64,000 nucleotides of DNA, from positions 2,168,001-2,232,000 of the forward strand of contig NZ_AP014583.1 in NCBI RefSeq assembly GCF_000828715.1, given 5' to 3'. The number at the start of each line of letters is the position of its first letter. Positions within the stretch are counted from its first letter, which is position 1. The notes under the pieces are model-generated. The model was not told the DNA's origin. It saw nothing but the letters and a program-made list of their open reading frames with translations, and did not search any database. This document shows positions 1-64,000 of the stretch, piece after piece. Source of the DNA: Winogradskyella sp. PG-2. GTDB lineage: Bacteria > Bacteroidota > Bacteroidia > Flavobacteriales > Flavobacteriaceae. The position numbers and the translations under genes are program-made.

Positions 1-1
1 A

Positions 2-733
2 ATTATTAAAGATATTACACCACCAATAATCTGGACTCAGATTAATAACTCGAGATTAAAAAACTCTGAGAAATCACGGGTGATTAAAGAACCTTTTCAG
101 CCCTTAGATAAATGGTCAAAAGAAGACCTTCCTAATAAAATATATGTTCATATACATAAATGTGCCGGTACAAGCATGTGGAATACACTAAACACATATC
201 CAAATTTCTTGTGTTATATTGCGCGACCAGGAAGATTTTCACATGGTTTGGGATTCGATGAGATTCCGGATCATATTTGGGATAAGGCTTTTAAATTTAC
301 CATTGTGAGAAATCCTTATGATAGAGTAGTATCAGCTTATAAAATGTTTAAAGGCAAGCAGTGGTCAAATGTTTTTAATAATTTTTCAGAATTTGTAGAA
401 TTTATTCAATGGTGTGATGTCGATAATCATAATATTCCAAAATTTATTCCTACCAATACGTATGTTAAACTTGTAGATAATATTATTCATCATTGTAGCT
501 CGTTTCATAATCCGAAATATCGAATCAATGATATGGATTATATAGGTAAGCTCGAAAATTTAAACGAGTCTCTTAATTATATAGCACCATATTTTGATGT
601 AGAGGAAATTAATTTACCGCAATTAAACGCCACAAAAAAAGACACTTACAGAACATATTATACAGATAGAACTAGAAGTATTATAGAGGAAAAATATAAA
701 GCTGATATAGAGAGATTTGATTATGAGTTTTAA
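2..733 (+). CDS. Sulfotransferase family protein (5' end probably outside window)
   Basis: This is a probable PAPS-dependent sulfotransferase that would decorate an exopolysaccharide. Counting from the GTG at 80, the 5'-phosphosulfate-binding loop reads HIHKCAGTS near residues 24-32, and the 3'-phosphate site reads VRNPYDRVVSAY near residues 76-87. The C-terminus ends naturally at the TAA at 731-733. The frame stays open from position 2 through the GTG at 80, with no stop and no ATG, so the gene probably starts before the window. GTG at 80 is the only internal alternative. It is the first gene of the polysaccharide locus and is followed by a 64-base gap. The family call is fairly sure; the sugar substrate is unknown. 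Confidence 0.7.
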   Translation: MIKDITPPIIWTQINNSRLKNSEKSRVIKEPFQPLDKWSKEDLPNKIYVHIHKCAGTSMWNTLNTYPNFLCYIARPGRFSHGLGFDEIPDHIWDKAFKFTIVRNPYDRVVSAYKMFKGKQWSNVFNNFSEFVEFIQWCDVDNHNIPKFIPTNTYVKLVDNIIHHCSSFHNPKYRINDMDYIGKLENLNESLNYIAPYFDVEEINLPQLNATKKDTYRTYYTDRTRSIIEEKYKADIERFDYEF

Positions 734-797
734 TATTTTAAATTAAAAACAACAAAAAAATCTACAATTAGTAGTTGTCAATTAGTCTTAAATATCC

Positions 798-1826
798 ATG
801 AAAATAGCTATTCTAGGTTGGTATTACCAAAATAATGCAGGCGACGACCGTATTTTAGAATGTCTAAAACGAAAAGTTTTATCTCATGGTATTACAGAAG
901 TCGAAGTTTTTGTGGCTTGGGATGACCTAAGCAACAAGTTAAGTGTAATTAATAGTTGTGATTTTCTATTAGTAGGTGGAGGAGGATTAATACTACGTAA
1001 TACCAATAGAATAGCAGAGCAATTAAAAAAAATAACAATTCCTTGGGCTTTTATAGGTGTGAGTATAGATAGTGTTGGAGACGATAACATTAAGTTTATT
1101 ACTTATATCGCCAAAAATGCGAAATTCATTTTAGTTAGAGATAAGTTTAGTTTTACAACGTTTAAAACATATCGTAGTAAAGATCTTTTTCTTTCACCAG
1201 ATTTAACCTTTCTATATCCTTATAAGCCAAATAACACTACAGAAAGTTATAAAGCCACAGCGTTGTCATTACGACCATGGAAGCCTAATCTCTTTAAACA
1301 GTACACCAAGAATTATCATCGTTTTAATAAACTAGCACATAAGTTTCCTTTTATAATAGATGTATTAGGACTATGGAATATTAAGCGTTTTTCTAAACGT
1401 GTTAAGACTTATGTTAAGAATTCGATTAATTTTTTACCATTACATATTCATACTGTCAATGGTGATGATGCATTAATAAAACACCATTTTAACATACATA
1501 AAGATGTAAGCTTTGATATCAATAAACTTAAAGAAAGTAATTATCTAATAGGTATGCGTTTGCATTCACTTATTTTTGCAACACAGTTAGGAGTACCATT
1601 TATAGCTGTGAGTTATGCTTCTAAAATAAATCATTATTTAGAAGATATAGGGCTAGCAGAATATATTGTAGATGTTAATAATTATAAATCGCTCTTTAAA
1701 AAAATAAAATTACTAGAGCAACGCAGAGACGATTTGTCTAAACACTTATTGCAAATTAGTAATAGTTATACAGTTGAAGTAAATAGTATAGTAGATACTA
1801 TTTTTAAAGACTATATATTATGTTAA
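798..1826 (+). CDS. Polysaccharide pyruvyl transferase family protein
   Basis: The protein has 342 residues and resembles the polysaccharide pyruvyl transferase (CsaB/WcaK/EpsO-like) family, which transfers pyruvate from phosphoenolpyruvate onto a sugar to form a ketal. The N-terminus carries the family-type GWYYQNNAGDD stretch (residues 7-17), a glycine-rich LLVGGGGLI segment lies near residue 60, and GMRLHSLIFA near residue 250 is the typical C-terminal motif. The gene overlaps the next glycosyltransferase gene by 7 bases, which points to translational coupling. A pyruvylated, negatively charged exopolysaccharide is inferred. The exact sugar cannot be read from sequence. Confidence 0.82.
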   Translation: MKIAILGWYYQNNAGDDRILECLKRKVLSHGITEVEVFVAWDDLSNKLSVINSCDFLLVGGGGLILRNTNRIAEQLKKITIPWAFIGVSIDSVGDDNIKFITYIAKNAKFILVRDKFSFTTFKTYRSKDLFLSPDLTFLYPYKPNNTTESYKATALSLRPWKPNLFKQYTKNYHRFNKLAHKFPFIIDVLGLWNIKRFSKRVKTYVKNSINFLPLHIHTVNGDDALIKHHFNIHKDVSFDINKLKESNYLIGMRLHSLIFATQLGVPFIAVSYASKINHYLEDIGLAEYIVDVNNYKSLFKKIKLLEQRRDDLSKHLLQISNSYTVEVNSIVDTIFKDYILC

Positions 1827-3064
1827 AGGAACCTATGCTATTTGTAACTAACCTACATTTTTCAAAAAATGGAAATGGTGGGCAACAGCGCACGTATCAT
1901 TTAATAAAAGAGCTTTCAGCGTATTGTGATTTAGTTGTACTATCACCTTATAATAAAACAGATACTGAGGTAAGCTCTATTTCTGCTACTTTCATAGGTA
2001 ATCAAGGAGTGCAACACCTTAAATATTACAGAAAAACATTTTTTCTAAGACAAATTTTTAAAGTTGTAAATGCTTTTTTAAGGACCATTGGCACTAAGCA
2101 TACTAACACTATACATATGGCACCAAGTGCCTCATATGTTTTGTCAAAACAAATCCAAAAATTAAAACAACTTAAAAAATATAGAGCTTTAGAAACTATA
2201 GTTTTCGATACCTTAAATACCGTAGTTTATTTAAAAAAGGAGTTATTTTCAAATTCAATATTAAATGCGCATAATTTTGATTACGAACTTGTTTTACAAC
2301 AGTATAATTCCTTAAAAGAAAGTAAAGCTAAAGATTATAAAGCAAAGCTAAATACTACATTAAAACAGTTGAATCAGTTAAAAGCATTAGAGTATAATAT
2401 TGATAATTATTTTAACGAAATATGGGTATGCAGTACAGAAGATAAAAAGAAATTTAAAAATGCTAACCCAAGCACATCGGTTACCTTTTACAACTTGCCT
2501 AACGGCTCAGATACAGATAAGAGAACTTTTCAGACCGCACAGCATAACTATAAACAATTTCTTTTTGTAGGATCTTTAAATTATGCGCCCAATTATAAAG
2601 GATTACAGTGGTTTGTAGAAACCATTTTTAAGTATTTACCAAAGCACTTTCAGCTTAATATTGTGGGCAAATCACCAGATCAAATAAATTTTAAGTACGT
2701 AAAAGATTATGATAATATTAATCTTATTGGTGAGGTTAAAGATATTAGTGCTGCGTATGCAAACCACGATATACTTTTAGTACCCTTGTTAGAAGGCAGT
2801 GGCACACGACTAAAAATTTTAGAAGCCATGTCTTATGGTAAATTGGTGCTAAGCACAGCCAAAGGGATAGAAGGTATTAATGCTTTTAATGGGCAGCATT
2901 ATTTAGAGTTTAATACCTTAGCAGAGTTTAATGCTTTAATACCTAAATTTAGCAATACAAGTCAGTTAAATGAGATGCGACAACATGCTAGGCATTTAGT
3001 TGAGGAATCTTACAGTTGGAAAGGTATTGTAGAAAAATACATAAAGGATAAATATGGAAAATAA
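1820..3064 (+). CDS. Glycosyltransferase, GT4-like
   Basis: This 414-residue GT-B-fold glycosyltransferase has a GGQQRTYHL donor-loop-like N-terminal segment near residues 19-27. Its C-terminal half has the GT4 pattern FVGSLNYAPNYKGLQWF, then LVPLLEGSGTRLKILEAMSYG, which contains the E-x7-E-type nucleotide-sugar site. The family transfers a sugar from an activated donor to the growing lipid-linked oligosaccharide at the cytoplasmic face of the membrane. The gene overlaps its upstream neighbour by 7 bases and its downstream neighbour by 11 bases, placing it inside the polysaccharide operon. Donor and acceptor are unknown. Confidence 0.82.
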   Translation: MLKEPMLFVTNLHFSKNGNGGQQRTYHLIKELSAYCDLVVLSPYNKTDTEVSSISATFIGNQGVQHLKYYRKTFFLRQIFKVVNAFLRTIGTKHTNTIHMAPSASYVLSKQIQKLKQLKKYRALETIVFDTLNTVVYLKKELFSNSILNAHNFDYELVLQQYNSLKESKAKDYKAKLNTTLKQLNQLKALEYNIDNYFNEIWVCSTEDKKKFKNANPSTSVTFYNLPNGSDTDKRTFQTAQHNYKQFLFVGSLNYAPNYKGLQWFVETIFKYLPKHFQLNIVGKSPDQINFKYVKDYDNINLIGEVKDISAAYANHDILLVPLLEGSGTRLKILEAMSYGKLVLSTAKGIEGINAFNGQHYLEFNTLAEFNALIPKFSNTSQLNEMRQHARHLVEESYSWKGIVEKYIKDKYGK

Positions 3065-3929
3065 ACCTTTGGTATCCGTTTTAATGACGGTTTATAATAG
3101 AGAAAAGTATATAGCCGAAGCCATAGAAAGTGTTATGGCATCGACCTATAAAAATTGGGAGCTCATTATTGTAGACGATAGATCCAAGGATCAATCTGTT
3201 ACCATAGCAAAGGCATACCAAGAGCAAGATAAAAGAATAAAAGTTTATATAAACGAAGAAAATCTAGGGGATTATCCTAACCGAAACAAAGCCGCATCTT
3301 ACGCTAAGGGTAAATATTTAAAATATGTAGATGCTGATGATATGATATATCCTTATGGTTTACAGCAGTTAGTGTTTTACATGGAACAATTTCCAGAGGC
3401 AGGTTATGGTTTATGTTCGTTATCACAAGATAAACACCAAAAGTTTCCCTTTCAATTGAATCCGACAGAAGCTTATCAAAGACAATATTTTAAAGAAAAA
3501 TTATTTCATAAAGCACCATTATCTGCAATTATAAATAAATCAATTTTTGAAAAAGCAGGAGGTTTTACCGGAAAGCGTATGTTAGGCGATTTTGAAATGT
3601 GGCATATACTTTCGCAAGAGTTCTCTGTGGTTTTAATGCCTCAAGGTATTGTATGGTATAGAGAACATGATGAGCAAGAAATGGCCGATCATAGAAGCGA
3701 TCCTATGCAACCTTACAAATATGTATTATTAGCAGAAAACTTGATAAACTCGCCAAAGTGTCCTTTAAATGAAGGAGAAAAGGCTAAAGCTTTAAAGAAA
3801 ATAGACTACACTAAATCTAGATCAATACTCTCGGCTACCAAGCATTACTCTTTGAGTAAAGCTTTAGAATTAAAAAGGCAAAGTAAGTTGTCCTACATTC
3901 AGATATTTTTAAACTTATTTTCAAAATAA
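3054..3929 (+). CDS. Glycosyltransferase family 2
   Basis: This is a 291-residue GT-A-fold family 2 glycosyltransferase. The N-terminus has the classic VSVLMTVYNREKYIAEAIES opening and IIVDDRSKD near residues 38-46. The metal-binding DxD motif is in YVDADD (residues 91-96), followed by a predicted acceptor-side WHILSQ/WYREHDEQE region. No membrane segment is apparent, so the protein is probably cytoplasmic or peripheral. It starts 11 bases inside the preceding glycosyltransferase gene and ends one base before the next start. Its role is addition of one sugar to the repeat unit; the sugar is unknown. Confidence 0.85.
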   Translation: MENKPLVSVLMTVYNREKYIAEAIESVMASTYKNWELIIVDDRSKDQSVTIAKAYQEQDKRIKVYINEENLGDYPNRNKAASYAKGKYLKYVDADDMIYPYGLQQLVFYMEQFPEAGYGLCSLSQDKHQKFPFQLNPTEAYQRQYFKEKLFHKAPLSAIINKSIFEKAGGFTGKRMLGDFEMWHILSQEFSVVLMPQGIVWYREHDEQEMADHRSDPMQPYKYVLLAENLINSPKCPLNEGEKAKALKKIDYTKSRSILSATKHYSLSKALELKRQSKLSYIQIFLNLFSK

Positions 3930-3930
3930 T

Positions 3931-4677
3931 ATGAATATTTTTTTTAACTACATAAGTTATTCAATTAATAGACGTTTTCGCAAACTTTATTGGTTGTATA
4001 ATTTGATGATAGCAGATTTTGGAAAAAATAAAAATTTAAGCTTTCCAATTCAAGTAGAAGGAAAAGGAGATTTAATTTTTGGAGACAATTGTAAAATAGC
4101 TAAAAATGTAAATCTTGGAATTGCGCAAAAATCTGTTTTAAAAATTGATAATGATGCTGTTTTACAAGAGAATAGCGAAATTTTATTAGGTAAAAATTCA
4201 AGCCTTGAAATTTCTAATGGTTTTAAACTTGGTTCTTATGCCAGAATATATCTACGAAAGCATTGGAAATTTGGACAAGATGTAAAAATAGAAACGTACT
4301 GTTCAATATTTGCGAGAGAACCTAACAGTTACGGAGTTTTAACAATTGGTAATGGTTCGCATATTGGTGATTATACTATTATTGATGTAGTAGATGATGT
4401 TAGTATAGGTAAAAATGTTGCGATTGGCCCTAATTGTACATTATATACTCATGATCATATATATACAGATAAGAGCTTGCCTTCATGGAAAGGTGGTTTA
4501 ATTTCTAAACCTATAACAATAGAAGATGGTGCTTGGATTGGTTCAGGTGTAACAATACTTCCTGGTGTTAAAATAGGAGAAAGAGCTATAGTTGCAGCAG
4601 GATCTGTGGTTACAAAATCTGTGAATTCAAATGAAATTTATGGTGGATCTCCTGCAAAGTTTATCAAAACTATTTAA
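3931..4677 (+). CDS. Hexapeptide-repeat acyltransferase (LbH/WbbJ-like)
   Basis: The 248-residue protein has left-handed beta-helix hexapeptide repeats across most of its length. Examples are IGNGSHIGDYTIIDVVDDVSIG and IGPNCTLYTHDH, and the C-terminal stretch IEDGAWIGSGVTILPGVKIG ends in the common GGSPAKFI signature. Such enzymes O-acetylate or otherwise acylate a sugar, with the His in the TLYTHDH segment as the likely catalytic base. The N-terminal 30 residues are basic and aromatic. It follows a GT2 gene by one base, so it is in the same operon. A role in acetylating the exopolysaccharide is inferred. Confidence 0.8.
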   Translation: MNIFFNYISYSINRRFRKLYWLYNLMIADFGKNKNLSFPIQVEGKGDLIFGDNCKIAKNVNLGIAQKSVLKIDNDAVLQENSEILLGKNSSLEISNGFKLGSYARIYLRKHWKFGQDVKIETYCSIFAREPNSYGVLTIGNGSHIGDYTIIDVVDDVSIGKNVAIGPNCTLYTHDHIYTDKSLPSWKGGLISKPITIEDGAWIGSGVTILPGVKIGERAIVAAGSVVTKSVNSNEIYGGSPAKFIKTI

Positions 4678-4736
4678 ATTAGAAATGATTAATTTTTTAT
4701 TCATATAAAAAATAATTTTATTATAAACCTTTGTCA

Positions 4737-5546
4737 ATGAACGAGGAAAAATACGCAATGATAATTGGTGCTATGAAATCGGGTACTACAACCTTATTTT
4801 CTCATCTTTGTAAGCACCCAAAAATATGTAGAAGTATTAAGAAAGAACCTGAGTTTTTTTCAAAAAAAAATGAAACCAATTTTTCGGTAGAAAATTACAA
4901 CGCGCTTTTTAATTTTGATACTACTATACATCAAGTAAAATTAGAAGCATCTACAGGTTATACAAAATTTCCGTCTCAATTAGATGTACCTAAACGTATA
5001 TATAATTCTGGTATTAAGCCAAAATTTATTTACATCGTAAGGCATCCCATTGATAGAATAAATTCTGAAATTAACTTTTGGAGAAACCATCCTAATTGGA
5101 GCCACCCAAAAGATAATTTAGATTTATTAATTGCTAGAAGTAGTTATAATTTGCAATTATCTAAGTACGAAGAATTCTTTACCAAGGATCAAATATTAAT
5201 TTTAGATTTTGATACCCTTAAAACCAATCCGCAAGTTGTAGTAGACGAGTGTTGTAAGTTCTTGGGTTTATCTACTTTTGTAATTAAAGATGAAAAAACA
5301 ATTGCTAATAAAACCGACACAAAAAGTGATATTGAGCTGCGAATTAAAAAAAGATATTCAAAATTATTTAAATGGTTTCCATTTTCAATTCGACAAAAAA
5401 TTAAGCATATCTTGAGAAGGCATAGTAAGACGTCTAATTGGGCATTAACCAATACGGAAATTAGTATGGTAAAAAGTCAATTAAAAAGTGATATGTATCA
5501 ATTTAGGGATTCCTATGGCTTTGATATAAAAAAGTGGGATTTTTAA
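4737..5546 (+). CDS. Sulfotransferase domain protein
   Basis: This 269-residue sulfotransferase has a 5'-phosphosulfate loop IIGAMKSGTTTL near residues 9-20 and a 3'-phosphate site IVRHPIDRINSEINF near residues 100-114, both expected for PAPS binding. The EPEFFSK segment resembles the heparan/carbohydrate sulfotransferase type. I chose the ATG at 4737 over the TTG two codons upstream at 4731. The gene sits after a 59-base gap downstream of the acyltransferase gene. It probably sulfates a sugar of the exopolysaccharide; the position on the sugar is unknown. Confidence 0.8.
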   Translation: MNEEKYAMIIGAMKSGTTTLFSHLCKHPKICRSIKKEPEFFSKKNETNFSVENYNALFNFDTTIHQVKLEASTGYTKFPSQLDVPKRIYNSGIKPKFIYIVRHPIDRINSEINFWRNHPNWSHPKDNLDLLIARSSYNLQLSKYEEFFTKDQILILDFDTLKTNPQVVVDECCKFLGLSTFVIKDEKTIANKTDTKSDIELRIKKRYSKLFKWFPFSIRQKIKHILRRHSKTSNWALTNTEISMVKSQLKSDMYQFRDSYGFDIKKWDF

Positions 5547-5558
5547 AGTAAATAAAAG

Positions 5559-6527
5559 ATGAATAAGGTTTCCGTAATCATTCCTTTATATAATGCCATG
5601 CCCTTTTTTAAAGAGACAATAGATAGTGTTCTAAGACAAACGCAAGATAATTTAGAATTAATAGTTATTGATGATGGATCTACAGATGGTGCTTTAGAGC
5701 ATCTAGAAGCATTAAATCTACCAAATCTTATCATTACATCTAATAAAGGTAAAGGAGCTTGTGCTGCCAGAAATTATGGATTTCAATTATCAAGTGGCGA
5801 TTACATTCAGTATTTAGATGCAGATGATTTGTTAAGCGAAACTAAAATTGAAACACAAGTTAATTTGCTAAAAAATAATCCCAAAAGTATAGCCGTTTGT
5901 AGTACCAAACATTTTTACAATACTATTGATAATGGTAAGATTACAGACAGACCATTTTTAGAAAGTACTAATAACCCCAAAGAACTCTTATTAAACCTTT
6001 TTGGAGCAGATGGCAAAACCCAAAATATGGTGCAGACTAGTGCGTGGTTAACTCCTCGCACACTTATAGAAGAAGCTGGGCCTTGGGATGAGCGTTTAAA
6101 AAAAGACCAAGATGGTGAGTTTTTTTGTAGAGTTGTAACAAAAGCAGAAAACGTACTTTACTCTCCTACGGTTTTAAATTATTATAGAAAGCATGTTGGA
6201 GGTAGTAATATAGCTAGTCAAAAAAAGAGAATACATTTAGAAAGCCAATTAAAGGCATTAAACTCTAAAGCTAAACAGTTTTCTGGTCTCGAAAAAACAC
6301 AGGCTTATAATAATGCTATGGCTTTACAATACAAAGTCTTGGCTATTAATGCTTATCCAAAGTTTAAAGATTTTGCGAAAGTTTGTCTAAATAGGTCTTC
6401 AGAATATGGAGGATCAAAGTATTTACCAGTTTTAGGTGGTAGGATTATAGAAATAATTAAAACTATATTAGGATGGAAAATAGCGAAATCATTCTCTTAT
6501 TGGGTACATAAAATAGATTTTCGATAA
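5559..6527 (+). CDS. Glycosyltransferase family 2
   Basis: This 322-residue GT2 enzyme has VSVIIPLYNAMPFF at the N-terminus, VIDDGSTDGALEH near residues 36-48 and the DxD motif in YLDADD near residue 90. Its C-terminal part includes GPWDERLKKDQDGEFFCR, which is typical of GT2 acceptor regions. The last 16 codons plus some preceding sequence occur again as a non-coding copy at 7558-7616, downstream of the next gene. It starts 12 bases after the previous sulfotransferase gene and belongs to the operon. The sugar donor is unknown. Confidence 0.84.
   Translation: MNKVSVIIPLYNAMPFFKETIDSVLRQTQDNLELIVIDDGSTDGALEHLEALNLPNLIITSNKGKGACAARNYGFQLSSGDYIQYLDADDLLSETKIETQVNLLKNNPKSIAVCSTKHFYNTIDNGKITDRPFLESTNNPKELLLNLFGADGKTQNMVQTSAWLTPRTLIEEAGPWDERLKKDQDGEFFCRVVTKAENVLYSPTVLNYYRKHVGGSNIASQKKRIHLESQLKALNSKAKQFSGLEKTQAYNNAMALQYKVLAINAYPKFKDFAKVCLNRSSEYGGSKYLPVLGGRIIEIIKTILGWKIAKSFSYWVHKIDFR
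6465..6523 (+). repeat. Direct repeat, copy 1 (59 bp)
   Basis: This segment is the 3' end of the GT2 gene. It matches 7558-7616 in the same orientation over 59 bases with two mismatches (6473 and 6476 here, 7566 and 7569 there). The last 47 bases (6477-6523) are identical. The two copies bracket one sulfotransferase gene. Confidence 0.95.
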
Positions 6528-6537
6528 GCTAACAAAA

Positions 6538-7535
6538 ATGAAACATAAATTTTTAAAATTCTATTTGATTAAAATCAAAGAAGTTTTTAGTTTTTTAACT
6601 AGAATTCGATTTGTAAAAATTAAGTCCAATAAAAATATTTTAATATATGGTATCTCAAGAGGTGGTACAACATTATTGGCAGAAACCTTAGTAAAGCTAT
6701 TAAACGCGCGCTTGGTTTGGGAGCCGCTCTTTCCTCATAATAAATCCAATTTTAGTGCAATAAACCCTTATTCAGTTGAGCAGTATTCTAAATTTCAATT
6801 AGGATGGCATCCACATATAGCCTCAGAGAATGATAAAGCGGTTAATTCGTATTTTGATGAGTTCTTTAGTTTAAAGATTAGAAATATTCGTTTTTATAGG
6901 TTTACAAACCCTAAGACTTTTAAAAGTAGTAATTACACCATACATAAGTTTTGTTTTGGTAATTTTATGTATTCGTATTTTCAAAAAAGATATAACTTTA
7001 AATCAATTATCTTATTGAGACATCCATTTGCAATTGCAGCATCTTCGCTAGGTTTTGGTGATAATTATAATTGGCATAAAGAGAATTTTGATAGCTGGTC
7101 GTATACGGATTCTAAAAAAAGTGGTGATTTTTTTAAAGGATATTTAGATAAATACGATTTAATTGTTTCGGGTTTTAGTCTGTTGGTTTTTCAAGCGGTT
7201 ACACAATTTATTTATGCGCTATCTCATATAGATAAAGATAATAGTATAATAGTATATTATGAGGATTTGGTTCAGTTTCCAGAAGAAGCATTTAAAGCTA
7301 TTCAGAAGATTAGTGATCAACCTTTAGACTATAATTTATTTTTAAGGATGCTTAGTAGACAAAGTTTTAGTTCACAAAAAAACCATACCAAGAAGAATAC
7401 TATGGAACAGTTATCTAAATGGAAAACAGTTGCTTCGGATAAAGATTTTACGACGGATTAAAAATTTTTAAAGCATTTGATTTTAATTTGTATAGTGAAG
7501 AAGTTTTACCATTAAAAGATAATTATTATAATTAG
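6538..7535 (+). pseudogene. Sulfotransferase family protein, probable frameshift near 3' end
   Basis: The intact frame runs from ATG 6538 to the TAA at 7459-7461 (307 residues). It has the phosphosulfate loop YGISRGGTTLLAE near residue 38 and a 3'-phosphate site LLRHPFAIAASSLGF near residue 160, so it is a sulfotransferase-family protein. Adding one base in the TTTT run at 7446-7449 removes the stop. It then reads on through DGLKIFKAFDFNLYSEE to a TAG at 7533-7535, a plausible sulfotransferase C-terminus. This is either a natural one-base deletion that trims about 25 residues or a sequencing error; the catalytic region is unaffected, so the shorter protein may still work. The gene is flanked by a 59-bp direct repeat. 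Confidence 0.6.
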
Positions 7536-7557
7536 TCTTAAATGAATAATATAAGTA

Positions 7558-7616
7558 ATATTAGGGTGAAAAATAGCGAAATCATTCTCTTATTGGGTAC
7601 ATAAAATAGATTTTCG
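7558..7616 (+). repeat. Direct repeat, copy 2 (59 bp), GT2 3'-end remnant
   Basis: This is a non-coding copy of 6465-6523. It still reads as the last residues of the upstream GT2 protein, KSFSYWVHKIDFR, followed by a TAA stop at 7617-7619. One of the two mismatches turns the Trp codon just before this tail into a TGA stop. It lies directly before the next sulfotransferase gene. Confidence 0.92.
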
Positions 7617-7631
7617 CTAAGAAGTAATAAT

Positions 7632-8492
7632 ATGAACTTTCCAAATTTTATTGTAGCTGGTGTCGCCAAATGTGGAACATCATCGCTTTGTAATTACTTA
7701 AACTTGCATCCAGATGTTTTTATGACCAAACCTAAAGAATTAAATTTTTTTGGTAGAGAAGGAGTAGAGAATAAACTCGAAGCTTATGGTAAGCATTTTG
7801 AAGGTAGTGAAGGAAAAATAGCTGGTGAAGGTTCTGTATCGTATATGCTATATTCCAAATTAGCTGCCCAACAAATAAAAACGTATATACCTAATGTAAA
7901 ACTCATTGTAATGCTAAGGAACCCTTTAGACCGCTTTTACTCAGATTTTTGGTATAATGTTAATAGAGGAGCAGTAGTATATCAAAAAGGATTATTTGAA
8001 GGCGTTATAGATAATACTATAAGAGTTAATGACTCTAAAGCACGCAAAATGTCTTATCGCGAAAGTCTTATTTCAAAAGGAGATTATGCAACGCACTTAA
8101 AGGATTATTTTAAGCATATTAATAGAGATCAGATTAAAATTATCTTTTTTGAAGATTTTAAAAAAGACAGACAAGCGGTATTAGATTCGGTTTTTGAATT
8201 TATAGGTGTTAAAAACGCAAATATTGAAGTGCCAAACAAAATTTATAATAAAACTATGTATCCTGGTAAACTTAATTTTGTTTATACCACTTGGAAAAAA
8301 ATAAAACCGCTTTTACCTCAAAAATGGATGCTTAAACATAAAAGCACTTTAATAAAGCTAAAAAGCACTTTTTTTTCAGATAAGAAACCAAAGTTTGATA
8401 AAAACTCGCGATCAAAACTATTAGCTATTTATAAAGATTCAATCCATGAGCTAGAGCTAATGCTAGATAAGGATTTGTCGCATTGGAAATAA
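7632..8492 (+). CDS. Sulfotransferase domain protein (heparan-sulfate type)
   Basis: This is a 286-residue PAPS-dependent carbohydrate sulfotransferase. The N-terminus reads FPNFIVAGVAKCGTSSLCNY, with the phosphosulfate loop at about residues 8-18, followed by KPKELNFFG. The 3'-phosphate site is MLRNPLDRFYSDFWY near residues 95-110. The KELNFF motif resembles the N-deacetylase/N-sulfotransferase and HS sulfotransferase branch. The copy-2 direct repeat ends 16 bases before its start. The likely role is sulfation of the exopolysaccharide repeat unit. Confidence 0.85.
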   Translation: MNFPNFIVAGVAKCGTSSLCNYLNLHPDVFMTKPKELNFFGREGVENKLEAYGKHFEGSEGKIAGEGSVSYMLYSKLAAQQIKTYIPNVKLIVMLRNPLDRFYSDFWYNVNRGAVVYQKGLFEGVIDNTIRVNDSKARKMSYRESLISKGDYATHLKDYFKHINRDQIKIIFFEDFKKDRQAVLDSVFEFIGVKNANIEVPNKIYNKTMYPGKLNFVYTTWKKIKPLLPQKWMLKHKSTLIKLKSTFFSDKKPKFDKNSRSKLLAIYKDSIHELELMLDKDLSHWK

Positions 8493-8527
8493 TCTATGTT
8501 AATAAAATTATAAGCGAACAAATCTAA

Positions 8528-9718
8528 ATGCAAAATTTACTTTTTATAACAACATCTAGCTTAGCTGCAAACCCAAGATTGGTTAAAGAATTTGCATCTT
8601 TAAAAGCATATTATAGATGTTACGTTATTTGTTTTAGACATGAAGACTGGAGTTTGCACTTGTCCGATAATATAAAGGCGTTACATACTGATGTACAATT
8701 TATAGAAATAGATCGTAAAAAAACGCTATTAAAAACGATCTTGGCTAAAATAAAGCATAAGTTTTCTATAGTAATAAATCCTTTATTTAAAACTAACTAT
8801 AAGGTATGTGCTTACGCAAGTAATGATAAGGCACCGCAATTGGTATCTTATGTGAATAAACTTAAGCGTAAGCATCAATTTTATAAAGTTATTGCGCATA
8901 ATTTAGGAGCTTTTTATCCTGCCTTTAAAATAGCTAAGCACCAAAAGATAGGATTACAATTAGATATTGAGGACTTCTATCCAGGCGAAGCCTTGTACTT
9001 TAACAAAGCTCTCGAAAAAGATAATAGGCACCTTATTATGCAACAAAGTTTTAACAATGCAATTGCCATTACATATGCTTCAAAAGGTATAGAGAAACAA
9101 TGCAATACTTTATATAGTATTCAACCAGGCATTAAACAATTAACTGTTATTAACGCTTTTGAAAGTAGAGACTTTAATAAACCACGCGTTCATAAGTCTA
9201 AGACTATAAAATGCGTGTGGTTTTCGCAGCATATTGGCCCAAATAGAGGTTTAGAACAAGTTTTTGAAGCGGCTAAAAAGCATCCAGAGTTTCAGTTTCA
9301 TCTTATAGGCAATCAAAACCAAGACTATTTATCTGGGAAAACTATAAGTTCTAATATTAAGTTTCACGATATTATGCCGCAATCAGAGCTACATAAAATG
9401 TTAAGTACTATGGATATAGGTTTAGCTTTAGAGCGTAAAGATGCAGATTTAAATAGAGATATTTGCCTTACCAATAAATTCTTAGCCTACGCGCAAGCAG
9501 GTTTATATATTTTAGCGACTAATACTTTTGGTCAACGCGATTTTTTAAAAGCATTAAATTATCTTGCAGGCGAAATAATTATGGATAGTTTATCACAATC
9601 TTTAGCACAGCTTAATACTAAACATTTAAGTTATGAAAACAGATTACACAGATGGCAACAAGCTAAATCGTTTTCTTGGCAAAACGAAGAAATAAAGCTT
9701 TTAAAATTACTAGAATGA
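8528..9718 (+). CDS. Glycosyltransferase, GT4-like
   Basis: This 396-residue GT-B-type glycosyltransferase-like protein has LAANPRLVKE near residues 13-22, an opening common in Bacteroidota GT4 proteins. The C-terminal half includes VWFSQHIGPNRGLEQVFEA and a domain resembling the nucleotide-sugar site (LALERKDADLNRDICLTNKF). The usual E-x7-E is less clear than in its neighbours. Its stop codon overlaps the ATG of the next gene (ATGA at 9715-9718), implying translational coupling. Substrates are unknown. Confidence 0.7.
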   Translation: MQNLLFITTSSLAANPRLVKEFASLKAYYRCYVICFRHEDWSLHLSDNIKALHTDVQFIEIDRKKTLLKTILAKIKHKFSIVINPLFKTNYKVCAYASNDKAPQLVSYVNKLKRKHQFYKVIAHNLGAFYPAFKIAKHQKIGLQLDIEDFYPGEALYFNKALEKDNRHLIMQQSFNNAIAITYASKGIEKQCNTLYSIQPGIKQLTVINAFESRDFNKPRVHKSKTIKCVWFSQHIGPNRGLEQVFEAAKKHPEFQFHLIGNQNQDYLSGKTISSNIKFHDIMPQSELHKMLSTMDIGLALERKDADLNRDICLTNKFLAYAQAGLYILATNTFGQRDFLKALNYLAGEIIMDSLSQSLAQLNTKHLSYENRLHRWQQAKSFSWQNEEIKLLKLLE

Positions 9719-10962
9719 AAACAGTCTTAATTATATATCCGCATTGGGTGCCAGCTAATTTAGCAGGTGTGCAAAGACCAAGGCTTATAGGAAATTACCT
9801 TAAGCAATTTGGCTGGAAACCTTTGTTGCTTACTGTAGAGTCTAAATATTATGAAGAAAAGTTAGATCCTTTAATGGAAAAAACAGTTTCTAAAGATATT
9901 GAGGTTATTTACACAAAAGCTTACAAAGTCACCAAACCTAGAATTATTGGAGATATAGGTTTGCGCGGATTTCCATTTCTTAAAAAAGAAGCACTCAAAA
10001 TTTGTAGAGAACGACAAATTGATTTTATATGGATTCCCATTCCATCCTTTTATACTGCCATTTTAGGTCGCATAGTCCATAATAAAACTAACATTCCTTA
10101 TGGTATTGATTATATAGATCCTTGGGTAAGGGATATTACCAATCAAAATAATGTTAGAGCAAAATTAAGTCAATTGGTGGCTAAAACCTTAGAACCTTAT
10201 GCCGTAAAAAAAGCAGCGTTGATAACAGGTGTATCTACTCCATATTATCAATCTGTTATGGATAGAAATTTTAAAATAGAACCTACACATGCAGGTATGC
10301 CTTATGGATTTGATCCCAATGATCATAAAATAGAATTATCTGATTTAAAATATCCTTGGGATGATAACAAAGGTTGTAAACCATGGATCTATGCAGGCGC
10401 ATTTTTACCAAACTCACATCTGTTTGTGCAATCGTTTTTTGAAAGTATAGCTCAACTTAAAAATGAAGGGAAATGGGATAATAGCATTAGACTTTACTTT
10501 GTTGGAACAGGTTTATATCCGGCAAAACGAATTACAGCTTATGCTAAAGATTATGGATTAGAAGAAATTGTCGTAGAGTATCGTGATCGTTTTCCTTTTT
10601 TACACATTCTAAACTTTTTGTCTAAAGCAAATCGTGTCATGCTTTTTGGTAGTACTGAAAAACACTATACTGCTTCTAAAACGTTTCAATGTTTGTTGAG
10701 TGAACGACCACTTTTGTCAATGTTGCACAATGAGAGTTCTGCAGTTGAGGTTATTAAGCAGGTAAATGCAAGTGATTTTTTAATGCCTTATAAAGACAAT
10801 GATTCAAAAGAAAATATAGTCAATAAATTAAAACCTATCATAGAGAAGTTTCAAGAAGAGGTAACTTGGCGTCTAGATTTAGAACCTTTAGATAAATATA
10901 CCTCTAAGCAATCGGCAAAAGTTTTGGCAGAAGCAATGGACAAAGCTTTACAAACACAATAA
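9715..10962 (+). CDS. Glycosyltransferase, GT4-like
   Basis: This glycosyltransferase has about 415 residues from the ATG at 9715. I prefer that start to the in-frame ATG at 9676, because it forms an ATGA overlap with the previous stop and gives the usual MKTVLIIYPHWVPANLAGVQ beginning. The YIDPWVRD segment near residue 127 and the C-terminal IYAGAFLPNSHLF region fit a GT-B fold. The SKTFQCLLSERPLLSML stretch sits where the donor-binding region is expected. It is followed by another glycosyltransferase gene after 17 bases. Donor and acceptor are unknown. Confidence 0.72.
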   Translation: MKTVLIIYPHWVPANLAGVQRPRLIGNYLKQFGWKPLLLTVESKYYEEKLDPLMEKTVSKDIEVIYTKAYKVTKPRIIGDIGLRGFPFLKKEALKICRERQIDFIWIPIPSFYTAILGRIVHNKTNIPYGIDYIDPWVRDITNQNNVRAKLSQLVAKTLEPYAVKKAALITGVSTPYYQSVMDRNFKIEPTHAGMPYGFDPNDHKIELSDLKYPWDDNKGCKPWIYAGAFLPNSHLFVQSFFESIAQLKNEGKWDNSIRLYFVGTGLYPAKRITAYAKDYGLEEIVVEYRDRFPFLHILNFLSKANRVMLFGSTEKHYTASKTFQCLLSERPLLSMLHNESSAVEVIKQVNASDFLMPYKDNDSKENIVNKLKPIIEKFQEEVTWRLDLEPLDKYTSKQSAKVLAEAMDKALQTQ

Positions 10963-10979
10963 TCATTTAATACATAGTA

Positions 10980-12143
10980 ATGAAGAAAAAATTGGCTATT
11001 GTTTCAACACATCCAATACAATATAATGCTCCTTGGTTTCAATTATTGGCAGGGCGAGGAAATGTGGATTTGAAGGTTTTCTATACATGGTCACAATCTA
11101 AAACATCAGTAAAAGATAAAGTTTTTGGAAAAAATATTGAATGGGATATTCCACTTTTAGATGGCTATGAGTATGAATTTGTAGATAATATTTCAAAAAA
11201 GCCGGGTTCTCATCATTTCTTTGGTATTGATTGTCCAAGTTTAATAGATAGGCTTAAGCATTTTCAGCCTAATGCCATTTTATTTTTTGGTTGGAATTTT
11301 AAAAGCCACTTTAAGGCCATGCGTCACTTTCACGGCAAAGTACCTGTATGGTTTAGAGGGGATTCGACATTATTAGATGAAACAGTAGGTTTAAAGACAA
11401 AGGTAAGGAGACAAATACTCACTAAAGTTTATAAATATGTAGACAAAGCTTTTTATGTTGGTGAAGCAAGCAAAATGTATTTTTTAAAACATGGTTTAAA
11501 AGTTAATGAATTGGTATATGCAGCGCATGCTATTGATAATAATAGATTTGGAGATGATAAGAATAAAAGCTCTTCTAAAGATGCTTTACAATGGCGTACA
11601 GAACTTGGATATACATCTGATGATATAGTTGTTGTATTTGCTGGTAAGCTAGAACCTAAAAAACAACCAGATTTTTTAATAAATGCATTTAAAAATGCTA
11701 AAAATAAAACCTCTAATTCTTTGCAATTGTTGGTTGTTGGAAATGGACCTATGGAGAACGAGTTGAAAGATGAAAAGCATCAAGATATTAAATTTATTCC
11801 ATTTCAAAATCAAACAAAAATGCCATTAGTTTATAGGTTGGGAGCTATATTGTGCTTACCTTCTAAAGGTCCAGGAGAGACATGGGGACTTGCTGTAAAT
11901 GAAGCAATGGCTAGTGGTAAACCTGTAATAGTTTCAGATAAGGTAGGTTGTTCATTAGATTTAGTTAATCAAAGTACAGGTTTTGTTTTTAAACATAATA
12001 AGGTAGAAGAATTAACAAATATACTAGTAAATTTGAATCAATCATCATTGAGTGAAATGGGTGAAAATGCCAAAGAAAGTATAAAGGATTATAGTTTTAT
12101 AAATATTGTTAAGGCAATAGAAGTAAATTTATTAGATGGATAA
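10980..12143 (+). CDS. Glycosyltransferase, GT4
   Basis: The 387-residue GT4 enzyme begins with KKLAIVSTHPIQYNAPWFQ, an opening common in GT4 proteins of polysaccharide loci. The C-terminal Rossmann domain has VVFAGKLEPKKQPDFLI near residue 220 and PSKGPGETWGLAVNEAMASG near residues 305-324, which includes the E-x7-E nucleotide-sugar site. It overlaps the next gene by 8 bases. It probably adds one sugar to the lipid-linked repeat unit on the cytoplasmic side. Confidence 0.87.
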   Translation: MKKKLAIVSTHPIQYNAPWFQLLAGRGNVDLKVFYTWSQSKTSVKDKVFGKNIEWDIPLLDGYEYEFVDNISKKPGSHHFFGIDCPSLIDRLKHFQPNAILFFGWNFKSHFKAMRHFHGKVPVWFRGDSTLLDETVGLKTKVRRQILTKVYKYVDKAFYVGEASKMYFLKHGLKVNELVYAAHAIDNNRFGDDKNKSSSKDALQWRTELGYTSDDIVVVFAGKLEPKKQPDFLINAFKNAKNKTSNSLQLLVVGNGPMENELKDEKHQDIKFIPFQNQTKMPLVYRLGAILCLPSKGPGETWGLAVNEAMASGKPVIVSDKVGCSLDLVNQSTGFVFKHNKVEELTNILVNLNQSSLSEMGENAKESIKDYSFINIVKAIEVNLLDG

Positions 12144-13134
12144 TAAAACAAAACCACATATTAGTGTTGTATTGCCAGTTTATACAGGCATGGCCTTTTT
12201 ACAGCAATCCGTAGAGTCTGTCCTTAATCAAGATGATACTGGGATTAATTTTGAGTTTTTAATATGTGATGATTGCTCTAAAGATGATAGCTACCAATAT
12301 TTAACTACTATAAAAGATTCTAGAGTTAAAATCTTCAGAAATGAAGAAAATAAAGGGTTGTTTCCCACCTTAAATTTTTTGATAAAAAACGCGACTTCAG
12401 ATTTAGTTCATCTATGGGCTCAAGATGATGTGATGTTGAAGAATTGTTTAAAAGAAATGGTGGGACTTCATAAGGAATTTCCAGACGTAAAATTTAGTTT
12501 TTCTCGTTTGCAAGGTATAGATGCCGATGGAAATTATTTAAAATCACCCGAACTATTTAAAAATAAAACCTTATCTGTTGAAGATCATGCAATAAGTTCT
12601 TTGTTATATGGAAGTATTGCAGGTAATATAGCTAACGTATGCCTCGTAAAAGATGCTTGCGCAGAAGTGGGTTATTTTGATGAGTCTATGATATATGTAG
12701 GTGATTTTAAAATGTGGTGTTTACTATCAAAAGATGCGCCAATAGGAATGTATGGTAATGTACTAGTCAATGTAAGGCAACATACAGGTCAACTAAGTAG
12801 AAATTTAGACGCCTCTTATTATAGGATGACAGAAAACTATGAAGTTTATCAATGTTTTTTATCTACTTTAAGACCACAATTAAGAGAACAACTTAATAAA
12901 ACCATAAAATGGAAAATTTATCCTACTTATCTTAATCAGTACTTTTTTATATTAAAAAGTAAAAGGTTTGATTTAGCAAAAAAATATAGAAAAGAGCTTA
13001 ATAAGTATGATAATGTTTTTGCAATGTTTTTTAAATGGAGTATTATCAGAGTTCTTAGGCTTTTTAAACTCGAAGAAAAGTTTTACGAGGTTATGTTTTA
13101 CAATAAAATAAAAAAACTAAAACAAAAAAACTAA
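12136..13134 (+). CDS. Glycosyltransferase family 2
   Basis: This is a 332-residue GT2 enzyme. The N-terminal motif is ISVVLPVYTGMAFLQQSVES, followed by ICDDCSKDDS near residue 48. The metal-binding triad position carries AQDDV (near residue 96) instead of the usual DAD, a tolerated variant in GT2 proteins. A basic C-terminus rich in Lys, Arg and aromatic residues suggests membrane association. The start lies 8 bases inside the previous gene. The sugar is unknown. Confidence 0.82.
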   Translation: MDNKTKPHISVVLPVYTGMAFLQQSVESVLNQDDTGINFEFLICDDCSKDDSYQYLTTIKDSRVKIFRNEENKGLFPTLNFLIKNATSDLVHLWAQDDVMLKNCLKEMVGLHKEFPDVKFSFSRLQGIDADGNYLKSPELFKNKTLSVEDHAISSLLYGSIAGNIANVCLVKDACAEVGYFDESMIYVGDFKMWCLLSKDAPIGMYGNVLVNVRQHTGQLSRNLDASYYRMTENYEVYQCFLSTLRPQLREQLNKTIKWKIYPTYLNQYFFILKSKRFDLAKKYRKELNKYDNVFAMFFKWSIIRVLRLFKLEEKFYEVMFYNKIKKLKQKN

Positions 13135-13152
13135 CCTAACAATAATAATAGA

Positions 13153-13962
13153 TTGGATCAAAATATTATTATCATAGCAGGAATGCATAGGTCAGGCACA
13201 TCATTGTCTGGTAATCTCCTTGAGCAATCGGGCTTATTTATTGGTGACCGCTTGCTATCTGATGGTTTTGATAATAAGAATGGACATTTTGAAGATTTAG
13301 AGATTCTAGGTATTCATGAAACAGATTTAAGATTAAAACAACTCGATACAACAGGACTAAAAGGTGAAATAAAAGGTAATTTAAAATTTGAATCTGAGAC
13401 AGAGACTAAAATCGAAAAGTTTTTAGTAAAACGAGTTGATCAATCAATTTGGGGATGGAAAGAACCAAGAACTACATTGTATCTACAAGCATGGAAAGAT
13501 AAATTACCTAAAGCAAAATGTATTGCTATTTATAGAGATTATGATGATGTAGAAAATTCCTTAATTAGACGTTATCGTTACAAGCTTAAGTTTGGTGTTG
13601 GTATGAGTTATAGAGTTAGGCTAAAGCATATGTTATTTTATCCAATTAATGTTTTTATTAAAAAGCGCGAAGCACACAAAGCTTGGAGCATTTACAATAA
13701 AAATATTCTTGAATTTAAAAAACAATACCCTGAAGATGTTATCATAGTAGAGCTTAATCATTTTTTGAGTAATTATAATGATGTTATTACTTATGCTAAT
13801 GAGAAATTTTCTTCTAACCTGCAACATATAGATGTAAACGAGATTTTTGAGAAACCACTTCTTAATACTAATAAAGAAAAAGCATATAAAATTAGAGTTT
13901 TCCCAAAAAAGCAATTAGATACCATATTGATGAAGTTAAAAAACAACGCGCTGTGGATTTAA
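13153..13962 (+). CDS. Sulfotransferase family protein (TTG start)
   Basis: This 269-residue protein has the P-loop-like IIAGMHRSGTSLSGNLLEQS near residues 7-26 and a 3'-phosphate site around CIAIYRDYDDVENSLIRRY. This matches the sulfotransferase families common in bacterial polysaccharide loci. No in-frame ATG lies near the 5' end, so TTG at 13153 is taken as start, which leaves 18 bases after the previous stop. The gene overlaps the polymerase gene by 10 bases. It is the fifth sulfotransferase-type gene in the locus. Confidence 0.75.
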   Translation: MDQNIIIIAGMHRSGTSLSGNLLEQSGLFIGDRLLSDGFDNKNGHFEDLEILGIHETDLRLKQLDTTGLKGEIKGNLKFESETETKIEKFLVKRVDQSIWGWKEPRTTLYLQAWKDKLPKAKCIAIYRDYDDVENSLIRRYRYKLKFGVGMSYRVRLKHMLFYPINVFIKKREAHKAWSIYNKNILEFKKQYPEDVIIVELNHFLSNYNDVITYANEKFSSNLQHIDVNEIFEKPLLNTNKEKAYKIRVFPKKQLDTILMKLKNNALWI

Positions 13963-15353
13963 GTCAAAAAAAACTGATACTTATCTTTTTAGTAGTGACT
14001 TTAATTTTCTCAATTATTGGTCCTCATTTTTTGTCTTCATTTTTAGCTTTTATCCCCTTAGTAGTGGTAATTGCACTATTTTTTAAGTTAAGAAACCCAA
14101 TCTTTCTTACTGTTTTTTTGGCACTAGTATTTCAATGGTTACAAATAAATATTAAAATTATATATGGAAATATAGTGAACGTCCCATTGGAGTTACAATT
14201 TAGTTTTCATCAAGATGGTGATTTTTTATATACTGCCAATGCTTTAAGTAATATAGGGCTAATATCTTTTGCATTGGGGCTTTACTTACCTTTAAAAAAG
14301 AGATTTAAAGATTTTGATATGGTGAAAAGTATAGATATAAAATATAGCCCTAAAAAAATATTAATAAGCTATATTATATTTTCTATAGGGATTTCTTTTT
14401 TATTTCTAATCCGCAATAGTATATCAGGAATCAATACAATAGTTGTAGCGTTCTCAAAACTAAAATGGGGATTATTATTGTTAACCATTGTTTATTGTAA
14501 TTTTTTTGATGAAAAGAAAAAATTACTCTATATGGTTATTGCTGTTGAAATATTTTTAGGATTTACGGGCTATTTTTCAGCGTTTAAGGATATTATACTA
14601 ATAATTGTATTGGCACTATTGTCTTTGCAAGCTGAGTTAAACTCTAAGGCTCTAATTAGGTTTTCTTTTATTTTTGTTATAGGGTTGACGCTGGGGCTTT
14701 TGTGGTCAGCAATTAAAATGGATTACAGATCTTACCTAGCCGGTGGAGAGTATTCTCAAAAAGTAGTTGTAAGTAAGTCGGAGGCTATTAATGAAATGAT
14801 AAATCAAATGTCTAATGTAACTACAGAAGATATTGGTTTTGCATCAGAAGCATTATTAGATAGAGTTAGCTATATTGAGTTTTTCTCAATAGTATTAAGA
14901 AATGTACCTAATTACATAGCTTACGAAAACGGAGAAATTATAAAAGAGTCTACATTATTTTATTTTAAACCTAGAATATTTTTCCCAAATAAACCTGCCA
15001 TTGATGATTCTGATCATACCAATAGGTATACCAGACTAGACTTAATGGATGATGGTAAGGCATCTCACAGCATCGGTTTTATGACAGACGCATATATAGA
15101 TTTTGGACCTTTTGGTATGATGGTTTTATTATTAGTTCTTGGTTACGTATTTGGGTGGTCTATGAATATTCTAATTATAAAATCGCCAAATATGTTTTGG
15201 GCTATTATCTTTATAATACCATTCTACTTCTTAATTAGCATTTACAGTTTTAATATGATAAAAGTTATTGGCAATTTTGTGACTTATTTGATACCAATAT
15301 TCTTGATTAGAAAGTTGATATTTAGATATTTCAATAAATATTTTTTAAAATAG
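13953..15353 (+). CDS. Wzy-like oligosaccharide repeat unit polymerase
   Basis: The 466-residue protein consists largely of hydrophobic membrane segments, with a long hydrophilic loop around residues 255-380 containing RIFFPNKPAIDD and SHSIGFMTDAYIDFGPFG. This layout, about ten or more membrane segments with one large periplasmic loop, is that of O-antigen and exopolysaccharide polymerases (Wzy/EpsG-like). These join lipid-linked repeat units on the periplasmic side. GTG at 13953 is the start and overlaps the upstream gene by 10 bases; the stop overlaps the next GTG by one base. Wzy proteins diverge widely, so the call rests on topology, loop and context. Confidence 0.75.
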   Translation: MDLSQKKLILIFLVVTLIFSIIGPHFLSSFLAFIPLVVVIALFFKLRNPIFLTVFLALVFQWLQINIKIIYGNIVNVPLELQFSFHQDGDFLYTANALSNIGLISFALGLYLPLKKRFKDFDMVKSIDIKYSPKKILISYIIFSIGISFLFLIRNSISGINTIVVAFSKLKWGLLLLTIVYCNFFDEKKKLLYMVIAVEIFLGFTGYFSAFKDIILIIVLALLSLQAELNSKALIRFSFIFVIGLTLGLLWSAIKMDYRSYLAGGEYSQKVVVSKSEAINEMINQMSNVTTEDIGFASEALLDRVSYIEFFSIVLRNVPNYIAYENGEIIKESTLFYFKPRIFFPNKPAIDDSDHTNRYTRLDLMDDGKASHSIGFMTDAYIDFGPFGMMVLLLVLGYVFGWSMNILIIKSPNMFWAIIFIIPFYFLISIYSFNMIKVIGNFVTYLIPIFLIRKLIFRYFNKYFLK

Positions 15354-16345
15354 TGAAAGTGAAATTAAATCTATTTTTTAGAAAATCTGAGATTGGTTTT
15401 TATAGTATTGAAACTGTTTTTAAGACTATTGAGCCGTTCTTTGATAAAAGGTATGACTTAAATAATTTGAGTTTACCAAATTCTGATCTTAGTTATAAAG
15501 CGATAAAATCAAACTTAAAATATTCTTCTAGAAACAGAGCAGATATTAATCATATTACTGGCCATATCAACTATATAGCATTGGCAACGGGTAAAAATAC
15601 TGTTTTGACCATTCATGATATGATTTCTGCACTTCAAGGCCATCCACTGAAAAGATTTTTTATGTTATGTTTTTGGTTTTGGATACCTGCGTTATTTGTA
15701 AAACGTATTACAGTAATTTCTGAGCATACTAAAAGAGAAGTTTTTAGATATATACCATTTGCTAAATCTAAGGTGGTAGTAATTAATAATCCTATTGGTA
15801 ATAATTTTGAGTATTTTCCAAAGGAATTTAACAGATTGAAGCCTAATATTTTATGCGTAGGAACAAAATCTAATAAAAACCTTGACAGAATCTTTAAAGC
15901 TTTAGCATCGATAGATTGTAAGCTTACTATTATAGGGAAGCTAGAAAATGGAACAAAACGTTTATTGGAGGAGTACCAAATTAATTATTTAAGTTTAGTA
16001 GATCTATCAGAAGAGGAAGTTATAAAAGCATATAAAGATTGTGACTTATTATGTTTTGCATCTCTATACGAAGGTTTTGGAATGCCAATTATAGAGGCTC
16101 AAGCTATCGGAAGACCAGTAATAACATCAAACTTTGGTGCTATGAAAGAAATCTCAAAGGGCACAACCTGTTTAGTAGATCCTTTAGAGGTAAACTCTAT
16201 TCAGAATGGAATTGAAAAAATTATAAGTGATGAATCTTACCGCCAAGAACTAGTAAGTAAGGGTATAAAGAACGCAAAAAGATTTAAAGCAGAGTTTATT
16301 GCAGAAAAGTATATTAAAGTCTATGAAGACATTTTAAACGGATGA
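15353..16345 (+). CDS. Glycosyltransferase, GT4
   Basis: This 330-residue GT4 enzyme is slightly short for the family, with a compact N-terminal domain. It has VLTIHDMISALQGHPLKRF and ITVISEHTKREVFRY in the first half. The C-terminal donor domain shows ILCVGTKSNKNLDRIFKAL and CFASLYEGFGMPIIEAQAIG, with a clear E-x7-E. GTG at 15353 starts the gene within the polymerase stop codon. Its stop overlaps the next ATG (ATGA at 16342-16345). Confidence 0.87.
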   Translation: MKVKLNLFFRKSEIGFYSIETVFKTIEPFFDKRYDLNNLSLPNSDLSYKAIKSNLKYSSRNRADINHITGHINYIALATGKNTVLTIHDMISALQGHPLKRFFMLCFWFWIPALFVKRITVISEHTKREVFRYIPFAKSKVVVINNPIGNNFEYFPKEFNRLKPNILCVGTKSNKNLDRIFKALASIDCKLTIIGKLENGTKRLLEEYQINYLSLVDLSEEEVIKAYKDCDLLCFASLYEGFGMPIIEAQAIGRPVITSNFGAMKEISKGTTCLVDPLEVNSIQNGIEKIISDESYRQELVSKGIKNAKRFKAEFIAEKYIKVYEDILNG

Positions 16346-17493
16346 ACAAAATAAAAATATTGATTACTATAGATTGGTTTTTACCAGGTACTTTATCTGG
16401 TGGGCCAGTTCGTTCGTATGCCAATTTAATAGAACATTTAAAAGATGATTTTGAGTTTTATATTATAACCAGAAATACAGATTATGGATTAGATGAGGCT
16501 TACGAAAATATTATACCTAATACTTGGATATCATTTAACGATTATACAAAAATATATTATATAGCATCATCAGATTTAAATAAAAGGCATCTCAAAAAAA
16601 TTATAAGCTCCACTGATTTTGATGTAGCGTATATAAATGGTATCTATAGTTGGTATTTTTCTATACTTCCAGTTTTTTTATTGAAAAAAATAAAGAAACC
16701 AATTATTATATCTGCTCGCGGAATGCTCAATTCTCAAGCTTTTTCAGTTAAAGGAACTAAGAAAAAAGTTTATTTGATATTAGCCAAACTATTATATATT
16801 TATAAAGATGTAAAGTTTCATGCAACTAATGAAGATGAAGCTAAATGTATAAAAAATGAAATTGGTCAAAATACATTTGTAAGCATTGCCCCGAATTTGC
16901 CAAGAAGGGTACACGAAAAATTAAATAGTAAAATTGCAAAACAAAATCCCACTAGATTCGTAAACATTGCAAGAATAGCAATAGAGAAAGGAACTCTTAA
17001 AATGCTTGAGAGTATAAAAGATATTAAACAACCTATAATATTAGATATTTATGGCCCAATATATGATAAAGGGTATTGGAATAAATGTAAAGATGTTATT
17101 TCTACATTACCCAATCATATCAGTGTTAATTATAAGGGTATAATTAAAAGTGATGAAGTGCCTTTAACTCTTGTGAAATATGACTTTTTTGTATTATTAT
17201 CTGAAGGCGAAAACTTTGGACACGCAATATTGGAGGGATTATCAGCGGGTTTGCCAGTTATTATTTCTGACCAAACCCCATGGAAAAATTTAGAAGCTAA
17301 ATCTATAGGTTGGGATATTAAAATAGCAAATAATGCTAAGATTATTAAAGCTTTTAATGATGCAATACATATGCCTAATGAAGATTATATGATATGGTCT
17401 CAAGCTGCATTCGATTTTGCTAAAACATTTATTGAAAATCCAGAACTTATACAACAAAATAAAGCCTTATTTTTGAACACTATTAATAATTAA
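16342..17493 (+). CDS. Glycosyltransferase, GT4
   Basis: The 383-residue GT4 enzyme carries the donor-loop sequence [20 protein letters not shown] near residues 14-33, which matches the GGP-RS type of GT4 proteins. Further on are [17 protein letters not shown] near residue 125 and [20 protein letters not shown] near residue 285, which includes the E-x7-E. It is coupled to the preceding gene by a 4-base overlap and lies 4 bases before the UDP-xylose synthase gene. It is likely a sugar transferase of the repeat unit. Confidence 0.88.
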
Positions 17494-17497
17494 TGAA

Positions 17498-18454
17498 ATG
17501 AAAAGAATATTAATAACTGGAGGGGCTGGTTTTGTTGGCTCGCATTTATGTGAGCGATTGCTTAATGAAGGTAATGAAATCATCTGTTTAGATAATTACT
17601 TTACAGGCTCTAAAAGAAATATAGAGCATTTAATGGATCACCATTATTTCGAATTAGTAAGACACGATATCACCAATCCTTACATGGTTGAGGTTGATGA
17701 AATCTATAATTTGGCGTGTCCAGCGTCACCAGTACATTATCAATACAATCCTATAAAAACCATAAAGACATCAGTTATGGGCGCTATTAATATGTTAGGT
17801 TTAGCCAAGCGGGTTGGTGCAAAAATTTTGCAAGCATCTACTAGTGAAGTCTATGGAGATCCATCTGTACACCCACAACCAGAGAGTTATTGGGGTAATG
17901 TAAATCCTATTGGTTTGCGATCGTGCTATGACGAAGGCAAACGTTGTGCAGAAACGTTGTTTATGGATTATCACAATAGTAATAAAGTAGCTATTAAAAT
18001 CATACGAATTTTTAATACCTATGGTCCAAGAATGCACCCACAAGATGGACGTGTGGTGTCTAATTTTATTGTACAAGCTTTGCAAGGTGAAGATATCACT
18101 ATTTTTGGAGAAGGTACTCAGACACGTAGTTTTCAGTATGTTGATGATTTAGTCGAAGGAACTATCCGTATGATGAATAGTAGAGACGGTTTTACAGGGC
18201 CCGTAAATATTGGTAATCCTGTAGAATTCACAATGCTTCAACTCGCACAAGAAGTGATCGATTTAACAAATTCAAAATCTAAACTTATTCATTTGCCTTT
18301 GCCTCAAGATGATCCAATGCAACGCAAACCAGATATTAGCTTAGCACATAAGGAATTGAATGGTTGGGAACCTAAAATCCCCTTAAGAGAAGGATTAAAA
18401 CATACAATAGGATATTTTGATGATTTATTAAAATCGGATGTTTCCATACACTAA
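17498..18454 (+). CDS. UDP-glucuronate decarboxylase (UDP-xylose synthase)
   Basis: This 318-residue short-chain dehydrogenase/epimerase converts UDP-glucuronate to UDP-xylose with bound NAD+. The nucleotide-binding motif is [17 protein letters not shown] at residues 5-21. [20 protein letters not shown] near residues 75-94 and the catalytic YDEGKR (Tyr-x3-Lys) near residue 147 are characteristic of UXS enzymes rather than general epimerases. [10 protein letters not shown] and the [12 protein letters not shown] segment complete the family pattern. It supplies a nucleotide sugar for the polysaccharide. A UDP-glucose dehydrogenase for its substrate is not in the window. Confidence 0.92.
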
Positions 18455-18460
18455 GGATAA

Positions 18461-19015
18461 GTGTTGAAAACGGATTTATCAACATATAATAACGATTGGT
18501 ATCAACCAGGATCTAAGGTAAAACGTTTGCTTTGGTATATGGTTAGTATTATTTTTTTTGAAAGTGCTTGGAATGTATCATCGGCTTTAAAAGTCTTTTG
18601 GCTTAGACGATTTGGGGCAACATTAGGCAAGGGAGTCGTAATAAAACCAAAAGTGACGATAAAATATCCTTGGAAACTTAAAATTGGTAATCACTGTTGG
18701 ATTGGAGAAAAGGCTTGGATAGATAATTTAGATCAAGTAACTCTAGAAGATCATGTTTGTATATCTCAAGGTGCATTACTACTTTGTGGTAACCATAATT
18801 ATAAAACGACTAGCTTTGATTTAATTGTTGCGCCGATTATTCTCAGAGAAGGGAGTTGGGTTGGTGCTAAAGCCTCCGTGGCGCCAGGTGTAAGGTTACA
18901 CTCTCATGCTGTTTTAACCATGGGTTCAGTTGCAACAAAAGATTTAGAGGCTTATGGTATTTATAGCGGCAATCCGGCCAAAAAAATAAAAATGCGAACC
19001 TTTACCTCATATTAA
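18461..19015 (+). CDS. WcaF-like hexapeptide acetyltransferase
   Basis: This 184-residue acetyltransferase resembles the colanic acid WcaF family. An N-terminal helical part (WYQPGSKVKRLLWYMVS) precedes left-handed beta-helix repeats (IGNHCWIGEKAWIDNLDQV). CGNHNYKTTSFDL contains the likely catalytic His, and the end is YGIYSGNPAKKIK. The start is GTG at 18461, with TTG at 18464 also possible; an AAGGA element lies just upstream. It starts 6 bases after the UDP-xylose synthase gene. It probably O-acetylates the exopolysaccharide. Confidence 0.82.
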   Translation: MLKTDLSTYNNDWYQPGSKVKRLLWYMVSIIFFESAWNVSSALKVFWLRRFGATLGKGVVIKPKVTIKYPWKLKIGNHCWIGEKAWIDNLDQVTLEDHVCISQGALLLCGNHNYKTTSFDLIVAPIILREGSWVGAKASVAPGVRLHSHAVLTMGSVATKDLEAYGIYSGNPAKKIKMRTFTSY

Positions 19016-19020
19016 TCCTA

Positions 19021-19776
19021 ATGAAAGTTTCAATTATTACAGCAACTTATAATAGTGAAGAGACCATAAAGGATTGTATGAATTCGGTTCTTAATCAAAC
19101 CCATGATGATATTGAGTACATTATCATGGACGGTGGATCCGAAGATAATACTGTCGCTATTATAGAAAAAGCAGCAAAAACAAATCCATCTATTTTTTTT
19201 AAATCTGAACCAGATAAAGGAATCTACGACGCACTTAATAAAGGAATCGCGTGGGCACAAGGCGAAGTGATTGGATTTGTGCATTCCGATGATTTTCTCG
19301 CCAATAATGATATTATAAAAGATATTGTTGAAACGTTTAACAAAGAAAATTCAAACGGTGTTTATGGAAATTTACACTATGTGGCTTTTTATAATACTGA
19401 TAAAATCATAAGAAATTGGGTAAGTAAGCCCTACAATAAAAAATTGTTAAAGAAGGGCTGGATGCCAGCACATCCCACTTTATTCCTCAAAAAAGAAATA
19501 TACGATACTTATGGTTTATTTAATATGAGCTATAAAATTGCAGCTGATTACGATTTTATACTCCGTGTTTTTCAGCAAAAGGATTTAAAATTTTCGTATA
19601 TAGATAAAACTATTATTAAAATGCGTGTTGGTGGCGCTAGTAATGGTAGTTTTAAAAATATTGTCCAAAAAACTAAAGAAGATTTAAAAGCTATAAAGGA
19701 AAATAACGTTGGAGGTTTTGGTACAATTATATTAAAAAACATTACTAAGATTAAACAATTTATACCGAAGAACTGA
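19021..19776 (+). CDS. Glycosyltransferase family 2 (WcaA-like)
   Basis: The 251-residue GT2 enzyme begins KVSIITATYNSEETIKDCMN, then has YIIMDGGSEDNT (residues 37-48) and a metal site in HSDDFL near residue 90. The C-terminal KAWMPAHPTLFLK-like region (here GWMPAHPTLFLKKEIY) and ADYDFILRVF are shared with colanic-acid WcaA/WcaE-type glycosyltransferases. It is the last glycosyltransferase of the run and ends 81 bases before the initiating phosphotransferase gene. The sugar is unknown. Confidence 0.86.
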   Translation: MKVSIITATYNSEETIKDCMNSVLNQTHDDIEYIIMDGGSEDNTVAIIEKAAKTNPSIFFKSEPDKGIYDALNKGIAWAQGEVIGFVHSDDFLANNDIIKDIVETFNKENSNGVYGNLHYVAFYNTDKIIRNWVSKPYNKKLLKKGWMPAHPTLFLKKEIYDTYGLFNMSYKIAADYDFILRVFQQKDLKFSYIDKTIIKMRVGGASNGSFKNIVQKTKEDLKAIKENNVGGFGTIILKNITKIKQFIPKN

Positions 19777-19857
19777 TGTCTTAATTATCTTAGCGATTAT
19801 ATAGCAATGTTTTGTTTTTATTTTAGATATTTGCGTTGAACTTGTTATGGTGGTAAT

Positions 19858-20958
19858 ATGATAAGAGAATTACTCGAAAACTTTAACCCTCAAGATTATG
19901 TAGGGATACTCGTATTAATTACTGTCTTTATAGCAATGATTGTCTCTATAGCCAGCTATCCAGCAATAATCAATGTAGCTACGGCTAAAAATTTAATGGA
20001 TGACTCTGATTCTAGGAGTAGCCACTCAGGAAAAGTCCCTAATTTAGGCGGTATAGGTATGTACATCGGTATTGTTATTGCAATAACAATAATTGGAGCA
20101 TTATTAGATACTAAGAGTCTATTACTAATACTTGGATGTATTACATTGCTATTCTTTTTAGGTTTAAAAGACGACATTCTTATACTTTCTCCTCGTAAAA
20201 AATTCACAGGTCAGCTTTTTACAGCATTGTTATTAATCATTTTTACTGATACGCGTATCTTAGGCTTATCAGGGATCTTAGATATAACTATAATGCCATA
20301 TTGGATTTCTGTAATTTTCACTTTATTTGTGTATTTACTAATAATCAACGCATATAATCTTATAGATGGCATTGATGGTTTGGCAGCAATGTTAGCTTTA
20401 ATGGCTAGTACTGCTTTTGGTTATCTTTTTTATAAAGATGGAGATATTAGCATGGTGGTTTTGGCAGCAGCAGTTATTGGTGTAATTATTCCCTTCTTAT
20501 TTCTCAATTTCTCTAAGCAAAATAAGATGTTTATGGGTGATACTGGGTCAATGATTTTAGGGTTTATAATAGCCGTCTTTGCTGTACGATTTATTGATAA
20601 TTCTGAAGGTGTAATTTCTAGTACATATCGTAAATCTTCCCCAATAATAGCATTATCAATATTATTTTTTCCATTGTTAGATACGCTTCGTATTTTTTTT
20701 ATCAGGTTAGTCGTTCATAAGACTAGTCCATTCGCAGCCGATAAAAATCATTTACATCATCGTTTTTTAAGTTTAGGCTTTTCCCATATTAAGACGACCA
20801 TAACTGTAGTTGGGTTAAATATTGTTCTTATATTATTGGCTTTGTATTGTAAAAATATGGAAATACATATGCAATTAATGATTTTACTCATTAGTGGAAC
20901 ATTAATTTATTCACTCTATTTTATCTACAATTGGATCAAAGAATTGCAGAAAGAATAA
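19858..20958 (+). CDS. Undecaprenyl-phosphate sugar-1-phosphate transferase (WecA/TagO-like)
   Basis: This 366-residue polytopic membrane enzyme belongs to the WecA/MraY/TagO family. It transfers a HexNAc-1-phosphate from a UDP-sugar to undecaprenyl phosphate, starting lipid-linked glycan synthesis. Visible motifs are PNLGG (residues 61-65), GLKDD (102-106), NAYNLIDGIDG (164-174), NFSKQNKMFMGDTGS (217-231) and the KNHLHHRF cytoplasmic His box. About ten hydrophobic segments are apparent. It lies between the glycosyltransferase run and the wza-wzc pair, which suits the initiating enzyme of this pathway. Confidence 0.9.
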   Translation: MIRELLENFNPQDYVGILVLITVFIAMIVSIASYPAIINVATAKNLMDDSDSRSSHSGKVPNLGGIGMYIGIVIAITIIGALLDTKSLLLILGCITLLFFLGLKDDILILSPRKKFTGQLFTALLLIIFTDTRILGLSGILDITIMPYWISVIFTLFVYLLIINAYNLIDGIDGLAAMLALMASTAFGYLFYKDGDISMVVLAAAVIGVIIPFLFLNFSKQNKMFMGDTGSMILGFIIAVFAVRFIDNSEGVISSTYRKSSPIIALSILFFPLLDTLRIFFIRLVVHKTSPFAADKNHLHHRFLSLGFSHIKTTITVVGLNIVLILLALYCKNMEIHMQLMILLISGTLIYSLYFIYNWIKELQKE

Positions 20959-20998
20959 TCTTGTCAGATAAATAAATTATAGCCAAGTAGACTATTGC

Positions 20999-21029
20999 TT
21001 TGTCAGTAGTTTATTTGCTCTTATATTTG
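20999..21029 (+). promoter_or_regulatory. Bacteroidota promoter upstream of wza-wzc
   Basis: TTTG at 20999-21002 is followed after 19 bases by TATATTTG at 21022-21029. This is a full match to the Bacteroidota -33/-7 consensus TTTG-N19-TAnnTTTG. The start codon of the export lipoprotein gene lies 22 bases downstream of the -7 element. Confidence 0.72.
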
Positions 21030-21051
21030 CGGCGATACTAAATCTTTTAAC

Positions 21052-21810
21052 ATGATTAAAAAATTTATATATTTTTTTTATATAGTTATGGTTTTTTCTT
21101 GCGCGAGCAAAAAAGAAATTTTGTATTTACAAGATATAGAACAATTTTCAAATAAAGATATTATATATTCTAATGCAGTCATTCAGCCTAATGATGTATT
21201 GAGTATAACGGTAGGAGCTTTGATACCAGAATCAGCAATTCCTTACAATAAAGTGAATAATAATAGTGGAGGAGCAAGTGTGGAGTTAATGCAATTACAA
21301 GGTTATTTAGTCTCGGAAAATTTAACGATTAACTTCCCTGTATTAGGTAGGCTATCAGTTGCTAATAAAACTACACAAGAGTTTGCTGACTATTTAAAAA
21401 AGAGTTTAGAGGAAGGTGGACATATAAAAAATCCAGATATAGACGTTCGTTTAATTAATGCTAAAGTTACAGTTTTGGGGCAGGTTAACCAACCAGGAAC
21501 ATTTAACTTTACCGAACAAAATATTACATTATTACAGGCAATAGGTTATGCAGGTGATTTAACAATTAATGGTAAGCGAGATGATATTATTTTAATGCGA
21601 GAAGAAAAAGGTGTTCGTCAAATAACACATATAGATTTAACTTCGGCAGATTGGTTAAACGGCCCATATAATTTCATAAAGCCTAATGATGTCATTGTGG
21701 TAAATCCTAACAATCCAAAAGTGAAAAGCGCAGGGTTTGTAGGTAATGTCGGAACTTTAATTTCTGTAGTTTCCATTCTGTTCTCGACCATCGTATTAAT
21801 AACAAGGTAA
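21052..21810 (+). CDS. wza: Polysaccharide export lipoprotein (Wza-like)
   Basis: This 252-residue outer-membrane polysaccharide export protein has a lipoprotein signal (VMVFSCASKKE, lipobox Cys at residue 17), so it is anchored in the outer membrane. The export domain is visible at IQPNDVLSITVG (residues 44-55), and an SLBB-type segment at VTVLGQVNQPGTFNF near residue 140. A C-terminal hydrophobic helix (GTLISVVSILFSTIVLI) would cross a membrane, as in Wza. It has its own promoter and ends 3 bases before the Wzc-type gene, with which it should form the export channel. Confidence 0.87.
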   Translation: MIKKFIYFFYIVMVFSCASKKEILYLQDIEQFSNKDIIYSNAVIQPNDVLSITVGALIPESAIPYNKVNNNSGGASVELMQLQGYLVSENLTINFPVLGRLSVANKTTQEFADYLKKSLEEGGHIKNPDIDVRLINAKVTVLGQVNQPGTFNFTEQNITLLQAIGYAGDLTINGKRDDIILMREEKGVRQITHIDLTSADWLNGPYNFIKPNDVIVVNPNNPKVKSAGFVGNVGTLISVVSILFSTIVLITR

Positions 21811-21812
21811 AT

Positions 21813-24155
21813 ATGAGCGGTATTAAAGAATCAACAGCGATAAAAACCACAGATCAAGGGGAGTTCATTAAAAAGGAAATAAGAAAGTACTTAAGGTATT
21901 GGATTTGGTTTGTTTTTGGCCTAATATTATCTTACAGTGTCGCTTTTTTATATTTAAGGTATACACCAAAGGTATATAAATCTAGTGCTAAGATTAAAAT
22001 TTTAAATAAAACAAAAGGTCTAGAGATGCCTTCTTCAGCATTTGTTTTTAATCGTTCTAATATTAACTTAGAAAATGAAATTGAAATTTTAAAATCTTAC
22101 CGTATTATCGAACAAGTAGTTAAACGAATCGATTTAACACAGAGGTTTTATGAAGAAGGTAATGTGTTAACTACAGAGATTGATCGTTTACCTTTTCAGT
22201 TCCTAAGAAAAATTGATAATGATAGTGTAAGAGGAAGCTCTTCTTATAACATTAGCATTACACCTGATGCTTTTGAGATTACTGTGGGTAATAAAACAGA
22301 TCTTTTAGTATTTACTGATTTTGATACAACAAAAACTACGCACAATCTCCCATTTGAATTAAGCTTAAATAATAAATCAAAAATTTCAGATTTACAAGGA
22401 AAAACTTATATAGTAAAGTTTGCATCTGCAAGTGCAGTGACTAAGAGTTTAAAGGGGGGTGTTACTATTAATATGGTGGGTAAAGGTAGTGATTTACTAC
22501 AATTAAATTATAGTAGCCAAAGTATTGGTAAGAATGAAAGAATCTTAAACACGTTGATTGATGTTTTTAATGAAGACGGTATAAATGACAGACAAGAAAT
22601 TTCTCGTAGAACCATTGACTTTATAGAAGAACGTTTTCTATTGTTAGCTGAAGAATTAGATTCAATTGAGATTGGAATTAAAGATTTTAAACAAAAGAAT
22701 AATTTAATTACTGTTGAGTCTGATGCAGAATTAGGTTTGTCACAACGAACTCAATCTGAGGAAGAATTGTTCGATGTTGAAGGTCAATTAATGCTATCTG
22801 ATTTATTAAAAGAAACTTTAAGTGCCCCAAATAATACCAAGTCAGATTTATTACCAGCAAATATTGGGCTTTCAAATACAAGTATTAATGGCTTAGTTAG
22901 TAACTATAATTCCCTTGTTTTTGAACGTGATAATTTAGCAACAAGTGCTGGTAATAATAATCCAAGCGTTATTATATTAAATGAAAGGCTATCAGATTTA
23001 AAATCTAATATTAATACATCTATAGCATCTTATAAAACCCAGCTTGAGGCATCTAAACAGCAATTGATTCGTAAAAATCGTAAGTTCTCATCTCAAGTTT
23101 ATAGCTTGCCAGCTAAAGAAAAAACAATTCTCGAAATTAAAAGACAACAAGAAATTAAGCAAAGTTTATATCTTTTTTTACTTCAAAAAAGAGAAGAAGC
23201 GGCGATTAATTTAGCAATTACGGAGCCTTCTATTAAAGTTGTTGAATACGCTATCTCTGGTGGTAATCCAATTTCACCTAATTCTAGAAGTACATATTTA
23301 TTGGCTCTTGTGGCTGGTTTACTTATTCCTTTTGGAATAATTTATGCACTGTTGCTTTTAGATACTAAGGTAAAAGGGCGTGAAGATGTTGCTCAAATTA
23401 GTTCTAAAGTCCCTATAGTAGGTGAAATTCCTAAAGTAAAATCCGACAATCTTATATTTAAAGATCCTGAGGATAAATCTGTATTATCAGAAGCATTTCG
23501 AATTTTAAGCTCTAATGTTAATTATATTTTACCAGTTAAAGAAGGTGATAAGGGAAAAGTGATTTACTGCACTTCTACAATAAAAGGGGAGGGAAAGACC
23601 TATATAAGTATTAACCTGTCTTTAGCATTATCTAGTATTAATAGGAAGGTGTTGCTAATTGGAGCGGATTTAAGAAATCCTCAAATTCATTCACACATTA
23701 AACAAGACAAACATAAGCCTGGATTATCTAATTACTTGCACGATGTTAATTATGACTGGAAAGATGCGTTGATTCAGGGTTTTGATAAACATAGTAATCA
23801 CGATATTATTTTATCTGGAAGTATTCCTCCAAATCCTGCACAACTTTTAACAAATGGTCGTTTTAAGAAGTTAATAGAAGAGGCTAAAGACGTATACGAT
23901 TATATTATTGTTGATACAGCTCCTACCATACTCGTAACAGATACGATGCTGATATCACAATTTGTAGATGCAACTATTTATTTAGTAAGAGCCAATTATA
24001 CTGAGAAGAATTTATTGAATTTTTCTAAGGATTTACTCGAATCTGGTAAGTTGAAAAATATAGCTTATGTACTTAATGGTGTAGAGACTAATAAATCATA
24101 TGGTTACGGTTATAACTATGGTTATAACTATGGTTATGGATCTAAATCTAAATAA
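21813..24155 (+). CDS. wzc: Wzc-type chain-length regulator and BY-kinase
   Basis: The 780-residue protein fuses an N-terminal Wzz domain with a C-terminal bacterial tyrosine kinase. A membrane segment near residues 30-50 (WIWFVFGLILSYSVAF) and another near residues 490-515 flank a periplasmic coiled-coil-rich region. The kinase has a Walker A (IKGEGKTYISINLS), Walker A' (VLLIGADLRNPQ) and Walker B (YIIVDTAP). The C-terminal tail is a Tyr-Gly repeat containing the autophosphorylated tyrosines expected of BY-kinases. No companion tyrosine phosphatase gene is in the window. It controls chain length and export together with Wza. Confidence 0.9.
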   Translation: MSGIKESTAIKTTDQGEFIKKEIRKYLRYWIWFVFGLILSYSVAFLYLRYTPKVYKSSAKIKILNKTKGLEMPSSAFVFNRSNINLENEIEILKSYRIIEQVVKRIDLTQRFYEEGNVLTTEIDRLPFQFLRKIDNDSVRGSSSYNISITPDAFEITVGNKTDLLVFTDFDTTKTTHNLPFELSLNNKSKISDLQGKTYIVKFASASAVTKSLKGGVTINMVGKGSDLLQLNYSSQSIGKNERILNTLIDVFNEDGINDRQEISRRTIDFIEERFLLLAEELDSIEIGIKDFKQKNNLITVESDAELGLSQRTQSEEELFDVEGQLMLSDLLKETLSAPNNTKSDLLPANIGLSNTSINGLVSNYNSLVFERDNLATSAGNNNPSVIILNERLSDLKSNINTSIASYKTQLEASKQQLIRKNRKFSSQVYSLPAKEKTILEIKRQQEIKQSLYLFLLQKREEAAINLAITEPSIKVVEYAISGGNPISPNSRSTYLLALVAGLLIPFGIIYALLLLDTKVKGREDVAQISSKVPIVGEIPKVKSDNLIFKDPEDKSVLSEAFRILSSNVNYILPVKEGDKGKVIYCTSTIKGEGKTYISINLSLALSSINRKVLLIGADLRNPQIHSHIKQDKHKPGLSNYLHDVNYDWKDALIQGFDKHSNHDIILSGSIPPNPAQLLTNGRFKKLIEEAKDVYDYIIVDTAPTILVTDTMLISQFVDATIYLVRANYTEKNLLNFSKDLLESGKLKNIAYVLNGVETNKSYGYGYNYGYNYGYGSKSK

Positions 24156-24159
24156 TTAG

Positions 24160-24825
24160 TTACTTATCATTAGCAATAGACTTTAAATTCTTAATTGTTG
24201 TTGTAGGATTAACACTTTTAAACACATGACTACCTGCGACAAAAGTATCTGCACCAGCTTCTACAAGCGCTTTAATATTTCTATCAGTAACACCGCCATC
24301 AATTTCAATCCGTGTGTTTAAATCCTGTTCTCTAATCATTTGGCGAAGTCGTTTTACACGCTTGTATGTAATGTTTTCAAACTTTTGACCTCCGAAACCT
24401 GGATTGATTGACATTAATAATATCATAAAACATTCTGGTAGAATGTCTTCTAAAACAGTTAGAGGAGTAGTTATATTAAGTACAACACCTGCTTTACAAC
24501 CTGCATCTTTAATTTGTCTTAAAGTTCTATGCAGATGAACTGTAGATTCGTAATGTACGGTGATGATATCAGCACCAACCTTAGCAAATTCTTCAATATA
24601 ACGTTCTGGTTTTTCTATCATTAAGTGAACGTCTAATGGCTTAGTAGCATGTTTTTTGATTGCCGCTATAACTGGCATTCCATAAGAGATGTTAGGTACA
24701 AAATGTCCATCCATAACATCAATATGAAACCAGTCCGCCTCACTATTATTTACCATTTCTGTATCACGTTGAAGGTTGCCAAAATCGGCAGCAAGCATTG
24801 AAGGAGCAATTAATTTTGAAGCCAT
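24160..24825 (-). CDS. rpe: Ribulose-phosphate 3-epimerase
   Basis: This 221-residue TIM-barrel enzyme interconverts ribulose 5-phosphate and xylulose 5-phosphate in the pentose phosphate pathway. Family landmarks are APSMLAADFGNL near residues 7-18, the metal site WFHIDVMDGHFVPNISYG, DVHLMIE, MSINPGFGGQKF near residue 138, and the C-terminal DGGV and ADTFVAGSHVFK phosphate-binding segments. Length is normal. It converges with the wzc gene with only 4 bases between them. Confidence 0.95.
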   Translation of the reverse strand: MASKLIAPSMLAADFGNLQRDTEMVNNSEADWFHIDVMDGHFVPNISYGMPVIAAIKKHATKPLDVHLMIEKPERYIEEFAKVGADIITVHYESTVHLHRTLRQIKDAGCKAGVVLNITTPLTVLEDILPECFMILLMSINPGFGGQKFENITYKRVKRLRQMIREQDLNTRIEIDGGVTDRNIKALVEAGADTFVAGSHVFKSVNPTTTIKNLKSIANDK

Positions 24826-24911
24826 TATATAGAAGTTCTGTTTGGTTTGGGTAAAGATAAATAAAAAATGAAGTTTCTTCTGTTTTGAGTTGATAGGATG
24901 TTATAAAAAGT

Positions 24912-24938
24912 GAACCCACGGTAATCAGCCGTGGGTTC
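24912..24938 (-). terminator. Rho-independent terminator downstream of rpoD
   Basis: A perfect 10-bp stem (GAACCCACGG/CCGTGGGTTC) with a 7-base loop is followed on the minus strand by a T-rich stretch. It lies about 170 bases after the rpoD stop and before rpe. A weaker + strand role is possible. Confidence 0.75.
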
Positions 24939-24957
24939 TTTCATCAATCAAAAAACG

Positions 24958-24980
24958 AACAGTTATGTTTTGTAACTGTT
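24958..24980 (-). terminator. Second hairpin between rpoD and rpe
   Basis: An 8-bp stem AACAGTTA/TAACTGTT with a 7-base loop is followed on the minus strand by CGTTTTTTG. It precedes the stronger hairpin at 24912-24938, so the two may act in tandem after rpoD. Confidence 0.5.
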
Positions 24981-25109
24981 GTTACCTTTATTAGATTAGT
25001 CATATAATATATAAATTCCTAACCCAATTATATTTTATAGTATTTAAATTAAAATCACTTCTCAAAAATAGTGAATTTTTATTTACTCGCAATAATTGAT
25101 GTTTTTGAG

Positions 25110-25973
25110 TTAACCTAAGTATGTTTTCAATATTTTACTTCTAGAGGTATGTTTTAACCTTCTAATCGCTTTTTCTTTAATTTGTCTTACACGTTCTCTA
25201 GTTAAATCAAATGTTTCACCAATTTCTTCTAAGGTCATCGGATGCTGGTTTCCTAACCCAAAATATAAACGTATAACATCTGCTTCACGTGGTGTAAGTG
25301 TTTCTAGAGCACGCTCTATTTCAGTTCGTAATGATTCGTGTAATAAATCTTTATCTGGGTTTGGAGACTCACCACTACGTAATACATCGTATAGGTTAGA
25401 ATCCTCACCTTCAACTAAAGGAGCATCCATACTTACATGCCGACCAGAATTTTTCATGGACTCCTTAACATCGTTAATAGTCATATCTAATTCTTTAGCA
25501 ATCTCTTCTGCAGATGGAGGACGCTCGTGACTTTGCTCCAAAAAAGCAAACGTCTTATTTATTTTATTTATTGAACCTATCTTGTTTAAAGGTAGACGCA
25601 CTATACGAGACTGTTCTGCCAATGCTTGTAAAATAGATTGTCTAATCCACCAAACAGCATAAGATATAAATTTAAAGCCACGTGTTTCATCAAAACGTTG
25701 AGCCGCTTTAATTAAACCTAAATTACCCTCATTGATTAAATCGGGTAATGTAAGCCCTTGATTTTGATACTGTTTAGCAACAGATACAACAAAACGTAGG
25801 TTAGCTTTTGTTAATTCTTCTAATGCACGTTGATCACCAGCTTTAATACGTTGGGCCAATTCAACCTCTTCGTCTGCTGTAATCAAATCTACCTTGCCAA
25901 TTTCTTGTAGGTATTTGTCCAAAGATGCAGTTTCCCTGTTGGTTACCTGCTTGGTAATTTTAAGCTGTCTCAT
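25110..25973 (-). CDS. rpoD: Primary sigma factor RpoD/SigA
   Basis: This 287-residue sigma-70 protein is of the short Bacteroidota type, which lacks the long N-terminal region 1.1 and non-conserved region of proteobacterial RpoD. Region 1.2 is [17 protein letters not shown]. Region 2 includes [18 protein letters not shown] and [15 protein letters not shown] (the -7 melting and recognition segment), and region 3 has [13 protein letters not shown]. Region 4 includes [15 protein letters not shown] and [19 protein letters not shown] (the helix-turn-helix reading the -33 box). It directs transcription from the TTTG/TAnnTTTG promoters seen in this window. Confidence 0.95.
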
Positions 25974-26138
25974 TTAATTTTAAGATTTGTGGTATTTCAT
26001 ACAACACTACGTTGTTTTTATTATACGTACGAAATTGATGAAATGTTACACAATAATACAATATTTTTTAAAGTTAAAGCACTTTGTCGTAAAAAAAACA
26101 CATTTCGTCGATGTTTATTTGAACTATATTTGTTCTGA

Positions 26139-27140
26139 TTACTCAAAATCAAAAATGTCATTATCGAGTCGTATTCGAGTTTTAAGTTTATTTATTTTTT
26201 GATGCATACGGTTAAAAAATAGTGCTCTATCTTTTTCACCTGCATTAACCAAAAGTTTAGAAATGCTCATTTGTTTTTCAAAAAACTCAAACATAAGTTC
26301 ACATGTAGATTGATGTTCTATTTTGAAATAGCTAATTACAGTAAAAGGTGTGAAGAATACTTTCTGCATTGGTGTTTTCACCATAATGGTATTGCTCATG
26401 GTATGAATATCATTAACATATAGTTTATAAGTGGATTTGTTTTTAGATCCAATTAGGGATTGTTTAATAGCTTGCTCTTCTACATGTTTAATAACATCTT
26501 CAATATCGTCGCAAATAAGAAGTGCTAAATCTTTAGATAACATACCTGCTTCAAAATAATATAAAACTTGCTGAAGTGATCCATTAATAGTAGTGTTGTT
26601 CCAGATTTCAGTAATGTTAATATTCTTATATACTTCACCTAATTTAAACGCACTTTCTAATAAACTATTTGGAATAGTATTTACAAAATCATCAAAAGAT
26701 ACTTTTTTCTTGGTCATATTAGTGTCTACATCTTTTAACCATACATAAATTTTATAACGCGACAAGTACGAATCTTTAAGTGTATGAAAAAGAGGAATAT
26801 CTTTTGCCGAATAAATAATGGATGAATTTTTAAGTTTAGTTAAAGGGAACACACTATTGTATGATTGATTTAACCAGATTTCTAATCCTTTTTCATTATG
26901 AATTGGTGGAGATAAATCAGTTAATATGGTATTGGTATTTCCTACCTCAAATAGCTTGTTGAGCGATATCTTATAGTGTTTGGCAAGTTTCACACCTTCT
27001 TCTAGCGTTAAATTTGTCTTTAAATTAACTCTTCTATAAGCAGCATCATAGCCAATATCCAAAACTGTAGCAATTTCATCTACAAATGAGGAATTAGAAT
27101 TACTCTTTTCTTTTAAATGGGTTATAAAGATGTTTTGCAT
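26139..27140 (-). CDS. HTH-domain regulator (BetR-like, uncertain)
   Basis: The 333-residue protein has an N-terminal helix-turn-helix-like domain (FVDEIATVLDIGYDAAYRRV, residues 19-38), then LTLEEGVKLAKHYKISLNKLF. This resembles XRE/BetR-type DNA-binding domains found in Bacteroidota. The remaining 260 residues are mostly helical with no recognised enzyme motif and may sense a ligand or bring subunits together. It has no obvious operon partner: rpoD follows it on the same strand after 165 bases, and a broken lipoprotein gene lies divergently upstream. The regulator role is inferred from the N-terminal domain only. Confidence 0.55.
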   Translation of the reverse strand: MQNIFITHLKEKSNSNSSFVDEIATVLDIGYDAAYRRVNLKTNLTLEEGVKLAKHYKISLNKLFEVGNTNTILTDLSPPIHNEKGLEIWLNQSYNSVFPLTKLKNSSIIYSAKDIPLFHTLKDSYLSRYKIYVWLKDVDTNMTKKKVSFDDFVNTIPNSLLESAFKLGEVYKNINITEIWNNTTINGSLQQVLYYFEAGMLSKDLALLICDDIEDVIKHVEEQAIKQSLIGSKNKSTYKLYVNDIHTMSNTIMVKTPMQKVFFTPFTVISYFKIEHQSTCELMFEFFEKQMSISKLLVNAGEKDRALFFNRMHQKINKLKTRIRLDNDIFDFE

Positions 27141-27281
27141 TTTATGAGTTTTTTTAAGCTTAAAATAATAATTATTTGTAAAAATTACAAAAATTATAGT
27201 CTACAATCGATATTATCATTATAACACTATTAAATATCACAAGTAATTTAGAGTTTGTAAATCTATCTAAACTTTAAAAAA

Positions 27282-28062
27282 ATGAAGTGTTTTAAGAAAT
27301 ATAAAGTAAAGTTGTATGGTCTTATATAGGCCTAATTATTATGACCTCTTGTGGGAAAAGAGTTTATACTAGTGGGACTTATGGTTCAATAAAATCATAT
27401 ACGGCAAAACCAGAATACAGAGATGAAAATAAAAAGGCCACTTATGTATCTTTAGATGCAAGTTTTGGCAGCCATGATATTGATGAAAATATAAAGGATA
27501 AAAAAACTTAATTTCAATGAATGCGCATAGAAGTATTACACGTAAGTACTTCAACTTTTATTATGGTTTAGGTGGTACAATCGGTAAGTATAAATTTGAT
27601 AAACCAATAAATGAAACCGTAAGTAATAATCCTAAGACATTTTATAACCTTAATTCTAAAACAGGGATTAATTTAAATTTGCCAACCAAAAAAATGGATT
27701 GGCGAGTTATAGGTATAGAACTTACATACAATTACGAATTTGGACCATATCAAAATGCATTAGAAAATGTTAGAAATAGTAATGAGGATCCTTCACTATT
27801 AATATTTAATAAAAAATCTATACTAGCTTATAATTTTGGTTCTGAAGCTGTTTTTAAATTGACTAGTGGAAACACATTTAGTTTTGGATATTATATAGGC
27901 GAATTATTGAATAGAACAGATAATTTGAAAGGAATGAATACAACATTTATGGCCACATATATGAGTTATAAGATAAAAAAAATTACGCTGTCTTTTTTAA
28001 GTGAAGGTGGTCAAGCTAATATTAGTTCATCCAAGTTTGGGTTAAGTTATCAGTTGTTTTAG
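27282..28062 (+). pseudogene. Lipoprotein/beta-barrel-like gene broken by two frameshifts
   Basis: Three frame segments join into one sensible protein. MKCFKKYKVKLYGLI starts at 27282 and stops at TAG 27327. A second frame gives IGLIIMTSCGKRVYTSGTYG, with a lipobox, and continues to a TAA just after 27506. The third gives MNAHRSITRKYFNFYYGLGG through to the stop at 28062. The second break sits in a seven-A run at 27500-27506, where one added base restores the frame. The last segment has alternating residues like outer-membrane strands and ends in LSYQLF. I read it as a decayed outer-membrane lipoprotein of unknown function. Sequencing error is the alternative, though two independent breaks make it less likely. 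Confidence 0.6.
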
Positions 28063-28090
28063 TTATAAAAGGAATTTAAAGATTAAAATT

Positions 28091-28495
28091 ATGAAAATCA
28101 TCAAAGAAAGAATTCAGTTAGTAAGTAATGCATTAATAGTTTTAATTCTCTTTCAAAGTTGTAGAGTGTATCAAAGAGAAAACGTGTCATTAGATAAAGC
28201 TGTCACTGAGCATAAGAGAGTGAAGATAAAAACCAAAGATGGTCAAATATTAAAATTTAAAAGAATTCTTTTAGATAATAGTCAATTCTATGGAGTAAAA
28301 AAGGTAAAAGGTAAATATACGCGTGTCTTAATCCAACCAAATGACATTCAATCATTACGACGACACAATAAGACTATGTCTATAATTTATGGAACAGGTA
28401 TTGGAATTTTAGTTTCTGGATTTGTCACCTTTTTTATTATAATTACTTCTTGGAATGGTCCAAGTATTGATGGCTCAATAAGAAGCCCAAATTAA
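28091..28495 (+). CDS. Small membrane lipoprotein, unknown function
   Basis: The 134-residue protein has a lipoprotein-type signal (LIVLILFQSCRVYQ, lipobox Cys at residue 25), a short basic domain (VKIKTKDGQILKFKRILLD, PNDIQSLRRHNKT) and one C-terminal hydrophobic segment (YGTGIGILVSGFVTFFIIIT). The middle resembles small Bacteroidota lipoproteins that have a beta-strand QxxxLKxxDI-like core, but I do not recognise a named family. It follows the broken lipoprotein gene by 28 bases and is followed by a clear terminator, so the two may once have formed an operon. Confidence 0.6.
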   Translation: MKIIKERIQLVSNALIVLILFQSCRVYQRENVSLDKAVTEHKRVKIKTKDGQILKFKRILLDNSQFYGVKKVKGKYTRVLIQPNDIQSLRRHNKTMSIIYGTGIGILVSGFVTFFIIITSWNGPSIDGSIRSPN

Positions 28496-28503
28496 TGTAA
28501 TGA

Positions 28504-28530
28504 AAAGCCCATCGAATTTTGATGGGCTTT
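28504..28530 (+). terminator. Terminator shared by the small lipoprotein gene and pnp
   Basis: A perfect 10-bp stem AAAGCCCATC/GATGGGCTTT with a 7-base loop is followed by a T-rich ATTATT on the + strand and by TTTTC on the minus strand. It lies between the 3' ends of two convergent genes, so it can act in both directions. Confidence 0.8.
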
Positions 28531-28560
28531 ATTATTCTATTCATTAAGATTCAAAAAGAA

Positions 28561-30837
28561 TTAATCTTCCTTTTTATCTTCCCTTGGTTTTTTATCGTCT
28601 CTACGATTATCTCTTCCACGATTATCTCTTCCACGATTATCACGACCACGATTGTCTCTACCTCTATTATCTCTTCCACGATTGTTATCTCTTGCTGGAC
28701 GCTCTACATAACCTTCTGGTTTAGGTAAAATAGCCTTCCGAGATACCTTTTCTTTACGTGTACGTTTGTCTATACCAAAGTACTTAACATCAAATACATC
28801 TCCCATGTTTACTACATCAGATACATTTTCTGTACGTTCCCAAGCTAATTCAGATACGTGTAATAATACTTCGTTTCCTGGCGCTTCCATATATTCAACA
28901 ACAGCTCCAAAATCTAACATTTTAATCACTTTCACTTCGTAAACGCTGCCAACTTCGGGTTTAAATAAAATAGCATCAATTTTTGCCATAACAGCATCAA
29001 TACCACTTTTACCTACACCTAAAATTTCAACAATACCTTCTTCAGTCACTGGATCTTCGTTGATAACGATAGTTGTCTCAGTTTCTTTTTGCATTTCTTG
29101 TATTACTTTTCCACCAGGCCCAATTAAGGCTCCAATAAATTCATTAGGTATACGTCTCGTAATCATTGTTGGTGCATGATCTTTAACTTCTGCGTTAGGA
29201 GTAGCAATTGTGTCCGTTAATTTTTCTAAGATATGTAAACGACCATCACGTGCTTGTTGTAGTGCATTCACTAAAATCTCGTACGATAAACCTTTTACTT
29301 TAATATCCATTTGACAAGCCGTAATACCATCTGCAGTACCAGTAACTTTAAAATCCATATCTCCTAAGTGATCTTCATCACCTAAAATATCAGATAATAC
29401 AGCATATTTTCCAGAATCAGCGTCTGAGATTAATCCCATTGCAATACCAGAAACAGGCTTCGTCATTTGTACACCAGCATCCATCATAGCCATTGTGCCA
29501 GCACAAACAGTTGCCATAGAAGACGAACCGTTAGATTCTAATACTTCAGACACGACTCTTACTGTGTAAGGACAATCATCTGGCACCATACCTTTTAATG
29601 CACGTTGAGCTAGGTTACCATGACCTACCTCTCTACGAGATGTTCCTCGGATTGGTCTAGCTTCTCCTGTACAAAAAGGTGGGAAGTTATAATGTAAATA
29701 GAAACGCTCTTCACCTTCTTGAGATGGCATATCTATTTGGTTTGCATCTCTAGATGTTCCTAAAGTAACAGTAGCTAATGCTTGAGTTTCACCTCGTGTA
29801 AAAACTGAAGAACCATGTGTTGATGGTAAATAATCTACCTCACACCAAATAGGTCTAATATCTGTAGTTTTACGGCCATCTAAACGTAAGCCTTCGTCTA
29901 AGGTTAAATCTCTAATCGCGGCTTTTTCGGCTTTAGAATAATATTTAGAAACTAAACCACCATAATCTTCAAGTTCTTCTTCAGAAAATGTTGCTTTGAT
30001 TTCTTCTTTGATTTCAGAAAACGCCATTCCGCGTTCTTTTTTTGAAGAACCACCTTTAGCTATAGCATAGACTTTATCATATGCCATATCATGAATCTTT
30101 TTAGCTAAATCTTCATCTTCACGTTCTGGTTCATATTCACGAGTTTCTTTCTTACCGAATGCTTCAGCTAATCTTACCTGAGCAGCACATTGTACTTTAA
30201 TAGCCTCGTGAGCAAACTTAATTGCATCTGCCATTTCTTCTTCAGAAATCTCATCCATTTCGCCTTCAACCATCATCACAGAATCAGCAGAAGCTCCAAT
30301 CATCATATCGATGTCAGATTCTTCTAATTGAGCAAATGTTGGATTGATAATGAATTCTCCGTTAATACGACCTACTCTAGCTTCAGAAATTGGACATTCA
30401 AACGGAAAATCTGATAACTGAATAGCAGCAGAAGCTGCTAATCCTGCCATGGCATCTGGCATAACTTCTGGATCATGAGACATTAACTGAATCATTACCT
30501 GAGTTTCAGAGTGGTAATCTTTTGGGAATAATGGACGTAAAACTCTGTCCACTAAACGCATTGTTAATACTTCGCCATCACTTGGTCTAGCTTCTCTTTT
30601 AAAGAAACCACCTGGATAACGTCCTGCAGCTGCAAATTTTTCTCTGTAATCTACTGTTAATGGTAGGAAGTTAACATCTTTTTGTTCGTAATTGGAAACA
30701 ACAGTACATAATAACATACATTTCCCTGATTGCACAACAACAGAACCATGAGCCTGCTTTGCTAATTTTCCGGTTTCGATAGAAATTTCTCTACCATCAC
30801 CTAGGTCAATGACCTCTTTGTAAGTCTTTGGAATCAT
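28561..30837 (-). CDS. pnp: Polyribonucleotide nucleotidyltransferase (PNPase)
   Basis: This 758-residue 3'-to-5' phosphorolytic exoribonuclease acts in mRNA decay. The first RNase PH domain is at the N-terminus ([15 protein letters not shown] near residues 72-86). The second is at about 320-540, with [15 protein letters not shown] and the catalytic [11 protein letters not shown]. The KH domain is at about 555-615 ([16 protein letters not shown]) and S1 at about 625-690 ([20 protein letters not shown]). The last 60 residues are a low-complexity tail with five RGRDN repeats, a family extension likely to bind RNA. It follows rpsO in the same direction after 205 bases, a common pairing. Confidence 0.97.
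28602..28686 (-). repeat. 15-bp tandem repeats encoding RGRDN units in PNPase tail
   Basis: About six near-identical 15-base units (AT-rich form CGATTATCTCTTCCA on the + strand) encode Arg-Gly-Arg-Asp-Asn repeats at the PNPase C-terminus. Such in-frame repeats can vary in copy number. Confidence 0.8.
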
Positions 30838-31010
30838 ATAATTTTTTAATTCACACTTTGATATTAAACATCAAAGTTATTGTTAAACAATGGTCGTTGT
30901 GTTGTTGTGTGTAGTGTTGTTGACTTTAAAAGTCTGACCAATGAAAAACTGTATAAGCTTCTTCAATTCGAGTTTTAGACGCTTTCGATTGCGTTGTATT
31001 AAAATAAAAA

Positions 31011-31029
31011 ACCACGCGTTTTGCGTGGT
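31011..31029 (-). terminator. Rho-independent terminator of rpsO
   Basis: A 7-bp stem ACCACGC/GCGTGGT with a 5-base loop is followed on the minus strand by a run of T's. It starts 14 bases after the rpsO stop and separates rpsO from pnp. Confidence 0.82.
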
Positions 31030-31042
31030 CTTTATATTGAGA

Positions 31043-31312
31043 TTATTTTCTTAATCCTAATTCTTTAACTATTGCACGATATCTTAAGATATCTTTCTTA
31101 GTTAAGTAGTCTAGTAAAGCACGACGCTTACCAACTAACTTTACTAACGAACGCTCAGTATTAAAATCTTTACGATTTTGTTTTAAGTGTTCAGTTAAGT
31201 GATTAATTCTTGCTGTAAATAACGCGATTTGTCCTTCTGCAGAACCAGTGTCTTTTGCGCTTTTACCGTGTTTTTTGAAAAGTTTTTCTTTTCCTTTTTG
31301 ATCTAAATACAT
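31043..31312 (-). CDS. rpsO: 30S ribosomal protein S15
   Basis: The 89-residue protein matches bacterial S15, which binds 16S rRNA during small-subunit assembly. Landmarks are GSAEGQIALFTARINHLTEHLK near residues 23-44, DFNTERSLVKLVGKRRALLDYL and the C-terminal RYRAIVKELGLRK. Length is normal for the family. It precedes pnp on the minus strand and is separated from it by a clear terminator. A -7-like element lies 56 bases upstream of its start. Confidence 0.97.
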   Translation of the reverse strand: MYLDQKGKEKLFKKHGKSAKDTGSAEGQIALFTARINHLTEHLKQNRKDFNTERSLVKLVGKRRALLDYLTKKDILRYRAIVKELGLRK

Positions 31313-31758
31313 GCTAATATTATTGTAAATGATTTTTATGTACTATGAAAGATTTTCTTTCAAGCGGCAAATATAGTACTTTTTTGTGATTTGCTTATTT
31401 TTTTGATGCATTTCTTAGAGTATAACTTTGTTTTAATTTCTCACTTTTCGATTGAAGTGAGTTTTTTTTATTTAATCTTTAAAATTTGTTGGTTAAAATA
31501 AATACCATTTTGTCTATCTTATTACTTCAGTTTAATACACTAAAGTTTTGTTTTTAACATTAATTACTTTAAAGATAATAATGGAATTTATATGAAATTA
31601 TATTCTTATAAAGAGCAGTATTCAGTGCAGGTCAATACCAGTTTTGTTGAATAATAAACGTCAATCTTTTATCTTTTAAAAGTAAAACTTATTTTTTGAA
31701 ATTAAACCTTTTTAATATTGAATTGTCTTAACACTATATTAACAATAAAAAAGTAATC
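31313..31758 (-). promoter_or_regulatory. Intergenic stretch with rpsO -7 element; otherwise nothing seen
   Basis: This 446-base gap separates divergent rpsO and a lipoprotein gene. On the minus strand TATATTTG (31375-31368) fits the Bacteroidota -7 element and would drive rpsO, though no clear TTTG sits at the right distance. Nothing else was recognised: only very short open frames and AT-rich sequence. Confidence 0.5.
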
Positions 31759-32604
31759 ATGAAAAGTTTCAAAGCATTCAAAAGCGGAATTTTAAATCTT
31801 GTGGTTTTAGGTTTAATCTTTACGTCTTGTAGCAGTAATAATGAAGCTACAGAAACAGAAAGTCAATTAGAAGATACATTAGAGGTACAACGCTCAGCCG
31901 AAATTGACCAGATTGATAGTGTATTGGGCGATTTAGTAATTGAAGTTTATGAAAATGAAGAATCTAGTTTAACGGATAGAGATTCGCAAGCTAGAGACAT
32001 TCCAGAGTGTGTTACTATCACTGTTGTAGCACAACAAGGGTATCGACAAGTGAGTGTGGATTTTGGCCCAGAAGGTTGTATTGTTCGTGGCCATTTAATA
32101 AAAGGACAAATTGTATTTGATTATACAAGAGATCCCGAAGCTCAACAAATTATGATTAACTATAGTTTGGTTGATTTTTACATAGATGCAAAACATTTAA
32201 TTGGAAGTCGTTCAATTCTTAAAGAACTTTCTAATGAAAATGGAAACCCTCAGTTTACGCATGATTTAAGTATTACTGTAGTTTGGCCAAATGGTGTACA
32301 AGCGTCTAGAGAAGGTACTAAAATTAGAGAATGGATTGAAGGTTTTGGTAGCGGATTTTTTAGTGATAATATTTTTGAAATCACAGGAGATTGGACTGCG
32401 ATTTTTGTTAATGGAAATACACATTCTTATGAAGTGTTAACACCATTGCGGAGAGTAGTGATTTGTACATACTTTGTTAGTGGAACTTTTAATGTTCTGC
32501 GCACTAATTTTGGTGGTATATTTGATTATGGAAATGGTGAATGCGATAACCAAGCCTCATTTACATCTAATAATGGACAAGAAATAGAGATTACCTTGAA
32601 TTAG
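31759..32604 (+). CDS. Predicted lipoprotein, unknown function
   Basis: The 281-residue protein has a lipoprotein signal ending in LGLIFTSCSSNN (lipobox Cys at residue 24), then an acidic, Glu/Ser/Thr-rich linker to about residue 75. The rest is a beta-rich domain with paired cysteines (DIPECVTIT, FGPEGCIV, VVICTYF, GNGECDN) that could form disulfides outside the cell. I do not recognise the family. It stands alone with its own terminator. Export to the outer membrane is inferred from the signal. Confidence 0.65.
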   Translation: MKSFKAFKSGILNLVVLGLIFTSCSSNNEATETESQLEDTLEVQRSAEIDQIDSVLGDLVIEVYENEESSLTDRDSQARDIPECVTITVVAQQGYRQVSVDFGPEGCIVRGHLIKGQIVFDYTRDPEAQQIMINYSLVDFYIDAKHLIGSRSILKELSNENGNPQFTHDLSITVVWPNGVQASREGTKIREWIEGFGSGFFSDNIFEITGDWTAIFVNGNTHSYEVLTPLRRVVICTYFVSGTFNVLRTNFGGIFDYGNGECDNQASFTSNNGQEIEITLN

Positions 32605-32631
32605 TTTGTTTGATTAAAGTTGGTTGGAGAA

Positions 32632-32655
32632 AAAGCAAGCCAAGTGGCTTGCTTT
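32632..32655 (+). terminator. Bidirectional terminator between two lipoprotein genes
   Basis: The perfect 10-bp stem AAAGCAAGCC/GGCTTGCTTT with a 4-base loop is followed by T's on both strands. It sits between the 3' ends of the convergent lipoprotein genes. Confidence 0.8.
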
Positions 32656-32677
32656 TTTCTATTTAAAATAGGAATGT

Positions 32678-33217
32678 TTATAACACGTCTATTGTAGCCG
32701 TGAGGTTTACGTTGATAATAACGTTAAAGCTTACGGGACTTCCACTAATTGTCCCAGAAACCATAGCTTCAATGGTTGGTGTGTTTTCGAGAATATTACC
32801 TATTGAGTTTAGCAATTCACTGTCAGAAATTGAAAATAAAGTATTATCATTATCCGCTTGTTGTAAGTTGATATCGTTAACACTAATGTTAGAATTTGCA
32901 AATGATAATGATGCTTCTGTAAGCATTATCATTGAGTCTTGTTCTGCATTATAATTTGATATTTCATAAGTTAAAGAGTTGATTCTTATATCCTGAATAA
33001 GATCTAAATTATCTTGAATATCTTGATTTGAAGATAAAGCAATAGTAGAGGATTCTGAAAATAATTGAGGTTCATTAGATACTTCTGACAAATTAATGTT
33101 AACTGTTGTTGAGAATCCATCCGTAACATCGAATTCGGTTAATTCATCTAACTTGTCACATGAAAGAATAGTTGTAAAAACAAATAATAATAAGATTGAG
33201 TACTTTGTGCGTTTCAT
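32678..33217 (-). CDS. Predicted lipoprotein, unknown function
   Basis: This 179-residue protein has a signal ending in LFVFTTILSCDKLDE (lipobox Cys at residue 20). The remainder alternates polar and hydrophobic residues and is rich in Asn, Ser, Asp and Ile, suggesting a beta-sandwich on the cell surface or in the periplasm. No catalytic motif or named family is recognised. It converges with the upstream-coordinate lipoprotein gene and shares its terminator. The accD gene lies upstream on the same strand, separated by a terminator hairpin. Confidence 0.6.
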   Translation of the reverse strand: MKRTKYSILLLFVFTTILSCDKLDELTEFDVTDGFSTTVNINLSEVSNEPQLFSESSTIALSSNQDIQDNLDLIQDIRINSLTYEISNYNAEQDSMIMLTEASLSFANSNISVNDINLQQADNDNTLFSISDSELLNSIGNILENTPTIEAMVSGTISGSPVSFNVIINVNLTATIDVL

Positions 33218-33301
33218 TGGTTTAATTTTGTTGATTTATTAATTAGTGTCAATTAAGATTCAAAAGGTTAACACAATGATTCAGTTTTTTATTAAAAAAA
33301 A

Positions 33302-33317
33302 AGATGTTTAAACATCT
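33302..33317 (-). terminator. Terminator downstream of accD
   Basis: The 16-base perfect palindrome AGATGTTTAAACATCT is followed on the minus strand by a run of nine or more T's. It begins 11 bases after the accD stop. Confidence 0.7.
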
Positions 33318-33327
33318 CTTTAATTTT

Positions 33328-34185
33328 TTAAGTTCTTATCGGCTGATTTGTAATTAAATCTATGTACAAATTTATTTTTCGTTTTAATTCTTTTCGATGC
33401 GTAATAAAATCCAAAAAACCATGCTCCAATAAAAATTCTGAGGTTTGGAATCCTTCTGGTAATTCTTTACCAGTTGTATCTCTTACAATTCTTGGGCCTG
33501 CAAAACCTATTAAAGCTCCAGGTTCTGAAATATTAATATCTCCTAACATTGCAAATGAAGCAGTTGTACCACCTGTTGTAGGATCAGTACACAAAGATAT
33601 GTATGGAATTCCTGCATCAGAAAGCTGAGCTAATTTAACAGAAGTTTTGGCTAATTGCATTAAGGATAACGCTGCTTCCATCATACGTGCTCCACCGGAC
33701 TTACTAATAATCATTAATGGTGTTTTATTTTTTAGAGCATAATCTGCTGCTCTTGCAATTTTTTCACCTACAACACTACCCATAGAACCGCCAATAAAGC
33801 TGAAATCCATACAAGCAATTACTAAATCTTTACCATTAGATTTCCCTACTGCTGTGCGCACGGCATCTTTAAGATTTGTCTTTGTTTGAGCTGCTTTTAA
33901 ACGGTCTGGATATTTTTTTGTATCAACGAATTTAAGTGGATCTTTTGAAGTTAATCCTTCATCTAGTTCTTTAAATTTATTATCGTCAAATAGAATTTCA
34001 AAGTATTCCTTACTTCCTATTCTTACATGATAACCATCTTCAGGACTCACATAAAAGTTTTGTTCTAGTTCTTTAGTATCAATTATTTTTCCTGTTGGAG
34101 ATTTATACCAAAGTCCTTTGGGAGTGTCTTTTTTTTCTTCAGTTGAGGTCTGAATTCCTTTATCTTTTCTTTTAAACCAAGCCAT
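33328..34185 (-). CDS. accD: Acetyl-CoA carboxylase carboxyltransferase subunit beta
   Basis: This 285-residue subunit, together with AccA, moves the carboxyl group from biotin to acetyl-CoA to form malonyl-CoA for fatty acid synthesis. The crotonase-type core is clear: [37 protein letters not shown], and [19 protein letters not shown] near residues 195-213, then [11 protein letters not shown]. The N-terminal zinc-ribbon is degenerate: the four positions that are Cys in most AccD proteins are Ser29, Gly32, Ser47 and Asp50 here. The family call is secure. Confidence 0.96.
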
Positions 34186-34318
34186 ATTGATTTATAGTTT
34201 TAGATGTCAGTTTTAGATTTAAAAACCTTAAACCGATAGTTTTAGTTAGTTAAAGCAAAACTACTATTAATTAATTAAACTCAAAAGTAGGGCTAAGAAG
34301 TATTTTTTAATTAACAAA

Positions 34319-34352
34319 CCCATTAAAAACTAATGTATTAGGTCTTAATGGG
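34319..34352 (-). terminator. Hairpin downstream of fbaA
   Basis: The stem CCCATTAA/TTAATGGG encloses an 18-base segment that can itself pair (CTAAT/ATTAG). On the minus strand it is followed by TTTGTTAATT. It lies 22 bases after the aldolase stop. Confidence 0.55.
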
Positions 34353-34374
34353 TAGTTATATATGATAATATTGT

Positions 34375-35442
34375 TTATAGAGTATCTACATTATTTAAGT
34401 CTTCAAAGGCTTTCTTTAGTCTTGTGACAAATGCATCTTCACCTTTACGTAACCAAACACGTGGATCGTAATATTTTTTGTTAGGTACATCGTTTCCATC
34501 AGGATTTCCTATTTGAGTTTGTAAGTAATCTTTTTTGTCTTGTACATAATCTCTAACACCACTTAGGAATGCATATTGCATATCTGTATCGATATTCATT
34601 TTAATAACTCCATAGCTAATACCTTCTCTTATTTCTTCTACTGTTGAACCAGAACCACCATGAAATACAAAATCGATATGGTTATGCTCAACACCATATT
34701 TTTTAGTGATATAATCTTGAGAATTTTTTAAAATCTTTGGTGTTAATTTAACGTTACCAGGTCTGTATACACCATGCACATTTCCAAAAGCTGCAGCAAT
34801 AGTAAATTGGTCACTTACTTTGCTTAATTCTTCGTATGCATAAGCTACTTCTTCAGGTTGTGTGTATAATTTTGAAGCATCAACATCACTATTATCAACA
34901 CCATCTTCTTCGCCACCTGTAATACCAAGCTCAATCTCTAAAGTCATTCCCATCTTACTCATTCGAGCTAAGTATTGCTTACATATTTCTATGTTTTCTT
35001 CGATTGGTTCTTCAGATAAATCAATCATGTGAGAACTATAAAGCGATTTTCCAGTTTCTGCAAAATGCTGCTCACTAGCATCTAATAAGCCATCAATCCA
35101 TGGTAATAGTTTTTTTGCACAATGATCTGTATGCAAAATTACAGGCACTCCATAAGCTTCTGCCATTTGGTGTACATGTTTTGCTCCTGCAATAGAACCT
35201 GCAATAGCGGCTTTTTGACCCTCATTACTTAAGCCTTTACCTGCATTAAATTGAGCACCACCATTAGAAAATTGAATAATAACAGGAGCATTTAAAGCTT
35301 TTGCTGTTTCTAAAACTCCATTGATGGTGTTAGAACCAATAACATTTACTGCTGGTAGAGCAAAGCCTTTTTCTTTAGCATAATTGAAAATTTCTTGAAC
35401 TTCTTTACCTGTAGCAACACCAGGTTTAATATTATGACTCAT
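34375..35442 (-). CDS. fbaA: Class II fructose-bisphosphate aldolase
   Basis: This enzyme of about 355 residues cleaves fructose 1,6-bisphosphate to dihydroxyacetone phosphate and glyceraldehyde 3-phosphate using a divalent metal. The zinc ligands sit in VILHTDHCAKK and in NVHGVYRPG and FVFHGGSGS. GITGGEEDGVDN is the FbaA-type loop. The start is set at the ATG at 35442, which gives the usual SHNIKPGVATGKEV beginning; an ATG ten codons upstream exists but adds an untypical extension. Confidence 0.95.
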   Translation of the reverse strand: MSHNIKPGVATGKEVQEIFNYAKEKGFALPAVNVIGSNTINGVLETAKALNAPVIIQFSNGGAQFNAGKGLSNEGQKAAIAGSIAGAKHVHQMAEAYGVPVILHTDHCAKKLLPWIDGLLDASEQHFAETGKSLYSSHMIDLSEEPIEENIEICKQYLARMSKMGMTLEIELGITGGEEDGVDNSDVDASKLYTQPEEVAYAYEELSKVSDQFTIAAAFGNVHGVYRPGNVKLTPKILKNSQDYITKKYGVEHNHIDFVFHGGSGSTVEEIREGISYGVIKMNIDTDMQYAFLSGVRDYVQDKKDYLQTQIGNPDGNDVPNKKYYDPRVWLRKGEDAFVTRLKKAFEDLNNVDTL

Positions 35443-35566
35443 AATTTTTATGATTGAAAATTTAGACTCCAAAAATACATAATTTTGAATATAAAGTCGT
35501 TCGTTTTAAAAGATAAATATGGTGGAAAATACCGAAAACGTTATAGTTTAAATCAGTTAAAATAGC

Positions 35567-38179
35567 TTAAAAAGGATAGTTAATCCCTATATTATAAACA
35601 GCGTTTCTAAAGTTGTAAGTTTTAAACCAGCGATTGCCTTCAGTCAATGAAGGGTCATAAGTTTTAAACCCAACATCAAAGCGAAGGACAAAAAAGTCAA
35701 AGTCATAACGCAAACCAAACCCTGAACCTACGGCAATATCTTTTAAGGAACTAAAATCTATAAAGGTTGCTGCTTCCTCTTCAACATTGTCTAATACATT
35801 CCAGATATTTCCAGCATCAACAAATAATGCGCCTCTTAGATCACCAAATAAGCTAAAACGCTGTTCGGCACTTAAGTGAATTTTAAAGTTTGCTTCGTTG
35901 AACTCATTAGTAGTTGTAGAACTTCCTGGTCCTAAGTTATAAGCAGTCCAAGCTCTATTGTCATTTGGTCCACCAGCGAAAAAGCTTTCAGCAAAAGGTA
36001 TACTATTAGAATTACCATAAGGAATTGCGATACCTGCATAGCTACGAAATGCAAAAACATTTTTTCTTCCAAAGTCAAAATACTTTATATAATCAATTTC
36101 AGTTTTAAAATATTGTGAAAAGGTCACTCCAAAAACATCATAACTACCATCTTCATTTTTAGGTGATCCTATGACTCTAGATAGATTTGATAACAAATTC
36201 CCTGCTAATTCTACTCGCCATTTAAATACTGAAAAATCATTATCGAAAATGTTTTTTCGCTTATCTTTCTTATAGTCAAAGCTTGTAGAGAATATAAGGT
36301 TATTTTCTGTTAATCGTTGTTTGCGTTCTTCAATATTATTTACAGTGATAAAATCATTGTCGCTAGGTGTTAAACTCGTATTTTCGGTTAATACATCATT
36401 AATAAATTGATCAGCTTCTTCAGGAATCCCTAAAGTAGCATCATTAGTAATATAATTGATGTCTCTTGCGACAGTGTTTAGCCTGCTAAAAGAGTTAGCG
36501 TAGACACCAAAATAATTACTTGTATTTAGATTTTTTACAAACTGAACATTAAAAAGTTCTAAATTATGAGTTACAGTTTTTGAAGGGAACCAATTATAAC
36601 TTACAATGCTAGATAATGTTTGTTTGTCCAAACCTATATTTTGCTGACTTGTTGCAGAAAAGTTAATTGCCGTGCTGGGCGACATATATTTTGGTATAAT
36701 TTTATCGGTATTAAATGGGGTAAATAATCGAGGTAATGTTAATCTTATATTACCACCAAACTCATTAATATCAAAAAATGCACTTTCATCGTCTGTTCTA
36801 TTCTTTGAGGCTCCAATAGCAGCAATACCTGTGATTTCTAATGTTTCAGCACCTCTAAAAACATTCCGAATTTTTAGCCCTGTACTAAATGAAAATCCAA
36901 TAGTTTGAATATTACTTTGATTAATTTCTGGGTCAAAACTTAAGGCATATTTTTTCTTTGGTTCTAAATAGATATTAGCCGTTAAAGAGGTATCCTCTTC
37001 ATTTTCAACATAGTCGATACTAGGAAACCTGAACATCTGCAAATCATTTAGATAATTTGAAGTTCTACTTCTGGCTAAATCGCTGTATATATCTCCTTTA
37101 TTAATAAAAATTGCATCAGTTAAAGCCTTAGGTCTAAATTTTAACTTGTCCTTACTATAGAGCGTATAATCTTTATACTTTGTAGTATCCGAAATGGTTT
37201 TAAAACGGTTGTCAAAATTATCATCAGTGAAGATATTAACTTCTTTTATTTTATAAACTTTAAAAGGCTCAATTGTTGTAGAATCATTTCTACGTATAGA
37301 TCGATTTGCTATAATTAACTCAGTGTTTACTTTATGGTTAGTACCAATGGTATCAGTTACAAAACGAATATAATCTTGACCAAAATAATAGAAGCCAGCA
37401 TTACGTAAATAGGTATTTATACGTTCACGTTCATTTTCAAAGTTTTGTTCATCATGTTGTTCTCCTTTTACAAGTAAAGAAGACTTACTAAAAGTGTCGT
37501 AAAGTGATTCTATTGCTGGGCTACTAATAATAGGAGTTATAGAATCTAATATATAAGGTGTTTTTTTTACGATCTTGTAAGTTACCTTAGCTTTTTTGGT
37601 ACTATCCTTTTCAATCTCATAATTTACTTCATTATTAAACCATCCTTTACTATAGTAATATTTTTTTAGATTGTTTGCAGTCTTTATAGTTTTCTCTTCA
37701 TCGAGTATCATTGGTGCTTCACCAGTTCGTTTTAACCAACTGTTAAAATTACGACGGGATTCTATTTGTTTATCAAACTGTTTTTTTGATAATAAAGCTA
37801 TTTTTCGTTTTACTTTAGAAGAATCACTTAAAACATTAGCATTTATTATAGAATCTATATTAGGTCTTGCTAAATTATATATGTGAAGTCGTAATGGAAA
37901 TGACAAAAAACCACGCATTCCGGAATTTGTCTTTTGAATGATTATATTATTAACACGTTCTTCATTATTGGTTTTGCCGTCTTCAATAATTGTATTTTCG
38001 GTTATAAGGTGTTCACCGTTTTTAACCCGTTTTACGACATTACAAGAGCTTAGGGTTAAAAAGAAAGCAAAGCAGACAATACTATAATAAATTAAATTAT
38101 AGTTTTTTATGACTGTCGAAATGCGGAATAGCAAACCCAAAAGTTGTATGGTTTTTTTGATAATGATTAAGCTATACAA
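35567..38179 (-). CDS. BamA/TamA-family outer-membrane protein with lipoprotein signal
   Basis: The 870-residue protein belongs to the Omp85 superfamily. The N-terminus carries a lipoprotein signal (CFAFFLTLSSCNVVKRV, lipobox Cys at residue 46). POTRA-like repeats follow at about residues 120-420 (NNEVNYEIEKDSTKKAKVTY; RINTYLRNAGFYYFGQDYI). The second half is a 16-strand-type barrel ending in GLRYDFDFFVLRFDVGFKTYDPS and NIGINYPF. Such proteins insert or export outer-membrane proteins or lipids. I use the long start at 38179; no other ATG precedes the lipobox. It is divergent from the SpoU methyltransferase gene. Confidence 0.85.
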   Translation of the reverse strand: MYSLIIIKKTIQLLGLLFRISTVIKNYNLIYYSIVCFAFFLTLSSCNVVKRVKNGEHLITENTIIEDGKTNNEERVNNIIIQKTNSGMRGFLSFPLRLHIYNLARPNIDSIINANVLSDSSKVKRKIALLSKKQFDKQIESRRNFNSWLKRTGEAPMILDEEKTIKTANNLKKYYYSKGWFNNEVNYEIEKDSTKKAKVTYKIVKKTPYILDSITPIISSPAIESLYDTFSKSSLLVKGEQHDEQNFENERERINTYLRNAGFYYFGQDYIRFVTDTIGTNHKVNTELIIANRSIRRNDSTTIEPFKVYKIKEVNIFTDDNFDNRFKTISDTTKYKDYTLYSKDKLKFRPKALTDAIFINKGDIYSDLARSRTSNYLNDLQMFRFPSIDYVENEEDTSLTANIYLEPKKKYALSFDPEINQSNIQTIGFSFSTGLKIRNVFRGAETLEITGIAAIGASKNRTDDESAFFDINEFGGNIRLTLPRLFTPFNTDKIIPKYMSPSTAINFSATSQQNIGLDKQTLSSIVSYNWFPSKTVTHNLELFNVQFVKNLNTSNYFGVYANSFSRLNTVARDINYITNDATLGIPEEADQFINDVLTENTSLTPSDNDFITVNNIEERKQRLTENNLIFSTSFDYKKDKRKNIFDNDFSVFKWRVELAGNLLSNLSRVIGSPKNEDGSYDVFGVTFSQYFKTEIDYIKYFDFGRKNVFAFRSYAGIAIPYGNSNSIPFAESFFAGGPNDNRAWTAYNLGPGSSTTTNEFNEANFKIHLSAEQRFSLFGDLRGALFVDAGNIWNVLDNVEEEAATFIDFSSLKDIAVGSGFGLRYDFDFFVLRFDVGFKTYDPSLTEGNRWFKTYNFRNAVYNIGINYPF

Positions 38180-38237
38180 ATATTAGTCCAAAAAAGATTT
38201 ACTTTGTAATACTTATAACAAATGTAAATACATTTTA

Positions 38238-38972
38238 ATGGTTACAAAGCATCAGATAAAGTTAATTAAAAGTTTAAGTCAAAAAAAATACAGACAGCAG
38301 CATGGCTTATTTACTGTTGAAGGTATTAAAGGTATTAAAGAATTTCTTAATTCTGATTTTGAGCTTGAGTCTTTGTATACTACTAAATCTATTTTTGAAG
38401 CACCAGTCAATAGCATTCAAGATATTTCTGAGATTGAGCTAAAAAAAATATCATCATTGAAAAACCCAAATACAGCCTTAGGTGTTTTTAAAATTCCAGT
38501 TGGGCAACAACCATCTAATAAAGGTCTAATTATTGCTTTAGATGATGTTAGAGATCCAGGTAATTTAGGTACTATCATTAGACTTTGTGATTGGTATGGA
38601 GTAAAAGATTTGGTTTGTAGTATTAATACGGTTGATTGTTATAATTCTAAAGTTGTACAGGCTACAATGGGTTCATTGACACGTGTTAATGTGTCTTATT
38701 TAAATTTAGAAGCATACATAGAATCTTGCGAATCCAAAAAATTTGGCACTTTCATGTATGGTGAAAATATCTACACGGCTAACCTACCAATCGAGGGTAT
38801 CGTAGTTTTAGGAAATGAAGCTAATGGTATTTCTGAAGTTATTAAAGCTAAAATTAATAGCAAACTTAATATTCCACAATTTGGAGATGTTAATACTACT
38901 GAAAGTTTAAATGTTGCTAATGCTACGGCAATAGTTTTAAGCGAATTTATGCGACGTTCTATTGAAATGTAA
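38238..38972 (+). CDS. SpoU/TrmH-family RNA 2'-O-methyltransferase
   Basis: This 244-residue SPOUT-class methyltransferase places a 2'-O-methyl group on rRNA or tRNA using S-adenosylmethionine. An N-terminal substrate-binding segment (QKKYRQQHGLFTVEG) precedes the knotted catalytic domain: ALDDVRDPGNLGTIIRLCDWYG near residues 98-119, VVLGNEANGIS near residue 190, and the C-terminal ESLNVANATAIVLSE. The exact RNA target cannot be read. It overlaps the 3' end of the convergent porT gene by 14 bases. Confidence 0.88.
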   Translation: MVTKHQIKLIKSLSQKKYRQQHGLFTVEGIKGIKEFLNSDFELESLYTTKSIFEAPVNSIQDISEIELKKISSLKNPNTALGVFKIPVGQQPSNKGLIIALDDVRDPGNLGTIIRLCDWYGVKDLVCSINTVDCYNSKVVQATMGSLTRVNVSYLNLEAYIESCESKKFGTFMYGENIYTANLPIEGIVVLGNEANGISEVIKAKINSKLNIPQFGDVNTTESLNVANATAIVLSEFMRRSIEM

Positions 38973-39675
38973 AGTTGATAAAAATACCACGCGTTTGCAT
39001 TTTGGCAATATTGCCTGTCCAAGGACTATTTGGGTCTGAATCTCTAATAATTTCGTCATTAAAAGCAAAAATACCGCGAATAGAAGGTGTAAATTTAAAA
39101 TAGAGTAGATATAGATCAATACCAAAACCAAGCTCATAAAAAGTCGTAGTCTTACTCATCCTAAACTGACCCGCACTATTATCGTCAGGATTATCTTGAT
39201 TACTCGATAGATTTAAAGCTACAGAAAGTCCTCCTATAATAAATGGCTTAATATTATTAATTCTTTTAGTAGATGCTTTTAAAAGAAGTGGCACATGTAC
39301 ATATGTAGACTTAACTTCTCTTAACAAATCTGAGTCATTAAAATCTGAACCAGCAAAATAACTTTCATCGTATCTAAGATTTCTTGTCGTAAAGAAAACT
39401 CCTGGCTCTAATCTAAGATTTAAATAATCGTTAAGTCGCATATCACCAACAAGACCTAAGTGAAATCCAAAGGTCTTATCAACTAAAATATCTTTTAAAT
39501 CCTGATTGTAGTTAAATTTAAAATCATATTGATTAAATCCTAAGAAGTAACCCCAAGACAAGAATTTTTGATCAATATTGTCAATATTATTCGCAACTTT
39601 TTCTTTAGTAAATAACTGAGCTGTTGAGCTTTGAAAAGTAATTAATAATGCAATGAAAATAAGTGTTCTCTTCAT
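38959..39675 (-). CDS. porT: Type IX secretion protein PorT/SprT
   Basis: This 238-residue outer-membrane beta-barrel protein is required for Type IX secretion and gliding in Bacteroidota. The N-terminal signal is MKRTLIFIALLITFQSSTAQ, and the mature part contains the PorT-family WGYFLGFNQYDFKFNY segment near residues 43-58, then PGVFFTTRNLRY. The start is the ATG at 39675, just after the ubiE stop; the longer frame from 39750 would run inside ubiE and lacks a signal at its N-terminus. The ubiE-porT-SpoU neighbourhood is, to my knowledge, common in flavobacteria. Confidence 0.88.
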   Translation of the reverse strand: MKRTLIFIALLITFQSSTAQLFTKEKVANNIDNIDQKFLSWGYFLGFNQYDFKFNYNQDLKDILVDKTFGFHLGLVGDMRLNDYLNLRLEPGVFFTTRNLRYDESYFAGSDFNDSDLLREVKSTYVHVPLLLKASTKRINNIKPFIIGGLSVALNLSSNQDNPDDNSAGQFRMSKTTTFYELGFGIDLYLLYFKFTPSIRGIFAFNDEIIRDSDPNSPWTGNIAKMQTRGIFINFTFQ

Positions 39676-39676
39676 A

Positions 39677-40411
39677 TTATGCTTTGGATGCTGAGTAAAT
39701 AGTTGCCACTCCCATTGTTTGTGGCATGTCTTCGACATTAATAAACCCAATTTTTCTTAAAATATTGTTCAGAGCCTCTCCATAAGGGAAAACCGAAGCA
39801 GATTCACTCAAGTAACTATAAGCAACTCTATCTTTAGAAAACAATTTTCCGATAAGAGGAAGAATTAATTTTGTGTGTATTTTATAGCCTGCTTTATATA
39901 TGGGGTTTGTAGGTACAGAAGTTTCTAAAATTACAAATATTCCATTTGGTTTTAAGACTCTTAAAATCTCAGCTAACCCCTTCTCTAAATTCTCAAAATT
40001 ACGAACTCCGAATGCTACTGTTATGGCATCAAACGTATTATCTTCAAATGGTAAATCTTCAGAATCACCTATAACCATTGAAATAATTCCATCTAATTTT
40101 TTTGAACTTATTTTCTGACGTCCTACCTCTAACATGCCATCGCTAATATCTAGTCCTATAATCCTCTTAGCATTTGCTGTTGTGAGACTTATGGCCAAAT
40201 CACCTGTTCCAGTAGCAATGTCTAAAATATTTTCAGGATTTTTATTAGCTACTAATTTCACTACTTTATTTCTCCATTTCACATCAATACCAAAGGAAAT
40301 AACCCTATTTAATCCATCATATTCCTTAGATATAGTGTCAAACATTTTAGTCACCTGAACCTTTTTAGATTGGTCACTATTTTTATATGGATTTACTTTT
40401 TCGGCCATCAA
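39677..40411 (-). CDS. ubiE: Demethylmenaquinone/ubiquinone methyltransferase
   Basis: The 244-residue class I SAM-dependent methyltransferase catalyses the last methylation of menaquinone synthesis (the same enzyme is called menG in menaquinone-only organisms such as these). The motifs are [17 protein letters not shown] near residues 33-49, the SAM-binding [22 protein letters not shown] and the signature [15 protein letters not shown]. The length is normal. Its stop lies one base before the porT start, so the two are co-transcribed. A Bacteroidota-type promoter lies just upstream. Confidence 0.95.
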
Positions 40412-40421
40412 AAAATTTTTG

Positions 40422-40452
40422 CAAATATACAGATTAGTTACAAGTACTTAAA
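40422..40452 (-). promoter_or_regulatory. Bacteroidota-type promoter of ubiE-porT
   Basis: On the minus strand TTTA (40452-40449) lies 19 bases before TATATTTG (40429-40422). This matches the -7 element fully and the -33 element with one change. The ubiE ATG at 40411 is 11 bases downstream of the -7 element. Confidence 0.58.
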
Positions 40453-40606
40453 GTTGTAAAGTATATAAAGTTCTAGCTCGATTAAATAAATCTAGTGTAT
40501 TCGTGGATATAAAATAATAAAGAAGAAAATATATTTTCAACTAAACAATAGATACAACTTTAAATAGTTTAGACAGCTCCTAACTTATAACTTATAAAGT
40601 TCTTAG

Positions 40607-40614
40607 TATATTTG
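40607..40614 (+). promoter_or_regulatory. -7 element upstream of trkA
   Basis: TATATTTG matches the Bacteroidota -7 consensus TAnnTTTG and lies 23 bases before the trkA ATG. No good TTTG is found at the expected distance upstream, so the -33 part is weak. Confidence 0.45.
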
Positions 40615-40637
40615 CATGTTTATTTTAATAAATAGTA

Positions 40638-41987
40638 ATGAAGATAATTATCGCAGGAGCAGGAGAGGTAGGATTTCATTTAGCGAAATTATTATCCTAC
40701 GAGTCGCAAGAGATAACACTTATTGATACAAAAAAAGATAGCTTATCCTATGCAGGGGAGCATTTAGATATCAAAACTATAAAAGGCGATGCCACATCAA
40801 TTTCTATTTTAAGAGAGGCACGCATTGGTACTGCAGGACTTTTTATTGCAGTAACATCTTCTGAAACGATAAATATTACAGCTAGTGTTATTGCGAAGCA
40901 ATTAGGAGCAAAGCGTACTATTGCTCGTATCTCTAATACAGAATTTATAGATAATAAAGAAACAGTAGGATTCTCTAAATTTGGAATTGACGAGTTGATT
41001 TCTCCAGAATCTTTAGCGGCTTCAGAGATTGAATTATTATTAAATCAGTATGGCTTTAATGATACTTATGAGTTTGAAGAAGGAGCACTTACGATGTTAG
41101 GTTTACGCTTGTCTAGAACTGCAACTTTTGTTGGGAAAACAGTTAAAGAAGCTGCAGAATTATATTCTGAGTTACATTTTATTCCCATTGCAATTCAACG
41201 CTATGGAACACAATATACAATCATACCAAGGGGGGATACTATTTTTAAAGAAGGTGATAAAGTGGTGTTTATGACTTCTAAAGGTGGTGATGAAGAGTTG
41301 TTTGAATTATCTGGAAAAGTTAAGGTAGATATCAAGAATGTGATGATACTTGGAGGTAGTCAAATAGGTTATAAAACGGCAAAAGATCTTTGCGCAAGTA
41401 AGTTTAATGTAAAGCTTGTGGAAAACAGAAAATCTGTTGCTGAAGATTTAGCTGAAGATTTACCAAATGCTTTAGTAATTTGTGGAGATGGAAGAAATGT
41501 TGAAATTCTTGATGAAGAAAACATTTCAGAAATGGATGCTTTTATCTCAGTAACCGGAAATTCTGAAACTAATATCATGTCTTGTCTTTTAGCAAAATCT
41601 AAAGGAGTAAAGAAAACAATTGCTTTAGTGGAGAATATGGATTATTACCAATTATCTCAGTCTATAGGTATTGATACACTAATTAATAAGAAGTTATTAG
41701 CCGCAAATAACATATTTAGATATATCAGAAAAGGTGAGGTTGTAGCTATGACCAAACTTACTAATATGAATGCAGAGCTTTTAGAGTTTGTAGTTAAACC
41801 AGATTCTAAAATCACTAATAAATTGATTAAGGATTTAAATTTTCCAAGATCAGCGATTTTCGGCGGAGTCATAAGAGATGGTAAAGGTTTAATTCCTTTA
41901 GGTAGTTTTAAAATTGAATCAGGTGATCGCGTTGTTGTTTGTTGTTTACCACGTTCTATATCTGAAGTAGAAACATTTTTCTCATAG
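40638..41987 (+). CDS. trkA: Trk system K+ uptake regulatory protein TrkA
   Basis: This 449-residue peripheral protein gates the TrkH potassium channel. It has two tandem RCK units. The first opens with IIIAGAGEVGFHLAKLLS and has DIKTIKGDATS. The second opens with NVMILGGSQIGYKTAKDL near residue 235. Each is followed by a RCK-C ligand-binding part (VGKTVKEAAELYSELHFIPIA; ITNKLIKDLNFPRSAIFGGV). The length is normal for two-unit TrkA. It ends 3 bases before trkH, so they form an operon. Confidence 0.95.
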   Translation: MKIIIAGAGEVGFHLAKLLSYESQEITLIDTKKDSLSYAGEHLDIKTIKGDATSISILREARIGTAGLFIAVTSSETINITASVIAKQLGAKRTIARISNTEFIDNKETVGFSKFGIDELISPESLAASEIELLLNQYGFNDTYEFEEGALTMLGLRLSRTATFVGKTVKEAAELYSELHFIPIAIQRYGTQYTIIPRGDTIFKEGDKVVFMTSKGGDEELFELSGKVKVDIKNVMILGGSQIGYKTAKDLCASKFNVKLVENRKSVAEDLAEDLPNALVICGDGRNVEILDEENISEMDAFISVTGNSETNIMSCLLAKSKGVKKTIALVENMDYYQLSQSIGIDTLINKKLLAANNIFRYIRKGEVVAMTKLTNMNAELLEFVVKPDSKITNKLIKDLNFPRSAIFGGVIRDGKGLIPLGSFKIESGDRVVVCCLPRSISEVETFFS

Positions 41988-41990
41988 GTT

Positions 41991-43493
41991 ATGCCTCGTA
42001 TGAAACTTAATTATAAAATCATTTTCCATTTTTTTGGACTGCTACTATTGTTTAATGGTGGTTTTATGATGATTGCCACATTAATTAGTCTCATATATAA
42101 AGATGGTGTTACTTTTGAATTACTTCTTTCTGGCTTAGCAACATTACTCATTGGTACTTTTGCCATGATTGGAACAAAAAACCATCGTAAAGAGATGAAC
42201 AAACGCGAGGGTTACATTGTCGTAGCTTTTGGTTGGATTGTGATGTCTTTATCTGGTACTTTACCATATTTAGTTACAGAAGCTATTCCTTCATTTACGA
42301 ATGCTTTTTTCGAAACCATGTCTGGTTATACTACTACAGGAGCAAGTATTTTGAATGATATAGAAGTTGTACCAAAAGGCGTCCTCTTTTGGCGTAGTAC
42401 AACACATTGGATAGGTGGTATGGGAATTATTGTTTTAGCTATTGCAATTTTACCATTACTTGGTGTTGGTGGTATGCAGTTGTTTGCTGCTGAAGCTCCA
42501 GGACCTGGAAGTGATAAGTTGCACCCTAGAATTACTGATACAGCAAAACGATTATGGTTAATTTATGTAGGCTATACAGCTGCAGAAACTATTCTTTTGC
42601 AGGTTGCAGGTATGTCTTTTTTTGATGCCATTAATCACGCACTCAGTACCTTGTCAACAGGTGGGTTTTCTACTAAGAATGCTAGTATTGCACATTGGAA
42701 TGATAACCCTGCAATACAGTATATCATTATGTTTTTTATGTTTTTAGCAGGAACAAATTTTGTATTGAGTTATTTCTTATTTAAAGGGAAAGTGGTAAAT
42801 ATAATTAAGGACGAAGAGTTTAAACTTTATTTTAAGTTTATTGCTGCATTTACAATAATTGCTGCACTTTTAATATATTTCAGAGCTGATGTATCTCAGT
42901 CTTCAATAGACCATCCTATGATTTTTGGTGAAGGGGAGAGTGCTATTAGACATGGTTTATTTCAAGTTTTAGCAATTGTAACTACTACTGGTTTTGTGAC
43001 TGCAGATTATACTATGTGGACTCCATTTTTAACTGTTTTCTTTTTTGGTTTAATGTTTTTAGGGGGTTCTGCTGGTAGTACATCTGGTGGTGTAAAAGTA
43101 GTACGACAATTAATTTTAATTAAGAATGGATTTTTAGAGTTTAAAAGAGCGCTACATCCTAATGCCATTTTACCAGTACGCTACAATACTAAATCGGTAT
43201 CTAAAGATATTGTATTTAATATTCTTGGTTTCTTTATTCTGTATATGTTATCCTTCATAGTTGGTGCTTTAGTATTTTCAATGTTTCAAATGGATTTTAT
43301 ATCTGCAGTTGGTTTATCTGCATCTAGTTTGGGTAATGTCGGACCTGCTTTGGGTGATTTTGGACCTGTCAATAATTATTCAGCTTTACCACCTTTAGGA
43401 AAATGGTGGGCATCATTTCTAATGCTAATTGGACGTTTAGAATTATTCACAGTGCTTATATTATTGACTCCTTTCTTTTGGAGAAATCGATAA
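41991..43493 (+). CDS. trkH: Trk system K+ uptake protein TrkH
   Basis: The 500-residue polytopic membrane protein is the K+ translocating subunit partnered by TrkA. Four selectivity-loop-like repeats are visible: MSGYTTTGASIL, LSTLSTGGFSTKNAS, VTTTGFVTADY and SLGNVGPALG. These alternate with hydrophobic helices. LGGSAGSTSGGVKVVRQLI near residue 357 is a family signature. Two in-frame ATGs (41991 and 42000) are possible starts; I chose the first because it is 3 bases after trkA. Confidence 0.95.
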   Translation: MPRMKLNYKIIFHFFGLLLLFNGGFMMIATLISLIYKDGVTFELLLSGLATLLIGTFAMIGTKNHRKEMNKREGYIVVAFGWIVMSLSGTLPYLVTEAIPSFTNAFFETMSGYTTTGASILNDIEVVPKGVLFWRSTTHWIGGMGIIVLAIAILPLLGVGGMQLFAAEAPGPGSDKLHPRITDTAKRLWLIYVGYTAAETILLQVAGMSFFDAINHALSTLSTGGFSTKNASIAHWNDNPAIQYIIMFFMFLAGTNFVLSYFLFKGKVVNIIKDEEFKLYFKFIAAFTIIAALLIYFRADVSQSSIDHPMIFGEGESAIRHGLFQVLAIVTTTGFVTADYTMWTPFLTVFFFGLMFLGGSAGSTSGGVKVVRQLILIKNGFLEFKRALHPNAILPVRYNTKSVSKDIVFNILGFFILYMLSFIVGALVFSMFQMDFISAVGLSASSLGNVGPALGDFGPVNNYSALPPLGKWWASFLMLIGRLELFTVLILLTPFFWRNR

Positions 43494-43655
43494 AATTTTA
43501 ACTTTTTTTAATTTTTTTAAAATTTAGCTAGCCTATAATTCTACTGGTTTCTTTTGAATTTTCAGACTCAATCTCACGCTATAGTTGAAACACGAGCTGT
43601 AACATTTTTAATTGTTGTGCGTCATATCTATGTAACCAATTAAAAAACATTAATC

Positions 43656-43904
43656 ATGGAATTATTATTAAATCAAGAATTAGAATTTGTACCAGAACCC
43701 ACTGAGGTGTCTTATTCGTCAAACAACGGAATATTAAATTCTAATTACAAATCAGTTGTGAAGCAAAATTTTAGCAAGTCAACTACAAAATCAGTATTTG
43801 GAATTAGACAACGACTAAAATCTTCTCAATTTAATATGGTAAATCATACTGCAGTCATCTTAAAACTATCTGCTTTTGCCATTGTATTAGTAGCTTTATT
43901 CTAG
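43656..43904 (+). CDS. Small protein with C-terminal membrane segment
   Basis: The 82-residue protein has a polar N-terminal part rich in Asn, Ser and Lys, and a single C-terminal hydrophobic helix (AVILKLSAFAIVLVALF) that ends at the last residue, like a tail anchor. I do not recognise a family. It lies after a 162-base gap downstream of trkH and before two other small membrane proteins, though its sequence does not clearly resemble theirs. Confidence 0.55.
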   Translation: MELLLNQELEFVPEPTEVSYSSNNGILNSNYKSVVKQNFSKSTTKSVFGIRQRLKSSQFNMVNHTAVILKLSAFAIVLVALF

Positions 43905-44034
43905 AAATAAATTATTTATTTAGATCTTTTAACTGACATTTTTTTTAAGTATCCTTTATAATTACAATAGCATTTTCTTTATTTGCTAATGCTATATGCT
44001 GTAGATTTTTGTTTCAATTTTAAATCTAGGAACT

Positions 44035-44286
44035 ATGCCTTCTAATTCAATGAATGTTATTAACTTTAATAGGAAGCAACTTCCTCAACGCGATAAGTTT
44101 GTTAATAGACTTGGTGGATATAATTCGGATAAAAAAACCGAGTATAATCTACCTAAAGCTTCCGCAAAACAATTGAAGGCTATAGCTAAAAGATTAAGAG
44201 AAGAGCAAAAGTCTAGAATGATTAAAATTATTCTGCTAACAGGAGTTATATTTATTGGCCTTCTATGTCTGGTTATATATAGCTGA
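44035..44286 (+). CDS. Small tail-anchored-like membrane protein, paralogue A
   Basis: The 83-residue protein has the core RLGGYNSDKKTEYNLPKASAK, then KQLKAIAKRLREEQK, then one C-terminal hydrophobic helix (IILLTGVIFIGLLCLVIYS). The next gene encodes a close relative with the same layout, so the pair arose by duplication. The function is unknown. The cytoplasmic-facing basic helix next to a membrane anchor suggests a regulatory or scaffold protein. Confidence 0.6.
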   Translation: MPSNSMNVINFNRKQLPQRDKFVNRLGGYNSDKKTEYNLPKASAKQLKAIAKRLREEQKSRMIKIILLTGVIFIGLLCLVIYS

Positions 44287-44342
44287 TAGAATGGTTCATC
44301 TTAACTTATTAAATTTGAAAAACTATGGCACTTGGAGGATCT

Positions 44343-44585
44343 ATGGCGAGTACACTAAAAAGTAACAAAGCGATAATGCTTGATAAATCTAAACGATTTA
44401 AAAAGACACTAGGTGGTTATGGTAAGAATAGAAAAATAGAATATGATTTGCCAAAAGCAACTCCAAAGCAGTTAAAATCTATACGTGAAAGACTAAAAAA
44501 AGAAAACCAAATTGTTTGGATAAAAATACTCGGAACAGTAACAATACTAATGATCACTTTGGTTTGGATGCTTTATGCATCATAA
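44343..44585 (+). CDS. Small tail-anchored-like membrane protein, paralogue B
   Basis: This is an 80-residue relative of the preceding gene product. It shares LGGYGKNRKIEYDLPKATPK, then KQLKSIRERLKKENQ, then a C-terminal hydrophobic helix (ILGTVTILMITLVWMLYAS). The start is placed at the ATG at 44343, which has a GGAGG element 4 bases upstream. An in-frame ATG six codons earlier (44325) is possible and would give 86 residues. The function is unknown. Confidence 0.6.
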   Translation: MASTLKSNKAIMLDKSKRFKKTLGGYGKNRKIEYDLPKATPKQLKSIRERLKKENQIVWIKILGTVTILMITLVWMLYAS

Positions 44586-44588
44586 TAA

Positions 44589-44623
44589 AAAAGCTATAAC
44601 ATGTAAATCACGTTATAGCTTTT
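44589..44623 (-). terminator. Terminator of the aminotransferase gene, near paralogue B
   Basis: A 12-bp stem AAAAGCTATAAC/GTTATAGCTTTT has an 11-base loop. On the minus strand it is followed by TTATT, and the aminotransferase stop lies about 29 bases before it. It may also serve the + strand small gene. Confidence 0.7.
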
Positions 44624-44651
44624 AAAAAAAAAGGCGATTGATAAAATTATA

Positions 44652-45836
44652 CTATGATAACGCCTTTTTGATACGTTTAATTGCCTCTTTAATATTTTCT
44701 TGAGATGCTGCATAAGAAATACGAATACAATTAGGATTTCCAAAGGCTTCTCCTGTTACTGTGGCAACTAGTGCCTCTTCTAATAAAAATAAAGACATAT
44801 CTGAAGCATTATTTATTGTAGTGCCTTTGATTGTTTTTCCGAAATATGCAGATACATCAGGGAAAACATAAAAAGCTCCTTCAGGTTCATTAGCTTTAAA
44901 GCCATCTATTTCATTGATTAGACTTAGAATTAGTTTTCTACGCACTTTAAATTCATCTACCATATATTGTACACTAGATGCAGGTGCTTCTAAAGCAGTA
45001 ATTACTGCACGCTGACCAATACAATTTGCTCCACTAGTCACTTGACCTTGCATTTTATTACAAGCTCTAGCAATCCAATCTGGTGCTCCAATGTACCCAA
45101 TTCTCCAACCTGTCATTGCAAAAGCTTTTGAGACACCATTTACAGTGATTGTTCTATCGTACATATCTTCAAACTCAGCTATGCTATAATGGCCACCAAT
45201 AAAATTGATATGCTCATAGATTTCATCAGAAACCACATAGATATTAGGGTACTTTTGTAAAACATCTGCTATAGCTCTTAATTCATCTTTACTATATACT
45301 GATCCACTTGGATTACAAGGGGAACTATACCAAATCATTTTTGTTTTTGGAGTGATAGCAGCTTCTAGTTGTGCAGCAGTCATTTTAAAATCATTGGTGA
45401 TAGATGTCTCTACTTCGACAGGTACACCTTCATTAAGCTTTACAATATCGCTGTAACTTACCCAATAAGGACAAGGTAAAATAACTTCGTCTCCATCATT
45501 TAACATTACAGATGCAATATTAAATAGGGCTTGTTTTGCTCCTGTAGAAACTACAATTTGTGGTGATGTATAATTTAAATTATTATCACGTTTAAATTTG
45601 GTAATAATTGCTTCCTTTAACTCTACATAACCATCTACAGGTGTGTAGCTATTGTAGTTTTGATTAACGGCTTCAATTGCTGCGTTTTTAATAAAATCTG
45701 GAGTATTAAAGTCTGGTTCTCCTAAACTTAATCCGATAATGTCTTTTCCCTCTGCTCTAAGCTCTCTAGCTTTTGCTGCCATCGCAAGGGTTGCTGAAGT
45801 CGATAGATTGTTAATTCTATCAGAAAGTTGGTTCAT
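44652..45836 (-). CDS. Pyridoxal-phosphate class I aminotransferase (aspartate type)
   Basis: The 394-residue fold-type I aminotransferase most resembles aspartate aminotransferases of the 1-gamma subgroup. Features are SLGEPDFNTPDFIK near residues 37-50, the cofactor loop STGAKQALFN, the NPSGSVYSK motif, SDEIYEHI, and the PLP lysine in VNGVSKAFAMTGWRIGYIG near residue 235. The length is standard. It is 15 bases downstream of the desaturase gene on the same strand, so the two are probably co-transcribed, though they have no obvious pathway link. The exact amino acid substrate is uncertain. Confidence 0.88.
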   Translation of the reverse strand: MNQLSDRINNLSTSATLAMAAKARELRAEGKDIIGLSLGEPDFNTPDFIKNAAIEAVNQNYNSYTPVDGYVELKEAIITKFKRDNNLNYTSPQIVVSTGAKQALFNIASVMLNDGDEVILPCPYWVSYSDIVKLNEGVPVEVETSITNDFKMTAAQLEAAITPKTKMIWYSSPCNPSGSVYSKDELRAIADVLQKYPNIYVVSDEIYEHINFIGGHYSIAEFEDMYDRTITVNGVSKAFAMTGWRIGYIGAPDWIARACNKMQGQVTSGANCIGQRAVITALEAPASSVQYMVDEFKVRRKLILSLINEIDGFKANEPEGAFYVFPDVSAYFGKTIKGTTINNASDMSLFLLEEALVATVTGEAFGNPNCIRISYAASQENIKEAIKRIKKALS

Positions 45837-45851
45837 GGTTATATAATAATA

Positions 45852-46952
45852 TTATGCTTGTATAACTGGTCGCATACCCATCTCTTTTAAAAATCTAAAA
45901 TGTGCTGCAATTGCTTTTCTTGTAGTTTCGTACTCTTTATATGGTAAATTAAATTCTTTAGCTGTTGATTTTACAATTTCTGCAATTTTACCATAATGAA
46001 TATGACTTATGTGTGGAAAAATGTGATGCTCTACCTGATGATTTAAACCACCAGTATACCAATTTACTAACCAATTCTTAGCGCCAAAATTAACCGTTGT
46101 TTTAAGTTGGTGAATAGCCCATGTATTTTTCATCATTCCATCTTCTGCTGGTTCATGCATCTCAGCCTCATCCATTACATGTGCTAACTGAAAAACTACA
46201 CTTAAAATTAGACCAGCAACATAATGCATTAAAAAGAAGCCGATTAGTACCTCATACCAAGCCAAATCTGTTAATAGAATAGGTAGTATAATCCACATGG
46301 ATACATAAAGAATTTTGGAAATTACTAATTTACTCCAATTAATAATTGGGTTTGGTAACTTTCCATAAGACAATTTGCGCTTCATATAGCGTCTCATCTG
46401 TTGAAAATCTGTTGTGATTGCCCAATTAATAGTTAACAATCCATATAACAAAATAGAATAATAATGTTGAAATTTATGATGTTTTCGCCATTCGGAGTGT
46501 TTAGAAAAACGTAATATTCTTCCTGCTTCTAAGTCTTCATCATGCCCATGGATATTAGTGTAAGTATGGTGTAGTACATTGTGTTGTACTTTCCAATTGT
46601 AAACGTTACCAGCTAAAATATAAATACTACTTCCCATTAAACGGTTAATCCATTCTTTGTTTGAGAATGAACCATGGTTACCATCGTGCATCACATTCAT
46701 ACCAACTCCAGCCATTCCAATACCCATAACAATGGTTAATAGTAATTGTGCCCAAGTAGGAATATCTAATGTTAACAATAGGAAATAAGGTGCCAAAAAT
46801 AGCCCAAACATTACTATAGTTTTTAACCAAAGTTTCCAGTTTCCGGTGCGCTTTATGTTATTATCTTTAAAGTAATTATTAACTCGCTTGTTTAATGTTC
46901 TAAAGAACTTAGCTGAATCAGCTCTAGAAAAGGATAAGGTTTGTTGTGCCAT
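45852..46952 (-). CDS. Membrane fatty acid desaturase
   Basis: This 366-residue integral membrane acyl desaturase introduces a double bond into a lipid or acyl-CoA chain using a di-iron centre. Three histidine boxes are visible: HDGNHG (residues 89-94), HNVLHH (124-129) and HQVEHH (near residue 314). The third box begins with Gln-Val-Glu-His-His, as in front-end (delta-5/delta-6-like) desaturases, but no cytochrome b5 domain is fused. Hydrophobic segments flank the boxes. It precedes the aminotransferase in a minus-strand pair. The specific double-bond position is not known. Confidence 0.88.
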   Translation of the reverse strand: MAQQTLSFSRADSAKFFRTLNKRVNNYFKDNNIKRTGNWKLWLKTIVMFGLFLAPYFLLLTLDIPTWAQLLLTIVMGIGMAGVGMNVMHDGNHGSFSNKEWINRLMGSSIYILAGNVYNWKVQHNVLHHTYTNIHGHDEDLEAGRILRFSKHSEWRKHHKFQHYYSILLYGLLTINWAITTDFQQMRRYMKRKLSYGKLPNPIINWSKLVISKILYVSMWIILPILLTDLAWYEVLIGFFLMHYVAGLILSVVFQLAHVMDEAEMHEPAEDGMMKNTWAIHQLKTTVNFGAKNWLVNWYTGGLNHQVEHHIFPHISHIHYGKIAEIVKSTAKEFNLPYKEYETTRKAIAAHFRFLKEMGMRPVIQA

Positions 46953-47010
46953 TAATCTTAGTTTTTTTAAAATTATAACGCAAGGGATTTAAATACATTA
47001 TAATAAGAGG

Positions 47011-47018
47011 CAAAGATA
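47011..47018 (-). promoter_or_regulatory. -7 element upstream of the desaturase gene
   Basis: On the minus strand TATCTTTG matches TAnnTTTG and lies 58 bases before the desaturase ATG. A TTG sits 15 bases before it, slightly closer than the usual spacing. Confidence 0.45.
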
Positions 47019-47076
47019 ATTAATAATTAAAATCAAGCATTATTCAAACACGTTAATTTATACACACTATTTTAAG

Positions 47077-47084
47077 TATTTTTG
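47077..47084 (+). promoter_or_regulatory. -7 element upstream of rsmG
   Basis: TATTTTTG matches TAnnTTTG and ends 15 bases before the rsmG ATG at 47100. Its position argues that the TTG at 47082 is promoter sequence rather than a start codon. Confidence 0.45.
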
Positions 47085-47099
47085 CGAAAAATTTATGAT

Positions 47100-47729
47100 A
47101 TGGATCTTATCCTTAAATATTTTCCAAATTTAACAGAAATACAGGTAAAACAGTTTGAAGCCTTAGAGGCTTTATACAAAGACTGGAATGCAAAAATAAA
47201 TGTTGTATCAAGGAAAGATATAGATGAGTTATATCTTAGGCATGTATTACATTCATTAGCAATTGCAAAGGTGATTGAATTTAATGATAACTCTTCTATA
47301 TTAGACGTTGGAACAGGTGGTGGATTTCCTGGTGTTCCATTAGCAATATTATTTCCTAATTGTAATTTTCATTTAGTGGACAGCATTAACAAAAAATTGA
47401 AAGTGATTAATGTGGTTTGTGAAGCTATAGAATTAACCAATATTAAAACGACGCATAGTAGGGTAGAGGTTATTGATGACACCTTCGATTTTATAGTGAG
47501 TAGAGCTGTAACTGCTATGCCAGAATTTACCAAATGGGTTAAAGGTAAAATTAAGAAAAGACAACATAATGATCTTAAAAATGGTATTCTTTATTTAAAG
47601 GGCGGTGATTTAACCGAAGAGTTAAAACAATATAAAAGTGTTAAGGCTTTTCTGCTTTCTGATTATTTTGAAGAACCATTTTTTGAAACGAAGAAAGTTA
47701 TTTATTTACCTTTAAAATATAAAAGTTAG
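47100..47729 (+). CDS. rsmG: 16S rRNA (guanine-N7)-methyltransferase RsmG
   Basis: This SAM-dependent methyltransferase of about 209 residues modifies G527 of 16S rRNA. The motifs are LYKDWNAKINVVSRKDIDEL near residues 24-43, the SAM-binding LDVGTGGGFPGVPLAILFP near residues 70-88, DSINKKLKVI and VSRAVTAMPEF. The start is the ATG at 47100, because the earlier in-frame TTG at 47082 lies within a likely -7 promoter box. The length is normal. The gene stands alone, divergent from the desaturase gene. Confidence 0.92.
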   Translation: MDLILKYFPNLTEIQVKQFEALEALYKDWNAKINVVSRKDIDELYLRHVLHSLAIAKVIEFNDNSSILDVGTGGGFPGVPLAILFPNCNFHLVDSINKKLKVINVVCEAIELTNIKTTHSRVEVIDDTFDFIVSRAVTAMPEFTKWVKGKIKKRQHNDLKNGILYLKGGDLTEELKQYKSVKAFLLSDYFEEPFFETKKVIYLPLKYKS

Positions 47730-47737
47730 AAAACAGA

Positions 47738-47770
47738 AAACCGCTTGAAATTTAACTCTCAAACGGTTTT
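47738..47770 (+). terminator. Bidirectional terminator after rsmG
   Basis: The stem AAACCG-TTGA/TCAA-CGGTTT, with one mismatch in the middle, is followed by TTTTTT on the + strand and by T's on the minus strand. It lies between convergent rsmG and a Type IX cargo gene. Confidence 0.65.
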
Positions 47771-47791
47771 TTATTAAAGTATTGTAGATTA

Positions 47792-48523
47792 TTATTCTAC
47801 AACAATTCTCTTAATTAAAGTTTTACCATCATCATTTCTAAAACGAATGATGTATAACTGTGGTGATAAATCAGAAACATTAATTTTAGATTCACCATTA
47901 GATATATTTACTTGCTTAACTGTCTTGCCTAAAATATCATAAAACTCAGCTGTTAAGTTCTGATTAGAACTCACAGTAAGTTCGTCTTTTACCTGAGTTG
48001 GGAATACTTCAACAGAAGTTAATTCAGGTTCGTCAATAGTTAAAGTAGGATCGAAGCTATATGATACCGTTAAGGGTGTACCAATAGTATTTCCAAGATC
48101 ATTATAAGCTTGAAATCTAAATGTCCAACCCATAGCTGTTGATGTACTAGGTGAGTTTTGATTCCATAAATTATTACCTGCACTATTTGTAGCTCCTGGA
48201 GCAATCATAGCAGCAGTAGTTGGATAACCACTGCCTAAAGTTATACTATTTAAACAAACTCCTGCAAAACATAATTGAAAGTCTGAACCATCAGTGTTAT
48301 CAAGGTCATCCACAAAAATTCTCATATAAATAGCTTCTGACGATGTATTAGTTACACTAAATTTCCAGTTACAAGGATCATTATAACCACATCCTGCTTC
48401 AGAGAAAGCTACGATTTGTCCGTCTGTTACCAAACTGTTATCACTTTGATCAAATACTTCAAATTGTGCATGAGAAGCAAATGTGAAAAGCATTAAGCAT
48501 AAAAAAAGTAATGTTTTTTTCAT
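47792..48523 (-). CDS. Secreted protein with Type IX sorting domain
   Basis: The 243-residue protein has an N-terminal signal peptide (LLFLCLMLFTFASHAQ). A short beta-sandwich middle domain with cysteines near residues 44, 51, 85 and 90 follows. The C-terminal Type A sorting domain of about 75 residues has VEVFPTQVKDELTV, AEFYDILGKTVKQVNI and LYIIRFRNDDGKTLIKRIVVE. It is therefore exported through the outer membrane by Type IX secretion. The function of the middle domain is unknown. Confidence 0.8.
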   Translation of the reverse strand: MKKTLLFLCLMLFTFASHAQFEVFDQSDNSLVTDGQIVAFSEAGCGYNDPCNWKFSVTNTSSEAIYMRIFVDDLDNTDGSDFQLCFAGVCLNSITLGSGYPTTAAMIAPGATNSAGNNLWNQNSPSTSTAMGWTFRFQAYNDLGNTIGTPLTVSYSFDPTLTIDEPELTSVEVFPTQVKDELTVSSNQNLTAEFYDILGKTVKQVNISNGESKINVSDLSPQLYIIRFRNDDGKTLIKRIVVE

Positions 48524-48595
48524 AGTTTTTATTTTTTATAAAATTGGGTGTTAGTCATATTAAATTGTCTAACAAAGTTAAGTTTTAAAAAAGAT

Positions 48596-48625
48596 AAAAG
48601 GGAAGTAAATGAACACTTCCCTTTT
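48596..48625 (-). terminator. Terminator downstream of the Omp28-domain cargo gene
   Basis: The perfect 11-bp stem AAAAGGGAAGT/ACTTCCCTTTT with an 8-base loop lies 6 bases after the stop of the minus-strand gene starting at 50550. Confidence 0.75.
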
Positions 48626-48630
48626 TAGTA

Positions 48631-50550
48631 TTATTTATTTACAATAAATTTAGTACTGTAAGCAGCAGTTCCATCATCAATATTCATGATATAATATCCA
48701 GCATTCAATTGCGATATTGGTAATTGTATGTTTTGATTTCCATACAAGCCTTCGTAAGATTTATTAATTACTGTTCTACCTAACATATCAGTAACGATAA
48801 TATTATAATCCCCATTACTAGCTTCAAAGGCAATGTTAATATTATCTTTAGCAGGATTAGGATAGATTTTTATAGAATCAATTCCAGATACCTCTTCAAC
48901 ACTTAATGCTTGTGCTACAGAACTTTGTACTGCACTTACAATACTACCATCTGCTTGATCAATTAACACTACAACAATATGCATGTTGTTCTGGTCACTT
49001 GATGCTGGTATTGTATAATTAAAACTATAAGAAGCATTAGTACCTGCAGTTATGACGTTAGGTATAGAGCCAGCCTGTCCATTAAAACCTCCTAAAATAG
49101 CTCTACCTACATGATCATATACCATTTGCGTTGCTGGTACAGGATCACCTAAACTTTCGTAACCTCCCATTGCACCATTTCCACCTCCAGAATAGTAATT
49201 TACTTGATCATAGTCTTGGTTATTAGCATTTGTTCCATCTCCTGTTCCAGTTACACCATCTTCGGTAATAATAACTCCTAATCTATAATCAGCAGATGCA
49301 AAATTTGTATAAAAGTTTGCCTTAGCAGAAATTGTTAAGTTGCTACCTATTTGCGAGGCACTTGTTGTTAAATCTACAGGCACTATATTAGTGATTTCTG
49401 TATCATATGCTCCTTGTAATGCGGCTTGACCTGGATCAACACCTACTAATTTTCTATCTACACCAGCATTTGGCCATCCTGAGCCAATTACACCTATAAG
49501 AGCTGAGTCATAGTTAGAAACAGTCATTGGGTCAGCATTATGAACAGCAACACCAACTATAGTATTTGGGTAAGTCGACGCCATATATTCTAAACCAACA
49601 GTTCCTCTAGGACACCAACCACACCAAGTACCTGTCGATTCTTCAATAAGAACAGCTTTGGTACCCGCTTGTGTCATTGTGTTAAAATTTTGACTAAGTG
49701 AATTATTTGTATTATCACCATCAGCACCACCATTTACATTGTCAATAGTTACCGTAATAGTTTTTTCTTCTACAGAACTGTAGTTTAAAGGTGATGAGTG
49801 ATTAATTGATTGAGTTTGTCCTGGAGCAATATTTACACTAAAATTTTCAGAATAATTATTTGTACCATCACTCCAAGTAATATCAAGAGATGTAATAGCA
49901 GCAGTACCATTATTACTGACTTCTACAGCAAGTGGATTATTTACAGATGTAAGAGAGTACCTGCTTAATCTTAAACCATCTGCTTTTGCATCTACGCTAA
50001 GAGGTGATCTTACTTCAATATCATCTATGATCCAGTTATCGCCATCATCATTGAAGTGAATGAATGCAATGTAAATCATCATTCCATCATAGGCTGATAA
50101 ATCGATAGTCTTTAATTCAAATCCAGCACCAACATTAGATTCATTATAGCTAGCAACCGTTGTGAAGTCACCATGGTTTGTTTGTGAACTTGTAGAAACT
50201 CTTACCTCGTAATTGGAACCATAATCAGGACCGTAACTCTGAGTAGAATAAAAGAGTAATTCTGTGTTGGTAGCACTTGTTAGATCTATTTGACTGGTTA
50301 CTAACCAATCTTCGGCAATACCACCAGTAACATTTTCATATTGATTTGCAGCAGAATAAGTACCAGTATTAGGTGCTGTTGCTTGTACCCAATCTTGTGT
50401 TGTACCTAAACCATTTGTGCCAGCGAAAAAGGTCCAACCAGCAGGAGGGAAAGTAGCACCCTCAAAGCCTTCGCTAAGTAACGTTTGTGCCTCCGTAATT
50501 TGAGTGCAGGCAAAACATAAGGTCAGTAGTAGAGTAATTTTTTTAATCAT
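48631..50550 (-). CDS. Type IX-secreted protein with cleaved-adhesin and Omp28 domains
   Basis: The 639-residue exported protein has four parts. A signal peptide (LLTLCFACTQITEAQ) is followed at about residues 25-185 by a jelly-roll/cleaved-adhesin domain (LSEGFEGATFPPAGWTFF; WIIDDIEVRSP). A CARDB-like domain is at about 195-290. An Omp28-related thioredoxin-like domain begins near 298, with Cys310-Gly-Trp-Cys313 (STGTWCGWCPRGTVG) and HNADPMTVSNYDSAL. The C-terminal Type A sorting domain is IKIYPNPAKDNINIAF to the end. The CxxC may be redox active or structural. A second Omp28 gene lies at 52969, and a TlpA-like gene lies between. Confidence 0.85.
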   Translation of the reverse strand: MIKKITLLLTLCFACTQITEAQTLLSEGFEGATFPPAGWTFFAGTNGLGTTQDWVQATAPNTGTYSAANQYENVTGGIAEDWLVTSQIDLTSATNTELLFYSTQSYGPDYGSNYEVRVSTSSQTNHGDFTTVASYNESNVGAGFELKTIDLSAYDGMMIYIAFIHFNDDGDNWIIDDIEVRSPLSVDAKADGLRLSRYSLTSVNNPLAVEVSNNGTAAITSLDITWSDGTNNYSENFSVNIAPGQTQSINHSSPLNYSSVEEKTITVTIDNVNGGADGDNTNNSLSQNFNTMTQAGTKAVLIEESTGTWCGWCPRGTVGLEYMASTYPNTIVGVAVHNADPMTVSNYDSALIGVIGSGWPNAGVDRKLVGVDPGQAALQGAYDTEITNIVPVDLTTSASQIGSNLTISAKANFYTNFASADYRLGVIITEDGVTGTGDGTNANNQDYDQVNYYSGGGNGAMGGYESLGDPVPATQMVYDHVGRAILGGFNGQAGSIPNVITAGTNASYSFNYTIPASSDQNNMHIVVVLIDQADGSIVSAVQSSVAQALSVEEVSGIDSIKIYPNPAKDNINIAFEASNGDYNIIVTDMLGRTVINKSYEGLYGNQNIQLPISQLNAGYYIMNIDDGTAAYSTKFIVNK

Positions 50551-50636
50551 GTTTAGTTGAATTAATTAGTATTTTTTTAAAAAAAGCTTGGGTAAGATAA
50601 TTAATTGGTTAGGTCTTACAAAAATAAGGCATAAAA

Positions 50637-50664
50637 AAACGGTAGTTATAAATAATTACCGTTT
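50637..50664 (-). terminator. Terminator downstream of DUF6029 gene
   Basis: The 8-bp stem AAACGGTA/TACCGTTT with a 12-base loop is followed on the minus strand by TTTT. It starts 25 bases after the stop of the gene starting at 52338. Confidence 0.7.
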
Positions 50665-50688
50665 AAATGCTTTTTTATCGGACAAACA

Positions 50689-52338
50689 TTAGAATGCTAC
50701 AGTTAAATTTGCGCTAAATCCTGTGTTTTCTGGAACAAAACGACAAACACCACCTATACAAATTAATCCACCACGTTGGCGACCATAATTAACTCCTAAT
50801 CTGGTATTACCTTTACTATAACTTCCACCAACACTGTAATAATGTATGTCATTAGGTCCACCATAATTCCAATTATCAGCAGCATATATTGCAAATGTTG
50901 TAGAGAAATTATATTCAATGACAGCTGCAGCCCAATTTTTTCTATCATCTTCACTCCAAAGATGCTGCCCAACTAAGCGTAGTGCTTTTCCTTTATCGAA
51001 TCGTCTTGTGGCTTCAACAACACCAATATTTGCTAGAATTGATGAGTTTCCTAAAGGGCCGCCCTCTACAATACCTTTATCTACTAATACATTTTGATAT
51101 GTAAATACAGAGCTCCAATTTTTAGACCATTTCTTTTTTATTTCAAAATTAAAGTCTCGGAATAATTGAGGACCATTACCAATAAATTTTGCCTTATACC
51201 ATCTATTTTCAATATTATATTCAGAGTCTAATCCTCCCCAATACGAAAAGTTCATAGCCAATTTAGTACCATATTTACCTCCTAAATATGTTCCTTTTTT
51301 AAAGGAATAAAATAAATCGAATTGTGTGCCAACTTCACCAGAACGCTGATCAAAAGACTCAATAATTAGTCTAGGTTGTGGATTGTAGACATAGATATTT
51401 GTCAATAGATAATCCTGTTGTTTGGTGAGACCTGGCACATAATTAATAACCTGTTGGTTAAAAACGTTTCCTTCTGCCAATCGATCTGCAAAAAAACTAA
51501 AATTTTCTAATCGTCTAAATGTTGCGTTTACACCTATTCCTTTCTTTGCATATCCTGCGTTAATTTGTAAAGCTGTTCCGTCATATAACTTATTCGAAGA
51601 TAGTTGTCCTTCATTTGCAATTGCATCAGGATCTTTTATAATAGCCTCGATACCAGCATAAACATTTTTAAACACAAAATCTAATCGTCCACCATAAGCA
51701 CCTACATTAGATGGTATAGCTTCAACACCGTTAGTATTTTGATGTCTACCAACATAACTCAAACCCATTTGTATATCTACAGATTCGATATTTAAGGCAT
51801 CACTTAAATTAAGTTCTGCGTCAATACCTTGAATAGTACCTTCGGATGCCTCAAATCCATAACGTTGTTTTCCGAACACTGCTTTAATTTCAAGGTCTTT
51901 TGTAGCCTTAAATTTTACATTAAGACCTTTTAAAGCATTATTTAAACCTAATTGTCTGTCCTCCCAAGAACGCAAAATTAGACCGCTTCCAAATTGCTCA
52001 TAAAAATAACCACCAGTAACGTCAATTTTATCATCCTTATAGTTGAAGTAATAAGTGGCAACATTATTTTGATTATCAAAGATAGGATCATAGCCTAATA
52101 GTGCAGATGGTAAATACGACTCATATTGTAAACCCGCTGTAAAATTTCCTGAGTTATAGTTAAGAAGTAAATAATTGTTTGCTCTAAATTGATCCTCTGG
52201 TGCTAAAAAGTTAATGCCTTCATCTGTTTGAAGCCATTGTGAGTTAGATTCTATCCCGCCATAAAAGTTGCCATTTTCTTGGGAACTTATGATGTAAATA
52301 TTCAATAAAAAAATAGACAGAAAAAAAGAATTTTTCAT
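50689..52338 (-). CDS. DUF6029-type outer-membrane barrel protein
   Basis: The 549-residue protein has a short N-terminal signal (FLSIFLLNIYIISSQ) and an alternating-residue beta-strand pattern to a C-terminal aromatic end (FSANLTVAF), as expected for an outer-membrane barrel. The segment YEQFGSGLILRSWEDRQLG near residues 107-126, followed by NNALKG, matches what I remember of the DUF6029 family. Function is unknown. It is the only gene between the Omp28 cargo and the TlpA-like thioredoxin gene, all on the minus strand. Confidence 0.75.
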   Translation of the reverse strand: MKNSFFLSIFLLNIYIISSQENGNFYGGIESNSQWLQTDEGINFLAPEDQFRANNYLLLNYNSGNFTAGLQYESYLPSALLGYDPIFDNQNNVATYYFNYKDDKIDVTGGYFYEQFGSGLILRSWEDRQLGLNNALKGLNVKFKATKDLEIKAVFGKQRYGFEASEGTIQGIDAELNLSDALNIESVDIQMGLSYVGRHQNTNGVEAIPSNVGAYGGRLDFVFKNVYAGIEAIIKDPDAIANEGQLSSNKLYDGTALQINAGYAKKGIGVNATFRRLENFSFFADRLAEGNVFNQQVINYVPGLTKQQDYLLTNIYVYNPQPRLIIESFDQRSGEVGTQFDLFYSFKKGTYLGGKYGTKLAMNFSYWGGLDSEYNIENRWYKAKFIGNGPQLFRDFNFEIKKKWSKNWSSVFTYQNVLVDKGIVEGGPLGNSSILANIGVVEATRRFDKGKALRLVGQHLWSEDDRKNWAAAVIEYNFSTTFAIYAADNWNYGGPNDIHYYSVGGSYSKGNTRLGVNYGRQRGGLICIGGVCRFVPENTGFSANLTVAF

Positions 52339-52378
52339 TTTGGCTGATTGTTAGTTATATAAATTGGGAAGTATTATG

Positions 52379-52864
52379 TTATTTAGATAATTCCTTTATC
52401 TTTTCGTAAAGTTCATATTCTGCACCAGGACTGTAACCTGAGTGCTCATATACAATTTCTCCATCCTTGACTAAAATTGTAAGTGGAATACTCGATGCAT
52501 TAAGTGCACGTTTAAGGTCGCTGTTTGGATCTAATAATACCATGTAATCCCAATCTTTTCCATTTACCATAGATTTTACTCGTTTTACAGTTCTACTATC
52601 ATCTACAGAAACGGCTAAAAGTTCTACATTAGTTTCGTCTTGCCAATCTACGTATAGATCATTAATAGCATCTAATTCTTTAAGACATGGAACACACCAA
52701 GTTGCCCAAAGCGAAATAATAGTGACACCATCTTTATTTATAGCATCACTAAGAGCTACTGTTTTTCCGTCTATAGAAGTTAAATCAATGATAGGAAGTT
52801 TTTCTTGGGCATTAGAAAAAAGACTAAATAAGCCCAGACATAAGGTAAAAATAAGCTTTTTCAT
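52379..52864 (-). CDS. TlpA-like periplasmic thioredoxin
   Basis: This thioredoxin-like protein of about 161 residues has a signal peptide (LIFTLCLGLFSLFSNAQ) and the redox motif in WATWCVPCLKELDAIN, with Cys57 and Cys60 counted from the chosen start. The cis-Pro region SIPLTILVKDGEIV follows. Such proteins reduce or oxidise thiols of exported proteins. The start is the ATG at 52864, because the upstream in-frame ATG at 52882 leaves a leader in front of the signal peptide. A -7 element in the shared divergent region precedes it. Confidence 0.85.
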   Translation of the reverse strand: MKKLIFTLCLGLFSLFSNAQEKLPIIDLTSIDGKTVALSDAINKDGVTIISLWATWCVPCLKELDAINDLYVDWQDETNVELLAVSVDDSRTVKRVKSMVNGKDWDYMVLLDPNSDLKRALNASSIPLTILVKDGEIVYEHSGYSPGAEYELYEKIKELSK

Positions 52865-52912
52865 ATGTAAAATTTTTGGCATTGCGTCTCACAATATTAG
52901 GTAATTTTTTCA

Positions 52913-52926
52913 CAAATGTACCTTTG
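52913..52926. promoter_or_regulatory. Overlapping divergent -7 elements
   Basis: TACCTTTG (52919-52926, + strand) and TACATTTG (52920-52913, minus strand) both match TAnnTTTG and overlap by two bases, forming a near-palindrome CAAATGTACCTTTG. They point towards the Omp28 lipoprotein gene and the TlpA-like gene. No good -33 boxes are seen. Confidence 0.5.
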
Positions 52927-52968
52927 TTCTAAAAATTATTTATTTTAGCTAAAAAGAATACATAAGCT

Positions 52969-54021
52969 ATGATTAAAAAAAAAATGCCAAAGTTATTACT
53001 TCTTGTAATAATGTTAAATATGGCCTGTAGTAAAACTGAGGAGAATGTTCCGTTAACAACGCCTACAGCAGAGATAACTGTGGATAAGCTGGTGCGTAAG
53101 GCATCATTAGTTAATCAAAATATTCCTTTTCAAATTATTAATGAGGTTGGTGAAGATGTAACGTCTTTAGCTACTTTTTACGTTAATGGTGAACCAGTTG
53201 ATGGGTCATCTTTTTCGTCTGATGCTATTGGCAATTTTGATGTTTACGGGGTTTACATGCAAGATGGAGTTGAGATCACAACCAATACCGAAACATTTAG
53301 TGTTATTATTCCGAAGCAAAAAATTGTCGTTGAAGATTACACAGGAACATGGTGTGGCTTTTGTCCTCGTGTCTCTGGAGCGCTATATTCTTTGCAAGAA
53401 GAAACAGATGATATAACGATTGTTGCTATTCATGAAACAGCGAATAGTTTTCCGGATCCAATGCATTTTGATCAAGTTCAATTATTGAAAGATGCTTATG
53501 GTGTAGAAGGTTTTCCAGCGGCAAGAATAAACAGATCGGTAAATTGGCAACAACCACATGCCAATAGTGATGTAACAAGTATTGCTGGTGTTGACACTAA
53601 TTTAGCTATTGCTTTGAATTCTGAATTAACCGATAACGAATTATTAGTTCAGGTCAATGTTGTATATGCAGAAGGTTCTGTGCTAGGTGATAAGCTAGTA
53701 GTTTATTTATTAGAGAACGAAATCATTTACGATCAGGTGAATTATTATAATCAAGACACAACAAGTGAGTTTTATAATATGGGTGATCCTATACCAGATT
53801 TTGAACATAATGAAGTTCTTAGAAATTCTTTATCGGGTGTTTTAGGTGATCCAATTCCGGTTACTGAAGCTTTAAATGAATATGTAACATCATTTACTAT
53901 AAATATACCTTCAGATTATAACACAGAAAAATTAAGTGTAGTTGCTATGGTTGTAGATCAAGATAATACGGCAAAGAACTCACAACATGCAAGCATTAAT
54001 GTAGATAAAGCTTACGAGTAA
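52969..54021 (+). CDS. Omp28-related lipoprotein
   Basis: The 350-residue lipoprotein (lipobox MLNMACSK, Cys20) has a beta domain at about residues 33-115 followed by the Omp28 thioredoxin-like domain. The latter includes DYTGTWCGFCPRVSGALY (Cys129-Gly-Phe-Cys132), HETANSFPDPMHFDQVQLL and GVEGFPAARINR. It lacks a sorting domain and so is probably lipid-anchored at the outer membrane. It is the second Omp28-type gene in this block and is divergent from the TlpA-like gene, with which it shares a short promoter region. Confidence 0.85.
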   Translation: MIKKKMPKLLLLVIMLNMACSKTEENVPLTTPTAEITVDKLVRKASLVNQNIPFQIINEVGEDVTSLATFYVNGEPVDGSSFSSDAIGNFDVYGVYMQDGVEITTNTETFSVIIPKQKIVVEDYTGTWCGFCPRVSGALYSLQEETDDITIVAIHETANSFPDPMHFDQVQLLKDAYGVEGFPAARINRSVNWQQPHANSDVTSIAGVDTNLAIALNSELTDNELLVQVNVVYAEGSVLGDKLVVYLLENEIIYDQVNYYNQDTTSEFYNMGDPIPDFEHNEVLRNSLSGVLGDPIPVTEALNEYVTSFTINIPSDYNTEKLSVVAMVVDQDNTAKNSQHASINVDKAYE

Positions 54022-54041
54022 AATTTTTATTATTTATTTAA

Positions 54042-54071
54042 AAGTCTGAATTTATAGTCAAGTTCAGGCTT
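54042..54071 (+). terminator. Terminator after Omp28 lipoprotein gene
   Basis: The stem AAGTCTGAA/TTCAGGCTT (one G-T pair) with a 12-base loop is followed by TTTT on the + strand. It lies between convergent genes. Confidence 0.7.
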
Positions 54072-54088
54072 TTTTCTTGTTATTAAAA

Positions 54089-55804
54089 TTAATTTCTAAA
54101 AACTAATTTAGTTGTAAAACTTTGATGTTTTCCATCTGAAATATGGAGTAAGTAAAATCCAGAATTCAAATTCACGGGAATTATTGTTCTGGTATCAAGG
54201 GTAATTATATTATTGTAAACTAATTTCCCTGTGATATCTGTAATACTTAAATGAGATACACTACTGGAATTTGATAGTAAAACCAGTTGGTTTTGTACAG
54301 GATTTTTTTCCAATTGAATTTTAAGTATGGCTTCATCTGGAATACTTAAAGGTGGTGTTAGAATCTTAGATAGTGCAAATGCAACATTCTCTTCTGTTAA
54401 TTGTACATGTGGTTCATTATCATCAGGTAAAAACGTATTAACAAAAGGTGTGTTGTTTGTTGTGCCTCGACTAGCAATATCAATATCATGATGCCAATCG
54501 ATGTTATCATCATTTGCTTCATCTGTAATTTCTAGAGCTAAAGCACTTATAGAAGGAATAAAATTAAATTTATCAATCTGTAAAGCAGCTAAAAAGTCTG
54601 CTCCAATACCACCACCTATACCAATATCTCCAGTAAGAGCAGATATATCAAATAATCCACCAGGTGCTGCGTCAACACCATCAAAATTTGTTGTTCCAGA
54701 ACTTGCTGTTGACAATACATCTGGAAAAATAGGAATAGGTGCAAAGAAACGACTTACTTGGAGAGGTGTGCCAGCAGCTGGTGTGAAATTAATCTCTAAT
54801 TCTACATTTATAGTAATATCTCCTAACGGAGTAGGTACATCTACAGGTAGTGTGGTATCTAGAACTGAAAATCCATTAGTTACAGGTGTTACTCCATCTT
54901 TTGCTAAATAAGGATTCCCTATACCACTACCATTAATAATTGCGACATTTCTAACATTTCCAGGAAAGCCTGTCGATGTAAAACTATTGATTCTTGATTC
55001 AAATGTGGTCCTAAACGGATGTTCTTCAGGTAATGTTAATGTAGGATCAAAATCAACTATACTGCTGCCTAAGAGATGTGGCTCAAAATGATCAATTAAG
55101 AGTTGTCTTGCAGCTGAAGATTTTAATAATCCTTCAATTAGTGGCTGAACTTCGGTAACTGCGTTTGTATCATTAAATGCTAAATAGTTTAATTGATGTT
55201 GTAATCCAATAGGTACATTAGCGCCATGATGAGGTGAATCAAATGAAATATATAATCGTGTATCTGCATTTAGTGCACTTTCAGACTCCATGTAATTTAA
55301 TGCATAACGTGCAATTATACCACCCATACTTGGGCCTATAATAACATTTTGATCAGGACTGTTAGGTGCTTTTGCTGTATTAATGATGTCTAGCAATTCT
55401 ACTAAAATCATAGCATTACGATCAATAAAATCTGAGCCACCATCAATTGTAGCTCCATCTGCAGCTCTTAAGTAAGTTGGGAAATTTAATATTACCACAT
55501 CAAAACCTTCTGCTCTTACTATATCAGCTAAATTTTGAGTTCCTGAAGTATCTGTAAAATTAAGTAAACTGTATAATCCTGGAATATCTCTTGTGTCACC
55601 TGGATCAAAACCATCTACAACTATGATTGGTTTATCCAAGATGTTATCTACGCTTAAAAAAATTTGATATTCTTCTTCACCAGCATAAGATACTGTTTCG
55701 CCGTACACTGAAAGATCTAATGTTTCGGTTGAAGTAATTGGTATGACTTGTGCTACTAAAAACACAGGTAAGATAAATAAAATATAAAAGTAATATTTCT
55801 TCAA
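54089..55804 (-). CDS. Type IX-secreted alpha/beta-hydrolase-like serine hydrolase
   Basis: The 571-residue exported protein has a signal peptide (YFYILFILPVFLVAQ). Its hydrolase-like domain has DKPIIVVDGFDPGDTRDIPG near residues 57-76 and the nucleophile elbow in IIGPSMGGIIARYALN (Ser159 in G-P-S-M-G). FDSPHHGANVPIG follows, resembling the lipase family. The middle is variable, and the C-terminal Type A sorting domain ends NSGFYLLHISDGKHQSFTTKLVF. The lipase or esterase role is inferred from the Ser elbow and the SPHHGA segment. Its substrate is unknown. Confidence 0.75.
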   Translation of the reverse strand: MKKYYFYILFILPVFLVAQVIPITSTETLDLSVYGETVSYAGEEEYQIFLSVDNILDKPIIVVDGFDPGDTRDIPGLYSLLNFTDTSGTQNLADIVRAEGFDVVILNFPTYLRAADGATIDGGSDFIDRNAMILVELLDIINTAKAPNSPDQNVIIGPSMGGIIARYALNYMESESALNADTRLYISFDSPHHGANVPIGLQHQLNYLAFNDTNAVTEVQPLIEGLLKSSAARQLLIDHFEPHLLGSSIVDFDPTLTLPEEHPFRTTFESRINSFTSTGFPGNVRNVAIINGSGIGNPYLAKDGVTPVTNGFSVLDTTLPVDVPTPLGDITINVELEINFTPAAGTPLQVSRFFAPIPIFPDVLSTASSGTTNFDGVDAAPGGLFDISALTGDIGIGGGIGADFLAALQIDKFNFIPSISALALEITDEANDDNIDWHHDIDIASRGTTNNTPFVNTFLPDDNEPHVQLTEENVAFALSKILTPPLSIPDEAILKIQLEKNPVQNQLVLLSNSSSVSHLSITDITGKLVYNNIITLDTRTIIPVNLNSGFYLLHISDGKHQSFTTKLVFRN

Positions 55805-55893
55805 AGGTTAAAAGTTGAATATATAAGACTTAAAAGATACAAAGATTCAATTTGTTGTAGAATTTTATAAAGTCATTTTCTATGAAAAGCAAA

Positions 55894-55926
55894 AAGTCCT
55901 TAAAAACTTTAAGTTTAAAAGGACTT
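55894..55926 (-). terminator. Terminator of pruA
   Basis: A long stem AAGTCCTT/AAGGACTT is extended by partial pairing of TTAAACTT with AAGTTTTT. On the minus strand it is followed by TTTGC. It lies 22 bases after the pruA stop. Confidence 0.7.
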
Positions 55927-55947
55927 GATATTAAGTGTGTTATAGTT

Positions 55948-57573
55948 TTATCCTAAAAAAGGATATCTGTAATCTGTAGGTGTAACGAATGTCTCCTTTA
56001 TTAATCTTGGTGACACCCAACGCAATAAGTTTTGAGCACTACCAGCTTTATCGTTTGTACCAGAAGCTCTAGCTCCACCAAATGGTTGTTGGCCAACTAC
56101 AGCACCAGTTGGTTTATCATTGATATAGAAGTTACCTGCAGAATTTTGTAAAGCTTTGGTAGCTTCTTCAACAGCGTAACGATCTGTAGATAAAATAGCA
56201 CCTGTTAAGGCATATTCACTAGTCTCATCAACTAATTTTAAAGTTTCTGAATACGCATCATCTTCATATACATAGATAGTAATTACAGGACCAAATAGCT
56301 CAGTACACATGGTTGTGTATTTTGCGCTAGATGTAACAATAACTGTTGGTTCAATAAAATAACCTTTAGATTTATCATAACCACCACCAGCAATAATTTC
56401 AGCATCATTATCACTCTTAGCTTGGTCTATATATTTTGCTAATTTATCAAAAGACCCTTCATGAATAACAGCAGTTATAAAGTTGCTCATATCTTCTGGA
56501 GAACCCATTTTAAATGAAGCGATATCTTCTAATAAGTATTTTTTAACATCACTCCAAATTCCTTTAGGAACATAAGCTCTTGAAGCTGCACTACATTTTT
56601 GACCTTGAAATTCAAAAGCACCACGTGCAATCGCTGTTGCTACTTGCTTAGCGTTAGCAGATTTGTGAGCAACAATAAAATCCTTTCCACCAGTTTCACC
56701 TACAATTCTTGGGTAAGTTTTGTAGTTATGGATATTGTTACCAATCTGTTTCCATAATTCTTTGAAGATGTATGTAGAACCTGTGAAATGCAAGCCTGAA
56801 AAATCTGGACTTGCCATAACCGTGTTTGTAATCATTACAGGATCACCAAATACAACATTTATTACTCCTGCTGGTACACCGGCTTCTTCAAATACATCCA
56901 TAATAACTTTAGCAGAATAGACTTGACTATCGCTGGGTTTCCAAACGACAACATTACCCATTAATGCCATACATGCAGGTAAATTTCCGGCAATAGCGGT
57001 AAAGTTAAATGGTGTTACAGCATAAGTAAAACCTTCAAGAGGTCTATATTCAACTCTGTTCCATGCATCACTTGTGCTTTCAGGTTGTTCCATATAGATG
57101 TCAGTCATAAACTGAACATTAAAACGTAAGAAATCTATAAACTCACAGGCAGCATCAATTTCAGCTTGATGTACTGTTTTAGATTGTGAAATCATCGTTG
57201 CTGCATTAATCTTAGCTCGGTATGGGCCAGCAATTAATTCAGCCGCTTTTAAGAAAATACCAGCACGTTGTTCCCATGGCATTTGTGACCAAGATTTACG
57301 CGCTTCTAATGCTGTTGCAATTGCTTCATCTACGTGTTTTTGCTCCGCTAGATGATATTCACCTACAATATGTTGATGGTCGTGTGGAGGAGACATAGTT
57401 CTGGTGTTTCCAGTTTTTACATCTTTTCCGTTAATGTATAAAGGGACTTCAACTTTGCTATTAAACATTGCTTTGTAAGTATCTTGTACTGCTTTGCGTT
57501 CTGGAGAACCAGGTGCGTAAGACTTCACAGGCTCATTGACTGCAACAGGGACATTAAAGAATCCTTTTCCCAT
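55948..57573 (-). CDS. pruA: L-glutamate gamma-semialdehyde dehydrogenase (P5C dehydrogenase)
   Basis: The 541-residue NAD-dependent aldehyde dehydrogenase oxidises delta-1-pyrroline-5-carboxylate/glutamate semialdehyde to glutamate in proline catabolism. The family signature segments are WNRVEYRPLEGFTYAVTPFNF near residues 168-188 and PRIVGETGGKDFIVAH with the catalytic Glu. The catalytic Cys lies in FEFQGQKCSAASRAYVP near residue 327. The C-terminus ends in the P5CDH-type VGQQPFGGARASGTNDK and YRYPFL. The length matches single-function PruA proteins. It is divergent from the gene at 57717. Confidence 0.95.
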   Translation of the reverse strand: MGKGFFNVPVAVNEPVKSYAPGSPERKAVQDTYKAMFNSKVEVPLYINGKDVKTGNTRTMSPPHDHQHIVGEYHLAEQKHVDEAIATALEARKSWSQMPWEQRAGIFLKAAELIAGPYRAKINAATMISQSKTVHQAEIDAACEFIDFLRFNVQFMTDIYMEQPESTSDAWNRVEYRPLEGFTYAVTPFNFTAIAGNLPACMALMGNVVVWKPSDSQVYSAKVIMDVFEEAGVPAGVINVVFGDPVMITNTVMASPDFSGLHFTGSTYIFKELWKQIGNNIHNYKTYPRIVGETGGKDFIVAHKSANAKQVATAIARGAFEFQGQKCSAASRAYVPKGIWSDVKKYLLEDIASFKMGSPEDMSNFITAVIHEGSFDKLAKYIDQAKSDNDAEIIAGGGYDKSKGYFIEPTVIVTSSAKYTTMCTELFGPVITIYVYEDDAYSETLKLVDETSEYALTGAILSTDRYAVEEATKALQNSAGNFYINDKPTGAVVGQQPFGGARASGTNDKAGSAQNLLRWVSPRLIKETFVTPTDYRYPFLG

Positions 57574-57608
57574 AATATATTTTGTTTTTAGTTTGAATTT
57601 TGAAAGTG

Positions 57609-57616
57609 CAAAGGTA
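57609..57616 (-). promoter_or_regulatory. -7 element upstream of pruA
   Basis: On the minus strand TACCTTTG matches TAnnTTTG and lies 35 bases before the pruA ATG. No convincing TTTG is found at the right spacing. Confidence 0.4.
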
Positions 57617-57716
57617 CGATATTTATGAGATATTATTTATTTGAAACGTTATAGTTGTGTGAAGATTACATCTGTATTTTTTTGTAAGTTGCCGTCTGAA
57701 AATCGACAACAGAACT

Positions 57717-58724
57717 ATGTCCAAAAATGATGCTTTTATTCTAACGCTTGCCTATCCTGAAACTATTGTATCTCATGCAGAAGAATGGTATTCTAAGTTT
57801 CTGCGTTTTTTATTTGTGGGCAGTAAGAAGCATGTTAGAGCTGGTCATGCAGCATTAGTATTAATAAATAAGAAAACAGGTGTTTTAGAATATCACGATT
57901 TCGGAAGGTATATTACATCATCTCCTAATGGACGTGTAAGAGGAAGGGAAACAGATTTTGAGTTAAACTTTCCTATTAAAGCAGAAATCGAAAAAGACAA
58001 AATTCAAAATTTAGATGATATTTTAAAGTTTTTAGCAACGCATCCAAAGTTGACTCATGGTGATGGTCATCTATACGCGTCAGTTTGTAATCGTGTGAAT
58101 TATGATTTAGCACGAACTCATATTACTGAAATGCAACATCACGATTTTATTAGATATGCGGCATTTATTGAGATTGCTTGCAATTGTGCTCGGTTTGTGA
58201 CAGATGCGTTGATTGCTTCAGCAACCCATTCAAATATTAGAAAGCGTTTAAAAAACTCTAAATGGTTTACTCCAAGTACTATTGGTAATGTCATTATTGC
58301 TGATACAGAAAACTTTGTTTATGTAGTTTCAGAGGTAGGAGAAATTAACGAATTTGATTCTACTGTAAGTAGAGAGAATAGACGCTTGTTTTTAGATACA
58401 CTTAAAGGTTATAACCCAAGTTTAGTTGGTACACTTAAGCCAAAACATAATGAGGTGAAAGCTGAACATGCACAATGGCTATCTGGTATTGCTGCAGGTG
58501 CTTGGTTTGAAATTTATGATTTAGATAGTAAAACAGAATACAGATTTAAGCGTGTTTCACCATATGGTAATATTGATTGCGATGGAATTTATAAATTAAA
58601 TACAGAAGGTTTTGATATTAATTTAGAATACCAATTTATTCATTATTCAAATTGTGCATTCTTTCACATAGAACAAGGTTCTACACAATACAAATTTGAT
58701 TTTATAAAAAATTATGAATCTTAG
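57717..58724 (+). CDS. DUF6695-like protein, possible papain-like fold
   Basis: The 335-residue protein resembles a conserved Bacteroidota family (possibly DUF6695). GHAALVLINKKTGVLEYHDFGRY has His44 in a beta-hairpin-like segment, and IEIACNCARFVTDAL has Cys157. A His motif before a Cys helix is the order seen in permuted papain-like folds (YiiX/LRAT/DUF4105 types). No signal peptide or membrane segment is evident, so it may act in the cytoplasm. The fold comparison is inference; function is unknown. It converges with apaG, overlapping by 4 bases. Confidence 0.6.
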   Translation: MSKNDAFILTLAYPETIVSHAEEWYSKFLRFLFVGSKKHVRAGHAALVLINKKTGVLEYHDFGRYITSSPNGRVRGRETDFELNFPIKAEIEKDKIQNLDDILKFLATHPKLTHGDGHLYASVCNRVNYDLARTHITEMQHHDFIRYAAFIEIACNCARFVTDALIASATHSNIRKRLKNSKWFTPSTIGNVIIADTENFVYVVSEVGEINEFDSTVSRENRRLFLDTLKGYNPSLVGTLKPKHNEVKAEHAQWLSGIAAGAWFEIYDLDSKTEYRFKRVSPYGNIDCDGIYKLNTEGFDINLEYQFIHYSNCAFFHIEQGSTQYKFDFIKNYES

Positions 58725-59107
58725 TTAAGCGCAAAAGGAGCACTTAATTTAAAGGTAGGGATATAAACCTTAAACTTATTAGCTTTGGTGAAATTGACCA
58801 TGTTATAATGGCCACGCATAGCTCCAAATGGTGAAGTTAATAGACAGCCGGAATTATAAGTGTGAGACTCACCAGGTTTTAAAACTGGCTTTTTACCAAT
58901 AACACCTTCTCCTTCAATTATTTCTTCATTGTTGAGAGCATCAAGAATTTTCCAGTGTCTTGTATTAAGTTGAACAGAATCTTTACTCTGGTTCTCAATA
59001 GTTACTTTATAACCAAAGGCGAAGTGCACTTTATAGTTCTTATAAAATGTACCTTCAAAATTGGTTTCCACAGAAATCTTAATTCCGCTTGTAACTTGTT
59101 GTACCAT
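58721..59107 (-). CDS. apaG: ApaG family protein
   Basis: The protein has about 128 residues from the ATG at 59107 and matches the ApaG fold, a fibronectin-III-like beta sandwich. The N-terminus VQQVTSGIKISVETNFEG is the family opening; DSVQLNTRHWKILDA and GKKPVLKPGESHTYNSGC follow, then GAMRGHYNMV. ApaG is linked to cobalt/magnesium efflux phenotypes but its biochemical role is uncertain. An ATG three codons earlier (59116) is possible. It overlaps the convergent gene at 57717-58724 by 4 bases. Confidence 0.92.
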   Translation of the reverse strand: MVQQVTSGIKISVETNFEGTFYKNYKVHFAFGYKVTIENQSKDSVQLNTRHWKILDALNNEEIIEGEGVIGKKPVLKPGESHTYNSGCLLTSPFGAMRGHYNMVNFTKANKFKVYIPTFKLSAPFALN

Positions 59108-59167
59108 TAAATTCATTTAGAGTCTGCTAAAATAGCATAATTTTTGAATGAAAGCTTTATCCTAACG

Positions 59168-60544
59168 TTAAGAAGCAGATAATTTTAACATATATTTAGA
59201 AACAAAGGCTTCTAAAGACATAAAAAAGGCTAAAATATCTTCTTTTTCTAAAATAGTGTTTATAGTCACCATACGTACAAATTCATTATTTTGGAATTTA
59301 CCAAAACCAACCATGAGTTCAGAATTTTCATAAAGTGCTGTGCATAATTCATTTGCTGGTATACCTTTATAATTAAAGCATACAGATATCGAATCTTCAA
59401 AACTGTATAGTGTATAGTCTTTGTGATTATTTATATAATCCCTTGCAACTTGTGCCATTTCGAACTGCTTGTTGACAATTTGTTCCAGTCCTTTTGTACC
59501 AACTGATTTCCAAAGTGTCCATATTTTTAAAGCATCATTACGTCGTCCACATTGTAATGAGGTTTTTCCTAAGTTAAAATCATCACCATCGGTCTGGTAT
59601 AAATAATCGGCTTCGTTAGAAAATGAATGATGAAGTTGTGTCTTATTTTGCGTTACAATTATTGAGCAACTTAATGGCGTGCCCAACATTTTATGAGCAT
59701 TGATGCTAAATGAATTTGAATGTTCTAAGCCTTTAATTAAGTGTTTATGTTTTTCACTGAAAATTACTCCACCACAATACGCTCCATCTACATGCAGCCA
59801 TAGATTATGTTTTTTACAAACCTTGCTTACGTCTTCGTTGTTATCAAAAGCACCAAGTACTGTTGTACCAGCTGTTGCGTTTACAAAGAAAGGTTCAAAA
59901 CCAGCATCAATATCTTTTAGAATTAATTCGTCTAAATGTTCTGATAATATTTCTCCTTTATCATTTGTATCTACCATTCTCACATTATTTCTACCAATCC
60001 CAGTTAGTGCTGCATTTTTAGAAATTGAGTAGTGTGATTCCTTTGAGGTGTAAGCAGTCATCGCCTTAGAAAGACCTTTTGCTCTAATGGATTCGTTTTT
60101 ATGATCTCTTGCCATAATTAGAGCCATCATATTACTCATTGAACCACCTGGAGCTATTGTGCCATCGCTATCTTCAGAATAACTAGCAAGCCTACAAATG
60201 TTTCTAAGTACTTGTTTTTCAATACCTACTTGTGGGCCAGCTACCTTGTAGGTATACATACTATTATTAAACATAACAGCTAATAAATCACCAAGTGTTG
60301 CTTTGCTGATTCTTCCTCCAAAAAGTTGATTAAAAAACGATTTTGAAGCTGTTTTTGGAGTGCTTTTTATGATGTCTTTTAAAATAGTCTTTAAGTCATC
60401 ATCTATGAGTCCTTCACTATTTAGTGATAAATCTAATTTTTGATATAATTCTGATGTAGCAATAGGTTTTGCAACGGGTCGACTCAATTCTGCTTCAAAA
60501 AGTGTGTCGCATAATTCAGAAAAAAGGGCAATATCATTTTGCAT
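59168..60544 (-). CDS. PLP-dependent decarboxylase (group II)
   Basis: The 458-residue fold-type I PLP enzyme belongs to the group II amino-acid decarboxylases (glutamate/diaminobutyrate/aromatic amino acid type). Visible landmarks are TIAPGGSMSNMMALIMARD near residues 125-143, LHVDGAYCGGVIF near residue 230, and the cofactor lysine in SINAHKMLGTPLSCSIIV near residue 264. The C-terminal domain continues through EFVRMVTINTILEKED. The exact substrate is not decided. It ends about 60 bases before apaG. Confidence 0.87.
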   Translation of the reverse strand: MQNDIALFSELCDTLFEAELSRPVAKPIATSELYQKLDLSLNSEGLIDDDLKTILKDIIKSTPKTASKSFFNQLFGGRISKATLGDLLAVMFNNSMYTYKVAGPQVGIEKQVLRNICRLASYSEDSDGTIAPGGSMSNMMALIMARDHKNESIRAKGLSKAMTAYTSKESHYSISKNAALTGIGRNNVRMVDTNDKGEILSEHLDELILKDIDAGFEPFFVNATAGTTVLGAFDNNEDVSKVCKKHNLWLHVDGAYCGGVIFSEKHKHLIKGLEHSNSFSINAHKMLGTPLSCSIIVTQNKTQLHHSFSNEADYLYQTDGDDFNLGKTSLQCGRRNDALKIWTLWKSVGTKGLEQIVNKQFEMAQVARDYINNHKDYTLYSFEDSISVCFNYKGIPANELCTALYENSELMVGFGKFQNNEFVRMVTINTILEKEDILAFFMSLEAFVSKYMLKLSAS

Positions 60545-60617
60545 ATTAGATATGTTTAAAAAGAAAGCGAAAAGGTAAAAAGAAATTTAGTCTAAATAGA
60601 TATAAAACCTTACAGAA

Positions 60618-61865
60618 TTAATTTGAAATATTGACAGAAGATGCATCGCCATATCCAATAAGACGATCGAATCTAGCACCCAAATCTCTGTAATAAACTA
60701 GGACTTTGTAATTATTTTCAGTTTGCCAAAAATTACCACTTATAGCACCTTCATCTAATTCTTTGGTTGATTTGTCTACAGCTACATGTTTGTAATTATA
60801 AAACCCTTGCTTTAATCTTAATATACATTCGTATCGACCACTTTCAGAATTATATTGCATTTTTGTAAAATCTTCAATAGCAAATGCATTGAAGTTGCCA
60901 TATATATGTACATCTTTATCTTTAAACTCATCATGTAATAGAGAAAAGTGAATTATTGTATAATCTGCTTCTACATCGACATTTGATCTATCAATAGCAG
61001 TAATTTGAAAGTTTCCGTTGATGTCTGGATTATAGGTGTAAGGCCTATCTTTTCTAGAAATATTGGTATATAAATAATTATGATAAAGTTCTTTTAAATC
61101 TATAAATTGAACTCCAACATTTGCAGCTCTAACATCCTTGTTTTCAAAAAAGATGTATTCATTTCCGCCCCAAAATGCCGATTCAGTATCATATCGGTAT
61201 ATAAGTTCATTACCTAAAGTGTATTGCGGTTTTAAGTCTGTAATGGCAGTATTGAGGTTATTGTTTTGTATGATTGCAGTTTTAATGGTTTCTAAAGGGT
61301 TATTAAAATTAATCCTTTTGGTAGAAATGACGATGTCTACAGATTGCTTTTCAGCAATTGCTTTGACATCTCTAGAACGCTTTACTCGAGCTCCAACATT
61401 AACTAAATCTTCATAAATCATAAATTTTCTACTGAACATCAGTTCATCATAATCATCATAAATTGAAATCATATAGTTACCACTTTTTAATAGGCCTCGA
61501 GTCTGTAAGTTTGGAATTCTTAAATCGTAATGAGAATAAATTTGATATGTGTTAAACGAATTTTCATAAGTTAAAATTCTTTGATTATCCAAACCTTTTA
61601 AATATTCAGATTTCACTAAAGTAGATGGTGTCCAATCAAAATTAAAATGTTCTATGACGTAATAGAAATCTTCTTCGTCACCAGTAAGTGCATCGAATTC
61701 TAATTGAAGTTGCTCACCTAGTTTTAATATAGGCAGCTGTCCTTGAGTTGTGTTACTTTTAAACGTAATCGTTTTTATAAAATCTGGAGGACTAACTTCA
61801 TTAGCTTGGGCTATTAAAAATACTGGCACTATTAGAAGTGATAAGGTGTAAAGGCTCTTTTTCAT
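60618..61865 (-). CDS. DUF5103 family Type IX secretion plug protein
   Basis: This exported protein of about 415 residues resembles DUF5103, the family that includes the periplasmic plug of the SprA Type IX translocon. The signal peptide is LYTLSLLIVPVFLIAQ. It is followed by a three-beta-domain layout with GEQLQLEFDALTGDEEDFYYVI, HFNFDWTPSTLVKSEYL and YSHYDLRIPNLQTRGLLKSG, then a C-terminal domain. The start is the ATG at 61865, after which the signal begins; two in-frame ATGs upstream would add a leader. It lies 73 bases upstream of the decarboxylase. Confidence 0.85.
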   Translation of the reverse strand: MKKSLYTLSLLIVPVFLIAQANEVSPPDFIKTITFKSNTTQGQLPILKLGEQLQLEFDALTGDEEDFYYVIEHFNFDWTPSTLVKSEYLKGLDNQRILTYENSFNTYQIYSHYDLRIPNLQTRGLLKSGNYMISIYDDYDELMFSRKFMIYEDLVNVGARVKRSRDVKAIAEKQSVDIVISTKRINFNNPLETIKTAIIQNNNLNTAITDLKPQYTLGNELIYRYDTESAFWGGNEYIFFENKDVRAANVGVQFIDLKELYHNYLYTNISRKDRPYTYNPDINGNFQITAIDRSNVDVEADYTIIHFSLLHDEFKDKDVHIYGNFNAFAIEDFTKMQYNSESGRYECILRLKQGFYNYKHVAVDKSTKELDEGAISGNFWQTENNYKVLVYYRDLGARFDRLIGYGDASSVNISN

Positions 61866-61960
61866 TATTAATTTTCTGTTGCGCATAAAGATAATCAAAA
61901 TCTATGCCTTAAAATATTTAAGTTATTTATAACCACTATAAATAAAAAAGATGCGTTAAA

Positions 61961-61994
61961 TTGAAAATTATTTAAGCATTAATTCGTAAATTTG
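61961..61994 (+). promoter_or_regulatory. Bacteroidota promoter of nqrA
   Basis: TTG (61961-61963), a 23-base spacer and TAAATTTG (61987-61994) fit the wider form of the Bacteroidota consensus. The nqrA ATG is 32 bases downstream. Confidence 0.55.
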
Positions 61995-62026
61995 CACCGA
62001 TTTTTAGATAACTAATCTTTAAGTAT

Positions 62027-63376
62027 ATGTCAAAAGACATCAAAATTAAAAAGGGTTTAGATATAAAGTTAGTCGGTGAAGCCGAGCAAACTACAGAAAA
62101 TGCTATTATTAGTAACTTCTATTCTATAAAACCCGAAGATTTCCACAGTATTATCCCAAAACTTGTTGCAAAAGAAGGTACGCGTGTTAAAACAGGTGAG
62201 ACTTTGTTTTACAATAAAGATAATGAAGCAATGAAGTTTGTGTCGCCAGTTTCTGGTGAAATAATTGAAGTTCAACGTGGTGAAAGACGTCGTATAGACG
62301 CTATTAAAATTACAGCTGATAAGGAACAGAGTCATGTAGATCATGGAAAATTTGATTTATCATCAGATGCGGAGAAAGTAAAATCGCATTTGCTAGCTTC
62401 TGGTTGTTGGGCTTTTATAAAACAACGTCCTTACGATGTTGTTGCAAAAGCAGATAGTAAGCCAAAAGCAATATTCGTTTCAGGTTATGCAAGTGCACCA
62501 TTAGCTGCCAAATTGGATTATACTTTAGCTGGTAAAGACGCTGAGTTACAAGCTGCAGTTACGGCATTATCAAAATTAACTGATGGTGGAGTTCATATTT
62601 CTGTAGGAAGTACAAGTTCACCATTAGCAAATTTAAATGATACTACAACTTATAAAGTATCTGGACCACATCCTTCAGGTAATGTTGGAACTTTAATCAA
62701 TAAAGTAAGTCCTATAAATAAAGGAGAAGTCGTTTGGACGGTTAATGCCCAAGACTTGGTTATTATTGGTGAATTGCTATTAACAGGGAAATTTAACGCT
62801 GAGCGCATTGTTGCTTTAGCAGGTTCTTCAGTTAAGAAGCCAAGATATTTTAGAACTAAGATTGGTGCTGAAGTATCTACAATGGTATACGATAATGGTG
62901 TTGAACAAGGTGCTAATGATCGTATCATCTCAGGAAATGTATTATCAGGAAAACATGTGCAACCTGATGGTAATTTAGATTATTACAGTAATGTGATTAC
63001 TGTAATCCCTGAAGGTGACGATTATGAATTCTTTGGTTGGAATAAACCAGTTTTTAATAAAGTGTCTACATCTAGAGCTTTGACCTTTTCTTGGTTAACT
63101 CCGAAAAAGAAGTTTGCTCTAAATACTAATACAAACGGAGAGCATCGTGCATTTGTAACTACAGGAACTTACGAAGAAGTATTTCCTTTAGATATTTATC
63201 CAATGCAGATTTTAAAAGCCTGTATGTATAAAGATTTAGACGAAATGGAAGCTTTAGGAATGTACGAAGTTGCACCTGAAGATTTCGCACTAACAGAATT
63301 TGTTTGTGTGTCTAAACAACCACATCAAAAAATTATAAGAGAAGGATTAGACTTAATGCTTAAAGAGATAGGATAA
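62027..63376 (+). CDS. nqrA: Na+-translocating NADH:quinone reductase subunit A
   Basis: The 449-residue cytoplasmic subunit of the Na+-pumping NQR complex is part of respiration. The sequence opens SKDIKIKKGLDIKLVGEAE. A biotinyl-lipoyl-like segment is at residues 40-90 (VKTGETLFYNKDNEAMKFVSP), then CWAFIKQRPYDVVAKAD, KALFVSGY-like AIFVSGYASAPLA, GPHPSGNVGTLINKVSPINKGE and the C-terminal PMQILKACMYKD. The length is normal. Its stop overlaps the next ATG by one base (TAATG at 63374-63378). Confidence 0.96.
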   Translation: MSKDIKIKKGLDIKLVGEAEQTTENAIISNFYSIKPEDFHSIIPKLVAKEGTRVKTGETLFYNKDNEAMKFVSPVSGEIIEVQRGERRRIDAIKITADKEQSHVDHGKFDLSSDAEKVKSHLLASGCWAFIKQRPYDVVAKADSKPKAIFVSGYASAPLAAKLDYTLAGKDAELQAAVTALSKLTDGGVHISVGSTSSPLANLNDTTTYKVSGPHPSGNVGTLINKVSPINKGEVVWTVNAQDLVIIGELLLTGKFNAERIVALAGSSVKKPRYFRTKIGAEVSTMVYDNGVEQGANDRIISGNVLSGKHVQPDGNLDYYSNVITVIPEGDDYEFFGWNKPVFNKVSTSRALTFSWLTPKKKFALNTNTNGEHRAFVTTGTYEEVFPLDIYPMQILKACMYKDLDEMEALGMYEVAPEDFALTEFVCVSKQPHQKIIREGLDLMLKEIG

Positions 63377-64000
63377 TGGGTTTAAAACAGAATTTACACA
63401 ATTTTAAAGAGAAGAATAAAGACAAGAAATGGCTTCCTGGATTTAATGCTCTTTTTACGTTTTTATATATGCCTAATGAGACTACACATAATGGTACTCA
63501 TATTAAAGCTGCAGATGATTTAAAGCGTACAATGAATACAGTAATCATGGCATTAGTACCATGTTTAATATTCGGAATGTTTAATGCTGGTTATCAGCAT
63601 TATTTAGCACAAGGGTTAATAGAATCTGCTGACGGATTTTTAGGTTCTTCTTTTTGGACATGGGATAACTTAGTTATTGGTCTTTGGAAAGTATTACCAT
63701 TAGTAGCTGTGTCTTATGGAGTTGGTTTAGCAGTAGAATTTGTATTCGCAATTATAAAAGGACACGAAGTAGAAGAAGGATATTTAGTAACAGGTATGTT
63801 AGTTCCATTAATTGTACCAATCGACATTCCATTATGGATGTTATCCGTAGCAGTAATCTTTGGTGTAGTTATTGGTAAAGAAGTTTTTGGAGGAACAGGA
63901 ATGAATATTCTAAATCCTGCATTAACAATTCGTGCATTCTTATTTTTCGCATATCCAACTTGGATGTCTGGTGATAAAGTATGGGTACATGGAGCTGTAG
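63376..64000 (+). CDS. nqrB: Na+-translocating NADH:quinone reductase subunit B, cut by window end
   Basis: The first 208 codons of a membrane subunit are present and the frame stays open to the window edge. The start reads MGLKQNLHNFKEKNKDKKW. Membrane helices follow (TVIMALVPCLIFGMFNAGY; VLPLVAVSYGVGLAVEFVF), with GYLVTGMLVPLIVPIDIPLW and GKEVFGGTGMNILNPALTIRAF. NqrB carries a covalently bound FMN, but the flavin-attachment site should lie beyond the end. It is translationally coupled to nqrA. Confidence 0.93.
   Translation, partial: MGLKQNLHNFKEKNKDKKWLPGFNALFTFLYMPNETTHNGTHIKAADDLKRTMNTVIMALVPCLIFGMFNAGYQHYLAQGLIESADGFLGSSFWTWDNLVIGLWKVLPLVAVSYGVGLAVEFVFAIIKGHEVEEGYLVTGMLVPLIVPIDIPLWMLSVAVIFGVVIGKEVFGGTGMNILNPALTIRAFLFFAYPTWMSGDKVWVHGAV

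Follow-up and report, generated by a model that had tools for sequence, protein, structure and literature searches.

A Winogradskyella gene run that probably makes and exports a sulfated heteropolysaccharide

A single run of genes in Winogradskyella sp. PG-2 brings together nucleotide-sugar supply, sulfate activation, five sulfotransferase-family genes and polysaccharide export, and we consider it probable (roughly 0.8) that the product of this locus is an exported sulfated heteropolysaccharide, either a capsule or an exopolysaccharide. The window analysed here is the whole stretch of 64,000 nt at positions 2,168,001–2,232,000 of NZ_AP014583.1 (GCF_000828715.1, forward strand). The locus is of a known kind, as PAPS and sulfotransferase genes within a polysaccharide cluster are a published hallmark of sulfated polysaccharides; here, PAPS genes lie inside the cluster and the sulfotransferase genes, ST1 to ST5, lie among glycosyltransferases. 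The new point is that sugar-supply, PAPS and exporter genes stand directly upstream of the first sulfotransferase, just outside the window. Among the matches listed from open-licence PubMed Central, no paper described this locus, nor any flavobacterial sulfated polysaccharide for which the genes were given.

Layout of the gene run

From Gmd (L001:10018) to Wzc (window position 24155), all listed ORFs are on one strand and the gaps between them are small. The order directly before ST1, outside the window, is Gmd, Fcl, CysC, CysD, CysN, CysQ and an ABC exporter. Because these genes directly precede ST1, sugar supply, sulfate activation, sulfate transfer and export make up a single run of about 32 kb, whose features within the window are as follows.

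1–733, +: ST1, sulfotransferase (PF03567, 54.5 bits, cut-off 22), start codon 11 bases before the window
798–1826, +: polysaccharide pyruvyl transferase (PF04230, 81.5 bits, cut-off 25.3)
1820–3064, +: glycosyltransferase a (glycosyl transferases group 1, Pfam)
3054–3929, +: glycosyltransferase b (family 2, Pfam)
3931–4677, +: hexapeptide O-acyltransferase (PF00132, 69.3 bits; WcaF-family model 93 bits, below cut-off 192)
4731–5546, +: ST2, sulfotransferase (PF00685, 60.5 bits, cut-off 22)
5559–6527, +: glycosyltransferase c (family 2, Pfam)
6538–7461, +: ST3, sulfotransferase (PF00685, 25.7 bits, cut-off 22), C-terminus shifted out of frame
7443–7535, +: ST3-family tail, read in a different frame, from comparison with full-length relatives
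7632–8492, +: ST4, sulfotransferase (PF00685, 68.9 bits)
8528–9718, +: glycosyltransferase candidate d (PF00534, 24.2 bits, slightly under cut-off 26.4)
9715–10962, +: protein e, a glycosyltransferase in the initial annotation; relatives adjoin d in genomes G003, G011 and G016
10980–12143, +: glycosyltransferase f (glycosyl transferases group 1, Pfam)
12136–13134, +: glycosyltransferase g (family 2, Pfam)
13153–13962, +: ST5, sulfotransferase of the PF13469 kind (25.7 bits, slightly under cut-off 27)
13953–15353, +: Wzy-like polymerase candidate (XrtY_assoc_Wzy, 61.6 bits, far under cut-off 420; 11 hydrophobic windows)
15353–16345, +: glycosyltransferase h (glycosyl transferases group 1, Pfam)
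16342–17493, +: glycosyltransferase i (glycosyl transferases group 1, Pfam)
17498–18454, +: UDP-xylose synthase (UDP-glucuronate decarboxylase; 423.6 bits to 4gll, 423.5 to 2b69)
18461–19015, +: WcaF-family acetyltransferase (229.9 bits, cut-off 192)
19021–19776, +: glycosyltransferase j (family 2, Pfam)
19858–20958, +: WecA-like initiating sugar-phosphate transferase (PF00953, 123.6 bits; ECA_wecA 166, below cut-off 326)
21052–21810, +: Wza-like export protein (PF02563, 51.5 bits, plus SLBB)
21813–24155, +: Wzc-like co-polymerase and tyrosine autokinase (TIGR01007, 143.5 bits, cut-off 108)

The initial annotation had placed ten glycosyltransferases, two O-acyltransferases and a UDP-xylose synthase within positions 2–16345. 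Only eight glycosyltransferase candidates (a to h) lie there, the count reaching ten if the interval is extended to 19776; across all ten, eight pass the Pfam cut-off, d falls slightly below it and e matched neither a Pfam nor an NCBIfam family at the limits applied. Both O-acyltransferases exist, but the second lies beyond that interval, as does the UDP-xylose synthase, whose identity is nevertheless firm (423.6 bits against human UDP-glucuronate decarboxylase, with the next enzyme kind at 125.3). The polysaccharide pyruvyl transferase gene was correctly called; its product scored 83.6 bits against the CsaB model, below the cut-off of 213, and matched no named NCBIfam member above cut-off. 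No Wzx-type flippase family was found among the locus proteins scanned, and the single exporter gene between CysQ and ST1 is PglK/MsbA-like (291 bits, below cut-off 1000).

The genes for PAPS synthesis, for which a search of the rest of the genome had been proposed, are present directly upstream in the same run. CysC (245 bits, curated cut-off 138.7), CysD (429, 396.6), CysN (542, 336.1) and CysQ (264, 228.8) all exceed their curated cut-offs, and a genome search found no further CysC above cut-off and no further CysD. Gmd scored 595 bits (curated cut-off 415) and Fcl 482 bits, slightly under its cut-off of 500. Two nucleotide-sugar dehydrogenases above cut-off, candidate sources of UDP-glucuronate, are encoded elsewhere in the genome. 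A sulfated fucan was considered as the product and rejected: GDP-fucose genes are present, but nothing points to which sugar carries sulfate.

Five sulfotransferase genes

All five sulfotransferase-family ORFs that the initial annotation described are present, four passing the Pfam cut-off and ST5 lying slightly below. Two needed their boundaries revised, as ST1 runs over the window edge and ST3, reported as 6538–7535, has its stop at 7461 and so is not a single open frame; the tail conserved in full-length relatives sits in another frame that ends at 7535. This break may be a base-call error, and the remaining part of ST3 models well and retains the invariant loop residues. ST1 has 57 homologues including itself, all carrying precomputed PF03567, and had no sequence match to solved structures up to E = 1. 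The nearest solved chains to ST2 are 3rnl (46 bits) and then heparan sulfate 3-O-sulfotransferases, and ST4 matches 3rnl at 100 bits and the heparan N-sulfotransferase 1nst at 53 bits.

Since a profile of ST5 relatives gave only weak sequence matches to solved sulfotransferases (best E 0.0012), the case for ST5 rests on its fold. Predicted models of ST3 and ST5, the two weakest calls, have the PAPS-sulfotransferase fold, a check on which the initial annotation had made its calls depend. This fold call relies on VIA re-alignment and not on Foldseek scores, which among the best 50 rows gave TM values of about 0.2–0.6 by query length with large rmsd. Both models aligned best with tyrosylprotein sulfotransferases at 14–19% identity, a level at which the predicted fold would not reveal the acceptor. 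Patterns resembling the 5′ loop and the 3′ loop occur in all five proteins, but this is a weak check, as the patterns were drawn up after these five had been seen and pick out only one of the two loops in each of the genome's three remaining sulfotransferases; among the relatives of ST3 and ST5 that were chosen for alignment, the loop residues are invariant. An N-terminal hydrophobic segment is absent from all five proteins. Lower Foldseek rows held guanylate and adenylate kinases for ST5 and a GTPase for ST3.

The three further genes, found by a genome-wide search with three families, lie at C1:151 kb, 1072 kb and 1482 kb. Because that search missed ST3, the total of eight is a lower bound. 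With at least eight sulfotransferase genes in a genome of 3.81 Mb and five of them within 14 kb, their proximity reflects clustering rather than chance.

Sulfate activation and sulfotransferases among relatives

We compared the locus with other genomes of the genus and with 80 genomes from 80 Flavobacteriaceae genera. In the genus, 17 of the 19 genomes with CysC had a sulfotransferase match, compared with none of the six without CysC (three families; Fisher p = 1.6e-4, relatedness not corrected); the two CysC genomes with no match in any of the three families were G006 and G008. Five sulfotransferases is the maximum among 12 comparable genus loci, the others having 0–2, and in six of the 12 PAPS genes stand at the head with no sulfotransferase found inside. 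Because genome-wide Pfam searches missed known ST3-type genes, namely ST3 itself and an ST3-like protein of G016 that was recovered with a profile of our own, such zero counts mean 'none found'.

The family survey used PF00685 alone (E ≤ 1e-5), and so misses genomes with only PF13469 or only PF03567. CysC was present in 40 of the 80 genera, and PF00685 in 31 of these 40 genomes versus 1 of the 40 without CysC (Fisher p = 1e-12), leaving nine CysC genomes without a PF00685 match. In 21 of the 31 (21/80 overall) a PF00685 gene lay within 25 kb of cysC, compared with 1.3 expected from random positions. Where the surroundings of cysC were read in the family, CysD and CysN accompanied it as a sulfate-activation block, with polysaccharide genes next to it. 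The earlier view that sulfated bacterial polysaccharides are much rarer than algal ones thus does not hold for Flavobacteriaceae at the gene level. A survey of mats, as far as its accessible text goes, reported no sulfotransferase in its Bacteroidetes genomes using PF13469 queries and an identity limit (PMC9723792), and our gene counts warn against generalising that negative. We lean, by a little, towards the view that sulfated-polysaccharide synthesis is a common, overlooked trait of Flavobacteriaceae, and that within the genus a constant activation block and a constant export end enclose a middle part that is exchanged, so that sulfation patterns would be species-specific, PG-2 with its five sulfotransferases being the extreme.

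Marine Flavobacteriaceae are known and studied as consumers and degraders of sulfated algal polysaccharides. If many of them make sulfated polymers, bacteria would be the source of part of the marine sulfated polysaccharide, and the targets of their sulfatases may include their own coats or those of neighbours. For enzymatic sulfation, the locus would be a useful source of five divergent candidate carbohydrate sulfotransferases, with the cofactor supply alongside.

Proposed pathway, alternatives and known systems

From these genes we infer enzyme activities, constituent sugars, the number and sites of sulfates, cytoplasmic sulfation, ABC-driven flipping and Wzy activity as follows. Gmd and Fcl would provide GDP-fucose, and UDP-xylose synthase would convert UDP-glucuronate, from the candidate dehydrogenases encoded elsewhere, into UDP-xylose. 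CysD and CysN would form APS, which CysC would convert to PAPS, with the by-product PAP removed by CysQ. Assembly would start on a lipid carrier with the WecA-like enzyme, and the oligosaccharide would be extended by up to ten glycosyltransferases. While the unit is still inside the cell, as many as five cytoplasmic sulfotransferases would place sulfate on different sugars, with the pyruvyl transferase and the two O-acyltransferases adding further groups. The PglK/MsbA-like exporter would then flip the unit and the Wzy-like protein polymerise it, with length and export controlled by Wzc and Wza. That the polymer is heavily sulfated and pyruvylated is a prediction: sulfates cannot be counted from genes, and among the sulfotransferases ST3 has a broken C-terminus.

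The sulfotransferases might instead mainly modify a target that is not secreted, such as a lipopolysaccharide O-antigen, a glycolipid or a protein glycan, or some might not function as sulfotransferases at all. ST5 scores under the cut-off of a broad family, tyrosylprotein sulfotransferases give the best alignments with the ST3 and ST5 models, and a WecA-like start also serves O-antigens. We nonetheless regard this as unlikely: the sulfotransferase genes lie scattered among those for glycosyltransferases, with Wza and Wzc, which serve the export of capsule and exopolysaccharide, encoded after them, and after the bacterial chain 3rnl the solved proteins nearest to ST4 and ST2 by sequence are heparan sulfate sulfotransferases.

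The genome also encodes a stand-alone CysH, closer to PAPS than to APS reductases, that adjoins a sulfite/nitrite-reductase-family gene at C1:780–783 kb without a CysD of its own. From sequence, PAPS is therefore probably also used in sulfur assimilation, so that CysC alone is no proof of sulfation, and we rejected a PAPS supply reserved for sulfation alone. It is nevertheless very improbable that the CysC–CysD–CysN–CysQ block serves cysteine synthesis through a PAPS reductase, with its polysaccharide neighbourhood due to chance or regulation and sulfation minor; two CysC genomes of the genus fit such a role, but the association of CysC with sulfotransferase matches in both the genus and the 80 genera argues against it. 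Least probable of all, in our judgement, is a decaying or silent locus in which ST3 is frame-broken and other genes possibly unexpressed. The displaced tail of ST3 is what suggests it; yet the break may lie in the base calls, the remainder of ST3 models well and keeps its invariant loop residues, and the other locus genes have no obvious break (full alignment with relatives covered ST3 and ST5).

Synthesis and export of a sulfated polymer has parallels in several systems, described here as far as the accessible text of each report goes. The capsule cluster of Vibrio sp. KMM 8419, whose polymer was shown to be sulfated, likewise has cysC, cysN, cysD and sulfotransferases in a polysaccharide cluster, but differs in its Kps-type ABC export, its dTDP-rhamnose supply, its 80-gene region, in which three genes are for sulfotransferases (one in the O-antigen part), and its cysCND being second copies (PMC11641403). 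Cobetia marina KMM 1449, with a solved sulfated polymer, also carries PAPS genes including cysQ inside its capsule cluster; there, unlike here, cysN and cysC are fused, export is by KpsETMD and the sugars include rhamnose and mannose (PMC11766843). The synechan (xss) cluster of Synechocystis 6803 shares a Wzy-type polymerase and sulfotransferases amid many glycosyltransferases, and its eight glycosyltransferase and two sulfotransferase genes roughly equal the eight sugars and two sulfates per unit; it differs in having two sulfotransferases rather than five, a Wzx flippase and a cyanobacterial host, and PAPS genes are not named in the text available (PMC8205485). In Pontiella sulfatireligans (Verrucomicrobiota), where a sulfated exopolymer was detected, a putative sulfotransferase again lies within a glycosyltransferase cluster, although it is the only one there and the polymer is glycosaminoglycan-like (PMC7356697). 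Two Antarctic strains, Winogradskyella CAL384 and CAL396, probably of the same genus, also make exopolysaccharides; the accessible reports list uronic acids but neither fucose nor xylose, give no genes, and invoke sulfate groups for metal tolerance in this strain group (PMC9605250, PMC10672628).

A predicted sulfated-polysaccharide locus and its genes

The reading of this region as a real sulfated-polysaccharide locus, with the chemistry of its product predicted, is well supported by its genes and their folds. In the genome, a single contig of 3,811,479 bases that is 99.97% complete and of which the window covers positions 2168001-2232000, the plus strand holds every ORF of at least 100 aa from window position 1 to 24155, with small gaps. 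All five sulfotransferases claimed by the initial annotation (ST1–ST5) could be assigned by profile, ST5 with a score under its family cut-off. We also read the 18 kb directly upstream (L001, whose coordinates become window positions on subtracting 18000), where further genes precede ST1 on its strand.

Features of the locus, with profile scores and curated cut-offs
Upstream of ST1, same strand: Gmd, 595 bits (cut-off 415)
Upstream of ST1, same strand: Fcl, 482 bits (cut-off 500)
L001:12149-12589, same strand as ST1: DUF2061 small membrane protein, directly before CysC
Upstream of ST1, same strand: CysC, 245 bits (cut-off 138.7)
Upstream of ST1, same strand: CysD, 429 bits (cut-off 396.6)
Upstream of ST1, same strand: CysN, 542 bits (cut-off 336.1)
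Upstream of ST1, same strand: CysQ, 264 bits (cut-off 228.8)
Upstream of ST1, same strand: ABC exporter, nearest PglK and MsbA, 291 bits (below the PglK cut-off)
2-733, plus: ST1, PF03567, 54.5 bits
4731-5546, plus: ST2, PF00685, 60.5 bits
6538-7461, plus: ST3, PF00685, 25.7 bits (cut-off 22)
7632-8492, plus: ST4, PF00685, 68.9 bits
13153-13962, plus: ST5, PF13469, 25.7 bits (cut-off 27)

The rest of the run comprises a pyruvyl transferase, two hexapeptide O-acyltransferases, a Wzy-like membrane protein, a UDP-xylose synthase, a WecA-like transferase, Wza and Wzc, together with ten glycosyltransferase candidates (eight above the Pfam cut-off, one just below and one unassigned). Ending the locus at 16345, as initially proposed, is too early, as the xylose synthase and export genes are situated beyond that point. 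The Wzy-like protein shows weak likeness to an exosortase-Y-associated model. Upstream of the locus, on the minus strand (L001:1801-4000), a nucleotidyltransferase (PF14907, 114.7 bits) adjoins a protein weakly matching HprK-related kinase A (49 bits against a cut-off of 200), a pairing known from exosortase-linked polysaccharide loci.

Judging from its sequence, ST3 is damaged or misread, through a base-call error or recent decay. Its frame encodes 307 residues, against mostly about 310–335 in the full-length relatives aligned, and lacks their conserved C-terminal tail; a matching tail lies downstream in another frame and ends at 7535, the change of frame falling in window 7440-7540. This explains why ST3 had first been drawn as 6538-7535, although the ORF stops at 7461. 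We read the two frames separately and left them unjoined; the cofactor loops lie well ahead of the break.

PAPS supply and proposed assembly

The PAPS synthesis genes CysC, CysD and CysN, which the initial annotation had left to be sought in the genome, are present directly ahead of ST1. The genome search found one APS kinase above the cut-off, that of the locus, with the second match (20 bits) below it. Two members of the PAPS_reduct family, to which CysD also belongs, were found: the locus CysD and, at 783 kb, a stand-alone CysH that adjoins a sulfite/nitrite reductase family gene and scores 112 bits to PAPS reductase versus 54 to APS reductase, both below the cut-offs. Because the lone APS kinase lies at the locus and CysH is nearer PAPS reductase, PAPS made there is probably used for both sulfation and sulfur assimilation.

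PAPS is cytoplasmic, and ST1–ST5 all lack an N-terminal hydrophobic segment (ST3 has one weak internal window), which suggests that sulfate, pyruvate and acyl groups would be added to a lipid-linked unit inside the cell. The ABC exporter would then flip the modified unit, and the Wzy-like protein would polymerise it after flipping. The xylose synthase would require UDP-glucuronate; two nucleotide-sugar dehydrogenases above the cut-off are encoded elsewhere in the genome.

Three further sulfotransferases lie singly in other regions of the contig, near 151 kb (L007), 1072 kb (L008) and 1482 kb (L006). In one of these regions RmlBACD-like genes (by eye) accompany a Wzx-family protein; another has a UDP-GlcNAc 2-epimerase amid glycosyltransferase-like genes (by eye), and the remaining one an ABC exporter. 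With glycan-type genes beside a sulfotransferase in each, sulfation may therefore not be confined to one polymer, and the single PAPS source found would supply all of these regions.

Clusters of PAPS genes and sulfotransferases, with the sulfated polymer solved, are reported from Vibrio and Cobetia (PMC11641403, PMC11766843); the present locus resembles them in gene content. Clusters with sulfotransferases are also described in cyanobacteria (PMC8205485) and Pontiella (PMC7356697). In view of all these, the locus belongs to a kind already known. In synechan, eight glycosyltransferase and two sulfotransferase genes correspond to about eight sugars and two sulfates (PMC8205485); by that rule the locus product is predicted to have about 10–11 sugars with up to five sulfates. 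Reviews attribute uronic acids to Winogradskyella exopolysaccharides and invoke sulfate groups (PMC9605250, PMC10672628). In open-licence PubMed Central we found neither a description of the flavobacterial setting with genes nor five sulfotransferases in one such locus.

Association of CysC with sulfotransferases

CysC (E <= 1e-30) occurs in 19 of 25 genomes of the genus, the studied one included; the genus is Winogradskyella, a member of Flavobacteriaceae in the NCBI taxonomy. At least one of the three sulfotransferase families was matched in 17 of these 19 and in none of the six without CysC (Fisher p = 1.6e-4, not corrected for relatedness). The link is looser in 15 other genomes of the order, where three have sulfotransferases without CysC (G027, G029, G031) and, among five with CysC, G025 had no sulfotransferase found.

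We read the CysC neighbourhood in 18 relatives and the studied genome. Twelve loci, the studied one included, share a frame that opens with DUF2061-CysC-CysD-CysN-CysQ and closes with WecA; Wza was read in ten and Wzc in nine, the fetched stretch ending earlier elsewhere. Gmd and Fcl occur in eight of the twelve and a strong xylose synthase in seven, and the middle part varies among genomes. Sulfotransferases inside these loci number five in the studied genome, two in G016 and one each in G003, G005, G011 and G014; none was found inside the loci of G002, G004, G006, G018, G019 and G022. The remaining seven loci have a second form, with CysQ ahead of CysC and a CysN scoring 604–621 bits against the studied CysN (six loci reached) versus 834–895 in the first form. 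Among these second-form genomes, the locus holds two sulfotransferases in G001 and G010; the contigs of G008 and G023 are short. The DUF2061 protein is directly 5' of CysC in 17 of the 18 relatives (exception, G012) and in two loci of other genera (L046, L047); it could have a part in sulfate activation or uptake.

Across 80 genomes of the family, one per genus, 40 carry CysC (E <= 1e-30) and 32 PF00685 (E <= 1e-5). All PF00685 genomes but G044 also carry CysC (31 of 32; Fisher p = 1e-12, unchanged without the studied genome), or 29 of 30 once frames of 820–900 residues, apparently another protein type, are left out; PF00685 was not matched in nine of the 40 CysC genomes. Of the 31, 21 have a PF00685 gene no more than 25 kb from CysC, against 1.3 expected from random positions. 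In each of three such loci inspected from other genera (out of 20, the studied one apart), what comes after CysD and CysN is a set of large proteins that look membrane-like (by eye, from their starts), with sulfotransferase-like and glycosyltransferase-like genes. Taken by itself the locus is moderately interesting; this family-wide link, not found in print in open-licence PubMed Central, makes testing worthwhile.

ORFs of about 843–887 residues with a PF00685 match occur in nine of the 80 genera, all with CysC (G063, G073, G079, G084, G087, G107, G112, G113, G117), and also in G016; they appear to represent a larger, conserved protein, part of which resembles a sulfotransferase. A 654-residue ORF at that site in G079 (L044) also matches the ST5 profile (47 bits). 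For the homologues of ST5 (P0064) and ST3 (P0182) the longest contig is given as 36,566 bases in both cases, and the two may therefore lie together on a single contig of another organism.
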